From Ulva prolifera (Eukaryota > Chlorophyta > Ulvophyceae > Ulvales > Ulvaceae), in the NCBI GenBank assembly GCA_023078555.1, contig CM041197.1, positions 11,505,257 to 11,569,256 on the forward strand: 64,000 nt of DNA, given 5' to 3'. Under the pieces are notes generated by a model that searched no databases, was not told the DNA's origin, and saw only the letters and a program-made list of their open reading frames with translations. Of the stretch, positions 1 through 64,000 are shown piece after piece. Positions within the stretch are counted from its first letter, which is position 1. Each line of letters opens with the position of its first letter. Position numbers and translations under genes: made by a program.

Positions 1-811
1 CGAAACACGAACACGGTCACTGCAGTGAAATTGCAGAGCATGGACAAGCTAATGCAAGCCTCGGGCACTGTCCACCCACTCACAAATAGTAGAGATGCAC
101 TTGCTGGAGAAGGGCACCTTGCCGGAAACTCCGAGTTTCTGATTGTTCAAGCTGGCATGGGGGTACATCTGGATTCTCAGCAGTCTCTTAGCTGTCTTGC
201 AGTCTGCCTCTCACGCCGCATCTCTATTTCGACTGATGCCTTGCTACGCATACATGGCTTGCTACGTGCAGCAGTACATGCAGGATGCATTGATCAAATG
301 ATGGATGTAGTTTGAATTCATGCGCACTCGAAGTGCTGCACCCACAACAAACTTGCGTGAAGAGCTTGCTGGTGGGCGAGCGCGTGCAGCGTCGGGCCGG
401 GGCCCCTTCGACACTGCGACATCGCCGTCGATGTTGTACAAACACTGTCTTTTGTACACTTTCACGTCGCAACAGACATGGCCAAACGCCGCTACAGCAT
501 GCTGTCGCTCGTAGCATGCGTGCACTGTAGTCAATCTGCACACGTACGCTTCCGCTTCCGCTTCCGCCTCCACATCGCCACCGTCAGTGGTCACCAAATC
601 ACATTTGAGCCATACAGCCTGAGTCACAAGCGTCCACTTTGACGATGAGGCAGCTGTGTAGATACTGTGGTATTTCTGCAGGCCATTGATTCCCGCATAC
701 TCGTCCAGATCTGAATTTGCGGGCTTTGAGGCTCCTGGCATTTGCCAGTTGAACGCAAGCGCTAGCTCTGCGAGAGAACACGCTGCCCGGCCCAATCCCA
801 TCTATTAAATC
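1..811. other. Intergenic, no supported gene
   Basis: Only short overlapping frames on both strands, none with a recognisable domain or convincing splice structure. It precedes the first POZ-LRR family gene and probably holds its promoter. No clear TATA element was identified. Confidence 0.5.
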
Positions 812-3059
812 ATGGCTGGCGTCAAGCGGAAGTTGTGCATGGTAGCACTCACCGAAGAGAAGCCTGAAGAGGATTGTCGCCAGATGTCGGTCGTGTTCGG
901 GGATCACGTTCGACCAGCCGCAGCTCGTCGGTCTGAGATACTCACACATCACGAAAGCACTGACAGAATTTCAGAGCTTCCGGGTCGTCTCAGTCCGGAC
1001 GAGATTCGGCTCTGGCAGGCTGCGTGCCTGCTTGAATGTGAGCCATCCACCAGCGAGCTCGTGACAATCCTGAAGGTAGCTCCCAACGTCTCTGGCGCAA
1101 CTGTGATCATGTCAGTGCCGGAAACACGTCGGCAAGCCACTGATGCGATTGTATCTTCCGCCACACCGTTAGTCTTCAGAGGCGCAGGCCTTGTGAACTG
1201 GTTGCCACGCACTCCGCAGCCAAGAGATACCAGATTATCGCATGCATCACTGCGTTCGCCAGTGATTTCACAGACAGCTGACCAGTGAGTTTGCGTCGAA
1301 GACAAGTGACCGCATGCAGCTGGGTGCTGCCGTGCTACACTGACGGTGACCATTGGTGCAGGTGGCCGACGTGTTGGGAGATAGCCACATCGCCGCCTGG
1401 GTAGACATGTTCTCAAAGAGGGTCATGCCATCCAGATGGGCAGACGGAGATGCAGCTAAAGCGCTGCAGTGCAGCCTGCTGCAGCTCCCCAGCCACCTCC
1501 TCAGCCGCGTGCTGGCTGCCTGCCTGGCCATGCACAGACTCGATGCCTTGCTGTCAGCCTTCCCAGCCACTCTCCACCCATCCCTCGTCTCCGTCTGCGC
1601 GTCTGCAGGCGCCATCACCCTCCCACACACACTCCCGCACCTGGACACGGTGCTCTCTTGCCTCGCCATCACCTCGTGCCCGCCGCCCGGGCTGCTGTCC
1701 GTGGACCTACCAAGCACGTACTGCGAAGGCATGGAGTCTGACACGCATGCTGCCCTGCTGGCACGCGCCCTCTCCGCTCACCCGTCCCTCACCTCCCTCG
1801 GCCTCCACCAGTTCGTCCTCCCGGTCTCCTACTTCCGCCAGCTCGGCCTCGGCCTCGCGCACACCGCCCTGCCGAACCTTGTCTCGCTGCACTTGTGCAC
1901 CGAAGTCTTCCCAGACGGCTGCGCGGAGCTTGCGCGCTGCCTGAGGCACCTCTCGGCGCTTATCTTCCTGCACGCGGAGCTATACTTCGAGGACCGCCTC
2001 CCTGCCGCCAGCAGCCTCGGGGCATACGTCAGCATCGCCGCGTCACCGGCGCGGCTGGTGAGCCTGAAGGAGCTCGTGGTGGACGAGGGGCACCACATCG
2101 ACCGGAGGAAGCTGCACTCCTCCAGCCGCAGCGTCAGCCACCGGCTGTTTCCCCTTCTAGCCACTCCCAACCTCACGTCCCTCACCTTCTTCTCGGACGT
2201 CGTGCGGGGGTCCACGCCGGCCCTGCTGCAGTCCCTCCGCCACATGACATCGCTTCAGGAGCTCCACATCGATGCCGACATGAAGAGCGAGGATGCCCCG
2301 GCCACCGCGTCCATGCATGCCGGTGGCAGCGGCGGCGAGGGGCTGCTGCCACAGCTGCACACGCTCGCCATCACCAGCGCATGCGCGGTCGCCCCTGTAG
2401 CCATGGCCGCGGCCGTCACCGCCGCGTCCCACGGCGCGCTGACGCGGCTGCACATTGAGCATGAGCACGTATCGGACCGCATTTTAGATGCGGCGGAGCA
2501 TGCGCCCCCGGGATCGGAAGGAGTGCAGAAGGCGTGGGCGGCCCTGCTCCGGAGCCTCAGCCTGTGCGGCAATCTCCGCGACCTGCAGCTCGCGTGCCTG
2601 TGCAACCGTTGCGATGAGGTCATCGACGGCGGCTTCGGGGGGCGCCTGTGCTCCGCGCTCCGGCAGCTGCCGCTGCTGACGCGGCTGCGGCTAGAGGCGG
2701 CGTGCCGACAGTGCGCCCCAGGCGCGCTCTGCCAGCTTCACGGCGAGCCGCTCGGCACAGCACTGTGGGAGATGCCGGACCTGCAGTCCCTCGCCGTCTG
2801 CGGGGCTGCCGAAGCACTCACGGTCACCTGCTCGGAGCGCGTGCTGCATGCTCTGCCGCGGCTGCAACAGCTGACGTCCCTGGCGCTGGGCTTCCCGGGG
2901 CTGCAGCAGTCCCAGATTGCAACTCTGATGAAGCAGTCGCGTGCCGTTAAGGAGTGTGAGGTGTTGGCCGCTGCTCTTGGTGAAAACGCTGAGCAGGTTG
3001 GTGCGTTCAGAGCGCGGTTCCCTGGCGTCACCTTCCGCATCTACGGAGACGCCGGGTGA
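812..3059 (+). CDS. POZ/Skp1-like, F-box-like, LRR family protein, copy A
   Basis: Two exons, 812-1075 and 1362-3059, joined at phase 0 (AAG|GTAGCT ... GTGCAG|GTGGCC), give 653 aa. Residues 1 to about 115 read like a Skp1/BTB (POZ) fold: a beta-strand start (MVALTEE), a stretch ending RRSEIL, a D-E-I-xLW helix, then ILKVADVLGD across the splice junction, like the last helices of Skp1. Residues about 127-158 (LLQLPSHLLSRVL...) resemble an F-box. From about 190 on, irregular leucine-rich repeats run to the end (LTSLTF, LQELHID, LTRLRLE, LQSLAV, LTSLAL). A CxxC...C motif lies near residues 536-545. Same strand and subfamily as copy B. The gene model is well supported by paralogues; domain names and a ubiquitin-ligase role are inference. 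Confidence 0.8.
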
Positions 3060-4828
3060 TGGCAGGCACGGCGACAGTGCAGTTTGTCTTGCACTTTGCC
3101 GCGGTGTTTTGTGTATTATTCCCTGGGCTGCGCGGTGCATGTGTTGATATGTTTCTGTTGCCGATGGTAACCCCAATGTACTGATATACACCCAGTGCTG
3201 ATAGGTGTTTGTGTGCAAGGTGGTGGTGTCCCATTGCTACCCGACTACCATTGTGTAACGTGTCCAGTATGTGATGCAGAAGTAGAGCATACGCCTGGTA
3301 CGATGTTTGCTGTATTGCTGAGTGAGTGCCCATCCTTTTTTCTCCATGGTGTATGGTGGAAGTGGGGCAGGAGCAGGTATTCCAGCGTGCGGACGTGTAG
3401 CGTGCAATGAATTTCCACTACGATCAGACAGGCCTTGATGTTTCAGCCACCTGCCGCCATACACCAGGCCGCAGCCGATCAGTCAGGCCTTGCTGTGATA
3501 GTCCTACGCCTGTCGCGGCACAGATGTAGCTGAGCCGCACGCCATGTTCTTTCCACTCCATAGCAAGGTAGATCTTGGCACCACGGCCCACAGGGCCAAT
3601 TCATCCTGTTCAGTCGTTTCCCAGAGCGGCGGGAATGGCCACGCTGTTGTGGTGCAAGACTCGGCTCTGGAGAACTGGAGCTGGTGTGTCTGACCATGAA
3701 ATATACCCCAGCCCCCTCAGCTTTCCACACTCAAGCATCAAATCCACAGATCTTGGAGGAGACATGCCATGCATGAACTCACAGATATGCAAGGCACCAG
3801 CTGCGGTGCGAAGTGGTAGGAACTGATGACTGCTCAGTTGGAGATGAGCGCATGTGGCGCAGAGTGCGCTGCTCAGGTATGCAGATGCCGTACTTACGAA
3901 CTGTTCCTGACACACGTACAAAAAAAAATATTGCTTTTCGCACACATGCTCAGGCAGCAGTGACGCTATGACCAGGTGATGTTTGACCACATCGACGACA
4001 AAATTAGACTGTTGTAACAACGGATCGTGGCCGAGGGATACTTGGCGGGTCTGTGCTGCCAGCAAGGCACAACAAACTGGGCTACGGAAGCAGCAGCCCT
4101 ACGTGGCTACGGGTGGACAAGAGCTTGACAGCATGCAGCACCGTTCTTAATGCCGCATGTCGGCTCAAACATGAAGCAGCAGCGCACCTCGTAGGAACAA
4201 GATGCTGCCTCGATGGCATGATCTCGCATTGACGCCATCTCGAGTCACATTCGTCTGCGCTTGCAATGTCAGGACTTGAACGGCTTTGAATCTCGGAATC
4301 GAGTCTTGGCTACCATATTGATCACGACCTCCCAGAAACCTTGACGCCATTGTGCGGAACATTTCAGAGTGCTGTCTCTGTGGCTATTTCATCTATGTAA
4401 CCTATGCGGCACAAAAGCCTGTGTCGCAGGACATTTGCTCGCGTTGCCACTGCTCGCGTTGCCACTGCTCGCGTCCTCTGCGGCTGCAAGTGAACAACCT
4501 CCGATCAAGCTCAAGTCTAATTTTTTCAAGCACATCTAAGCTCCGCATCTGCATCTGATCGTTTGGTATCATCGTGGTGCGGTGTTACTCATCCCGTTTT
4601 TGCTGCTCGCTCTTGCACACGGCTGCGTCCATGTTGCTCTCACACAGCTCATTCGCCATCTCAGCCTGGTCCATTGTGCATACAGATCAGCTTGATAAAC
4701 GCAGCCTGCGGAGTTCTTCGTCGCTCGTCCCTTTCATCAAGTTGAGCGCTTAGCCCTTCCAAGCCACCACCTGAGATCTACAGAGATCCAGATACCAACG
4801 TGCATCACTCGGGGCTCCACCGCGAGAC
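3060..4828. other. Intergenic between copies A and B
   Basis: No gene I can support. Open frames on the minus strand at 3610-4065 and 4165-4362 show no known domain, and joining them needs unsupported splices. A 16-bp unit (GCTCGCGTTGCCACT) is repeated in tandem at about 4438-4470. Confidence 0.4.
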
Positions 4829-7576
4829 ATGAACGACCTTGAAAATAGGGTCAGCTTCGTGGCGCTGACGGAAGAGAGCGCTGAGGGCACTTCAGCTGAC
4901 ACAGCGGTGATCATTGGCAACCACGTCCGGCCAGAGGCAGCGGGCAGGTCAGACATGCTGTCAGGCGTCAGCAGCACTCAGGGCCTGGCAGGCCTGCCTG
5001 GCCAGCTGCGGCCTGAAGACGTCCACCTGTGGCAGACAGCGTGCCTCGTGGACTGCGAGCCATCGACGAGCCAGCTCAGCACCATCCTCAAGGTGAGGCA
5101 CCGCATGCGTAGCTTGCTATGCGTCACACGGACAAAGTGGGAGTGGACGGCGCCACCACCACGGCATGCTGTGTGAGGCAGCAGCAACGCACGTCAGACA
5201 CTGCTTCTGCAGATACCGTCTAGATGTTCCTTCCGCATCACCATGAATGCGCTCATGCTCTGCTGTTGGGAGCATGTGGCATTCCAGTGGTTGCTTACTG
5301 GTCGCCATCACACGGGTCATGTCACAGATTCGCCACAAAGCTTCCTGCCTCACCCAAAGCACAACAAGGCGTGCAAGCGTGCACGCCTGGTCATCCGGAC
5401 ATACGATTCTGTAGCGCCGCGGCGCTGCTGACGGCCACGCAGCCTTTTGCTTCCGCAGGCTGATCAGTCACTCGCTCTCTATCTCTGTGACGTGGCGGGG
5501 GCCCACAGGGTCCGCGAGACACGCTGTACTAGGTTGCTGCTGTGGCTGATGCGCGCCATACTCTGCCACAGCCAGCATGCCGTCCTCACCCGAGGTTTCG
5601 TCCACCAAAACCTGTTTACGGCCCCCGTTCCAGGGTCACGGTTCATCCGCATGTGCGCTCCCGTCGTGTGGGCACGCGCGCAGCATCCAAAGGTGTCAGC
5701 AGTGCTGACTCACCACCCACCATCGAGGTTCGCACGTGCGTGATGGAGTGCCACAGCAACGGCCCAGTCCCGCACCGACCCGAATCCCACAGCCTTCAAG
5801 CACCACGCCACACCACACCCTTCCGCCGTGCAGGTAGCAGATCTGCTTGGAGACCGCCACATCAGCGACTGGGTCAGCCTCCTCGCGCGCCGCGCCTCCG
5901 CGACCATGTGGGCCCGGCCCCTGCCCGAGACAAAGGACATGCTCCGAGGCCTCCTGTGCCTCCCCCCCCACCTCCTCCACCGCGTCCTCTCCTCCTGCCT
6001 CGCCGACACAGACCTCGGCAAGCTCCTTTCCATCTTCCCCGCCGCGCTCCACCCCGCGCTCGTATCCAGCGCCGCCTCCACCAGCGCGATCGCCATCCCC
6101 TCCGAACAGAAACTCTGGGAAATCGTGCTGCCGCAGCTTGCCGTCACGCCCGCACCCCCTCCCGGCCTCCTCTCCCTTTCCCTCGGGCGAACGAGTACGT
6201 ACCCGCGCGACTTTGACGCCGAAACTTCCGGTGCCCTCCTCGCGCATGCCCTCTCCGCCCACCCGTCCCTCACCACCCTGGACCTCCGCGCGCTCATGCT
6301 TTCGCCCGCGTTCCTGCGGCACCTCGCCCGCGGCCTCGTGCCGGGCGCGCTGCCGTCCGTCGGCGCGCTCCACCTCTGCACGCAGGTCCACCCTGACGGC
6401 TGCGCCGAACTCGGCGGCACCCTGAAGCACCTGCCTGCGCTCGCGTGCATGCATGTGGACTTCTATTTCAACACGCCGCCGGCCGGGGCCGCGGCGGGCG
6501 ACCTCGCGAGGTACGTGCACGCCGGCGCGACGCCTGCGCGGCTGCCGCAGCTGGCCGACGTAACGGTCAAGGAGCTGTGTCATTATGAGCAACGGGCGCT
6601 GCAGCCGGAAAGCAGCAGCTCGGCGCTCCGCCTCTTCTCTCTCGTTGCGGCTCCTAACCTCACGTCCCTGACGTTTGAGTCCCACGCAACCACTGGCACG
6701 CCGGCGCGGCTACGAGCGTCTCTCCGCCACCTGTCCTCGCTTCAAGAGCTCTCCATCAACACGGACATGCATGAGTGCGGCGAGGCAGCGGGGGCATCGT
6801 GGACGGGGCCGGCGGCCGCCGACGCCGACGTCACTCTGCCGGCGCTCCGCAAGCTGCACATTGCGAGCGCGTGCCTTGTAGCCCCTGTAGCCATGGCCGC
6901 TGCGTTTGCAGCGTGCGCGCCCGCCACGCTAACATACATGTGCCTGAGGCACGTCAGCGTGGCGGGGCGGACGTTCACCGGCCGGTGTGCCGCGAACAAC
7001 GCGCACCGGCGGGAACTCCGGGGCACGAACGGGGAGGGCGTCAAGGCCGCATGGGAGCAGCTCATCCCGGCGCTGGGCGCCTGTAGCCACCTTCAGGAAC
7101 TCGAGCTCGGCCCACTGTGTAGCTCGTACAAAGAAGTCGATAACGAGGGCTTCGACGAGCGTCTCGCGGCCTCCCTCCGCGGCCTGCGCCTCCTCACGCG
7201 CCTGCGCCTACACGCTCCATGCAGGACGTGCGCCCCCGACGCGTTTTGCCAGCTGTCGGGCGAGGCGCTGGCACGCGCGCTCCGGGGGATGCCGGCCCTC
7301 GCCGAGCTGGACATCACCGGCGCCGCGGGGGCTCTGACGGTGAGTGGCCGCGAGAGCACCCTGGCGGCGTTGCCGGAGCTGCAGCGGCTGACCGCGCTAA
7401 CGTTGTGCATCGGGGGCCTGCCGACTGCGGCGGTCGCGGAGCTGATTCCGCAGGTGAGCGGTCTGAAGGAGCTTCTCGTGTTTACGCCTGTGCTCGGATG
7501 GGGCAGTGAGGCTGTTGCGGCGTTTCAGGCCCGGTTCCCGGGCGTTAACGTCCGCCAGAGTGCTGTGCCGGAGTGA
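4829..7576 (+). CDS. POZ/Skp1-like, F-box-like, LRR family protein, copy B
   Basis: Exons 4829-5092 and 5834-7576 join at phase 0 (AAG|GTGAGG ... GTGCAG|GTAGCA) to give 668 aa. Exon 1 is again exactly 88 codons, as in copy A, and carries the POZ-like region (FVALTEES, GRSDML, RPEDVHLWQ, STILK). The junction reads ILKVADLLGDRHISDW. An F-box-like stretch (LCLPPHLLHRVLSSCL) follows, then LRR-like strands (LTTLDLR, LTSLTFE, LQELSIN, LQELELG, LTRLRLH, LAELDI, LTALTL). The Cys motif is CRTCAPDAFC. It is closest to copy A by its shared HPDGCAEL-type segment. The 741-bp intron has no recognisable content. No stop or frameshift interrupts either exon. Confidence 0.8.
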
Positions 7577-9090
7577 TGGCCCCGGGCGAGAGCTGTGTCG
7601 TTCGTTTGCCATCACACAGGGGCCACATGCAAGCGGTCAGATAGCGCCGCAGGTGCCGCGTTCGGTGTGTAAGAGTCGGAAGTAAAGAGCTGTCAGGTCT
7701 TGATGGAGGACCTGTTGCTTCTGTGGGTTTACATCCCCAATCCAGTGGGGCTGCATTGGGCCTTCTGCAGTAGCAGCGCTGCCTCGGAACCCGCCATGGC
7801 ATACCGGTATTTACGGTCATTTTACCTGAATTTACGAATTTCGGCCGTTCGCAGGATTCCACCGCACCTTGCTGTACGTTTGGGCAGCATTGTCTAGCTC
7901 CACGTCCCACGGCGACACGACCTGCTTTGTTCCAGACTAGTCTGCAGTTCCAGACTAGTCTCCATGGAACTCTCACAGAGCTCTGTGAGTGCATGCCAGT
8001 GTAAAAAACGAAAAAGTGCAAAACGGGAAACGACAGAAGTTTTCCTATACCGGAAGTTCATGTGCATCCGGGTGTGACATAATCATCGCTGACTCGCTGC
8101 AAGTTCCTGTGTAGCTCAGCAGCTGATGGTGACATGTATGAAGAATGCACCTGAAGCCACGGCGCGTACCATTGAACTTGGAACGAAGCTCCGAAGCCTG
8201 CTGTGTTACAAGGACAAAGGCAGCAAGTCGGGCAGCACCGCGAAAGGAGCAAGCAGACGAAGCAAACACCAAGACACCCACGAACATCTCACCCATCACC
8301 GGCGCAGCAAGCGACACAGATCCGCAGACCGCCAAGCACACACCCACACACCAGCACACACACGCACAGACCCACACACCCACAAACCCAAACCCCCACA
8401 CGCGCACGCACAAACCCCACGGCCGACACACAACATCACAACCACCAGCACCACAACGCCCGCCGCCGTACGACAGGGCCAAACCCAACACACTGCTGCC
8501 TGAGGCCGCCCATCATGGCCGCCCGATTGCCGGGGGCCGCCCTGGCCCCAAGACCCACCCCCACCCCACCAAGCCACAGCATACCACGCCAGCCCGGCAC
8601 ACCGCCGCGCAGCCCCGCCGGCCCACGCCGCACCGCACCTAGGGCACTGCATCGCCCAAGCCGTTCCGCAGTCCCCGCACATGCCAACGAAGGCATCCCG
8701 CACACCCATCGGACCCGGCCCAGCTGGAGTCAGAGGCCACAGGTCGGTGGCGTCAAGCGGACGGGGCGCCCAAGGGGCACCCCACCGCTCAGGCCGGATG
8801 GCCTGTAAGCGGCGAGAGGTCATCAGACGGGACTGTGAGCCTGCTGTGTCTCGCAAAACCGAAGCCTGCTGTGTCTCGCAAAACCACGCAGCGGCAGTCG
8901 CTAGAGCTCCGTGGAGTTCCTCGCAGTCAGGGCATTACCAGCGACCGTGTCCATCCGGCTGCGCACCGTCTCCAAATGTGATGCTCGTACTGAGTCCGAC
9001 TCGCATGCTGCAGCACGTCAGCCTGCATGCCACCGTAGCGCTCTCCTCGCTCTCCCTGTGGATCTGCAAAGCTGCTGCCCAGTCCTCCCC
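7577..9090. other. Intergenic with C/A-biased low-complexity tract
   Basis: Contains an 18-bp perfect palindrome at 7972-7989 and a short tandem duplication at about 7930-7965. From about 8220 to 8660 the + strand is very rich in C and A (cacaca/cccaca) and poor in G and T. A 24-bp unit is duplicated at about 8838-8886 (GCCTGCTGTGTCTCGC). The long open frames across the C/A tract are compositional and not credible genes. Confidence 0.5.
8220..8660. repeat. C/A-rich strand-asymmetric low-complexity region
   Basis: Degenerate CACA/CCCA runs dominate the + strand. All three forward frames are open only because stop codons are rare in such composition. The flank (ACAAGGACAAAGGCAGCAAG near 8208) partly resembles the reverse complement of the flank of the TG microsatellite near 17525. 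Confidence 0.6.
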
Positions 9091-9448
9091 ATGGCGTCCT
9101 TCAGTGCATCGTTTCGAAACTTTTTGAACCATCCTGCGGGTCCGAAAACAATTTTCTTCTGGGCTCCGACGTTCAAATGGGGAATCATGACGGAAAATCC
9201 TTTTCCGCTGCAGCCTCGCCAACCTGTCGGACCTCTCGCGCGATCCGGACCACATCTCGACGCCGATGCAGTGTGCTGTCACTGTAACGGGCATCATATG
9301 GTCAAAGTACGCGCTGGACATCACTCCGAAGGTGTATAACCTGCTGGCGGTCAATGCCTTCATGGCATGTACCGGCATGGTTCAGCTGTACCGGAAGTAC
9401 GACCACGAGCAGCAGAGGAAGCTCAAGGCCTCCGAAATATCAAGTTGA
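9091..9448 (+). CDS. MPC2: Mitochondrial pyruvate carrier subunit (MPC2-like)
   Basis: The inner-membrane MPC heterodimer imports pyruvate into mitochondria. Start at ATG 9091. The segment KTIFFWAPTFKWGI is the family's first-helix signature. The remainder (LANLSDLSRDPDHIS, VTVTGIIWSKYALDITP, YNLLAVNAFMACTGMVQLY) matches the rest of MPC2. These two parts are in different frames, separated by 25 nt at about 9187-9213. Removing 25 nt restores a 110-aa protein of normal family length. No GT donor is present, so this is either a very short non-canonical intron, a true frameshift or an assembly error. Without removal the protein stops after 82 aa. Family identity is secure; expression and the exact junction are not. 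Confidence 0.75.
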
Positions 9449-10495
9449 GCTCAAGTGGTACCGGATAGGCGTGGGCATGTCCAGTAGGCATGGCCAGTGC
9501 TCCTAGACTTAGCCAAGCATGTGATGAATACCATTGGTATTGCTACCGGCAGAGTCTGCCGAGCATCTACCATCAGGGACGGTATTAAGGCACTGTGGGG
9601 GAAAGCGATCCTGGGCATCTGCATGACTCTCCCAACAGGAGAGTGTGGTTTGGTGAATGGCCCTGAATGTGAGCCTCTAGCTATTGCCCGTGCACACCCG
9701 CATGACACGCAGCACTGTCCGCAGTTTGAGGCCAGAATCGTACATGTGAGAGATCATTAATATTGAAGCATACTAAACAACGCACTACTGTGAACAGTAT
9801 TCCTCAGATGCCATGCGTTGACTAGCGATATCTGAACAAGCACACCAGAGGTGATGCTCTAGAGATCTGACATCATGTGCCACTGCTGTGTGTCTCTGGA
9901 AAACGCAACCGCGGCCGGTCCAACCTCGAGGGTTACTTACACACGCTCTGAATTGAAGATGTTTGGTCACGCATGCAGCAGCGAGGCAGGCACCGTTTCG
10001 AAGCTGAACTTGGCCACTCACAGGAGCTCGTAGCTTGCCGATATTGTGCGTTCATGTAAGCACGATACCCCTGTTGTGAAGTCAGTGTATCCTGGCACCA
10101 CATCGGAACACATGCTCTCTCTGGTATACCGGTGCAGTCAGGGAATTCTTTGCGATCGAAACTGGACGCCCAAACCTGTATAACGATACATCAGTTACAC
10201 ATACCGGGCCATTGTATGGCAAAGCAAACAAACACATCAAGCCAAACCTGTATAAAGAAGTTCTTGAATTAAGGGAATTAGTTTCTCAAGGTATGTCACA
10301 CGGTGGCCCGGTGCGTGCAGCCCTGCAGCGAAAAAAAACAAAAGCGAGTGAAAACACTGCTCGCCACGTCATCGTGTTCTCTCTCAAAGCAATCATTGTA
10401 CACGCTGAACTCTTGTAGCCGATCAGAACAATATCTGAGAACATCGAAGCTCTAAAGCGATCCTCAAGCCTACAGCTTACATGACCGGCTTCACG
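9449..10495. other. Intergenic, nothing recognised
   Basis: Between the pyruvate carrier (+) and the family pseudogene (-). Short frames only, with no repeat family or RNA gene that I recognise. Confidence 0.4.
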
Positions 10496-12230
10496 TCAGC
10501 GCCGTGCACAATTATGGGTCCGGACCTCCATTTCCTCTCGCACATCGTCATCGGCCCCCTGCTCACGCTCGCCGAGCATTGCAGGCGTCACCTGCAGCAC
10601 CTTCACCGCCGGCAGTCTCTCCACGGGCCGCACCACCTGCTGCCACCGGAACCCCTTACTAAGGGGTTGCAGTGGCTGCAGCCACATGTGCCGTAGTACG
10701 GCAGAGCCCCAGCCAGTGCAGCCAGTGCAGCTGCCGCAGTTCCGCCACCGCCGCCGCACCCCGCTCCGCCTCCCCCACCTCCAGCGCGCCCCACTCGCCC
10801 CCCCCCCCCCCCCCCCCCATGGGGGTGTGTGCTCACACCTCTAGCACCTGCCAGTGCAGCGCCGTCGGCCATCGCAGCGCGTCCCCGAGCTCCGCACCCC
10901 CCAGCCGGATGCCGCCCGTGCTGTCACGCTGCGCACCCACAGCATGCATGCACAACTGCATCAGCTGCGTCAGGCGCCCCGACGTGGCGGCGAGGCCCTC
11001 GCTCAAGGAGCCCTCGCCACACCTGCCTGCCGCATACACTAGTTGGCCCAGCTTGAGGCGCCGCAGCTCAGTACACGAGCTCAGAGCCCCAAAGAACGCA
11101 GCCCAGCTGGCCCTGTCGCCCTTCTGCGCCACGCCTGCAGCTGTAGCCGGCAGCGTGCCACCTCTGCACACGTGCTCGAGAGACAGGCTTCTCAGGGTCC
11201 GAGGCGCATGGTGTGCGGCGCATGTTGTGCGGCCGCGGTGGCGGCGCATGGTGTGCGGCGGCGTAAGCGCTGGAGATGTGAAGCCTGGTCAGTGCCGGCA
11301 GAGCGCATGCCAGGCTGCAGCCCGCAGCCGGGCCCGCGTTGCCAGCGGGCGGAGGCTGCTGGTGGCCTGCAGCGATGTGAAGGGCTTGGAGGGCGCTGAG
11401 GTGGCGCAGAGGCATCAGCAATGCGTATACATATATGTATACGTATACATAGGTGCCGACTGTAGCACCCGTCGACAGATGAAGGCCTGAGAGGCCCGGT
11501 GCATCGATAAGAGGTAGAAGGAGGTCGCAGCTGCAGCAGCTGCAGCAGCTGCGGCTTCAAGTTGTCGGCTTCGTGTGCACATCTCCGAGGTAGAGGCGGC
11601 GCAGGCGCTTCACCATGGCTGGTACTGCATCTGCACTGTACAAGGGCGCAAGACTCCTTCTCGCCGCCACCTGTTTCTGCCCTTTGTATATATATGAAAA
11701 GCAGACGCGGAGTCTGATTTCTGACCACAGGCCTAGGGCGAGGAGGCAGCACGTCAGTTCTGCGCAACAGTTGGGATGTGCTTCCACAGAGACAGCAAAC
11801 GTGACGACTCGCGCAAGGGCAGAATGGCTGAGGCTGGCGCGAAACTGTAGCAGAGCTGCGGGGGTGAAGACGGTCGTACTGAGATCGAGGGATGAGAGAT
11901 GGCACTGGCTCGCCAATGCGTGCGTGAGAGGCGCGGGGGTTCCGGGTGTGAACTTTGCCGCCTCTGCGAGCTTGAGCGAGCGGAGGCCCAAAACCCTTGG
12001 AACTGCAGTCTGGGGGAAGGCTGAGAGCAGGGCATCGAGGGTGGCACCGCCCGCTGTGAGGGTGCAGGTGGCATGGTCAAAGGCTGCGGAGAGGATGTGG
12101 GGGTGCAGGGCGGATCCTCGAGGGGCAGGCCTGGAGGAGGGTGTCCACGGTGGCGGTGGCGAGGCAGGAGGCGAAGACCCGGTGGAGCGTTTCGGGGCGG
12201 AGGGTGGCGCCGTTTGTGTTGGATGTTAAA
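10496..12230 (-). pseudogene. Decayed POZ-LRR family copy C
   Basis: Homologous to exon 2 of copies D, E and F but split over at least three frames. Pieces are about 12220-12110 (LRPETLHRV), 11991-11557 (SLKLAEAAKF, LDLSTTVFTPAALLQF), 11421-10833 (MPLRHLSALQALHI, LEHVC) and 10759-10496 (GFRWQQVV, AVKVLQVTPAMLGERE up to the normal stop region). The 5' part of exon 2 and all of exon 1 are missing. A run of 21 C at 10798-10818 and an AT-alternating stretch at about 11424-11452 interrupt sequence that is continuous in paralogues. Several independent frame breaks argue for a pseudogene over a single sequencing error. Confidence 0.8.
10798..10818. repeat. C21 homopolymer
   Basis: Run of 21 C inside pseudogene copy C. 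Length may be inexact in the assembly. Confidence 0.8.
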
Positions 12231-12566
12231 ATAAATAATTAGTGGCGAGCCGCCAGCACTTGCAGTGACAAAAAGTTGTACGGAAGTGCAATGACCGTCG
12301 CGCACAGACATCGCACCGGCTGTTTGCGCCCCCAGCTGCGACATAATATTCCCGAGACGCTACAATTGCGTGCACCATCGCGTGATGTGCGACTGCAGAT
12401 GTGCTGGTGACTCCCGCATGCACACACACCCGCCATGCACGCACTGCGCGCGCAGGCCCACACCAGGTCTCCCACAGTGTCATGTAGCGCCTTTACAGAA
12501 ACACACAACCCTGTTGTGTGCAGCACATCAACGTCAGCTCCCAAAACCAATCCTCATGTTTACAGT

Positions 12567-14772
12567 TCACATGAGGGGCTTCGCTTCAGCAGAACACGCA
12601 TGGCATCGGACCTCCACGCCGGCGCGAAGGCCTTTATCGCCCTCGTCACGCTCGCCGATCGTTTCAGGCGTCACCTCCAGGACCTTCAGCGCCGGCAGCC
12701 CCGCTACGAGGCGCTGTACCTCACACCACTGGAAGTCCCAAAAGCAGAGCCCCAGCGATCGCAGCTGTCGCAGGTCCGCCACCGCCGCCAACACGCGCTC
12801 TGGCGCCTTCATTGGCAACGAGCCGGTGCAGGCGGCGCCACCGCACACCTCCAGCACCTGCAGGGCCGTCAGCCGCCGCAGCGCATCCGCAAGCGCCGCA
12901 CCCTCCAGCACGCAGGAACACGTAGACCTGGCTTCACAGCCCGTGCACGGAGGGCGCATGCGCAGGTGCGTCAGCGGTGTGAGGTGCGCCAGGGTGGCTG
13001 TGAGTCCGTCGCTCCAGGTGACCTGGCCGCTCAGGACCGAAACGCTGGTTAACTGTCCCAGGTTCAGGCTCTGCAGCGCAGTGCATGATCGTAGAGCCTC
13101 AAAGAACGCGGCAAAAGCTGCCGCCTCGTCTCTCCTGGCTGCCGCTGCAGCCCGCGTCTGAGTTTTGCACACGTGCTCCAGGGACAGGCTTCTGAGGGTC
13201 CCCCGTGCGTGAGGTATCGCCGCTGTGGCGGCGCACAGAGGCACAGTGGCGTACACGCTGGAGAGGCGCAACCCTGTCAGCGCCGGCAGGGCGCCGCCTG
13301 GGGCACCTGCGGGCGCAGGCGGCCAAAGATCTGCATCAATGTGGAGGTCCTGGATGGTGCTGAGGTGGGGCATCGGCTTCAGCAGGGCATCGTAGGAACC
13401 CGCTGTCGCTGCAGATGACACTTTCAGGCTTGAGAGAGTCGGCGCCTCCAGCAGGGGCAGGAACAGGTCGCAAAAGCTGCTGCTTTTTGGCTGCACCCCC
13501 CCCTCGCCAAGGGTGAGGTGGCGCAATTGCATCAGAACTGCCGGCGCCGCGGCTGCCCGGACAAACGGCGCAAGCTCTCCCCCGGCGGCCGCTGGCTGCT
13601 GCTCGGTGGAACAGAAGTGCACGGTGAGTGTGGCCACAGCCGGCAGGGACGCGAGGCAGCGTGCAAGCTCCACGCAGCTCTCTGGTTGCGCGTCCACACA
13701 GACGGCGAACTGGGAGACTGTGGCAAGCGCGCCATGGCCCAGCCCAGTGCGGAACTGCCGCAGAGCTGCGGCAGTGATGACACTCGGACTGAGGATGAGA
13801 GTTGTCAGGCCGCGGTGGCTTGATACTGCGTGCGCGAGAAGCGCGGGGGTGCAATGAGAGAACTCTGCCGGCCTCCTCGACAATCTGAAATAGCGCAGAG
13901 CAATTCCCGCAGGAAATTGGGTGTGGGGGAGAGCTGCGAGCAGGGCATCGAGGGTGTTGTTGCCTGCAACGATGATGCCGGAGGCACCGGCTGCTGAGAG
14001 GATGTGTGGGTGGAGGACCGGGTGGCACGCCTGGAGGAGGGTGTCGAGGGTGGCATTTGTGAGGCAGGATGTGAACACCCTGTGGAGCAGTTCCGGGCGG
14101 AGGGGGAGGAGGGCTCCAAGCGTCTGTGCGCGACGCGCGGGGGTGGCCCTGGAGGTGGCTAGGGTGCGCCTTGCGAGCATGTCAATCCAGGACGGCAGTC
14201 CGGTGTCGGCGAGCGCGTCCGCGACCTGCACGCGGGGCGGGCGGAGCGTGAGGGATGCGCTGGGGCCCGTTTTAAACTTTGTGGTGCGGATCATAGCATG
14301 GTCGCAGGAGGGGGGAGGGAGGGGCTGTTAGGGGCATGCAGGAGCGCACCGGTGGTGCTTCTGGGCAAACTCAAAGAGCATGTCAGGAAAAGACGTTTCA
14401 GACTGAGGGGGCCCATATGCCATATAGTGTGTGCAAGGCCGGATTTGCTGAGTCAGCAAAGTACATACGGATAGGAGCCTGTGAATTGAAGTGATGCCAC
14501 ACCTTCAGTACAATGCCCAGCTCTTGCGTGGATGGCTCGCGGTGGAGCAGGCAAGCGGCCTGCCACAGCTGCACGTCGTCCGGCGACACCTGCTCCGTCA
14601 GCTGCGCAGCGCTGGCGCCACGGCTCCCTGCAGCTGCCGCCCCGCTCAGCAGTTCCGATCTATCCACTGCCCCCCTTCTAAACCTTTGCTTGAAAATCAG
14701 TGAATTTCTGCGCGAATCCTCGTCCGCTGGCTCGCCTGTCAGGGCCTCGAATTGTCGCTTTGTAGCGCCCAT
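12567..14772 (-). CDS. POZ/Skp1-like, F-box-like, LRR family protein, copy D
   Basis: Exon 1 14772-14503 and exon 2 14225-12567, joined at phase 0 (AAG|GTGTGG ... GTGCAG|GTCGCG), give 642 aa. The start follows copy E (MGATKR against MGASKR); an ATG two codons upstream (14778) is equally possible. Exon 1 keeps the POZ-like pattern (VDRSELLSGA, SPDDVQLWQAACLL, ELGIVLK). Exon 2 has the F-box-like LLPLRPELLHRVFTSCL and LRR-like strands (LTTLIL, LSSLKV, LQSLNLGQL, LTHLRM, LQVLEV, LRSLGL). The Cys motif CTGCEARSTC is present. The sequence is closer to C, E and F than to A or B. The intron is 277 bp. Intact, and probably expressed if the family is functional. Confidence 0.8.
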
Positions 14773-15750
14773 GGCCATTACGTTCCACGAGAATCGCCGG
14801 GTGAACGCACAGAGCTGGATCAATCGCCGTCAATATCGGACCTCTGTAACCTTCAGTGATGTATATCTCTTGGAACTTGCTTTGAGGAGGGGAAGCCTGC
14901 TGTGGATACGATGCGGGACGGATATCTGGCGTGGACACTATCTCGGAGATACGGATAATATAGACCGTTCACTCTTTTGTAAACAAGGATAATATAGACC
15001 GAAGGTTCACAGCAGCGCGGCGCCGGCTAGCCTGGACGAAGTTTACCAGCACACATTACATGACCATGTAAACAGCATTGAAGCGCTTTGGAGGGCACAG
15101 GTCGCCTGCAAACGTGCCCATATGCATGAAACGATCCAACGATCCCGAACTTTGAAAGCGGTGTGCCGACGATATCTCAAGAGAAATCTGAGTGTGCACG
15201 TGTGCACAAGCTGTTGCGCGAGAGCGTCGCGTGCTGCACGGTCACCATCAATCCTACCAACACCATCATGATATGATAGTGAACATGGGTGTTAACAATT
15301 GATCGTACCGATCGTTGTTGCCGCGCCCGGCAACAACGACCCCTACGTCGCTCCACTAGTACTTGTCAAATGGAAGCAAAGTACTTGTCAAATGCAAACA
15401 ACATGTTAATTCTAGCCAAGGAGATTCACAGAAGCTCCTGTCTAAGCTGCCATTCTTGCCTTCATGCAGAGCATCCTACCTAGACATGTGGAATTACTGA
15501 AACATGCATATGTAGCCACTTCATCTCATCACCTCTGGCGGCTGTCTAGCATCAAAACAGTCAGGGCACACGGTGACAAAGGAACATGCACCCCCGGAAG
15601 AACGCACCGAGATGCCAGCACCGCGGAACCCTACATGCTGAGGTACCTGCGGCTCGCTGCAGTCTTGCAGATGCGCTACTACCAGTACTACGCGTGCCAC
15701 ACCGCAGATCTATGTATCGATGCAGGCCTGCCTGGGCTTCCTGTTGGGCA

Positions 15751-15837
15751 GTAAAGTAAAGTAAAGTAAATCTAAATTTACTGAGCCGTATCCTATTGGA
15801 CATTGACAACTCCGAGTTAACGGGACCACATATGCCG
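15751..15837 (-). mobile_element. SINE-like repeat, copy 1 (3' part)
   Basis: Starts with GTAAAGTAAAGTAAA and runs through the conserved core (TATCCTATTGGACATTGACA, ACGGGACCACATATGCCG). It matches the 3' half of the family seen at six other places in the window. Only the core and tail are present, as expected of a 5'-truncated copy. Confidence 0.75.
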
Positions 15838-16149
15838 TCGTCGCTGCGTGTGATCGCGGCCTCGTCCACTTTGTGGTAGTGGCGGCCCTGGCGCGCCGCG
15901 TTTTGTCGCTGTCTTTGCCGTGTTTGTGTGTGGTCCGCCATCGGGGCGCGGCCGGGGCGTTTGGGCAGGCTGGGCTGGACTTAGGGGGTTGAGGGTCTGG
16001 GTTTGCGGGTGCGCGGGGTGTTGTGCGGGGGCTGGGCGGGGTGGGTTCTGTTGGGGGAGGCAAGGGCCTCCTAGGGGTGGGGGTTGTTGTTGGGGTCGTC
16101 GTTTTTTGGCTTTGCAGCCTCGGCTGCGTGTGCTTTCGGGGCTCTTCAA

Positions 16150-16179
16150 GTTGCGCCTGGCTGGCCAGCCAGGCGCAAC
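16150..16179. repeat. Perfect 30-bp palindrome
   Basis: All 15 base pairs around the axis 16164/16165 (CTGG|CCAG centre) are complementary. It could extrude as a cruciform or fold as an RNA hairpin. Confidence 0.9.
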
Positions 16180-16220
16180 ACTCTCACTCCCACCCCCACA
16201 CTCACACTCCCACCCACTCA

Positions 16221-16296
16221 ACACTCACACTCCCACCCCCACTCTCACCCCGCCCACCGGTGGGCGGGGTGAGAGTGGGGGTGGGCGTGTGGGTGT
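16221..16296. repeat. Near-perfect palindrome with 54-bp perfect core
   Basis: The axis is at 16258/16259 (CACC|GGTG). Positions 16232-16285 are perfectly self-complementary and pairing continues outward with few mismatches to about 16221-16296. The left arm is CACTC/CACCC-rich and the right arm is its complement. Confidence 0.9.
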
Positions 16297-16715
16297 GCTT
16301 GTGGGTGTTTGTAGGATGGGGGGCTTGTTTGTTTACAAAGGACAGAGGCCGGGCATCATGCCGTGTCTAGGAATCCACTCGCAAACACCCACTCCCTCTT
16401 TCATGGTATGAGGCCAGGCACGCGCGAGTAGCACAGCCCTGCCGGTGATGCCAGCCAAATACTGAAGTCCTGCACGGAGCACAATAGCATTCCCTTTGCA
16501 CAACGCCACACTCAACCGGCGCAGAGCATTCGTCACAAACAAACCACGGTTCACAACACCACACCGAGATGTTACCTCGCCAGCCAATTCAAGTGATCCA
16601 TAGCAGGCTGTCCCAAGCGACCGTGCGTCTCATGTGACAACGGCACAAAGCTATATGCGTCAGGGTCGTACAAACGATAAGCATTGCGTTTCTGCACGTC
16701 TCGCGTCACCACAGC

Positions 16716-17343
<628 letters not shown>

Positions 17344-17470
17344 CGCTGTGTGGCTGTGTGGCTGTGGCCGGTGCGGGTGCTGGCGTTGCGTAGGTGTGCT
17401 GGTGTGTGCTGCGTGTGGCTGGTTGCGTGGTGGGCGGTTCCTCTGGTTAACTGATTCCTCTGGTGAAGAG

Positions 17471-17522
17471 AGCAAGCAAGGCAGGTAGCACCGCCAGCAA
17501 CAACGTGCCTGCCTTGCTTGCT
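17471..17522. repeat. 15-bp inverted repeat (hairpin)
   Basis: Arms AGCAAGCAAGGCAGG (17471-17485) and its exact complement (17508-17522) around a 22-nt loop, just 3' of the TG array. Confidence 0.85.
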
Positions 17523-17673
17523 TTGTCCTTGTACCACTGGCAGGTCATGAGCCAAGATGGCATCTCGTGAATACATACATATGCATAGACTATTTCCACA
17601 CTGTTTACACCCCATCAACTGCAAGAAACTTCACCGCCAAACAAGCCATCGAGTCCGTAGCTCGCACCAGTGT

Positions 17674-20353
17674 CTACGCCTCCGCATCACACGCATGCAT
17701 CCGGATCTCCACGTCCGGCCGCGCGTCTAGGCGCCCCTGATCGCGCTCGTCGATCATCGCAGGGGTCACCTTAAGCACCTTCAGCGCGGGCATCCCCTCC
17801 ACGAGCCGCACCACCTGCTGCCACCGGAAGCCCTTACAGCACAGCCCCAGCGTCTGCAGCTGCCGCAGTTTCGCCACAGCAGACAGCACGCCCCCCGGCG
17901 CCCCCACCTCCAGCGCGCCCCCGCCACCCCCATCGCGCAACTCCAGCACCTGCAGGGCCGTCAGCCGCCGCAGCGCGTCCCCGAGCGCCACACCACCCAG
18001 CACGCAGCACAGCCTCGATTCACACCACGCACAAGAAGCATGCATGCGCAGCTGCTTCAGTTGCGTGAGGTGCGCCACTGCAGCTGCAAGGCCCTCGCTC
18101 CAGGTGCACTCGCCACAGCTGCCAGGGACACTGGCCAACTGCCCCAGCGTGAGGCTCTGCAGCGCTGTGCAAGAGCGCAGCGCCGCAAAGAACGCAGTCC
18201 ATGCGGCCGTCTCCGCTTTCACCTCCACCGCTGCAGGCCGCCGTGCGTCGCTCTTGCAAACGTGCTCAATGGACAGGCTTCTGAGGGTCCCCTGTGCATG
18301 CTGGGCGGCCGCCACGGCAGCACACAGCGGCGCGGTCACGCACGCGCTTGAGAGGCGCAGCCCGGTCAGCGCCGATAGCGCGCCGCCCAAGGCAGCCGAG
18401 GCGCGTGAGGGTACAGGGTTCCAGAGGTCCGCATCGATGTGGAGATCTCGGATGGCGCTGAGGTGGCGCAGCGGCATCAGCAGCGCGTCGTAAGTGCCAG
18501 CGGCAACTCCAGATGACAGCTGCAGGGTTGAGAGGGTCGGCGCGTGGAGTAGCGGTAGGAACAGGCCGCAGCAGCTGTGGCTGTCGGGTTGCATGTGCAC
18601 TTCATCGACGGCGAGGAGGCGCAGTTGCGTCAGAACCGCCGGCGCCGCGGCTGCCCGGACAAACGGCGCAAGCTCCCCTCTGGCGGCCGCCGGCTGCTGT
18701 CTCGCGAAAGAGAAGAACACGTGAAGTTTGGCCACAGCCGGCAGGGCGGCGAGGCAGCGTGCGAGCTCCACGCAGCTTTCGGGTTGGGCGTCCACAGACA
18801 CGGCAAACGATGAGACGCTGGAAAGCGTGCAGTGGCCGAGGCCGGAGCGGAACAGCCGCAGAGCTGCGGGGGCGAGGACGGTGGAGCTGAGGACAAGGGA
18901 TGTGAGGCCACGGTGGCTTGACAGCGCGTGCGCGAGAAGCGCAGGGGTGATGGGCGTGCATTTTGCCGGTTCTGCCGGAAATCTGAATGTGAGCAGGCCC
19001 TCTCCCGCAGGAAGCTGGGCATGGGGTAGAGCTGAGAGCAGGGCGTCGAGCGTGTCAATGCCTGCGACGAGGATGGAGGAGGCACAGGCTGCTGAGAGGA
19101 TGTGGGGGTGGAGGATCGGGGGGCAAGCCTGGAGGAGGGTGTCGAGGGTGGCGGAGGCGAGGCAGGAGGAGAAGACCCGGCGGAGCAGCTCGGGGCGGAG
19201 CGGGAGGAGGGCTCCAAGCGTCTCGGCGGCGTGCGCAGGGGTGGCCCAGGAGGTGGCTAAGGTGCGCCTGGCGAGCATGTCGATCCAGGACGGCATTCCG
19301 GTGTCTGCAAGCGCGTCCGCGACCTGCACACGCCGGGGGGAGCGTGAGGGGTGCTCTGAAGTGTAAGTCCCACCAGTGGGGAATGCGGCGTGGCCATGGG
19401 ATGGGGATCTAGGGGACAGGGTCACGGCAAGGCATGCACATGCGCACCAAACCAAATTTGGTGACGCCTTCGTACCATGGATGCCATGAATACGCTATGG
19501 AGCGGTGGAAACTGGCGGTGTTGCCAGGCGAACACAAGGAGCCTGTCGGTGTACACCTGTCGGCCGGGGGGGGGGGGGGGGGGGGGGGGGACAAATGCGA
19601 GCTTCCGTGCACCGACTTCGTTGAAATTGTGGTCGTCATGCCGGTCAGGCTGATTTTGTGCTCTATCAAGCAGTGGCCTGAGGTCGTTGGAAGTAAAGTA
19701 CTCTTGCACCGAATGATGCACCGTGGTCAGCTGCTGGAACAATGCACCCACGCAGACACACGTGCAGTATCGGTCAGTTTCATCAGCATACATTGGTTCA
19801 CACCATCATGCAATGGGCAAGTCAGCAAAATGCATTCGGATGTGGGCGTGCAAGGCGTGTGCCCTGCAACTGACTTTAGCCGGCTAGCACAGAGCATCAA
19901 CGCAGCGCGCAGGTACGTAGCCTGATACGTAGCCTGGTACGTAGCCGCCTCCGTACGAATTACGTCTCTCGCTGTCGAACTCTTGCAGATGGGTGCGGTG
20001 TTATGTAGGACACGGACTGCAATTCCGAGTGCATGTGACGCTGGCGCGAGCACACGAATTTGACACAACACGAAGCGGTTCGATGCATGCCGCACCTTCA
20101 GAACAGTCCCCAGCTCTTCCGTGGATGGCTCGCGGTGAAGCAGGCAAGCGGCCTGCCACAGCTGCACGTCGTCAGGCGAGAGCTGCTCCGAGAGCTGCTC
20201 GGCGCCATGGGTCCCCTTTGCCCCGTTCAGCAGTTGCGACCTGTTGACTGCCTCATTTCTAAAGCTTTGTTCGAACATCACAGTGTGTCTGTGCGAGTCC
20301 TCGTCCGCTGCCTCCTCTGTTAGGGCGACGAATGGTCGCTTTGAAGCGCCCAT
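17674..20353 (-). CDS. POZ/Skp1-like, F-box-like, LRR family protein, copy E
   Basis: Exon 1 20353-20096 and exon 2 19323-17674 join at phase 0 (AAG|GTGCGG ... GTGCAG|GTCGCG) into 635 aa. Exon 1 starts MGASKRPFVALTEEAADED and ends ELGTVLK, with the POZ-like NRSQLL and SPDDVQLWQ motifs. Exon 2 begins VADALADTGMPSWIDML. Then comes the F-box-like LLPLRPELLRRVFSSCL and LRR-like units (LTSLVLSS, LSTLQLSS, LQSLTLGQL, LKQLRM, LQVLEL, LQTLGL). The Cys motif is CAWCESRLCC. The 772-bp intron contains a run of 25 G. It is very close to copies D and F at the protein level, suggesting recent duplication. Confidence 0.8.
19566..19590. repeat. G25 homopolymer
   Basis: Run of 25 G inside the intron of copy E. 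Confidence 0.85.
19912..19950. repeat. Short tandem repeat (GTACGTAGCCTG-like, about 3 units)
   Basis: Three near-identical 11-13 bp units (TACGTAGCCTG) in the intron of copy E. Confidence 0.7.
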
Positions 20354-22054
20354 ACTCTAGATCTGGCACGAGAATCGTTGGATGAACGCACAGGGCTAGC
20401 AATCGCCGTAAATTTCGGGTATCTGTACAGGATTTGACCAATTCGAATGTGTTTGCAGGAGAGCAAGCCCGCTATGAGTACGAGTTACCTGGCGTCGACA
20501 CTCCAGACAGTCTACGGATATCTGACACCGAACAGCCACTAAACCGCGATTACATTGAATACAGTTACCCGTCTCAAGTTGCATGACGATCTGGCGTGCA
20601 TTGGTGCGCTTTGCAGGGGCACATGTCGCTGACCTGAGCAAACGTAGCACACGTGCTCATGCGCAGATCCAGCCGATCCCGAGCGCGTATCTCATCTGTA
20701 CACTATGTGCTAACTGAGACAGAAAGTTCACTGGTTGATGCTGTATTACATGAACATCACGGAGCGGCATAACATGTTTCGGCCTTGCCAAAGGGCCTCG
20801 TCAGACGCCTGCACCAGCTCCGCACTATGGCCACGTGGATGTGCTGTGCCTGCTGTGCCTGCTGGGCCTGCTGGGCCTGCTGTGCCTGCTTCCACTGCGG
20901 CGGTGTTGCTGCTTTTGTCCCCGTACGTTGCCCCAGCACCGCCATCACAACCTACGGGAACAGAAGCAGCAACACCACCGCAGTGGACGCAGGCACAGCA
21001 GGCCCAGCAGGCCCAGCAGGCCCAGCAGGCACAGCAGGCACAGCAACACCACCGCAGTGCGCATGCGCCTTCCTCACCTCCACCGCCATCACCCCCGCAG
21101 CCCTCTGGCCGCTCCGCCCTGGTTCTGCGATGGCGCTCCTCTGACCAACCCGGTCGGGTCAGCTTCGCTGTCTTTGTGCACATGCATGGACGGCGTTCCA
21201 ACCTTACGTGTGCGGGCATACATCCTGAAGCAGCCCTCTTTATGCCGATCGCTGTCCCGCCAGTGTTGTTTTTTTTGGCATATGGCAAAATCCGACGGCG
21301 AGAGAAGCGAGCGTCGGATTTCCACACACCAATCCGAGGGGTCTGGCCCATACAATTCCTTCGCAATTCCGCTAGATCTACTTTCGCAAAATCTAGAAAG
21401 CGAGCTATCGGAAATCCCGACAAAGGAAAAATCAACTGTAGCGGGATTGGGTCCCCACTGCCTCTCTGCAGCAGTGTTGGGTCATCGGGCCCAATCACAT
21501 AGAACAATTCCGAATATTCAGATCTAATTTCGGGGCGGCAGTCCTGGAAATGCTGCAAAGAGACCCAACACTGCTCTGCAGTCCCATCTGCAGCCCCCCC
21601 TGAAGGTCTACATCGCTGTCAGTGAGCCAAAACCATCGGCATCCAGAGGGCCGGGTACGCCAGAGTTCTGCGCTGTGTCTGCGCCGCATTGACGCCGATG
21701 CCGCTGAAGCAGCTACACGCACTCGTGTCAGACGATCTCCCACGCAGCTGGAGGCACCGGCGGCGTGGTACTACGCTGGCTGTGGAGGGTGCATGCGCCG
21801 CACTGCATGCCTGACAGAACCTGACGATGGGAGAGCTGTCGCTGCAAACAGGATGGTGTGAGATTTGTTTTGCGGAGGTACCGGTTGCATTATGCATGCA
21901 AAGAAATGAGCATGGCAAACTGTCGTCAGAGGCCTACACCATCAGGGCATGAGCCAGGACGACGTCTCTGAGGTTCATACACTTGTACTCCCAATTGTTA
22001 CATCCTATCGATTGCACGGCACTCGAGCACCCGATTCATTTTCGTGTGCACAGC
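20354..22054. other. Intergenic with large inverted repeat
   Basis: No gene supported. Contains the long inverted repeat at 20838-21046 and a 10-bp-arm hairpin at about 21293-21322 (AAATCCGACG ... CGTCGGATTT). The open frames rich in Ala-Gln-Gln or Gly-Pro-Ala are by-products of the GCCTGCTGT/CAGCAGGCC repeat and occur on both strands. Confidence 0.5.
20838..21046. repeat. Imperfect inverted repeat with about 90-bp arms
   Basis: The left arm, about 20838-20935, is built of GCCTGCTGTGCCTGCTGGGC units, then CCACTGCGGCGGTGTTGCTG. The right arm, about 20953-21046, is its near-complement (CAGCAACACCACCGCAGTGG, then CAGCAGGCC/CAGCAGGCA units). The loop is about 20 bp. It could be a foldback or MITE-like element, or an inverted duplication of a minisatellite. 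Confidence 0.8.
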
Positions 22055-24346
22055 TCATGAAAAATTCTTGGCGCCAGCGCCGCACGCATGCACGCGGACC
22101 TCCAGGTCCGCGTGCACGGCATCGGTCCCCTGCTCGCGCTCCCCAAGCATTGCAGAAGTCACCTCCAGCACCTTCAGCGCCGGCAAGCCCGCTGTGAGGC
22201 CCACCACCTGCTGCCACCGGAAGCCCTTGCAGCACAGCCCCAGCGTCTGCAGCTGCCGCAGCTCTGACACCGCAGACAGCACACCCTCCGGCTCCTGCAC
22301 CTCGGCAGCCCCCCCGCCAACCCCGCCCCCACACACCTCTAGCACCTGCAGAGCCGTCAGCCGGCGCAGCGCGTCCCCGAGCGCCACCCCGCCCAGCACG
22401 CAGCACAGCATCGGTTCACACCGCGCACACGCAGCATGCATGCGCAGCTGCGTCAGCTGCGTGAGGTGCGCCACCGCGGCGGCGAGGCTCTCGCTCCAGG
22501 TGCCCTCACCACACCTTCCTGGAACGCTGACCAGCTGCCCCAGCACCAGGCTCTGCAGCCCAGTGCAATCGCGCAGCGCCGCAAACAACGCAGCCCACGT
22601 GGCCGCGGCGTCCTCGGCGGCTACCGCTGCCGGCCGCCGCGTGTCGCTCTTGCACACGTGCTCAAGGGCTAGGCTTCTGAGGGTTCCGCTTGCGTGCGGT
22701 ATCGCCGCCGTGGCCGCGGACAGCAGCGCAGCACCGCACACGCTGGAGAGGTGCAGCCCGGTGAGCGACGGCAGGGCGCTGTTCAATTCAGGGGCTGCCG
22801 CGGCGCTCGAGGGTGCGGGCTGCCGGACGTCCGCATCGATGTGGAGGTCTTGGATGGCGCTGAGGCGGCGCAGCGGCATCAGCAGCGCGTCGTAAGAGCT
22901 GAGGGTGGCTCCGGATGACACATGCAGGGTTGAGAGGGCCGGCGCGTCGAGCAGCGGCAGGAACTGGCTGCAGCAGCCGTGGCTGCTCGGCGGCATGCGC
23001 ACTTCGGTGAGGTCGAGGAGGCGCAGGTGCTGCAGAACCGTCGGCACCGCGGACACTGCACGGACGGACGGCGCGAGGCCCCCTCCGGCCACCGCCGGCT
23101 GCTGCCCCGTGAACGCAAAGTACACGTGCACTGTCTCCACGGCCGGGAGGGCGGTGAGACAGCGCGCGAGCTCCGTGCAGCTGCCTGGTTGCGCGTCCAA
23201 CGAGACTGCGAACTGGGAGACCTCCGGAAGTGTGCCGCCGCAGCCGAAGCTCGCGTGGAACAGCCGCAGAGCTGCAGGGGAGAGGACGGTTGAGCTGAGG
23301 ATGAGGGATGTGAGGCCGCGGTGGCTCGAAAGTGCGTGCGCGAGAAGCGCCGGGGTGCAGGGCGTGAGCTGCACCGCCTCCGCCGGGAAGCTGAATGCAC
23401 GCAGGCCATCTGGCGCGGGGGACTGGGTGTGGGGGAGAGCGGAGAGCAGCGTGTCTACGGTGTCAACACCCGCGACGAGGGTGCCAGAGGCACTGGCTGC
23501 AGAGAGGATGTGGGGGTGGAGGACTGGAGGGCAAGCCCGGAGAAGCATGTCGAGGGTGGCAGTGGCGAGGCAAGAGGAGAAGACTCTGCGGTGTAGCTCG
23601 GGCCGGAGGGGCAGGAGGGCTCCTAGCATCTCTGCGGCGCGCACGGGGTTGGCCCAGGCGGTGGCTAAGGTGCGCCCAGCGAGTATGTCGATCAAGGAGG
23701 ACACATCATTCTCAGCGCGCGCGTCTGCGGCCTGCATGCGGCGGCGGGGTGTGGCAGAATTCACAGGTGCAGTGAATTCAGAGTGGTGCGGTTCATATGC
23801 ACAACCCGGACATGTGCGCTTAAAACTGGGTGCTTGGTGTGCGCGGCAGGGATGTGCGCCGGAGACTTCTGTGGTCGCTTCGAGTACTCGCAGTAGATGC
23901 AGTTGACGTTGGCTGTTCAGTGTGTATGTGCTTCATGTCGATGGAGATGCCCGCAAGCCGGAAACGCAGAGTACAGATGAAGCGCAAGGGGACAAACGGA
24001 GCATATGGTGTGCAGACCACTACCCCATGGACGAGCCAATGCACGCAGCATGAGTACTCTAGCTAAGTAGTGCGGGTCATGGCCGTACCTGCGCCACCGG
24101 CCCCTGTTCTTCCGCGGAGGGCTCACAGTGAAGCGGACCCGCGGCCTGCGGCGGTGGCTGCCCCTCGTCGGGCGCGACACCGTCGTTTGAGTGCGCTGCC
24201 GCCGCGCCGGGGCTGCCTGCCGCGGCCGACTGCATGCCCGACGCGTCGCCTGCTTCATACGGAAAGCCCGCCTCAGAACTCAAGCAGTGGCCGTGCGAGT
24301 CTTCGGCCGCCGGCTCGTCGGGCGGGGGGACACATGGCCTCTGCAT
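22055..24346 (-). CDS. POZ-LRR family protein, copy F, with diverged first exon
   Basis: Exon 2 (23731-22055) is intact. After GCATGCAG it begins with a start like paralogues (AADARAENDVSSLIDIL), then F-box-like LLPLRPELHRRVFSSCL and LRR-like units (LTSLILSS, LSTLHVSS, LQSLVLGQL, LTQLRM, LQVLEV, LQTLGL). The Cys motif is CARCEPMLCC. A matching first exon, 24346-24089, keeps the 86-codon length and a GT donor (CAG|GTACGG). However, it has many Leu-to-Pro and Trp-loss changes (for example VAPDEGQPPPQAAGPL against SPDDVQLWQAACLL), so the POZ-like fold is probably lost. It may be a functional LRR-only copy or an early pseudogene. Confidence 0.65.
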
Positions 24347-24440
24347 GCACCTCAAGCATATCTACCTCGGTAGCTCAGCAGCAGTTGGGTGTATATGTTG
24401 GTGCTGTACTATACAATGCTGCGCGTGGCAATCGAGTGAC

Positions 24441-24580
24441 ATGGCCGCTACAGCACGCAATGCTTGCATGCCGCGGTGCGCAATGATATGGCCGCTACAG
24501 ACGCAATCCTTGCATGCCGCGGTGCGCAATGATATGGCCGCTACAGCACGCAATCCTTGCATGCCGCTGTGCGCAAGGAT
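24441..24580. repeat. 47-bp tandem repeat, three units
   Basis: Units start ATGGCCGCTACAG at 24441, 24488 and 24534. They are 47, 46 and 47 bp with few substitutions and contain TTGCATGCCGCGGTGCGCAA. Confidence 0.85.
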
Positions 24581-24640
24581 GTTCGGGTATAGCGGCCGTA
24601 TCACTGGGTCGCCACGGCGCGAGCTCTTATCATTTATAAA

Positions 24641-24778
24641 GTAAAGTCAAGTAAAGTAAGTCTGAATTTACTGAGGCGTATCTTGAAGACGACATTGACA
24701 ACTCCGAATTAACAGGACAACATACGCCAAAGGGGCACCCCTTTACGTAAACCACCTGGAAATCCCCCTCAGACGACC
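24641..24778 (-). mobile_element. SINE-like repeat, copy 2
   Basis: Tail AAGTAAAGTCAAGTAAAG, core with GACATTGACAACTCCGAATT, then the part toward the head (AACCACCTGGAAATCCCCCT) also seen in copies 4 and 5. Inserted just downstream of the truncated transposase-like gene. Confidence 0.75.
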
Positions 24779-24852
24779 GATTTGTTACTTAGTTGGTCTT
24801 CATCAGATCATTGTGATGCAGCATGTAAGCAGTGGAAGCCACATTTGCATAC

Positions 24853-26056
24853 CTTGCTTCCTGGTGATTGGCCGTCATCGGTGCTCGAGATGTCTGCCTC
24901 GTTGTCCAGCTTGAGCTGAGTTCTCAGGTTGGAGAGATCCCGAGTGTCCAGGCAGTAGTCACGGGCATCGACGGAGCTGCGGACGGTGGCACTCTGGACA
25001 TCGGGAGCAGCATCTGCCACACCGTGCCGGGCGTGCAGGCGCATGCGGTTCTCTGCAAACAGACACTGCTCTAACTGTGCTTTTCTTAGATGAGAATAGG
25101 CGGGAGGCGCAGCACGACCACAGTGGTGCACATCCGCGCAGCCACGCGATTCAGTGCATGTCTGACAAGATGCACAACAGGCACGTCATCACAAGCTGCA
25201 CGCACATCACTACGCTGCAGAGCACAGGTTGCAGCTTTGTGTTGGCGTGAGGTGTCAACCGTGTGCTTCTGCAGTCACCGCGGGTTGGCACTGACCAAAT
25301 GGAACACAGGCAACACAGCAATCTGCAAACAGCACACTCAGTCTACACTACAGTCAAGAGGTAAGGTGGCACGATGTGCTTCACCAGGTCATGCACTGTT
25401 GTCAGGAGTGCATTGGAAATAGACGTACTCTCCATGATCTCAGCAGACGATAGACCATCACGCAGACGTCGCTTCGCCCACTTGCGTGCATCATCTGACA
25501 GCCTTGGCGTCGTGAGGAAGGCTGCGGGTCCCTCGGACCCGGGACCATGACAGGGCGTGCTGGCTCCAGCCTTGCTGTGGTGGCCACAGTTGTTCAACTG
25601 GACGTAAGCCTGGCCTGGATACAGAGCATACACGACAATCTTCATGCTGTAGGTGCATTCACACTGCTTTATTCCTAGGCCTCGGGCTCTCTTGCCCACC
25701 CGCTTCTGAACTGCATCTTGAGAGGCTGATGGTACTGGCACCGCATCAGCTGTCACTGCCGTGGTTTGTTTCTTCCTGTCTTTACCAAAAGGACATCGAT
25801 AGTAGTTATGCAGTAGCATTCCGAGACGTTTATCGCCTGTGGCAAGCTTTCGCTTCTCTTTGCAGAGGTATGAGATGTGGACGCGTGCACACTCGCTTCG
25901 GTAGAACTCTTCCACGCGTGCAGCAGAGATGCAAGCTAGCAGCGCATCTGAACGCTTACTCGAGGTACGCGCACGATGCTTCCATTGAATACTGTCGCGA
26001 GACAATTCCGAAGGCTCTTGCAGGACAAGGCCCTGGTAATCAACAGGCAAGCTCAT
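24853..26056 (-). CDS. Transposase-like protein with FAR1/WRKY-GCM-type zinc finger, 3'-truncated
   Basis: ATG 26056. Exon 1 26056-25385 (224 codons) and exon 2 25074-24853 (74 codons) join at phase 0 (CTG|GTGAAG ... CACAG|TTAGAG). Residues about 75-170 have the layout of the zinc fingers found at the N-terminus of Mutator-like transposases and FAR1 proteins: YYRCPFGK, then CECTYSMKIVVY, then NNCGHHS. A helical segment (LSDDARKWAKRRLRDGLSSAEIM) follows. Exon 2 (RDLSNLRTQLKL) resembles the linker before the DDE catalytic domain. Exon 2 ends at a good donor (AAG|GTATGC), but no catalytic exon follows before the SINE at 24778. The element is probably truncated. Class assignment is inference from the finger pattern. 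Confidence 0.5.
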
Positions 26057-27592
26057 GCCCTAAATGCAGCTGCTACTGCAACGATATACGAGATTGATAT
26101 TATCCCTGCTAGCAAAGAACATATGTCACAAGCATTGCTGGCGTCCTGTCACTCGCGCCAGTGTTAAAAATCCTGGATCTTGGCATGGAGTCGCACGACG
26201 CTGATCAACCTCCGAAACGAACCGTTTCGATAATTTGTACCGCGGCAATGCTCAATTCGGTTTGTTGCGGACAGCCGCGGGCGCACGGGCCACCGGGACG
26301 GCGTGTGCGCCTCAGCTGAGGTGACACGGTCATACCTGCTTCGTGAACAACGAGCTGCGACGCCGTGACGACCGAGCTGTGGTTCCGATCGGGACGTTGT
26401 ACTTGCCGGCGACCATGACAAACGCCGGGCGAACACACAGGACTGCAGAAACCGCCGTCCACAGACTGAACCAGCTGGATCAAGTCTCATCGAGGAACCT
26501 GGACGGCAGGTGTCTTTCATTTTGCACCCCGCTGCAGTTGATGTTGATGTTTGAACAATACATGCCATACGAATCTCTGGCGGATCCGGATCGAGTGCAT
26601 TGTACTTCTTCTGATCCCTTCGCTGCTCTGTGGCACGTGCAACATGAAGGAGCGGGTGGCAAGGTGCTGCAGGATGTGGTTCCTGTCTTGCAATGCTATG
26701 GGGCGGATGGACTCGTGGACCACATGTAGCCACTGCGCAGGGCATCTTCGAGATACCGACAGCCGAAGCATGGGCACCGGGGCGTGTGTGCTGCCTGCGG
26801 TGGTGCAGCATCAGCAGCTGACTCAGTCGGACACAGCTCAGATGCAGCCTCTCACTGTCCTTCATGGGGTGTGAGTCGGATTTGGAGCAGGCGCTCGTGA
26901 AGCTTCACTTAAGTGAGTATATGTATAGCAGATCTGAGGCTCCTAGAAGCGCCGCCTCCGGTCGTGAGGCGACGGCACGCAGGGGCTCAAGAAACAGGCG
27001 TGACGATCTGTCAGTCCGTTTACGTGTACGGGTGTGGCTCCCGCGATGGGCCGGTGTGTGAGCTGCAATCTTGATGTTCGAGGGGCAGCGGTGGTCAACG
27101 TGACAGGCGGCAACCTGCAGACGTCCAGTATCTCTGGGCGCCGCCCTCAAATGAGGCCAATTCAGCCACCGTCTGTCAATTGGCTGTCATGGTGTATATA
27201 GACGCTGCCACAACCCTCAGTGCCAATTGTGGTCATCCTGTGGTATAGCGGCCAAATCACTGGATTGCCACGCCAATCTGACCAAAGAAACACACAGGCT
27301 CTCGCCCGGGTGTCGTATGAGCAAACAGCGAGAGCTCTTGTAGTGAGAGCGCTCTGCACTTTGCGGTAACAGCATGGGCAGATGCTGTTGAATCCAGCTG
27401 GGGGATGCTTGACCGCGCAGACTTCCGGCGTTGCAGCTCCCTTACCAGCCTCCTGACTGCCCGGACTGGCGCTTGGATACATGTGCATGAGCACGCAGGC
27501 AGCAGTGGCCACAATTGCCAGGACGAAGCACAAGGACTTGGACTGTTGTGTGGCACATCACCAAAACATAGTATCAAACATTGCGACTGATT

Positions 27593-27672
27593 TGGCATAT
27601 GTGGTCCCGTTAAATCGGAGTTGTCGATGTCCAATAGGATACGGCTTAGTAAGTTCAGATTTACTTTACTGG
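27593..27672 (+). mobile_element. SINE-like repeat, copy 3 (3' part)
   Basis: GGCATATGTGGTCCCGTTAA, then ATGTCCAATAGGATACGGCT, and the TTTACTTTACT tail. Core and tail only. Confidence 0.75.
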
Positions 27673-28299
27673 TCACAGTGATCCGAAGATTTGCACACCG
27701 CTGGCAAGTAGTGGCGGTTCGCTGTGCTGAATCTGCAGGGTTGAGGCGGTTCTTGCTCATGTATGTGAAGCCCGACACCCAAGATACACATGGTGGTAAC
27801 AACCTCATGGAGCGTGATAGTTCACTGGACGACCCCCGCTTCGATACGCACGCAGCGCTAGCCGCATGCCATGTGGTGACGTGGAGCTCCACATGAACGT
27901 ACACATGGTTAAAAGATTACGATCAGCATACATCCTGGATTAAGATCCCTACAGCCGCAGAGCAGCATCATCGGCTCAGTGCTCCGTACAACCAGCAGGA
28001 CCGGAGCCAGACGTCACGGCCCGCGGGAACGGATACGAACTAGTGCAGAGACACGCAAAAATCCAATTCTCTCTCACTCGAAACTACCAGGCTATGCATC
28101 ATGCTCAAAGGAAGAGTATCAGGCTATACGCCATGCTAAGACGAACAGGCACAGAATGAAGTGGCGAATAAAAATGTGTGTGCAATCAATGGCGAGGCAT
28201 CGAGCATCAACTGCATCGATGGCAACCAAAAGCGCAGCAACCCTCCGGCTCCGCACAAACCTGGCACACAGGCGGGCATGCGCGTGCCCACGGATCCAG

Positions 28300-28330
<31 letters not shown>
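28300..28330. repeat. C31 homopolymer
   Basis: Lies 44-74 bp past the kinesin stop codon. It is G31 on the gene's sense strand. Confidence 0.9.
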
Positions 28331-28373
28331 TGCCCCCTTGCGGGGCAGCATGAGTGCCAGCACATCACGAGAG

Positions 28374-31300
28374 TCAGCGTAGCATGGCCTCCCGGGTGCG
28401 CTCGCGGTGCGCCGCGAACGATTCCCGCCGCGCACGCACCCCGTCCTTGTCGCCGGAGAGCACCGCCGTCAGCAGCAGCGTTGCCGGGCCCCGCGTGCGC
28501 CCACGCAGTGCCCCGCTCGCGCTGCGCTCCAGCCGCGGCGCCATCTTTCGCGCCATCGCCTCGGCCAGCGCGGAGCGCACCATCGCGTCGTGGCCAAAGT
28601 GCCGCGCCGCCTCGACGTCCTCCTCCGCGTCCCGGCGCAGCTCCGCGCTGCACCGCGGCTGGCCCACCGCCCCCAGCTGCCACGGCACCCCGGCCGCGCC
28701 GACCGGCAGCGCCGGCGGCGCGGCGCGCGTGCTGCGCTGCAGCTCAGCACAGCGCAGCACGGCCTCAACCTTGCTGACCGCGTCTTCAAACGCGACTGCA
28801 CGCATCTCTGCGACCGCGGCGAGGTCGTGCGCGGACTCGTCATGCATGGCCGCGAGCGCGGCGTCCATCTCTACCGCCGCGCGCGCTGCCCGTGCGGCTG
28901 CGTCGGCGTGGGCGGTGACTAGGAGGTCGTCCGCACTTTGCAGAGGGGCGGCCAGCACAGGCTGCGTGGTGCCGGGCTGGCTATCGGGGGTGTCTTGTCC
29001 ACTCTCTTCCGCAGCGCCATCTTCCTCAGCATCGCGTACTGCCAGGCGTTCAGTCAGGCTCTCAAGTTCCCTGCAGCGGCGCATGTGCATGCATGGTCCG
29101 CATGTATGATACAGCGCAGCCAACCGTTCCCGAGCTAGCAGCGACACTCTGACGGCACAAGCAATGGACAGCGCAACTGCACAAGTGAGCGCCACTAGCT
29201 GGGACGCTGCTGAACATCGGGCGACGGATAGAAGCAGGTGGGTAGAAGCACATGCGACCAGGCCTCTGTACGGCAGAGCGCCACACCAAGCTACCAAGTT
29301 TGTACACGCAGCCCAGGCGTTGATCCGAGGAAGAGCACAAAATGCTCACTCGCTCGATCACCAAAGTACAAGCTCGATCCGGCGGTGGATGGCTACAGCG
29401 GGGGCGGCCCACCTGTCCTTCGCCGCCATCTTGCTGTCGAGCCGCTTGAGCTGGAACTGGAGGTGGCTGTTCTCCGCGCGGAGGTGGTCGCAGTCCATTG
29501 TCAGGCGGTGCAGCGCCGCGTCGCGCTCCCCCAGCTGGCTCTTCAGAGAGCTGCACTGCTTCACCAGCGGCGCCGTCACTCCGTCCTGCACGCATGCATG
29601 CTCTCGCCTGCCGGCGTCCCTCGCCAACACCCCTCAGCCACGCCGCCAGGCGCGGCTAGTCCAAGGGCTCGTGAACAATGCTGTGTGTCATAATCGGAAC
29701 ACGACCAACACATGGCAGTGTACAACATCTTGATGCACGAGGGGACGCGTGCATGGCGGCCATGATACGATCATGCATGCACAGCGCCCGTGTACGAACC
29801 TGCCACCGGCTGAGCTCGGCCTGGAGGCGCTTGATCTCGGCCTTGAGCGCCAGCGTGCCGCCCTGTGTGTCGACGTTGATGATGGCGCGGTTGCGGATGC
29901 ACTGCGCGCTGTGCGCGAACAGCAGCGTGGACAGCGTCTCGTGCGCGCATGCCTCGCTCGCGGACACGTTGGCGATGAGGACGGTCTTCGCGTTGCCGCC
30001 GATGGAGTCACGCAGCAGGAAGGTGAGCTTGCTGTCGCGGAAGGGGATGTGGCGCCCCGGTAGCCGCGTCTTCTGTGCCTCCACCACCTGCACGTGCCCG
30101 TGTGACGTGCATCAGGTTCACTATGCACACACTCCCAATGCATGTAGCACATGCATGATGTCCTGCATACAGGGATCCGGCCCCGTGCAGGCAGTGCGCC
30201 CCACGCTGCTGAGTCAGTGCCGAAGACACCGGTCGACACGGCCAACCGCGTGCAAGCCATCTACAAAGGCATGTGCAACATGCAGCCGACATTGTGCAAC
30301 TAGCAAAACACATGCATGTATATCATGCATACAGCGATGCAGTACACACAGCAGCGCGCTCGGCGCGCGGGGGCCGCACCTTGCTGATGACGCGGCCGAG
30401 GGTCGACAGGCTGCGGTTGATCTCGCGCGCCTCGGTGAGGGCGGTGCCGGTGACGGCGGAGACCTTGACGCGCTCGCTGCCGGCGAGGTCGACGACGTGC
30501 AGCGCGCCGCAGCGCACGGCCGCCGCGCCGCTCGCCATCGTCGTGCGGCGCTCGACGCGCAGCGAGAACACGGTGTGGCCGCCGGAGGAGACGTGGTTGA
30601 GCCGGGTCTCCCGCATGCTGCGCGCCCGCGCGCCCTGGAGCATCAGCTTCATCGCGTCCGCCACTGCACCTCGGCGCCGGTGGGTCATGCTGCATGACTC
30701 ATGCATGGTGTGTGGTGTGGGTGTGCGTTGGTGGCATGGCGCGCGTGGCGCAGTCGGTCAAGTAGTTGCACAGCTTTCGAGGTGCATGCAATGCAGTGCA
30801 TGGCTGCGGGGAGACCTGGCTGGGCTACTCGATGCATTGTGCTGGGGCCTGCAGAGACTCCTCTGGTATGGAGCTGGATTTGACGTGAACGAGACCTCAA
30901 TTGACCCTGATAATTGGAATTGTGGCGGCAGGGGATCAGCCCGCAAGCAGCCCTGGCCCCTAGGGAGGGTTGACTGGACGGTGCTGGGTCTGCGAGGCAG
31001 CAGGGTGTAGCACGCATGAGCCTGTAGTGGAGGGGATCAGACTGCAAACACATGTATGGCATCGTAGCAAACACCTGAACCCGTGTTTTCTTGCATTCGC
31101 TGCAACACGCACTGACAGAGACCTGCAGCAGATGTGTTGTCGTGCGTTGTTCAAATCTTGGCTGGAGCGGACTCTGATACAGGCGCGCGGGCATGCATTG
31201 CGACAGGTCCAGCGTGCATCACCCGCAGAGGGCAGGCGCGGCGCACCGTTGACGATGACGTGCTCCGAGAGGCCCTCCACAAACACGCCGGAGTCGGGGT

Positions 31301-33855
31301 GCGTCCGCAGCGGCAGCGAGCGGCCCTCGTCGCCGTGGCCATGGGGGGCGTGCGGCCGCAGCAGGTCCGAGATGTGCTCCTGGTAGATCTGCAGGAAGCT
31401 GCAGCGGCACGTGTACTGCACGTCCAGGCTGCCCTGCTGCCCCTCCTTCGCCTGGATCACCTGTAGCCGCGGAAGGGCGTGTCCACAGGTGCCTCAGCGC
31501 TCGTCCGCTAGAGGCACAGTATTATGAGCGCGGCCACTGGTTGAACAGAGATGGGGGCTGAGGGAGCTCAAGCTTGAGCAACTGCATCTACGATCTGTCT
31601 GGCGAGTAGCCGGCATCCAGCGTTTCTGGAGAGCTCTCATGCCGGTTTGGTCAATCATGCCAGAAACTCATTTGCATGATGGAAGATCCTGAGCATCCGT
31701 GGTTATGCCGGCTCATCGAAGCTGTCATGGCTGTACACACAAATCCACGGTGCCATCGCAGCCGTGGCGCGAGGGCAGCCGCGATATAGCATACTCTTCT
31801 CCCAGCATACAGCCTCTTTTAGTTTCAGACACAGTGACAAGGCCGGCGATGTACATGATTTGACGTCACAGGCTGGTGAGCAGACAAATACTGCAACACA
31901 ACGAGGCCACGGCATCGGTGCAGCGCACCTCGAAGATGCGGTGGAAGAGGCGGGGCGCGAGGCCCATGCCGGGGTGCGTGCGCTCCACGGCGGCCTCGTC
32001 GCCGTCGCCGGCGGCTGCGGCGGCGGGGGGCTTGCGCAGGTCGCCGAGGATGGTGTGCGTCTTGCCGGCACCGGTCTGGCCGTACGCGAGGCAGCACGCA
32101 TTGTAGCCTTGCATCACGTTGTTCACCATCGGCACTCCCACCACTGCACGCACCGAGGCGTCGAAAACAACGAAATAAGAAACAAAAAGCCATGCGGCTG
32201 CATGTGCACCCGCGCTGGGCCGCAGGGCCGGGCCAGCTGCCGCTGCATGCAGTATATCATAGTTTCTGGTCCTCGTTGTGAGGAGACGGCCCCAATATGT
32301 TCGAGAAGCGGTGTGCGTGTGCAGGGCACTCGGGGACCGGTGAGATCGTGCTGATGAGCCTAAACTCTCCATGGCCGTGAATGCGACTGCCATGCTGTAC
32401 TGAGAAGGCTGTCGCAGTGCGATGTCTTGCAGTGTGACTGATACTGTGGGATCTCGGCTGAGAGACTGGGGATGCAGGCCGGGATGTGCCACAGGCAGCA
32501 GCGCCGGTGGGTCAGGTGTAGTCTGAGTGGACTGGAGCGCCTGATACCATTCACCCGAGCATCAGCAGTGCGCTGTATTGACTGACGAAGTATGGTAGCA
32601 GGCTTCTTCGTGGTGTCATTGGCAGGTTGGAGGGTGTGGGGGCAAGTACGATATGTGTAGAGACAGCAGGCAGGTATGCCTCTTGGCTTGCGGTGTATGT
32701 CATCGGCGTGGACAGCATGGAAAAGCGCAAGCTCCATCGCCCAGCAAGAACTCTTGCTGCAGTCAGTGCGGAGGAGCTCCTTGAGTTCACTAGTGGAGAG
32801 ACATCAACGACATGCACAGGGCAATTAAGATGCAGCGGGATAACGACCAGCCACGATCTGGCGTTTGATGTCAGAACACCTGACGAGCATTCATGAGCAC
32901 ATGCAGATGTTTCGCCATCAAGTTTGGTGGATGCGTGCTTTCACGCCTGAGTCAAGCATGGCCGAGGCGGGCTGCCCGCAGTAGAGGGCAAGCGACAGTG
33001 CCTGAGCCTGACAAGGAGCATACAGCTGAAAACGTCCTCTTGAGAGCTGTCAGATCCAATCACATGGTCGAACGTGAAGTCGCATTTGCGGCCATCGGCT
33101 CGGGCACCCAGTCCCGAGACGCCCCGTGGTTGCAGGCAGGACGACTGTCCCACGAGGCTGATTTCGCGCTTGTTTGCCGGGCGAATTCGAACCATCACCT
33201 GCACAAATTAGCATGGGCAAGCACGGTACGTGCCGCTCTCGGTGCATGCACACTCCGCAGCAGTCATGTGGTCACTGTATGCAATTCTGATGACTGAACT
33301 GGGCGAGAGGGACCGCTCACCCGTGCAGTACAGTCAACAGAACGACCGCCGGCCGGAATCCTCAGCTATACAGTTCCATGACAGCAGCAATAAATACATT
33401 CGAGCATACCTGGACATTGTGCTGCGAATCATTGGCTTTGTCTGACAACGGATCGGCATCGAGCAAGCAGGTGCTCGACACTGCGCTCGACACCGACGGC
33501 GAAAGCCCATCTGGAAATTCAGCATCCTGCATGACATGATTGAAATGTGTTAAATAGCTGCGAGAGAGTTCAGTGCTGCCGAAGGAGCATGGTACGAATG
33601 TGCTGGTGCACTTGCACAACTCCGCTGAACAACAGCGTCGGTAGGCGTGCTGGAGGGTGAGTAGACGCTTCAAAAGAAACAGCACATCACACGTCGCACC
33701 AGCGTTTTACATGGTATTGGCGTCTCTTCGCCGGTATCAGCCGCTGCTGTGGACGCAGAGGTAGAGCTTGGCGGGACATCTGACTCCTTGCAGCCCAGCG
33801 CAAAGCAGTCAGGTGCCTCAGGGCTTACAGATGCTTGGTGCTGGCACATAAACAT
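28374..33855 (-). CDS. Kinesin-12 family motor protein
   Basis: Microtubule motor. Plant and animal kinesin-12s work on spindle or phragmoplast microtubules. Nine exons: 33855-33691, 33526-33410, 33198-33024, 32143-31929, 31460-31247, 30663-30380, 30087-29800, 29585-29413 and 29070-28374. All phases agree and give 775 aa. Motor core: [10 protein letters not shown] at about 92, P-loop GQTGAGKT 174-181, switch I NHVSSGGH 318-325, switch II DLAGSE, then [10 protein letters not shown] and [20 protein letters not shown]. The neck [11 protein letters not shown] and the LVGVPMVNN segment are typical of kinesin-12. A coiled coil runs from about 480 and the tail is Ala-rich. Oddities: switch I lacks the usual SSRSH, and the tail is short for the family. 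The first exon end (33691 or 33700) and start are least certain. Confidence 0.85.
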
Positions 33856-35072
33856 ATACTCACCACGAAGAAAGGGAAAGTTGGCGAGCTATGGCAACAG
33901 GCTGCACTGAGACTGGCAGTGACACAGCACACACGCACCGCACGGGACCTACCTGCGGGTCGGAAGACCAGCACCGAATTGGTAAACACCGCCAAAGCAC
34001 CTCACTTGAAGAAATTGACAGACAACCATGACATCAACGACAGCTCGGCACGGCCACCGCAACATAAGCCAGCATCGTGAATTGCAATCTCAATGCCGTC
34101 ACAGCGCATGCATTTGGGATTCGCTGCTCGAGTCAGTGTGCACACGCTTCCATAATGCTGATGAAGCTCATACAGTACCTACCATAGAAAATAGGTTATA
34201 CACGTTGGCACGTTCTGTCCGCCTTTGCTGTCGGGTGCATTCGGTGAAGCTGTAAAGACGCAGCGTATCTACGAGATACTGCCCCTCGGTTTAGGCTCGG
34301 TTCACAGTTGCATTCATTGGCTTTTCGGTCAACACTCTTATCTATCAGGACTGCGCTACATGACCATGATAACAGGTCGCTGGTGTGCTGCACAGAAGTG
34401 CGCTTGCTGCCAGGTTTGCACCGAGTCATCGTTTCAATTCTGCCACGTCGTGGCGGACGCGCGCATCGCGCCTGTGCAGGGCTTTAATAATCGACTCCCC
34501 GGAGTATACTTCAGACATCCAACGTCATTGGTCCTTCACAACCCGGTGCTATGCTGTGCTTCGCTACATGCCACATAATACCCTTCTAACAGACACAATT
34601 AACAACCATCTGTGCCTGCTATATTACCCGTGTGGATCGAGGAATTGGCTCAGACCGCATCAAAGTTCGATGAATGAGATCATTTGACAGATGTCTGAAG
34701 CATAACATATCAGATTGCATGGCAGCAAAATGTACCCAAACAGAAAGATTCACCCAGATGCAGCATGCCACCACCACACAACGCGCTACAGATGTCAACG
34801 ATTAGAGATTGAGATGTCAGCGATTCGAAGTATCATCCGCACGTCACTGTGATGGTCACCTATTAGAGGGCATAGCGCTACAAAGGCAAGCAACTGCCCC
34901 TCAGGCGTGACTTCAGCTAACGGCCCATGGCCCATACATATTACAGCATAGAAAGGAGATGGCGGAATTTTAATACACGTTCATATTCCCGTACTACTGA
35001 CCACTGCCCCATGGAATCACGATGCTGTGATGGCTGCAATGGCCAGCCACAGCATATGCCTAGGGGCCAGCA
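33856..35072. other. Intergenic, nothing recognised
   Basis: AT-richer spacer between the kinesin 5' end and the Cpn10 3' end. Only short frames without domains. Confidence 0.45.
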
Positions 35073-35750
35073 TTACGCATCACCTTCCAGCTTGGCGATG
35101 ATCTCATCTTCGCTGTACATGACGACGTCCTTGTCCTCCAGCTTCATCTCTGTACCGCCATAGCCTGGCAGCACAACCCGGTCTCCAGCTTTCAATGACA
35201 TGGGCAGCGTGACACCTTCCTTTGTCCTGAGCCCTGGACCTGTCGCAATGACCACTCCTTCTTGAAGCTACAGCACATTGATCAAGTTATGCTCAATGCG
35301 TGACATGTGCAGGCTTGCCAGCCGCGATTTCAGATGCAGCCAATTGACAGCTGCTACAAGACCCAGTGACAATGTACAAAGCCCCTGTATAAAATGCATC
35401 ATGAGCAATGATACAATGTTGATGCTGCCTCTTCTCCGTTCGTTATTAGACATCCCATTTGGCAGAGTGCCTGTCGTGCCACGCGGAAACCTGGAGGACA
35501 TGCGCGCGGCGACGTCGAGTAGTGCCACAGAACAAGGCTCTCAGCGTCGGTGCGCCGACGTACAAGCAGACAGTACTATTGAATACTCTTTGAATGTGTA
35601 TGAAGAGCAACGGTATGGTCATGGTGGTGCGCGTACCTTTGATACAGCCGTCTCGGGAAGCATGATGCCACTCACAGTCTTGGAGGCTGGGGCCATCTTT
35701 TCGACCAAGATGCGGTTCAAAAGGGGAAGGACTTGTCTTGCAGACGGCAT
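35073..35750 (-). CDS. CPN10: 10-kDa chaperonin (Cpn10/GroES)
   Basis: Co-chaperonin lid of the Cpn60 cage. It folds proteins in mitochondria (or plastids) with ATP-driven Cpn60. Exon 1 35750-35637 (38 codons) and exon 2 35267-35073 join at phase 0 (AAG|GTACGC ... GTAG|CTTCAA) to exactly 102 aa, the usual length. Visible signatures: LPLLNRILVEKM at the N-terminus, a mobile-loop region (APASKTVSGIMLPETA), GVVIATGPG, GDRVVLPGYGGTEMKLEDK and the end DEIIAKLEGDA. No cleavable presequence is added, as in mitochondrial Cpn10, whose N-terminus serves as the signal. Single-copy housekeeping gene; very confident. Confidence 0.93.
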
Positions 35751-38007
35751 CTTTCACTTGATTGCAACTGTGGCAACGTGTACAATGGACAAGAACACGC
35801 GGTATCGATGCTCAGCGACAGAGATTTCAGCAGTACGCAGAAGAAAGCGATCGCTACTGTTGCATATCGTGTTGACTGCATACCCACGCTGGGATAGATC
35901 TCACACCATATGGAGCGAGGCGCACGATCATTCTACGACCTTCGGGACGAGCATGGCGTGGTGGCCGCAAGCCACAGTAGTCCCCTCTGACCAGTGCCAA
36001 GTGCCACCATTCAGATGCCAGCACCTCGAACCAGGCCAACGCTCCAACAAATCCGCATGACAGCTGCACGCGACAAACCGCGTGTGACTTTGAGATGAGC
36101 TCATGCAACGCAATATTGTGCTTGCCGCGCAACAATGTCTCACCGTTTCATTTTGCACGAACTTCCTGATCGTGGCCAGTGATCAGGTGGCCTAGTAAAT
36201 CCTTCAAACGCTGTTGTTAGTTCAGCTGAATGATCTGCGAGTACTTCGGCTTGGTCAGGAGCATCGTTCGTGATGTGGTTTGTACGTCTCGTGTCGTTGC
36301 AGCGGAAGCTGAGAACATTTTCCGAGTGCACTCAGAATCATCGTGCAATAGACACACTACAACATTCAAGACAGTCGAGGTGTCTCGCCTGTTTTCTAGG
36401 GGCATTGGTGTAGCTTGCGAAGCTCGGCTTGACTGGGGCCGGTGCGATCCAGCGACCAGTCAGCCAAATGACAGAGATACAAAGTCTACAGTACCATACA
36501 AAACAGGATATGTACCAAATGTGCTGAAATCTGCTTCTGTCCGAAATCATGTGCGAGTTCCTGACCATTGGCATCAACATCGATTCATGTTCGTCCATGT
36601 CTAGCTCATGACGCGTTATGCACAAGCAGCTCAGTCAAAGCAAAGCTGGTGAAACGCGCTCTTCCTGATGCTCGATACGTTGCCTGTCGTGCGATCCATC
36701 ACTGTGTCTTGTTTCTTGCCTGTGGCCGTATGCCGCATTTGTACACGCTGTTCAGAACAGACCCTGCGTGTCATGGACACTCGAGGCCAGCTAGGAAGGC
36801 CTGCAATATACCCGTTAATGGACGGCTTTTCGCAGCAAGGTCTTGCCAGCAAGCTGCTCCGATCTGTTATGATCTCCCTGGATGCTTGCGCTGTGTCGAT
36901 CGTCGCCCGCATCGGTGCTGTCCTTGATGCTGGCGAGGCTTCGGCATTGCTCTGCTATCTAATCAAGTGGTGCTAAACGATCACTCCGGATCCCTTCTAC
37001 CAGGTGTCGATATTTGGCTGCCCATGGTAAACTGTTGCTGCCCTGAGCCGGCACAGCATGGATTCACACGACCTTCGCCAACACGTTCAATCAGCATGGT
37101 GCGAAGCCAGCTCAAGGCAATTCGGCCGAAATTGACCAACGGCTCACACACACCCACACCCGCTGTAATTTGAAGCCCAGTGGAGGGTCACGGCCCGCTG
37201 GGGCCTCCCATGTCTGGAGAGGGACTGCATGCTGTCGCATGAGACACAATTGAGATCTTAAGGTGTGAGATCCACTGTGGTGCGTGCGCACCATCGTGGC
37301 GTGTCCTGATTCCTACATAGTCATCTCCGCGTGCACAAAGCTGGCTTGTTGCATGCATTGGGCAATTACAGCATGGTCTCTGCCTGTGCTCGTCCAGCCT
37401 ATGTAGATCGATGTGTGCACAATCATGGTACCCACACAATGTGGTACGCTACGATATGTGTAAATTGAATATAATACAGTGTGGTACTTTGAACTTGGCT
37501 GTGCCGTTGTTTGACTTTCAGCAGGGAGCAGCCATGACATCGTGGGAGCTAGCGCAGTGCTGGTGCTGCAGGTCTCCACGTCATCGCATATGCTCCTAGC
37601 CAGATGTACCATCTTCCACAGATTTGCCTGATGTTCACCATATCCTGTCCATACCGGCGTTTCAGGCTGCTTGCATTAGCCTTTGCATGCATGCATGTGG
37701 TGCACCATGGCATCTGCATGTAGTGCAGATGCCATGGTTGCAGTCAGGCATCACGCCATATCTCAGCCTGTGTACGCAGTAGCCGCCCGCTGCATGCACA
37801 TGGACCTTGCGTGTTTAGCTTTTGGAGCCTTGCACAGGCGTGTGCCATGTAGTACCGTCACTGTGGGCGCCTCTGTGTGCGAGGAGAGCTACGGCGCTGA
37901 TGTCCACAGCCGTTCATTGCGCCTAGTGGACCTCGCGCATCGACACAACTGAACATAGACGTTATTTTTGCCGGAATGTTCAGTCATTAGCTCGACATAA
38001 AGAGGGT
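35751..38007. other. Intergenic between Cpn10 and tRNA-Val
   Basis: About 2.3 kb without a supported gene. A hairpin with 14-bp perfect arms (CCATGGCATCTGCA, 37705-37718 and 37724-37737) is present near a CATGCATGCATG run (about 37686-37697). Confidence 0.45.
37705..37737. repeat. 14-bp-arm perfect inverted repeat
   Basis: CCATGGCATCTGCA and its exact complement separated by TGTAG. Confidence 0.9.
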
Positions 38008-38081
38008 GGTTCCTTGGTGTAGTTGGTTATCACGTCTGCTTAACACGCAGAAGGTCAGCAGTTCAACTCTGCTAGGAACTA
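38008..38081 (+). tRNA. tRNA-Val(AAC)
   Basis: Complete 74-nt cloverleaf. Acceptor GGTTCCT/AGGAACT (one G-U) with discriminator A at 38081. D-arm GTGTAGTTGGTTATCAC. Anticodon stem TCTGC/GCAGA with loop TTAACAC (anticodon AAC, 38042-38044). T-arm AGCAG/CTGCT with loop TTCAACT. Internal A and B boxes are present and a T5 pol III terminator follows immediately. No intron. Confidence 0.95.
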
Positions 38082-39970
38082 TTTTTGCATTAAAATACTG
38101 GTATACGTATCGATGAAGCAGTGCCACCTTTTCACCCACTGGTTCTACCCAGGAAGCTGGAAGAATGGCCGGTCGGTGTTGCTTTCTGTAGCTCGGCGGC
38201 GACCATATAGCTTGGTGAGGACCATATAGCTGCGGCATGGACGCACATGTGCTGGCCTGCATAAAACATGCGCTACCACGCATCCAGATTGGAGAGGTCT
38301 TCTGCAACTTCTGTTGTTGCGCTTTAGGTGCTGGCACTACCTGGGTGCTGGGGGCAGTGTGGGTGACTGTGAAAGCATGCCGGCCCTGTGTGGCAATCCA
38401 GTGGTATAGCGGTCATATCACTGGATTGCCACACCCTGTGTCTCTGAACTGCGCACGTGAACGCCTGACAGCCAGGGCTCGTCGCCTGAGCACGACTTGC
38501 CCCTTCCGTTCCTTGTGCAGATGCCAACATCGTGTGCACTGTCTGTCACGCACGATTGATCATGCGGACGGGGCCACAGCTGCCATGCATGCTCGGCACC
38601 GCAGCACACTGCGCCGCCAGCGCTGCCTTTGTGCATGTGCATCCCCGCCTGCCTGCTTCGATCCCTCCACGCTCAAGGTCTATATTGTTTGGGGATCCAT
38701 GGGCCAGTACCGGCCTCGGAGTGCCGTGCCAATGCAGCTGCGCTGCTTGGAGATCTGCCGCCTGGGCTGAGTGGCAATGTCGCTCTCCGGGGTCGAATGC
38801 TTAAGGTCAGTATACTTGCCAGCAGAAATTATTCCTAGACCGCCGGGCCAATGGTGACTTGCTGTGAAATTGGATGTGCGCAAGTGGCCCTCTGTGGCCG
38901 CGCCGGCGACTAGGTCACGCCCTGCTGCAGCGGCCCGGATGCATGAGCGAACAGCCATGCAGATGATGCCATTCCCTGCAGCTGGGAATTCGCGAAACCA
39001 GAAGACTCCAAAGGTTTGTAAGCACATGGCTTCCCTACCTGGTGTCACGGACAAGCTTATGGTAAACATATCACACAGAGAAGGACACCGAACGGTCCAG
39101 GAAATAACTGTCAGAAGCAAAATGCCGCAGGGATGTATGCAATCCTCCTGCAAACCTGAAACTTTTCTCATACCATACTTACACTGCCTTCAACATTTTC
39201 TACCACGCCACCATAATTGCTGACATTGGCTTGGGTGGGCCGACGCCCCTGGGTTGTCCCGATAGGAAGCCAGCATCTCGGCTGTCTCTATCGTGGGTAC
39301 TGTGCCCTCAAGGCCCCGGAACCACTGAAAACACAGAGCTCTGCCACGCATATACGCCGGCCCCCATTTATATAACCCAAGTCTCACTTCCTGTGCCTGC
39401 TCACGGAGACTGCAGCAGGCACTTGGAGACGCCGGACAGAATCTGACACTACTGATGCTGAACGATGATCGCCATCTGATGCACACACAGACGGGACGAA
39501 AAGGAAAGATGTTGCGGAATGTCTCTGCTCTAGTTCACCGTCAAGGAACGCAGCTACACGGAAAGTCTCCTGTTCTGCCGACTGGGTGCGTCAGGCCCAC
39601 CGCCCAGCGCACCCAGCATACTTGTGTCCCGGCCCCGGCACAGCTAACCTCATTGCATAGCATACCAATTCCATCAAGAGGTGGCCGCCAGCACAGCCCC
39701 ACCCCTTCTCGGTGCCGCCGTCGCACCGCTCGCTCGACAGCGCTGGTGCTGGTTTTCCCACCGCAGCTCCGGTGCTTCGTGGCATGAAAAGACGCATGTG
39801 GCTCATGCAGAGGGAGCCGAGGCCCCCTGTGCCAGTGCCCACGGGAGCTTGCCTGCAAGAGCTGGAAACGCCACCGGCAAGTCGCTAGAAAAGACTAGGG
39901 TAAATGCTATGGTAGGCTATAGTCACGGCTATGAGGAGCGCAGGACGAGTTGGCCCCACTGTGTTCGAGG
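38082..39970. other. Intergenic with small hairpin element
   Basis: Contains the 38390-38432 hairpin element. No supported gene. Confidence 0.45.
38390..38432. mobile_element. Tiny hairpin element (MITE-like)
   Basis: Perfect 14-bp arms GTGGCAATCCAGTG (38390-38403) and complement (38419-38432) around GTATAGCGGTCATAT. The sequence CCCTGTG occurs directly on both sides, as a target-site duplication might. Partial copies of the loop plus right arm occur at about 27243-27273 and 24594-24617. Confidence 0.55.
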
Positions 39971-42754
39971 CTACGAGGAGTGCAGGAGGAGCTCGAGCAG
40001 CACGTGCGCCGTCGACGTGACGTCCTCCGGCAGCACAAACTCCTCCGGCGAGTGGCTGATGCCGCCGCGGCAGCGCACGAACAGCATGCCCATCGGCACC
40101 TCCGCCGCCATCGCCAGCGCGTCGTGGCCGGCGCCGCTGGTGAGCACCGGCGGCAGGCGCTCCTCGTGTGCGGCCGCGCCGCCGGCCGCGCACGCCGAGC
40201 CGTCTCCCCAGCAGGTGCGGTCCCCTGTGGCCACGCGTGCCGCCGCGGCTGTCAGCGCGTCGCGCACGCCCATGTCGGCGTGCTGTGTGGCCGCCGAGTG
40301 CAGCTGCGCCATGCCGCAGCGCATGCCGCTCTCGGCGCACTCCCCGCCAACCCTGTGCCGGATCCAGTGCTCCACCGCTGCGCGTGTGCCGTCATCGTCG
40401 GAGCGGATGTCGATCGTGAAGTTCACACCGCCGGGGATGACGTTCGACACGCCCGGCCAGATGTCCATGCTGCCGACTGTACACACGAGGTACGGCCGGG
40501 CCGCCGCCTGCGCCACTTGTAGCCACCGCAGCTGGAACCACGCCTGAGCGGGCGGGGGGAGCAGCTGCGCCATAGAGGAGACCCAGTCGCGCACGCTAGG
40601 GGGCGTGCACCAGTGGAGCCACTGCAGCGTGGCGTGGGCGGCAGAGGCGAGAGTGGCGGAGGTGGTGCGGGGGGGCGTGGTGCAATGCGCGCCGATCGCG
40701 TCCACGAGGCGCGCCGCGGCCCGCAGAGGGTCCTTCCGCAGGTGCATTGGCACCGTCCCTACACCAACGCCCCTCGTGACCGTGCGATGCCCCAGACACG
40801 CGCGCGTTGTTCCATCTCAAACAGGCCACAGACACAACACGTGCGGGGTGACCTCGCATATGCGGTATGACAGCTCAGGTGCGTGCTGCAAGGGGGGGGG
40901 CTGCACCCGCGTGGCCCTGCTCGCCGGCGATCTGCACCTGCAGGCGGGACTGCCCGGAGATCGCGCGCACGATGCCCACCGCCTCGCCCTCGGCCTCCAG
41001 CACCGGGCCCTGCTCCATGTGAGCCTCGATGTAGGCGCGCACGCTGCCAGGCGGCAACGCGAGCGCGCTCAGCGCGGCGTGCCGCGCCGCCGGCTCCTCT
41101 GGCAGGCCGGCCGCGGCCGCCACCGACACGCCGTCGGCGTCCGTAGCTGCGAGGATCTCAGGCGTGAGGTGCCCTGCAGCACAGCGTGGTGAGTGTGAGC
41201 GTGAGAAGGCTTGGGTCGCACGGCAGTCGCAGCAACGCAGCTGCCGCCGCTGGCTCCACCATCCGCTAGCTCAGGCGCTGGCCTGAGTGCGCCTCAGCAC
41301 GGTGGAGACTGCCCACATCCACAGCACCGGGTGCAGCGCGACTCGCTGACAGCAGGTGGAGCCATCACTCTTCAGCAGGGCATGGAGGCGCGAGAGCAAT
41401 GTGGACGATCCACATTCCCAAATGACCAGTGCAGAGAGTATGCATGAAAGTACATCAGCACGGCGAGCACGCGGCTCCGGGGGCGCACCGATGAGGGCGC
41501 GGCTGCCAAGGAACGTGGTGTGGAAGCGCATGCCCTCCTCGTCGGTGAAGGCGACGACCCGGACGTGCGCGCGGCGGCCCTCGCCGGCCAGGAACTCCCC
41601 CACCAGCCCCCGGACATCCACGAGGCCGCCCGTCTCTGCACACAGCACGCAGCGAAGTGATGTTGTCCGCACACATGTGCATGCTAGGTCCACTGTTCCA
41701 GGGGCGATGGTGTGCCATCACACATGTGAATGTAGCATGGCCACAGGGCCACCCAGTAGCGCCGTTGACGGCGGTACAGGTCCTCGGGGTGTAAGTGCAG
41801 AGGTCAGGCTCAGCCCTGGATGACATCAATGCAGCCATAGTTAGTGTGGCGAGTGGAGGGCTGCCGTGGCATTGGGATTATAATGCATGCGGTACGGCAC
41901 ACGCAGCCGTAGAGCACATTCCTGCAGACGTGGCCAGGGTGCCGCATGAACAGCTGAGGTCCCATCGCTGCCGCGGCATGGGAACGGCCGTGCGTACGGT
42001 AAAGCGCGCACCATTCACGGAGCGGATGCTGGAGGCCGTGCTGCTGGAGAGCACCATGGCCTTGACGGCTGCGATCGCGGTGACGATGCCGAGGGTGCCA
42101 TCATACGAGCCCGCGTCCCGGACGGTGTCGTAGTGCGACCCCAGCACGATGGCGCCGTCCAGCGCCGCGGGGCCCCTGATCTCGCCGTGGACGTTGCCGA
42201 TCGCGTCCGTCCACGCCTGCATCCCCGCAAGCTCCATCCATGTCTGAATCTGCAGCAAGATGCGGCTGTCAGTGCAAGAAAGCAGACGGCAGCATGCCCC
42301 ACGTGCGATGAAGTCGCTGAGTGGACTAGAGATGTAAACAATGAGGCAGTGGAGGAGAGTGGTCCTCGTGCAGGATGGCTACTTCTGTGGCATGGTTCTA
42401 TCACAGGTGCTACACCTGCCATCACACGCTTGGAAAGATAAGGCAGCAGATGCTAGAAAGGATGGCCAACAAAAGGTTTGAGGCTTTTCATACCGCCCGG
42501 GGGCTTCGGTGCACACAGAGGTGTACGCACAAGCCTCTTCACGGAATGTAGCGCGAAGCTACATGATCGTGGCCATCATGGGCGCTGCAATCTGGGGCGA
42601 CTGTGTTACGAGAGCGCCAATATGGCAGCACTGCCGGCACAAGGCTCTCAGATAGAACAAGGCTCTCAGATAGAACATGGCGCACCTGCGAGGCAGCTTT
42701 GATGTGCGCTGGCGACTTGAAGGTCCGCAGCAAATATTCTTCCGAGTCACTGAT
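39971..42754 (-). CDS. AAH: Allantoate amidohydrolase (M20 peptidase family), 5' end incomplete
   Basis: Hydrolyses allantoate to ureidoglycolate, ammonia and CO2 in ureide (purine) catabolism; the plant enzyme is ER-located. Exons 42754-42686, 42249-42012, 41635-41489, 41173-40907 and 40758-39971 join in phase to 502 aa. Recognised parts in order: LLRTFKSPAHIKAA, WTDAIGNVHGEI, GSHYDTVRDAGSYDGTLGI with metal-ligand His and Asp, FTDEEGMRF (Glu-Glu pair), AYIEAHMEQGPVLE, GQSRL...GEQGHAGTVPM across an intron, SNVIPGGVNFTIDIR, SGAGHDA and FVRCRGGISHSP. YDGTLGI and SGAGHDA favour allantoate amidohydrolase over ureidoglycolate amidohydrolase or hydantoinase relatives. The start codon and first exon lie upstream and were not resolved. 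Confidence 0.85.
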
Positions 42755-45458
42755 CTGCAAGCCGAGCGCACGTTGCGGATACACCAACAGAAATAGGTCG
42801 AGGCATTTATGAGGGCACCCTGTCCCCGCATCAGTGCTGGTCAAGATTGCATCAAGAGAACTGTCAGAGGCATCGCTACACTCGAGCTCACGCATCGTAA
42901 CGACGAGTGAAGACACAAGTTCACACGGTAGATCATCGCGCGAACTGTTTCATGCGAACACGGTACATTTTCATCAGCTCGTCTCCATCGCAAGGGCACT
43001 CACGCTGATGGTGCCCTTGAGGATACGGCGCGAGGTCGAACAGCTGGTTTCGCTCATTTGGTTCCATTCTGGCGCTTGACGCCAGGCTCAATCGTAGCTG
43101 CGCCTGCTCCACACAAGCATAGAGGCAAACAATGCTAGGTATATGAATCGAACGTGGTTGCCGTCAGATTGAAATGCCATCACAGCGAAGGGTACACGTG
43201 AGCAAGTCGCGTCGTCGCACCTCTTGCAAAACTCTCAGCTGCTCGTTTGGTTCAAAGGACAACGCTTTGTTCAGTACTCCAGGGGAATCTGCATACACAC
43301 GACATGGCTCTGTGTTTGCAGCATGCATATCCTTTAGGGCATGGATGTGAGTACGATAAGTTTGCGAGCATTCGATCACACCCGCTCACCGTCACTTGCA
43401 CCGTGCACCACGTCACGCGCATCTACCATAATCCACGAGGTAATTGTGAAGGGTGGCTAGCATTACCAGGATGATGTGCGTCGCGCGCCGGAGCGGAAGG
43501 TCGACGCCGAGGGGGTGCACACCTGACCCGGCAACAGGCAGTACATCGTGACCTCTCACCAAGATCCCCGGAAGAACAGCCAAAGCGAGCCAGAACTTTG
43601 CCTTCATACAGATTTCAGAACGATCAACGCTTGATGGATGATTTCTCCTGTCTCTTGCGTAACACACTGGTACAGTGCTACGTTCGCTCTTCGCCGAAGG
43701 CGATGCAAAGTACTAGTATCAATTGGAAAGTCTATGCTATGTCTACCTCAGCGATGTTTTTGATTTTGGAAGGTAAAGGCGTGCCGGAGGTATGTGATTA
43801 TTACTGTGGCACGAAGGGAAACTCGACGGCGCGAGAGTGGATGGGTCCAAATGTTGCCAAGATGAATGCTACCAGACTGATGAAGCGTGTCCGTCTCTAT
43901 GGATCAGCATAAGATTTCGTCTGCCGACTTCTAGGCCAGAGCACTTCGGAGAACAGGAGGGCCCTTTCGCCACGGCTGTTGCCCTGGACCGTTCACAATC
44001 CCGACATCGTAAGCAACGGCTGTGCCAATGCCAAGCTGATACACAGGCGCAGAGAGCAGTGAATTAGAGGCTGGAGCATGGCACTGTCCTCCACACCTTG
44101 GACTCGCAAAAAATGTTGTCACTATGGCTTATAGAAGCTGCAAGCGCTTCGCTGGACGACCGTGTACACGTTCATCCGGTAGCTGCAGGCGTGCACGCGA
44201 ATCATTCCTTGTCCAGCAGAATAGCACAATAGCTCCATATTTGCTCGCAGGTAGCTGTGGTAGCAGTAGCCTGTGTACGTCGTCTTGTGCGGAGGTCCCT
44301 GACATTGCATCTACTGCAGGACCCAACTCCAGTGCTGTTGGAGCAAATGTGACGTCAAACTGCGGCCACAGTGGAATGACATTCTTGCTCGCCTATGCAT
44401 AGCTATGGTATCCGATCATTTCGAACGTGCATCTCAGTCTCCTCACAGCAGGAACAGTGCCACGTTCACACTGCCGCAACGTATGAAATATCACATCTTG
44501 ACACGTGAAGTTGAGACTGACAATTTACGTTGGTGGGCGGTTTGAAGAGGACAAATGGATGCTAACATCTGGCGACGTAGATGAGGCATCAAGCACGCCT
44601 GTCAAAAACACACAAATGTACAGGTAAATTGCGCGATTCAATCTGTACCAGTCAAGAGAGGTCGCACAGACACTCTGCCTGCCGTCAAGACATTGCAATG
44701 CAGGCAATAGATACCGCTTCACACTGCCAGAGTGGTGACCGTCGCCTGGGAACCGACACTCTACCAAATCAGCACGTATTTGACACATTTGTGATACAAC
44801 CAACGGGTAATCGCATTCGAGCAGAATGTCAAGGCTCAGACCCCCATCTGACCTAGATCATACCCGACAGTGCCTTCACATGCTTGGAGCACAGTGCACA
44901 GCAGAGCTCTCTGTCTCAAATACATGTGTCAAGCGGCAAGGCAAAAGCTGCACAGATCTACGACACAACAAAGCGATTCCCCACTGCTTCGACTTGAAGC
45001 TGCACCTACACCTCCCTCTGCCACAACTACTTGCCAAAACAAGACCATGTTTGCACACCATACAGCCCAATCATTTCGCCGCCATCACGATGTCTGATGC
45101 ATGCCATCCATGAATGCTCCTCACCGCCCGGCAGACGCTATGGCTCCCACCCCGGAAACATTCATACCCAGACCCGTCCGCCTGCCACATGGCTGCTGGG
45201 ATGCACACGGAACTTCCAGGCCAATCGCACACCATGCTTGAGCATTCGCAACAGTCCCAGGATGTGACTCACTGCATACTGCAAGATGCGACAAAGCCCA
45301 CGCCGCCTTCAGGCCGTTCATCAGAGGCACATCAGCGCCCCAGGCCTCCCTTCTCCTGCCCCAGCACGCATAGCATGCGCCCGCGGCCGAGCCGGACGAA
45401 GCACGGAATTCAAGTGCCGCCACTGCGCTCGTCCGACGTGCACGCATCGTAACAGACT
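42755..45458. other. Intergenic, unresolved 5' exons possible
   Basis: The first exon(s) of the allantoate amidohydrolase must lie in the right part of this stretch on the minus strand. One candidate short exon is near 43200-43280 (EPNEQLRVLQE then GTGCGA), unproven. Frames at 43598-43912 (+) and 44124-44402 (+) have no recognised domain. No repeats stand out. Confidence 0.35.
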
Positions 45459-48400
45459 TTACTTCAGGGAGAGGTTGCACGCGACGGTCTTGTCCCCAGC
45501 ATGCAGCGCGCGGCGGTCGCGGCAGCGGAACCTGCCTCTGCGGTTGACACAGCGCTCCTCCGGGTCACAGCACGGCACCACGTCGCCGCCGAGGGCCTCC
45601 CCGGCGCATGGGCGGAGGCTGGGGGCGCAGCGCGCGGACTGCGCGGCGCATGCGGCGGCGGCCCCGCGGCAGACGCCACCGGCGGCCGTGACCTCTGCGA
45701 TCGCCGAGACGATGACGCGGGATGTGATGGTGAGGGAGCGCTCCGCGAAGGCCTTCTGGAATTCCCGGGCGAGGCTCGAGCCCGTGCCAGCTGCAGCGTG
45801 CACCTCCTCACGTCAGGGATGTGACGTCCGGAGCGACCATTGCACGCGTATCATGTGCCATAGTTGATCGCAAGGTAACTTTAGAACTTTGCGACCAGAC
45901 ATCGGCGTGTGCTTGTGTACATGTCTGCGCTGTGGGAGTGAAAATCTCAGCAGCATGCCTCAAGTAGACCTGGAACTATAGAATACTGCTGGCCTTGCAT
46001 GTGAGGTCTGTCGCTCGGAGTCGCAGAGGTACGCATCTCTATCAGGTCTTCCTGCTACTATGCATGCTGACACAGGAGGCACATGCATGCGTAGTACACT
46101 CGGCGTGGTGCAGGGGGCGCACAGGAGCACGTCTCGGCGTAGGCGTTGGTGGCGGCTTCGGCCCAGATATCCCCCATGGCGGCGGCCTGCGAGGACACGG
46201 AGGTGGCACAGTCGCAGGTCTCCGCCTCCGCCACCGCCTCCGCGAATGCCGTCGCCTGCAAGCCAGGAGCATGCATGTGGGGGGGGGGGGGGGGGGTTGC
46301 TGACAGTGAGCAGATTGTTGGGGCAGTCACACACCACTCAGAACTCTGCGCATGCAGCAACTGAAACTGTGCGCGTGGCTTGCAGCCCACCTGGTCCGAC
46401 TCAGGCTGCCTAGGCAGTACCTTTACTGCGCAGAGCGAATCCCGATTGATTGGTGGGGGCCCGAGTGCTCTCCCCCTGCCGGCTGCAGGGGCATCGACCT
46501 GACGCAGCAATCATGACCAGCCACCACCGGGTCCAATGGGTTGAGGACGGATTAAAAGCTACCCCCTCCGTTTCAGGAGGTCGTGGGTCCGATTCTGCGT
46601 GCTTCGGGGAATCGAAACGGCCGTACGTGACCACCTCGCTTAGCACAGGAGGAGGCCCTGTGAGTTGCGTACGTGCGTCTGAGGGGGGTTTCCAGGTGGT
46701 TTACCCCTTCGGCATATGTGGTCCCGTTATCAATGTCCGATAGGATACGGAACAGTGAATTCAGATTTACTTTACTTTACCACCAGGCGACAGGCTTGCA
46801 TATGCCCATGAAGCGAAGCCATGTTCTGAAGTAGCACACAGATTGTGCGGATGCTCGCCCTGGTCACACACACCCACGGCACGAGACCGGCTCAGGCATG
46901 CATGCATGCGCGGGGCGGACCTGCAGCGGACCTACAGCTGTGCGCGGGCGACCTTCTGCACGGCGCCCACACTCAAGCCACAGGCCTCGTTGTCTGCGCC
47001 GCCGGCGGTGCGGCATAAGGTCTCCGCCTGCGCGACCGCCTCCGCCACCGCCACCGCCGTCTCCGCGACGAGCAGGTCCAGCTCGAGGTCCGCTGTGCCA
47101 CCTCCATCGCACGCAAACACCGCCACCGACACGCCTGCACGGACTTCCTTCCTTCTGCAGTCTGACTGTCACAAGTACACGTGTGGATCGTGAGCTATCC
47201 TGGATGATGTAACTGGATCAGTGAATCTGGATACGTGCCACTGCATGCATCTGTAGTACACAGGCATCGCGAGTGGAAGTGTTGGCGTCCCTTTCTGCAG
47301 AGCAACTCTGCTTGCAGGCGTCCGAGAGCAACGAAGCGCATGCTGTAGCGTTTTACCATGGGCCCCGGGCGGCGCGGTGGATGCCAGCTACCGATGGGTC
47401 CTGTATGAGCAACATTAATGTTCACGAGTTCGGCAGCTGTATGCGAATTCACATGTGCTCCATTTCAGCAGCAGGGACATGTTCAGACAGCTGCGCACTT
47501 GCCTCCGCCACCTACAGGGGTCAGCAGCAGGTTGAGCACCTATCTACAGGGTTCCGCAAACAATCGGCAGCGTTGCCCATGCATGTGCGCTCGGGTGCAG
47601 CTGGCCGCACACATGCATGTCCGCTCGAGTGCAGCTGGCCGCGCACCCGCCTCCGCGACGGCGTCGACCTCGACGAGCTGCGTGATATCGGCGCGGCTGT
47701 CGAGCTCGCACACCGCAAAGTAGTCGCCGACGCGGGCGGCGTTGATGGCACGCACGCTGCAGCCGTTGTCCGCGCTGGCCCGGATGCTCGCGGTCACGCT
47801 GCTGAGCACCTCGGCCACTCGCGCTGTGATCGCCTCGCTCGTGACGCGCTGCGCCTTCGTCTGTGCTGCCTCGCCGCCATCTGACAGGATGTACAGCTGC
47901 ATTTGCAAACACCCCTGTTGCTGCTCAGTTGCCAGCACTCAGCTGGCGCTATATGTCGTACATTGCCATCCACTGGAGTCCAGGTTCGCCTGGTTTGGGT
48001 GTTTGGCCCCGCCAGCGTGAGACGCCACTCGTGCATTCCTGGCGTACATCTGTGGGCCACTGACGTCATACACGACTCAGAGTTCCGAACATAAGCGTGC
48101 GTATACTCTGGCTGCTAGCAGCCAGAGTATATAGCAACTAGCTACAGTTGAAAATAGCCAGGTAGCTGACAGTGGCGAGCTTTGGCTGAAGTTCATACTC
48201 TAGCCATAGCTACAGCAGCAGATGGTCACACCCCGGTCCACGCCTCTGCAGCGGCGTGTGCCACAACCTCCTGCGCCACCCGAGACGTGGCCTCCACAGC
48301 TGCCCGGCACTGGCGGCACACGCCCGCGCTCGCTAACACCGCCGCCACGGCCTCCCCGATCGCCGATGCCTCGGCCTGCGCTGCCGCGTACGCCTGCGCC

Positions 48401-49419
48401 CGCACCTCCGCGGTGCCCTCCGCGCGGCTCCGCGCCGCCACCACCGCCACCGCCGCCACCACCGCCACCGCCGCCACCACCGCAAGCGCGCGCGCGACCG
48501 CGGCCGCGACCGTGCGGACCTGAACGACGGCACTGGCCACCCGCTCGCGCCTCGGGGCGCGGCTGCCGCAGACGTACGCGCCGATGTCCAGCCCTGCATG
48601 CATGCATGCATGCATGTGGTCACCCTAGTACGTTCTGATGACCTCCGCGGTGCAGCGTGTGCTGTATCCTAGACAGTGCAACTGATATATCTCTGAGATA
48701 TCTCTGACATAGTGACACGTGCATGTGATGCATGAGCAGGACTGAAGTTGTCACTGATGCAGGAAGATAGGTGCAGGCAAGACAGCTATCAGTGTCCTCT
48801 TCCGCTCGAGTGTGGCCGCAGGCGGGTGTGCACATGGCCGCAGATCAATGCATGCATGGGGTCCGCCCAGTCGCACACGCATGCAGCTGCCATGTTCGCT
48901 ACAAGATTGGATTTTGCAGTGGCACAAGCTCAGAACATCCAAGCAGTGCATGTAGACCTGCAGGTGGACGGCGCCGGGTTGCTGTGCTCGTGCAGCGCCA
49001 AGGAGCGCACATGCTTCCGTGAAGCCATCCTGGCTCGCCACGCTGCTTTCTGCCGACGCAGTCACGGCACAGAAGGCGCTGCTCACCTTCGTGCTGCTCC
49101 GGCTGCTGCTCTTGGCCGCAACCACGGTCCCTGCATGCATGCGGAGACACCATTGGACCCTGTAGCTGCTGAATGCAGTGTTGACACAGCTGGCATGCGC
49201 TAGTTGTGACCTTTAGGGGATGCCTGCGGAGGAATCGAAGAATCTTCTCGGCGAGTTAGAGACATTGTAGCTTGCATCTAGGTCTGTGAGGCCAACGTCA
49301 TTTACGATGAAGCTGCAGCGATGCTGTGCGGTGCAGTGCGGCATGCGGAACGCACCCGATAGCAGCATGGCTGCGAAGCCGACCGCCAGCAGCGCCCTCA
49401 CCCGTAGAGCCCTCAGCAT
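45459..49419 (-). CDS. Secreted alanine-rich, Cys-containing protein (multi-exon)
   Basis: Proposed exons: 49419-49356, 49130-48958, 48593-48232, 47896-47647, 47134-46953, 46255-46100, 45803-45459. Exon 1 encodes a signal peptide (MLRALRVRALLAVGFAAMLL, then S) and splices in phase to TVVAAKSSSRSSTK. Later exons share a helical Ala-rich texture (FAEAVAEAETC, VAEAVAQAETLC, EVRAQAYAAAQAEA) with a few Cys each, ending in a Cys-rich stretch (PCCDPEERCV, RFRCRDR). Phases fit everywhere except between exons 2 and 3, so one small exon or a different donor is missing. It resembles Ala-rich extracellular or cell-wall proteins with repeated AFAEA-type modules seen in green algae. Function unknown. The SINE copy at 49440-49707 lies directly upstream. 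Confidence 0.5.
46279..46296. repeat. G18 homopolymer
   Basis: Within an intron of the Ala-rich gene, 24 bp before the acceptor of the 46255 exon on the gene strand (C18 in the transcript, like a long pyrimidine tract). Confidence 0.85.
46528..46780 (+). mobile_element. SINE-like repeat, copy 4 (with tRNA-like head)
   Basis: Longest copy. The head has an A-box-like TGGGTTGAGGACGG (46537-46550), a stem-loop CCTCCGTTTCAGGAGG and a B-box-like GGTCCGATTCT (46586-46596), at tRNA-like spacing. Then ATCGAAACGGCCGTACGTGA, CCAGGTGGTTTACCCCTTCG, the common core and a TTTACTTTACTTTAC tail. It sits in an intron of the Ala-rich gene, antisense to it. Confidence 0.7.
48102..48131. repeat. Perfect 30-bp palindrome
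   Basis: The axis is at 48116/48117 (GCT|AGC). All 15 pairs match. It lies in an intron of the Ala-rich gene. Confidence 0.92.
48429..48485. repeat. GCCACC/CCGCCA triplet-based coding repeat
   Basis: Short repeat of about 18-bp units encoding Val-Ala runs (VVAAVAVVAAVA) in the third exon of the Ala-rich gene. Confidence 0.8.
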
Positions 49420-49439
49420 GGTCCTGCAGTGGCGCCTCC

Positions 49440-49707
49440 ACATACACTTTCGTTTCAGGAGGTCGCGTTTCAGGAGGTCGCGTTTCAGGAGGTCGTGGGT
49501 TCGATTCTGCGTGCGCTTTGGGGAATCGAAACGGCCGCACGTGACCACCTCGCTTAGCACAGGAGGAGGCCCTGTGAGTTGCGTACGGTCGTCTGAGGGG
49601 GTCTCCAGGTGGTTTATCCCTTCGGCATATGTGGTCCCGTTAATTCGGAGTTGTCAATGTCCAATAGGATACGGCTCAGTAAATTTAGGTTTACTTTACT
49701 TTACTTA
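49440..49707 (+). mobile_element. SINE-like repeat, copy 5 with expanded 15-bp unit
   Basis: Same family as copy 4, with B-box-like GGTTCGATTCT (49498-49508), AATCGAAACGGCCGCACGTG, the core and a TTTACTTTACTTTACTT tail. The unit CGTTTCAGGAGGTCG is present three times in tandem (49451-49495), but only once in copy 4. Confidence 0.75.
49451..49495. repeat. Three tandem 15-bp units inside SINE copy 5
   Basis: CGTTTCAGGAGGTCG x3, exact. Confidence 0.95.
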
Positions 49708-51608
49708 CACTCTGGTGGCATGGCATCGCGGCGAGGCGGGTAGCACCGTGCCAACAGCGAGCGCCACAAGGACACACTCCCTCCGGCATGTGGTCCCGTT
49801 CATTCGGAGTTGTCGATGGCCTCTTCAGGATACGGCGAAGCAATTTCAGATTTACTTTGACTGTACACAACCACCAACCTAGCCAGGCGCACCCAAGCCA
49901 CAACGAAAACCAGCACAAGTATGCCATGTGTGAAAGGACACATTCAGAGCATCTGCCGCATGCTGCCATGGCATCTGCTACCTACAGCCAGGCCGGCGAG
50001 ACTGACCGACGTCGTGCATATACACATACATAGGCATTGGTTTCACCTGGACGGCGGCGATGCGTCCTGGAAGAATGGCTACCAGTGCCGAACTCAGGCA
50101 TGCAGCAGTGCCTGTTGCTCAAGCCTGTTGCGATACACTGGCAGTGCTGAGTGGCGTGCACAGGACAAGAGGCTCGGGTGAAGGGCCTGTGTCCCTGCAT
50201 CAGCAGAGCATGGCAGAGATGTTGATGAGGGAGGCACACCTCGAGGCTTGAAGTGTACAGAATGTGACAGTGACCAAATTGGATCTGAAGCCCTGGACAG
50301 GTGCTGGTGGCAACCCTGCACGGAGTGTCTTCGCCTCAGGCTCAAGCGCAAACTGCGCACGCGTCTGAAGGTGGCGGTTGTTGTAGAAGCGGCGCACTCG
50401 CATGCTTGCGGTAGCTGCTAGATGTGAAGGCAGCAGTAGCTCAGGCTTTATAGCCTAGTGTGCACCACTGCATGATATTCCTATGCTGCGTCTACATGCA
50501 ATTTAGGATCTGTGCCCGATGTTGTTTTCATGATTTTGCGGCGCACTCCCTGTTTGTTGGATGCTGCCGGATTCACCATCTGCAAAATAGTTGTAGCACT
50601 GGCCCTCTTGCCTGACAAATCGTTGACCTGACAAATCTTTGGCCTGACAAATCGTTGGCCAGACAATGGACCTGGTGCATCACATATCATCTCATGTACC
50701 AAACCACATGAGCTGTTTCTGCTTAGCTTCAGCGAGCATAAGCATGTCATGGATGCTAGCCTGACATGCTGTTGAGACCCCACCATGATTTGGACAACTA
50801 CCCCGAGGCTATTGGCCCAGCAATTGCGACCTCATCCAGAGCACGCTGACAATGTGAGACTGAACGTGGGCACGGCTGATGCCGGTGATACTTTGGCAGC
50901 GAGGTGAGGGACACTGCATCCTCAGATAGCCTCATCTGGCTCCAGATGCTCTGAGACAGTGGCACAGCTGATGGAGTGGCAAAGTTGTCCACATGCGCTT
51001 TGAGCTGTATGCATCTGTGCAAATCTCTGCATCATATGATTTGCACAGAAATGAGTACAAAATGTAATTGGTGAAAATTGCTTCCACTCATAATTTCCGG
51101 GTTCCGGCACTTGTCTTCAACGCTTGGTACTGATGTAAATACATGCAACGCTGCACTGCACAACAAGACACACCGCTCGTGAAGTCCGCTGCGATGGAAG
51201 TGAGCTATGTGCAGGCTGACAGTACTGCAGTGGCGCAACATAAAGCAAGCAGACGAGCAGAGGTGCAGCACCGTACCACAAGTCGTTATTACACCCAAAC
51301 TCAACTTCACCCCTGGCATCGCCTCAACCCAATGTAATATTTCCACATGCAGATTTCTCGGCAGCAGCGGCACCGCCACGACTGACACCACTCGCCTCAG
51401 CCTCGGCGAACGTCATAGCGGTGTGCCAGATGGGAGCGGGTGCGGCAGTGCTCCCGAGGACACACTGATCACCGCTGGATGGCTGTGCCATATCGAACCC
51501 CTTCCGTGGCTGCCCTGCAGGCAGCATGTCCTGGCGGTGCCCCTCGGGCTGTGGCACGATGACCCACCACCGCTCGCCGTCAGCGAGTGCTCATCAGCCA
51601 GGGCACGG
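49708..51608. other. Intergenic, SINE fragment and minor repeats
   Basis: Contains SINE copy 6 (49785-49865) and a 16-17 bp unit (CCTGACAAATCGTTGG) repeated three times at about 50611-50660. No supported gene. Confidence 0.5.
49785..49865 (+). mobile_element. SINE-like repeat, copy 6 (3' part, diverged)
   Basis: GGCATGTGGTCCCGTTCATT, then CAGGATACGGCGAAGCAATT and TTTACTTTGAC. Shorter in the middle than other copies. Confidence 0.65.
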
Positions 51609-54600
51609 TCACGGCGCTTGCCTGAGGAGCTCGTCGGTGCCATCGTCAGGCTGCATCACAACGTTGGCAAAAATCCCCACCTCCACCTCCCCCTCTTCTG
51701 TGTGGGCAGCCGCCACGTCGTCACCTCCGCCGCCCCCATGTTCGGCTTCGTCCGCGCTTACGCCCTCGTCACTCTCCGCATCACTCCCCTCCTCACTGCC
51801 ACCCCCCTCCACGCCCTCCTCCTCCTCCCCCTCTTCCCCGCTATCGTCATCATCATCATCGTCGTCATCGTCATCATCGTCATCATAATCCTCACCATCC
51901 TCATCAGCCTCCTCATCTCCACTCATGTCTCCGTCAAACGAGAACGCATCTTCGTCCCAGTCGTCATCCTCGCTGAGGGGCAGAACACTATCTTGGGGGG
52001 CCGCGGCATCGGCATCGGCCTCATCGTCAAGCGGCCACGGGTCGACGGCGCCCGCCGCGGCACCGTACTGCACCGCCCGGAACTCCGGCCACACCAACGC
52101 ACCCTGAGCGCGCAGCACCCGCCGCAGCCGCGTGCGATACAGCGCACCCACTGGCGGCGCAGCAGGTGTGCCGCGGAATTCGTAACGGCCGCGGGGCGGC
52201 AAGCTCGGCAGCGCGCGCGCATACGCGCCCGACGCGACCGTGCCCTCGGGCTGCACGAAAAGCGTCTCCTGCAGCCCTGGCATCACAGTCGCCGTGGTCG
52301 CAAACGCGAGCAGGCAATTGTGTGTGAGCGGGTGCACGTGTAGCTCGAGCCGCGTCAGCGCCGTCAGCGGGCGCAGCGCCCGCCAGATCTTGCCGGGCCC
52401 GAGGAATATGTCGGCAAGCGCGAGCTCACGCAGGTGCCGCAGCCGCGGCAGCTGAGTCAATGGGGTTTGCCAGGCCAGCGAGGTGGCGCCGGCGGCGAAC
52501 ACGTCTGCAGGGCCCCATGCCGGGGCCTTGCAGAGGCACTTGAGCGAAGTGAGCGCAGTGAAGGACGCGAGCGGGAGGCCGAGTGCCGCAGCCGCGAATT
52601 TCGCGCGGCACCGGCTCGGGATGGATGGGCCGCAAGCGAGAGTTAGGCGGCTGAGGTTGCGCAGGCGCGTCAGCGGCGCAAGGCACAGCGGCAGCAGCGG
52701 CGGTTCCGTTGTCGCCCCGACGCCGCCGCGTGCGATCGATGCAGCAAATGCGAGGCGCAGTGCGCCCAGCGCGGGCACGCGCGCGGCCGCGGCGGCAAAG
52801 CGCGTCACCGTCGGCGCGAACTGCGGGAGCGTCTGCATGCCGAGGTGCAGGTCGAGCGCGGTGAGGGTGCGGCGGCGAGTGGCTAGCAGGGCCTCCACGG
52901 CGTCGAGCACCTCGATCGAGCCCCCCACAACGGAGGACAGGTCGAGCTTCACCTCCTCCAGCCGCGGCTGGCCGGCGAGCTGCTGGAGCAGTCGCTCCGC
53001 CACCTCGGGCGTCCGAACGGAGTCGTCCACCATTGAGAACTTCCGCAGGCTCGGAAGCGGCGTGAGGGGGAGCATGCCGGAGAGCGCGGACAGCGTTGGG
53101 CCGCCTTCCGCGGCAGCCATTCTGTTGCACCAGTGCGCGGCGGGACCGCTGACCACGTGGCCGCAGAGGTGGAGCTCCCGGAGCGTGGCAAACGCGCCCT
53201 GGATGCCGGCGCACGGGACGGTGGTGGCGGCATGGACGAATGTGAGGGTCACCAGGGCGGGGGCCGTGGCCAGGGCGGCGACGAGCGGGTCCAGGGTGTC
53301 GCCGGCGAGGGAGGGGGGCTGCAAGCGGCGGGCCGCGGCGGCGGCGGCGTCGCCGCTGCGGGGGCGCTTCGCACACGTGCGGGGCGGCTCAGCAGCTGCG
53401 CCGTTCACGCGCACAGGCGCGGTGATGTCCGCGATGCATGCACCGGTGACCGTGTGGCGTAGGGTGACGTGCTGCAGGTGTGGAAGGCTTCGGACGGCCG
53501 CGCTGAGCGCCGGCACGATGTCCGGGGCTCGGTCCCGCGGAAAGAGGGAGTCGAAGTGGAGCGTGAGGGAGACGAGCTGCGTCAGGGTGGGGAGGGCGGC
53601 CAGGGTGGGCGTGAGGGTGGCGGCGTGGGCGGCAGCCGGGCGCATGGTGAGAATGAGGTAGGTGATGGTGGGGTGGGCGGCGAGGGCGGGGGCCACGGCC
53701 GCCTGGTCGATGGTACAAGCGAATTGATTGCACAGGCTTGTGCAAGCCGGTGGCACAAGCCAGTCGACGCCACAAGCTTGTGCCATCGACAAGGCGGCAT
53801 TGTCGAGGAGGATGAGGCTGGTGAGGCCGGGTGGGGGTGTGCAGGCGGCAAGCAGCGAGAGCGTCAGCGCCGCGGTCGCCGTGGTGGCGGGCATCAAAGT
53901 CTTGGTGGTGCGGACGTGCCAGTCGAAGAACACCTGCATGCGGCGGTGGGGCGGTGTGTCGATCCGCTGCATGCTAATGCATGGCAGGCATGCATCCGCA
54001 CATCGCCAGGACGACGACTCCGGCGTTGCTCAGGCTCATTTGCAGTCACGGAACGTCATAGCCACATGCTGCCGCACACCCCGGCGGGTGATGCGGAACG
54101 AGACAGTGATCGGTGAGTGCAGTGATCGGTGAGTGCAGTGATCGGTGAGTGCAGTGATCGGTGAGTGCAGTGACGAGCCGTGTTCGGTGCGTGGGCAACT
54201 GCGGCAACGCTTGATGGCGACCATATGCTGAAGGGGTGGCTTGAAGTAAAGTTAAGTACATGTGAACTTACTGAGCCGTGTCCTATTGGACATTGACAAC
54301 TCCGAATTAGCGGGACCACATACGCCGAAGTGGTTGATCGAAGGGCTGAGTCAGCGTAGCACAGCGGAAGTGCTTCGGTTGGACACCACAAGGACACCAA
54401 CGAACAGGACGTTGCAATTCTCATGGTCTCCAACCAAAGGCTACGGAGGCCGTGGGTGCGTGCGGGCGCGGCGGTCCGCGGCTGGACGGCGTGACGCAGG
54501 CCCAGGCAAGTACTGCTGTGGGAGAATGCTGTGGGAGGAGGACCAGTTCAGCCCTGGTTCACAGCATGCGGAGGAGGGCTTTCCCTCCGGTGTCTCTGCT

Positions 54601-55736
54601 GCTACCCGCCTCTCAGGCTTGACCTTTGCAGCAGAGCAACACGTGCGGGCATGAGGGATGGCCGCCTCTGTCACGGCGGCGTCATGCAGCACTCTGGCTG
54701 AACGCAGCGACTCTGGATGCCGCGCTGAACAACGGTTCGACCATGTGCCGTGCACGCTTTGCCTCATTGATCTCGACGCCCAGCACGGCGTATGGCTGGA
54801 GGGCGATTCAGCCATCTAGCCGCTTTGCTCATGGGTCGTCGTCGTGGATGTGGTCGAGCCGACGTGCTTACAAGGCGACTGCGCAAGCTGTGTATTTTTC
54901 ATTGTGCCTGTGAGATCATTGTACGCTCAGGGACACTGGCAGATGACGGGACTTGACGGCCACGCATGCAGAATAGATCATGAAAGTATGTGGGGCCTGC
55001 TTGGCCCTGGGGCACCAACGGCTCATAGCATCTGACCCACGGCTTGGTGCTGTGCTGATGATCACAGGTTACAGACCGCGTGACGGACCGCCGAACACCA
55101 CAGGACACAGAGAACGCATGAAACAGATGGCAGATATCCATCACGTGTGTAGTCGCGCACCTGCTGCAGGCGTTTGGGCCAGAGCACGATGAGCTCGGCC
55201 ACGCTATCAACAGCCGAGACAGAAATGCAGCGCTGAAACACATCATGCTGCGCGGACTGGTCCAGCGAAAGTATAACATCTTCCACATCAGCTATATTCT
55301 CAGTCTGCTGTCTGATCTTTGACGCAAGGGCGCTGGCAAACTCCGTGGCCAGGCCGTCCCCGAGCCTGCTTGCGACCTGCACCCCAGCAGCCCAGGATAT
55401 GACAACATAGCCTGATGAGCCCATGAGCAGCGGACCTGCAGCCTGATTCATGACATTTCGCTTTGTAAAATTTTCACTTCGAAAGCTACGTACCCGCATG
55501 GCCGTGCAAAGCTCCCGCAGAGAGAAGGAGCGTTTCGAGATGTCCTTTGGGTCCATAGACAGCCATGACAGCACATCATCCTCGTTCATGCCATCTGGAA
55601 GAGTTGCAGTGCCTGCTGTGTTGGACAAATCGCGCAACACTGCTGACCGTGCCACGACTTCAGCGTCCACTGGCGTGCACAGGAAAATCCCAGGCTTTGC
55701 AACAGACGCTGGCAGAATAAACGTCTGGGTAGTCAT
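51609..55736 (-). CDS. Divergent POZ/Skp1-like LRR protein with acidic tail, copy G
   Basis: Exons 55736-55494, 55376-55161 and 53933-51609 join at phase 0 (CGG|GTACGT ... GTGCAG|GTCGCA; CAG|GTGCGC ... GCATGCAG|GTGTTC) to 927 aa. Exon 1 (TQTFILPASV, VDAEVVARSAVLRDL, LPDGMNEDDVLSWL, LRELCTAMR) fits a Skp1/BTB fold well. The junction AMR|VASRLGD matches ILK|VADLLGD of the other copies. Exon 2 carries the F-box-like region (DVEDVILSLDQSAQHDVFQ). Exon 3 has LRR-like units (PPPGLTSLIL, ALAAHPTITYLIL, LVSLTLHF, LTRLELHV) and ends in an Asp/Glu-rich tail with a run of 14 Asp. The second intron, absent from A-F, contains SINE copy 7. The link of exons 1-2 to 3 rests on alignment to paralogues. Confidence 0.7.
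54105..54172. repeat. 16-bp tandem repeat, four units
   Basis: GATCGGTGAGTGCAGT repeated about four times in the second intron of copy G. Each unit contains GGTGAGT, a good splice-donor-like sequence on the opposite strand to the gene. Confidence 0.9.
54243..54329 (-). mobile_element. SINE-like repeat, copy 7 (3' part)
   Basis: GAAGTAAAGTTAAGTACATG, core CCTATTGGACATTGACAACT and CGGGACCACATACGCCG, in the second intron of copy G. Confidence 0.75.
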
Positions 55737-57871
55737 AGCCAACCTATGGATAACAACGTGAGCGTGATCACAAGTTCCGCCCGCTAGAGCAATCCCATGT
55801 TGAACAAACTGTTCCGGACGGAGACGATGTAGACACCTCGAGATCAACGAAACACCATCAGCCACCATCAAAGGGCATATCCGAGCTGAATAGATGATGC
55901 TTTCAAGGTAATGATCGCCTTTGCAGTCGTGAAAGGCGTTGTGTTCGAAAGTAGCGCTGCCGCGTTCGAGCTGCCCTTGTGGTCACATCGACGTGTACTC
56001 CCGGTCTACCAATTTGAAGCAGCAGCCAGAGTCACCATCAAAATCGACAAGGCCAAAGGGAACCCTCACGGCGTTTCATTTGAGAACCATCGCTTTTGTT
56101 TGTGATATTGCTTTTGGCAAAGTGCTTACCCAATTGCCCATTTGAACCATGGGGCACCCCACATCCAGAAGAAATTCTGTTCACAAGGTGACCGAGTGAG
56201 TTCTCAGGGGGGCTAGTAAAACAAAAGCCAGCCATACAGCAGCCCTATGCAATGCCGCGCTACTGTGAGGATAAATGGCTCGCATCATAGCTTGTGGCAC
56301 GTTGCTTCGAGGCCATCCTGATTTCTAGAGCTTGGCCCTTTCAGAACACTGGCACAAGAGGACAGCAGCTGTTCTATCGCGCATGCATGTCATACCACAT
56401 GCGCAGGCTAGGCTGGAATGTCTGCAGATCTGTGGGTCGGGTTCCTGAGTGCCTGGCATGGTGTGTGTTATACCGCTCTGCACGGGGCAGGGAGTTCTTA
56501 CATGTACACACGTGCATCTCAAGAGATAGATGCATGTTGTCCGCAGCACCTCTGCTGGAGATGCTTTGGAAAGGTAAGCATCGATAGCGATCATTCCAGG
56601 CGCTCACGCAACAGGTGCTGAAGCAGCCTGTTAGTTCCCTGATAGCTCTTACAACCTGGCACCAAGGTGCTGTGATGCACGATCCCCAATGCAGGACACC
56701 AAATGTACTCTGCAAGCGGGTGATTGTGCTAGTGAGATTGATCTATGCAACCATGCCTGCACATGTTCAAGGCTGGAGCTGTCACACTTGTTGCCTGCAC
56801 ACATCCTCACGTTCTGGTCCAAGCACAAGCATGCGTTCGTATACGACGGCAGCTTGCTACCCGAAGACAATATGTGGTGCTATGGAATCGTCAGCCCCAG
56901 GATCTCAAGATCGTGCGTCATGCTCCATGTTATCATGCCTTATGCCCCAGGTCGTGGGCAGAGCATTGTTGGTGACCTACGGGCCTGCACGGACGTCCTC
57001 GCGCACTCTCGACTGTGTAGCCTTTCATTCGATGACCAGCTTTCTTCTATGCGTGTAGGCAACGCGGGCCGCGCATTGTTCGTTCTGAATTCTGGTCATT
57101 GTGATGTGAGCAGGCGAAGTCACTGGTCAGCAAGAGCCACGTTGCACAGCTGATCTGAAGCATCGCAAAGTTATTCCTCTGAAGATTCGAAAGCTATGGT
57201 CAATTTTGCACGGGTCTTCAGTCCCGGACATTCGTGCATGTCAAGGCGATCAGCTTCGACAGAACATATCTCGAGAGATAAGTCCTGGTGCGCCCGGTCG
57301 TGACATACCTGCAAACCAAGGAGGACCCCCTGCTGGAAGCAACATTAATAAGTGCACTGATGCATGTGGCAAGCGTTCACACGACGACGACCGGCAGCGA
57401 AGCTCAAGACAGACTTACTGCCGCTGAATGTGACGATGCATCTGCAAAGCCAAACAAATATGCAAAATGGCTCCTACCGTACAGTGAGAGAATGTCATCC
57501 GCGCCAGGACTGCTTTCGCCCACTAACCTGCAACGTCTCGGTATGCATGCCCCGTGAAGCATGGGCCGCGTTGGTGCCTTGGCAGCAGATTCCTAAACTC
57601 TGCCGTGCTTATAACGAACCGCCATTCCCAGAAACTTATTCCACTCCATGGCATACGGTATCTATGCAGTGCTTTCGCGTCCTGCGTGGTGAGAGTACGG
57701 CGATGCTGTGACTCCTCAGTATGTGACATAGGTGACATCATCACCGGCGTTTTCTTAGCCACACTGCAGCCTCGGCAGATTTCTGGGTTCCAATCCCCGT
57801 ATACCTGTCTCTTGTTGATACCAAAGCTGGGCCGTTTATCGCGTATTCGCGATCACTGCTCTCCATCGACC
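55737..57871. other. Intergenic between copy G and bZIP gene (divergent)
   Basis: Shared upstream region of two divergent genes. Open frames at 56689-57153 and 57288-57557 on + are moderately long, but I recognise no domain and find no supported splice set. Confidence 0.4.
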
Positions 57872-60800
57872 ATGGCGCAGCCCAGTGTTGGCGATGATGC
57901 CTTTCAAGATTTCTTGATTGATATGGACTTCGATGAACTGATCCCCGTCGATAACTTCTTCAACAATTACGTTGGCACACTTTCAGAGAAGCAGGGCACA
58001 TGTGGTGCGCTCGTCGGTTCAACGTGTCAGGAAAGCTGGCATGCGTTCCCCAGTATCCCGTTTGACAATGATCGATGACTGACACTTGAAGTTGAGCGTG
58101 GGAACGTGTTTCCTGCTCTGTGCAGTGGCTATCTGAACGCATGCGCGCGCGGCGTTGAGCCACGTTTTCGAGCCCAATCTGTCGCATTGGCGCAACACAT
58201 TCGCGTTGCCACTCACAGATAAATCATATATCTCAGTCGACATGAGGGTTGCGTGGAGGATGGATCTGCTGCGAGCAGCGATCGAGCGTTGTTTCACATA
58301 CGGTCGTCTGTGCGCGTGTTCACATAACATTTCGCCGAGACTCGATTTCGTCTATCGACAATGTGCGTCAGTTCGCTTCGTGAACTATGTTAACGGTGGC
58401 TTCACTGTCCATGCCGTGTGACGAGTATTGCGCGTCTTGCGGTCCTGTGCACACCTCGGCTACGGCCGCAGAGCAGCCACATACCTCCCCTTGGCATTTA
58501 AAGGCGCTAGTATGAGCCGTTTGAGTAGTGTTTGGGGCCTTGCCGACACAATTCTGCCAGTCTAGCCGTTGCAGTACTGCGGCCAGCTGCGTACTTCCTG
58601 AGCACTTCTCAACTCGCATGGCCAATTGGCACGCACAGGCAGAACTTCACTCGATGATTCGAAATTACGATTATTATAATTTTTCCCGTATTTTGCAAGA
58701 GAGGGCAGCGAACTCTTGCATGTTGGAGCATCGACAGCTGCGTCGCCCGATGGTGCAGCAGCTTCGCCGCTGTGCGCCGATGGGGGTTGTGGCTAGTCGA
58801 ACTAGAGAATGTCGCAGTGCTATCATCGTACATGCGACACACTGCTGAAGCCCATATTTTCTCCGTGAAGTCCGGGATTGTGCAGGATCACGTCTACCAT
58901 CAGTCGAGGTCCAGGACATCGCGCAAGTCTATGCCAATGGCGCACGAGGCGCCAGCCAGTCTCACCTCCACCCCAGCCTGGCCATGCAGCAATCCCCACC
59001 TGCTCCCAACGGCAGCATCCCGCTATGGCAGGAGCCCCTCCCAGCAGCCGTCCCACCCGCAACGCCCCTAAGCCACCCCGGCAACGGCGCACAAATACCT
59101 CTCGCACAGTCCCCGCAGGACCCCGCGGCCGCGCCGCTGCTGCACTCGCCGCCGCCCGCGGGCGTGGCGCAGCCGCTGCCGCAGGCTGACCCTGCCGACG
59201 TCGCCCAGCACCCGCCAGACAGCCCGCGGTCGCAGGACGGCGGCAGCCGCAGCAGCGGCCACCGCTCGAGCCGCCGGCAGACGAAGACCGAGCGCCAGCA
59301 GATGCTCAACAAGGCCGCCCAGCAGAGGTGTGGCCCCACCCTCCACAATTCGCCCATGCTGTGGCGACCAGTGCCCACGACAGAGCTGTACACCACTCCC
59401 GAGGGCATGCCCCTGCCAGTGCCGAGCACCTCTGTGAGTGGCCGGAGGCACACCCCTTTCCTCCAGCCCCATTGTGCCGTCGCGCGCAGTCCACGCGAAG
59501 TGTGTGCACATCTGCTGGCCAGTGCGCTACCAGCGTGCAATTCCTTCCTGGCTGCCTCTGCTGACTCCTCCCACACACCGCTCGTGCCGCTCGAGCAGGC
59601 CGCCCCTCCCTCGTCTGCACGGGCCAGCTGCACCACAGAGGCTTCCTTTGATAGCTGCGTCAGCCGGCATGCTGCATACTTCTACGCAGCGGCGCATCAC
59701 CAGCGCTGCGCAGGTTTCCAGGTGGCGGTGTTTGCCCAATGTCCTCCAGTGTCGCAGCGCGCGGTTCCTGCCAACGCCGCCGCTGACACCACAAGGATCC
59801 CCACACCTCGTCTCTGTGCTCTTTGTTGTCTGGTGTGGTGATGCTGAGCTCGGGCTGCAGCTGCATGTGCTCCGGCATGTTCCCACCGTGCCTGCATTGT
59901 AGCTGTAAAGTGAAGTCCAAGTAAGCACAATTCACTTGCGCGATCATAGGCAAGACATTTCTAGGCCTCCCCATGACCTGCAAGCCTCATGGCATTGTGT
60001 TGTCGTACGCCGGTGTTGACATGGGCGGACAGCGGCCGCAGCAGTCCGCGCGGCGTTGCTGCACCGCAAGCCACGCTGCAGGAACGGCCTCCGCCGCGCG
60101 CCGGAGATTCTGGAGGTGCATGCATATACACGTTGCAACCTCCGCACGGAGGTCAATATCAATTCACAAGATCTCGGGCCATTGTATGGCAGAGGGCTGG
60201 CTCAAATCAACCAACACACAGCAGCAAGCCGCATCGGCGCACGGAGCAACTGAGGCAAGGTGAATAGAGTACCATAGTGGCCGACCGCGAGCGTGAATCG
60301 TTGCACCCGTTGCACTCCACCGGCGGCGACTCCACGTCGCGCGTCAGGCCAAACAGCCTGGCGCAGGCGTGAGGCTGTGGGGGGAGCGGGTGCAGGTACC
60401 GGGAGCATCGGGGTGTGTCCGTGTTGTTGGTATTGGCGGGGGGTGTCAGTGCAGCGGTCTAGCCTGATGCACCATGGCTCAGGAGGTACGAGGCATGCGT
60501 GCAGGTACCGGGAGCGCAAGAAGGCCAAGGCGATGGAGCTGAAGCAGGCAGTGGCGTGCCTGCAGGACAAGGTCAACGAGCTCAGCGTCGTGCAGAACGA
60601 GAAGCTCTCCCTCGAGGTCCGCCCCTGGCTACGTCCCATCTGCCCGAGGGCCTGCCTGCAGCTCAGGCAGGCCCTCTGCGGAAGCTGCTGGCCAGCGGGT
60701 CCACGCACTGCACATGGAGGTCTCCTCGCGCTCTCTCTTTGGGGCTGCGGGCAGTACACACACCCAGGTCCACCGACCGAGTGTCCGCGCCAGCTGGCAG

Positions 60801-62780
60801 TCGCCGGTCGCACGAGGCCCCAGGGGCCGCATTGGCAGTGGTGCAGCATGCATGCCCCGTGAAGCATGGCCGCGTTTGTGGCTTGGCAGCCTGGGGGCTA
60901 CAAGCCGCGGAAGCACACGCCGTGCCTCGGAGTGTTATTTCTGCGCCAACGGGCGACGAGCGCAAGCCGTCAAGGCGGCCAGGGCATCCCCGCTCGGCAA
61001 GGGGGCCTGGCGAGTACCCGCCGAGCGGGTGTCCAGACCGTTCCGGGGGCGGGTACTGCACCCTTTCCACCCTCGGTGGTATGGCTAAGGTGGCGAAGGC
61101 GTGCAGGACCGTGTGGACCAGCTCGAGAAGGAGCTCGCGATGAAGGAGGCGCAGATCGTGGCAATGCAGAAGCAGGGGGCGGCGGGCGGCAGCGGCGGCG
61201 GCGGCAGCGGCGCCTCCGAGCCCTCCAAGGAGTCCCTCGACGACTTTGTGTGCCAGTTTAAGGACGAGGTGGCGGCGCTGAAGGACTGGCTCATGCGGCG
61301 TGGGTACGCGCAGCGCGAGATGGTGCGCCGACGGCCCCTCCCGTGTTGCGGCTTGCTGTGCGAGGAACTGCCGTTGGCAAGCTCTGTTGTTGCCTGCCAT
61401 GCTGACCCACGTCCTTAGAGCATGGTGACCAACGCATTGGGGAGCGTCGTGCGCACAGGCGGGGACCCCACGCGGTTCTAACGCGTGCGTTAGACCTGCC
61501 TGCATGCATGCATGCAAGATGTGCGCCCCTTGCGCGCAATCATGAATGCGACGCCGGTCCCCGCAGCCTGACACCACGCAGCGGCGAGGCGGCTCCACGC
61601 AGCCCGGACGGCATGTGACGCGGCGTGCATGTGTGTTTGTAGCTGCGGGTGGGGGACCTGCCGGTGGCGGACGTGGACGCGCTGCGCTGCGCGACGGAGC
61701 GCTGCTACGCGGCGTGCCTGCGCTGCCTCAGCATGTATGCCGACGTCGACATCGTCGGCCTCATGGACTCCTCCGTCGACCGCTCCCAGATGCGCTTCCA
61801 CGGCGGCCCGGACATGTGGAACGGCCTCGTCGAGCGGTAATTCCCCCCCCCCCCTGCGCACCACCTGCTGCGTGATGTGTGCTGTGCATGTATCCATGCA
61901 TGTGGAGCACAAAGTATGGCAGTGGTTTGCACATGCATGAGTGCATGCATGAATGGGGGGATGCCGGGGGTCACGGGGGTGCAACGTGCGTGGCGTGTGC
62001 TGCGTGCTGAGCGTGCGTGCGGGGCGTGCAGGTTGCAGCTGGAGCCGCCGGCGGTGGAGCACGCGCTGCAGCTGCGGGGGAAGTACATGGCGCGCCTCGA
62101 CGAGCTCTTCAACGAGCGCCAGAGCCTCAACCTCCAGGCGATCAAGGTCCTCCTGCCGCAGGAGATGGGTGCGCCACTGCCTCACCGCCAGGGTGCGCAG
62201 CCTCCTGCGCCTGCCCACGGCTGCCCCTGCTGGCCTGTGGGCCATCCCCTCGCTCGACAGGATCGTGGAAAGCCCAACCTGGCAAAGGCTTGCTGCGAGC
62301 ATCGCCCATTGCCATGCTCCCAATGAGCTATTATCCGAGCTTATGCTGGGCCACAAACATCAACACGAGGGGACTTTTGTACGGTGACTGCAGTCACATC
62401 TGACAGGTCGGCTGCAGCTCGCGGCCCGTCGCAGCTCGCGTGTGACTCTTCGCATTCCGTGCCCGTTCGCATTCCGCACAGCACGCAGCAGAGTACAGGG
62501 CGCGTATGCAGGTGGCCTCTCGGTCACGGGCAAGGCCGAAGGCGGCCCGACGTTCCAGGAGCGGTGCAAGCACGCGTACGAGACGGGCGCGGCGCTGCGG
62601 CGGCTGCGCGCGAACCTCGCGGCGGAGCAGAAGGCGCTCGCCGAGCTCGACTACCTCGTCTACATCAAGCTCCTCGACCCCGTGCAGCTCAGCAAGTGCA
62701 TCCTCGCCTCCTTCCCGGAGCACTGCGACGTCGTGTCGCTGCTCAACGCGGTGCACACGATTTACGGGCAGCAGGCGTAG
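57872..62780 (+). CDS. bZIP transcription factor
   Basis: Nuclear DNA-binding regulator. Seven exons: 57872-58004 (inferred), 58886-59327, 60505-60616, 61107-61322, 61643-61836, 62032-62168 and 62512-62780. All phases agree, giving 500 aa. Exon 1 is acidic (DDAFQDFLIDMDFDELIP), like an activation segment. A Pro/Gln-rich stretch follows. The basic region is split by an intron: RRQTKTERQQMLNKAAQQR|YRERKKAK. It has the N-x7-R hallmark at residues 186-194, then a zipper (LKQAVACLQDKVNELSVV, DRVDQLEKELAMKE). The C-terminal about 200 aa (RCLSMYADVDIVGLMD, LQLEPPAVEHALQLRGKYM, LAELDYLVYIKLLDPVQLS) form a conserved-looking helical domain I cannot name. QQRYRERKK-type basic regions are common in green algae. 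The link to exon 1 is the least certain step. Confidence 0.82.
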
Positions 62781-64000
62781 GCTTCGGCGTCGGTGCAGGG
62801 CCCCCATGTGGCAGGCTCCAGTGTTGGCCCTGCGTGCACATGCATGGGGTCAGGCCGACGGGGTCGCCGGGTTTGAGGTTGCCTGCGGCGAATGTCGCGG
62901 CATGCAGGTGAGGCGGTGTGGCGTGGCGGCAACACAAGCCATGTGCCGAGTGCGGACCCCCAGCACGTTCCGGCACGTTCCCCGGCAGCGCGTGGGCGGC
63001 ATGCCTGGGTCACCAGGCTGTACGGCCGCGCCAGGAGAACACACTTTGTACATGATGAGTGTGGCAGGCTATCCATGGCCAAATGTGGGGGGGGGGGGGG
63101 GGGGGTTGATGTGAACTTATTACTCGATGCCGGTCGAGACTTTCGGCAAATAGTGCGCACTCCTTACTGCGTGGCGCGTCACGGCATGCGTTGACAGCGG
63201 CTCCCCCGCTGCCACATGCATGTGCCGCAGCCGGAGTCGAGGCAGATGGCGCATGCACCACGGCACCTGCCGGTGCAGCGGGGGTGGCCGGGCCACACCC
63301 CGCGGGTCCGTGCAGGTGCATGCATGGTGCCGACTTGCCTGCGCAGATGCTGCGCGAGTCGCGGCGATGACGGTTTCGTTGTCGCCGCTGCAGGCTCGCC
63401 CCTGTGTGGCGGTGCGGGGCGCCGGGCAGCAGATCGAGTGTGTATACCTACCCTTGCAAGGCGTTGAATTGTGAACTAGGCCTATCCTAGCTAGGATTGG
63501 CCTCGGCTGCACTCCCCAGAGGGGGGCGGGGGGGTGTTCTGTGAACAAAAGGGGCTGCGGCTGAGTCACCTCGGAGGAATCTTGTGCAGAGGCGGTTGAG
63601 CTCACATTGGGCTGCCATGACGCGGCTCGGTGCTGTGCCTGTCTAGGTGAGGGCGCACGCGGACGCGCTGGTTCCGTGTGTCAGAACCCCCCTGACAGGC
63701 AGCACCGGGCACTGCTGACCGCCTGTAGACGAGACCACCCTCAAGAGGTGCCCACCAGTCGACCAGCCATGTGGGCGCCCCCTCATGCGGCCCGGAGTTG
63801 TTTCGTACTGTTTGCTGTTTGATTGCGTTTGTTGCTGAAAGATGCGGGTGGAAGAATGGCGTGCATCGGGGCGCGTTCGGTCCCGGGCCCGGGGCGCGAA
63901 ACGGTTGCCGTGGTCACGGTGCACTTGGACTTGTGCCGCAGATTGCATGGCTCACCGGTCTTGCAAAGGATCATGTTGGGCATGCTGTGGCTAGGTCCGA
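62781..64000. other. Intergenic, downstream of bZIP gene
   Basis: Contains a G19 run (63087-63105). Many short overlapping GC-rich frames on both strands, none supported. A gene continuing beyond the window edge cannot be excluded. Confidence 0.4.
63087..63105. repeat. G19 homopolymer
   Basis: Run of 19 G about 307 bp beyond the bZIP stop codon, on the sense strand of that gene. Confidence 0.85.

Follow-up and report, generated by a model that had tools for sequence, protein, structure and literature searches.

This locus raises the question of what protein results when a short, conserved first exon is joined to a second exon encoding an LRR body, and whether such a protein could act in ubiquitination. 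Within the window, which is the whole 64,000-nucleotide stretch that was analysed, family copies lie between 0.8 and 24.4 kb, four of them intact (W1, W2, W4 and W5), one with a degraded exon 1 (W6) and one broken (W3), and a seventh, distant copy is located at 51.6-55.7 kb. On the plus strand, exon 1 of W1 (812..1075) encodes an 88-aa conserved N-terminal module, a candidate for a BTB/Skp1-like element order by eye only, and exon 2 (1362..3059, including the stop) encodes a helical N-terminal part and the LRR body. W2 lies on the same strand, with exon 1 at 4829..5092 (88 aa) and exon 2 at 5834..7576 (580 aa, including the stop), and LCLPPHLLHRVLSSCL is found within it. W4 (exon 2, 12567..14225, 552 aa; exon 1, 14503..14772, 90 aa) and W5 (exon 2, 17674..19323; exon 1, 20096..20353, 86 aa) are both on the minus strand. 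The joined proteins are 653 (W1), 668 (W2) and 635 (W5) amino acids long, with 642 for W4 by sum (90 + 552). The initial annotation had placed both exons of these four copies at these positions, and there they are, with a phase 0 junction that runs from ...LK at the end of exon 1 into VAD. The other two, both on the minus strand, call for correction: W6 keeps an open exon-2 frame (22055..23731) with GCC, not GTN, as its first codon, and its degraded exon-1 remnant (24080..24361) has no ATG and gives a weak alignment (hmmsearch E 3.1e-6), while the copy at 10.5-12.3 kb, W3 (10546..12238), consists of exon-2 pieces in several frames. The distant member, also on the minus strand, has an exon 2 (51609..53933, predicted start) that carries the LRR part with the VAD...F-box-like stretch unrecognisable, and an exon 1 (55494..55736, 81 aa) whose two ends and junction with exon 2 are likewise predicted.

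Genome searches bear out the claim of a large, clustered expansion and show that the family is larger than first noted, a duplicating set of predicted two-exon LRR proteins with around a hundred loci. The host genome, which is probably of the green lineage, given exons for the RuBisCO small subunit on large contigs, contains approximately 95-124 family loci, fragments included, the range being set by how matches are merged, and these lie mainly on contigs C2, C9 and C5. A search of the 88.9 Mb genome with W1 exon 1 alone (88 aa) finds 32 places at E ≤ 1e-3, and for 30 of these an exon-2 match comes next in the same orientation, no more than 1.6 kb downstream; with a joined C9-type query, an exon-2 match follows within 700 bp after all 29 exon-1 matches listed. 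When an intronless copy was sought in the host genome with the joined protein, there was no full two-exon match among the best 62 of 245 candidates. A giant-virus or prokaryote origin of the family was rejected, as no relative was found in viral contigs with a family alignment as query, nor in prokaryote genome contigs with the first 172 residues of a C9-type protein. Foldseek against viral models does return giant-virus LRR and F-box proteins, at low TM-scores, and these matches are read as a shared LRR fold.

The LRR region that was proposed to follow exon 1 is well supported by the predicted structure. The AlphaFold model of W2 exon 2 is confident (pLDDT 87.8, pTM 0.88), with five helices (residues 10-81) ahead of a body of about 14 irregular repeats (6086..7573, plus strand; LxxLxL strands counted by hand), and LxxLxL strands alternating with helices are found across model, Foldseek matches and alignment. 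Pfam LRR_14 matches stay below that model's cut-off. The many LRR proteins that Foldseek returns for this model include four of the F-box-LRR kind, COI1, TIR1, D3 and FBXL2. The likeness to COI1, TIR1 and D3 (PDB 3ogl, 2p1q and 6brp; E 2.0e-9 to 8.4e-9) lies in the LRR body, whereas over the whole model TM-scores are around 0.3 with an rmsd of 15-17 Å; the Ulva family differs from all three in having no sequence-recognisable F-box and in carrying an extra conserved exon-1 module. The top match of the LRR model is NLRC4 (PDB 4kxf, E 1.6e-11), but, unlike in an NLR, Pfam lists no NACHT or NB-ARC ahead of the LRRs in the proteins scanned. A single Pfam match to nSTAND_NTPase7 (E 0.18, one of 14 N-termini) was taken as chance.

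Both exons are conserved as coding sequence, with dN/dS below 1 in each (0.14-0.51 for exon 1 and 0.34-0.59 for exon 2, over 13 pairs, some of which share a member; in two of the exon-1 comparisons dS approaches saturation). In 12 of the 13 pairs the lower value is that of exon 1. The most variable positions between copies are those of the LRR inner face, where the mean entropy over 23 rows is 2.69 bits, compared with 2.15 for the polar positions of the helices and 1.72 in the N-terminal 84 residues. The inner-face pN of 0.278 is reached by 11 of 1000 label shuffles (eight pairs); dN/dS there is 0.52, and therefore no positive selection is seen at the inner face.

The identity of the N-terminal module is the more difficult question. 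By eye, its elements run strand-strand-helix(SxxL)-LP-helix(W)-helix(VAD)-helix, an order that fits BTB/Skp1. In the Pfam scan, whose filters remove most matches above approximately 0.1, neither BTB nor Skp1 appears for four joined proteins or, with the limit set at E ≤ 10, for 14 joined N-termini; a fifth joined protein, in which exon 1 of L028 had been put with exon 2 of L027, matched nothing and is outside this count. Among the best candidates scored in the genome scans, BTB is placed at four sites and Skp1_POZ at one, on C3, none of them at a family locus. The PDB profile search of the N-terminus lists no Skp1 and no significant BTB, its top match being a designed helical repeat protein (E 0.0045). 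Profile-profile comparison (hhalign) with BTB, Skp1 and F-box gives probabilities that are all below 8%, and its global mode yields no usable BTB alignment. The segment of BTB helix 1 outscores 60 of 60 column-shuffled controls with the all-copy and C9-type profiles; with the C2-type profile, the one that includes the genes of this window, 21 of 60 and 3 of 40 shuffles score at least as high for BTB, and the Skp1 set stands above its shuffles with no profile. The best BTB scores fell when a wider BTB set was used. In this wider test some BTBX shuffles were outliers (scores >120), which leaves only the BTBY and F-box controls usable; here, the all-copy profile lies above 40 of 40 BTBY shuffles at a probability of 0.8%, and the C9 profile is narrowly above them with a different segment aligned. 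The sole fold that covers exon 1, built with a 39-residue in-frame intron included and from a 22-row alignment, has a pLDDT of 61.4, with residues 1-41 nearly all below 50. Foldseek of this fold returns no match at E ≤ 0.001 and no BTB relative, and the 50 rows of a structural second look span mainly residues 95-233, include neither BTB nor Skp1 and are uninformative for exon 1. With Pfam, the PDB profile search and hhalign all below significance and the fold poor, the Skp1/BTB identity originally given to exon 1 is not established.

We tentatively favour a BTB-like/LRR cullin adaptor, to which we give a probability of roughly 40%. The N-terminal module, comprising exon 1 and about 25 residues of exon 2, would be a very diverged adaptor of the BTB/Skp1 type, and the helices after it would stand at the place of BACK/3-box or F-box helices. 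The variable LRR inner face would bind targets, and the protein would attach to a cullin of the CUL3 type, or of the CUL1 type if the module plays the part of Skp1, so that bound proteins are brought to ubiquitination, with many copies giving many target specificities. Three loci of the genome carry cullin exons, and one place matches Skp1_POZ. The family may mark other proteins for destruction. The closest published precedents appear to be the BTB-LRR and F-box-LRR expansions of the Parachlamydiaceae (PMC4209131). The PEX1 family of Protochlamydia is described there as having an N-terminal BTB and C-terminal LRRs, with tandem paralogous expansion and purifying selection (PMC4209131). By that description, and not by sequence, PEX1 resembles the Ulva family in its N-terminal module plus LRRs, its large expansion with tandem copies and its purifying selection; however, PEX1 is bacterial and its BTB is detected by domain searches, whereas the Ulva genes are eukaryotic and contain an intron, and their BTB is not significant. 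NEX1 of Neochlamydia has 138 members, mostly NEX1a, with an F-box described as highly conserved (PMC4209131), in contrast to the non-significant one here, and the available description of NEX1a includes no exon-1-type module. Under the term 'BTB-LRR' no literature was found, and listings and abstract openings from the broader literature contain nothing recognised as the Ulva family. With around 100 LRR loci, an exon 1 unnamed by any profile tried and an inner face that is the most variable part, the family is a candidate recognition repertoire in the green lineage.

These proteins may instead be LRR receptor-type sensors or scaffolds that work independently of cullins and whose N-terminal fold is so far undescribed, which is a real possibility. 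The lack of any significant named domain for the N-terminus fits such a protein, and the expansion, the broken copies and the variable inner face resemble those of recognition families. However, the element order and the LP and VAD motifs are by eye in keeping with BTB/Skp1, and with some profiles short segments do outscore shuffles, both of which favour the BTB-like adaptor.

The helices that directly precede the LRRs could instead be an F-box for a separate Skp1, with exon 1 as an added extension unrelated to Skp1, making the family a diverged F-box-LRR group. In W2 exon 2, residues 40-81 (5951..6076, plus strand) form LP-headed helices (45-58, 61-67 and 70-81) at the F-box place, a putative F-box, and a structural second look barely covered the residues before 57. 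The F-box helix-1 segment outscores 60 of 60 column-shuffled controls with the all-copy and C2-type profiles, and the LP..LL.RVL segment of the C2-type profile also lies above a further 40 of 40 shuffles and four LRR control slices. This segment stands immediately ahead of the LRRs, like the F-box of COI1 and TIR1, and the one Skp1_POZ match in the genome could supply the partner. Yet only 11-12 columns align, at a probability below 8%, and the signal is absent with the C9-type profile. Pfam finds an F-box in one of 14 joined N-termini (F-box-like_2, E 0.12), and among the best candidates scored, its F-box-like and F-box genome scans give 10 and 11 places, none at family loci. A mere extension would not need the lower dN/dS of exon 1, and we regard this explanation as improbable. 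The F-box that the initial annotation suggested is, like its Skp1 half, not established, since Pfam, the PDB profile search and hhalign stay below significance and no F-box profile exceeds its cut-off.

More doubtful still is the arrangement first proposed, in which Skp1-like, F-box-like and LRR parts in a single chain would bind a cullin without a separate Skp1. Both candidate segments do occur in order within one predicted spliced chain, but neither half is established, the Skp1 comparison being the one that never exceeds its shuffles, and the C-terminal helices with which a Skp1-like half would need to grip the F-box were not identified. It is just as doubtful that the roughly one hundred loci form a recognition repertoire of single-chain ubiquitin-ligase receptors in a green alga, each with a variable LRR target reader. 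A BC-box/elongin LRR adaptor was also considered and rejected, with a BC-box consensus matching at scattered places in the first 180 residues of 9 of 35 members.

Any single chain requires splicing, because all 35 modelled introns shift the frame or hold a stop. Forty-two exon-2 frames were collected, 40 with an upstream exon-1 match, and 35 were modelled as genes; the seven outside the gene models are two without an exon-1 match (L020 and L035), W6, and one each in L013, L015, L023 and L024. That the two exons belong to separate genes, or that the intron is retained, is highly improbable given the frame shifts and stops, the nearly constant phase and splice sites, and introns that are less similar than both exons in each of the 13 pairs, even though the gene model is drawn from DNA sequence and the intron reads open in 3 of 12 C9 junctions chosen for such a case (L052, L053 and L055). 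One chain joining the two exons, if spliced, is supported as initially proposed by the order of the matches, the phase 0 junction and the splice sites themselves, with 34 GT and one GC donor and 34 CAG and one AAG acceptor among the 35 modelled genes.

Six copies of a single gene family (W1 to W6) lie in the first 24.4 kb of the window, which corresponds to C2:11505257-11569256 in a genome of 88.9 Mb and 44 contigs. W1 and W2 are on the plus strand and W3, W4, W5, and W6 on the minus strand. In each of W1, W2, W4, and W5, a short open exon 1 coding for 86-90 aa is separated by a 277-772 nt intron from a long open exon 2; W3 is broken, and W6 retains an open exon 2 behind a degraded exon 1. A (TG)n/(AC)n tract of ~0.6 kb (window 16700-17400), seen in the reading frames, separates W4 from W5. 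A distant seventh member occupies 51.6-55.7 kb, with exon ends set at 53933 and 55494; its exon 1 resembles that of the copies on contig C9, and its exon 2 is a leucine-rich repeat (LRR) frame without a recognisable VAD...F-box-like stretch.

An exon-1 match (profile E <0.3) lies within 4 kb upstream in 40 of 42 exon-2 frames from loci that were fetched via exon-2 matches, a selection not blind to exon 2. A fairer test comes from the genome-wide searches, in which an exon-2 match follows exon 1 within 700 bp in 29/29 cases for the joined C9-type query, and within 1.6 kb in 30/32 for W1 exon 1. Of 35 modelled genes, 34 have a GT donor and one a GC donor; likewise, 34 use a CAG acceptor and one uses AAG. 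The intron is in phase 0 and in every case either breaks the reading frame or contains a stop. Over 13 pairs, some sharing members, the introns are less similar than both exons; dN/dS ranges from 0.14 to 0.51 in exon 1 and from 0.34 to 0.59 in exon 2. Exon 1 thus has the behaviour of a conserved coding unit. In three C9 copies (L052, L053, L055), the intron has a length of 3n and no stops, so that exon 1, intron, and exon 2 form a single frame.

By eye, exon 1 and the start of exon 2 appear to match BTB/Skp1 domains in the order of their elements (two strands, an SxxL helix, an LP strand, a conserved-W helix, and a helix pair with VAD.L....W). The initial annotation's Skp1/BTB assignment is not established: the Pfam, PDB profile, and hhalign results all fall below significance. 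Pfam found no BTB or Skp1 in the joined proteins at E<=10, and a 14-row PDB profile search, its best hit a designed repeat protein (E 0.0045), gave no BTB, Skp1, or F-box chain. With hhalign, against BTB, F-box, and Skp1 sets, BTB probability was 1.6% for the all-copy profile, 2.9% for C9-type, and 0.1% for C2-type copies; the F-box values were 4.0%, 0.3%, and 7.3%, and Skp1 stayed <0.5% with each profile. BTB scored above 60/60 column shuffles with the all-copy and C9-type profiles, as did F-box with the all-copy and C2-type profiles, and the remaining combinations, Skp1 included, did not. The best BTB scores fell with a wider BTB set, where the all-copy profile was still above 40/40 shuffles at a probability of 0.8%. 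The F-box proposed earlier is likewise not established. The predicted fold of a C9 copy (pLDDT 61.4, residues 1-41 nearly all <50) gave no Foldseek match at E<=0.001, and is a weak test in both directions because the in-frame intron was left inserted. A BC-box consensus is matched by 9/35 members. For now, the family must carry none of the labels BTB, Skp1, or F-box. It is possible, if on the doubtful side, that the N-terminus is an undescribed fold and the family serves another role.

We consider target recognition for ubiquitination the most likely use of the family, at a probability of 0.40, by analogy with LRR proteins that serve cullin ligases as adaptors, and with two expanded LRR families of Parachlamydiaceae, PEX1 (BTB-LRR) and NEX1a (F-box-LRR), described in PMC4209131. 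The genome itself has three loci with cullin exons and, outside the family's places, a single match to Skp1_POZ, four to BTB, and 10 and 11 to two F-box models.

Searches of the genome returned at least 54 matches to W2 exon 2, at least 87 to the joined C9-type protein, at least 23 to the joined distant member, and at least 38 to W1 exon 1 at E up to 1 (32 of the 38 at 1e-3). Depending on whether the gap allowed when merging them by position is 800, 1500, or 2000 bases, they make up at least 124, 104, or 95 loci, totals that take in fragments and broken copies. Most of the family is on C9 (43-47), C2 (28-49), and C5 (15-17), a large, clustered expansion as counted in this one genome. Exon-1-like and LRR matches related to the gene at 51.6-55.7 kb form a third cluster, C5:9003379-9107613. 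No relative was found in viral contigs or, by short exact peptide patterns, in prokaryote genomes; among eukaryotes, the search covered the window's own genome. LRR bodies of this kind are known. In the literature searched, none was recognised that is joined, across about a hundred loci, to a conserved and unnamed N-terminal module split by an intron.

Elsewhere in the window, two minus-strand frames at 29656-32561 match the Kinesin motor domain (Pfam E 8.9e-19 and 1.8e-14), and a Peptidase M20 family frame lies at 39971-40816, also on the minus strand (E 6.1e-7). A possible bZIP region at 60278-60859 on the plus strand is below the Pfam cut-off (E 0.0072). A similar YVVPLIRSCQCPIGYGSVN-type peptide in three frames, at 15710-16183 (-), 49271-49882 (+), and 54056-54547 (-), suggests a dispersed repeat.
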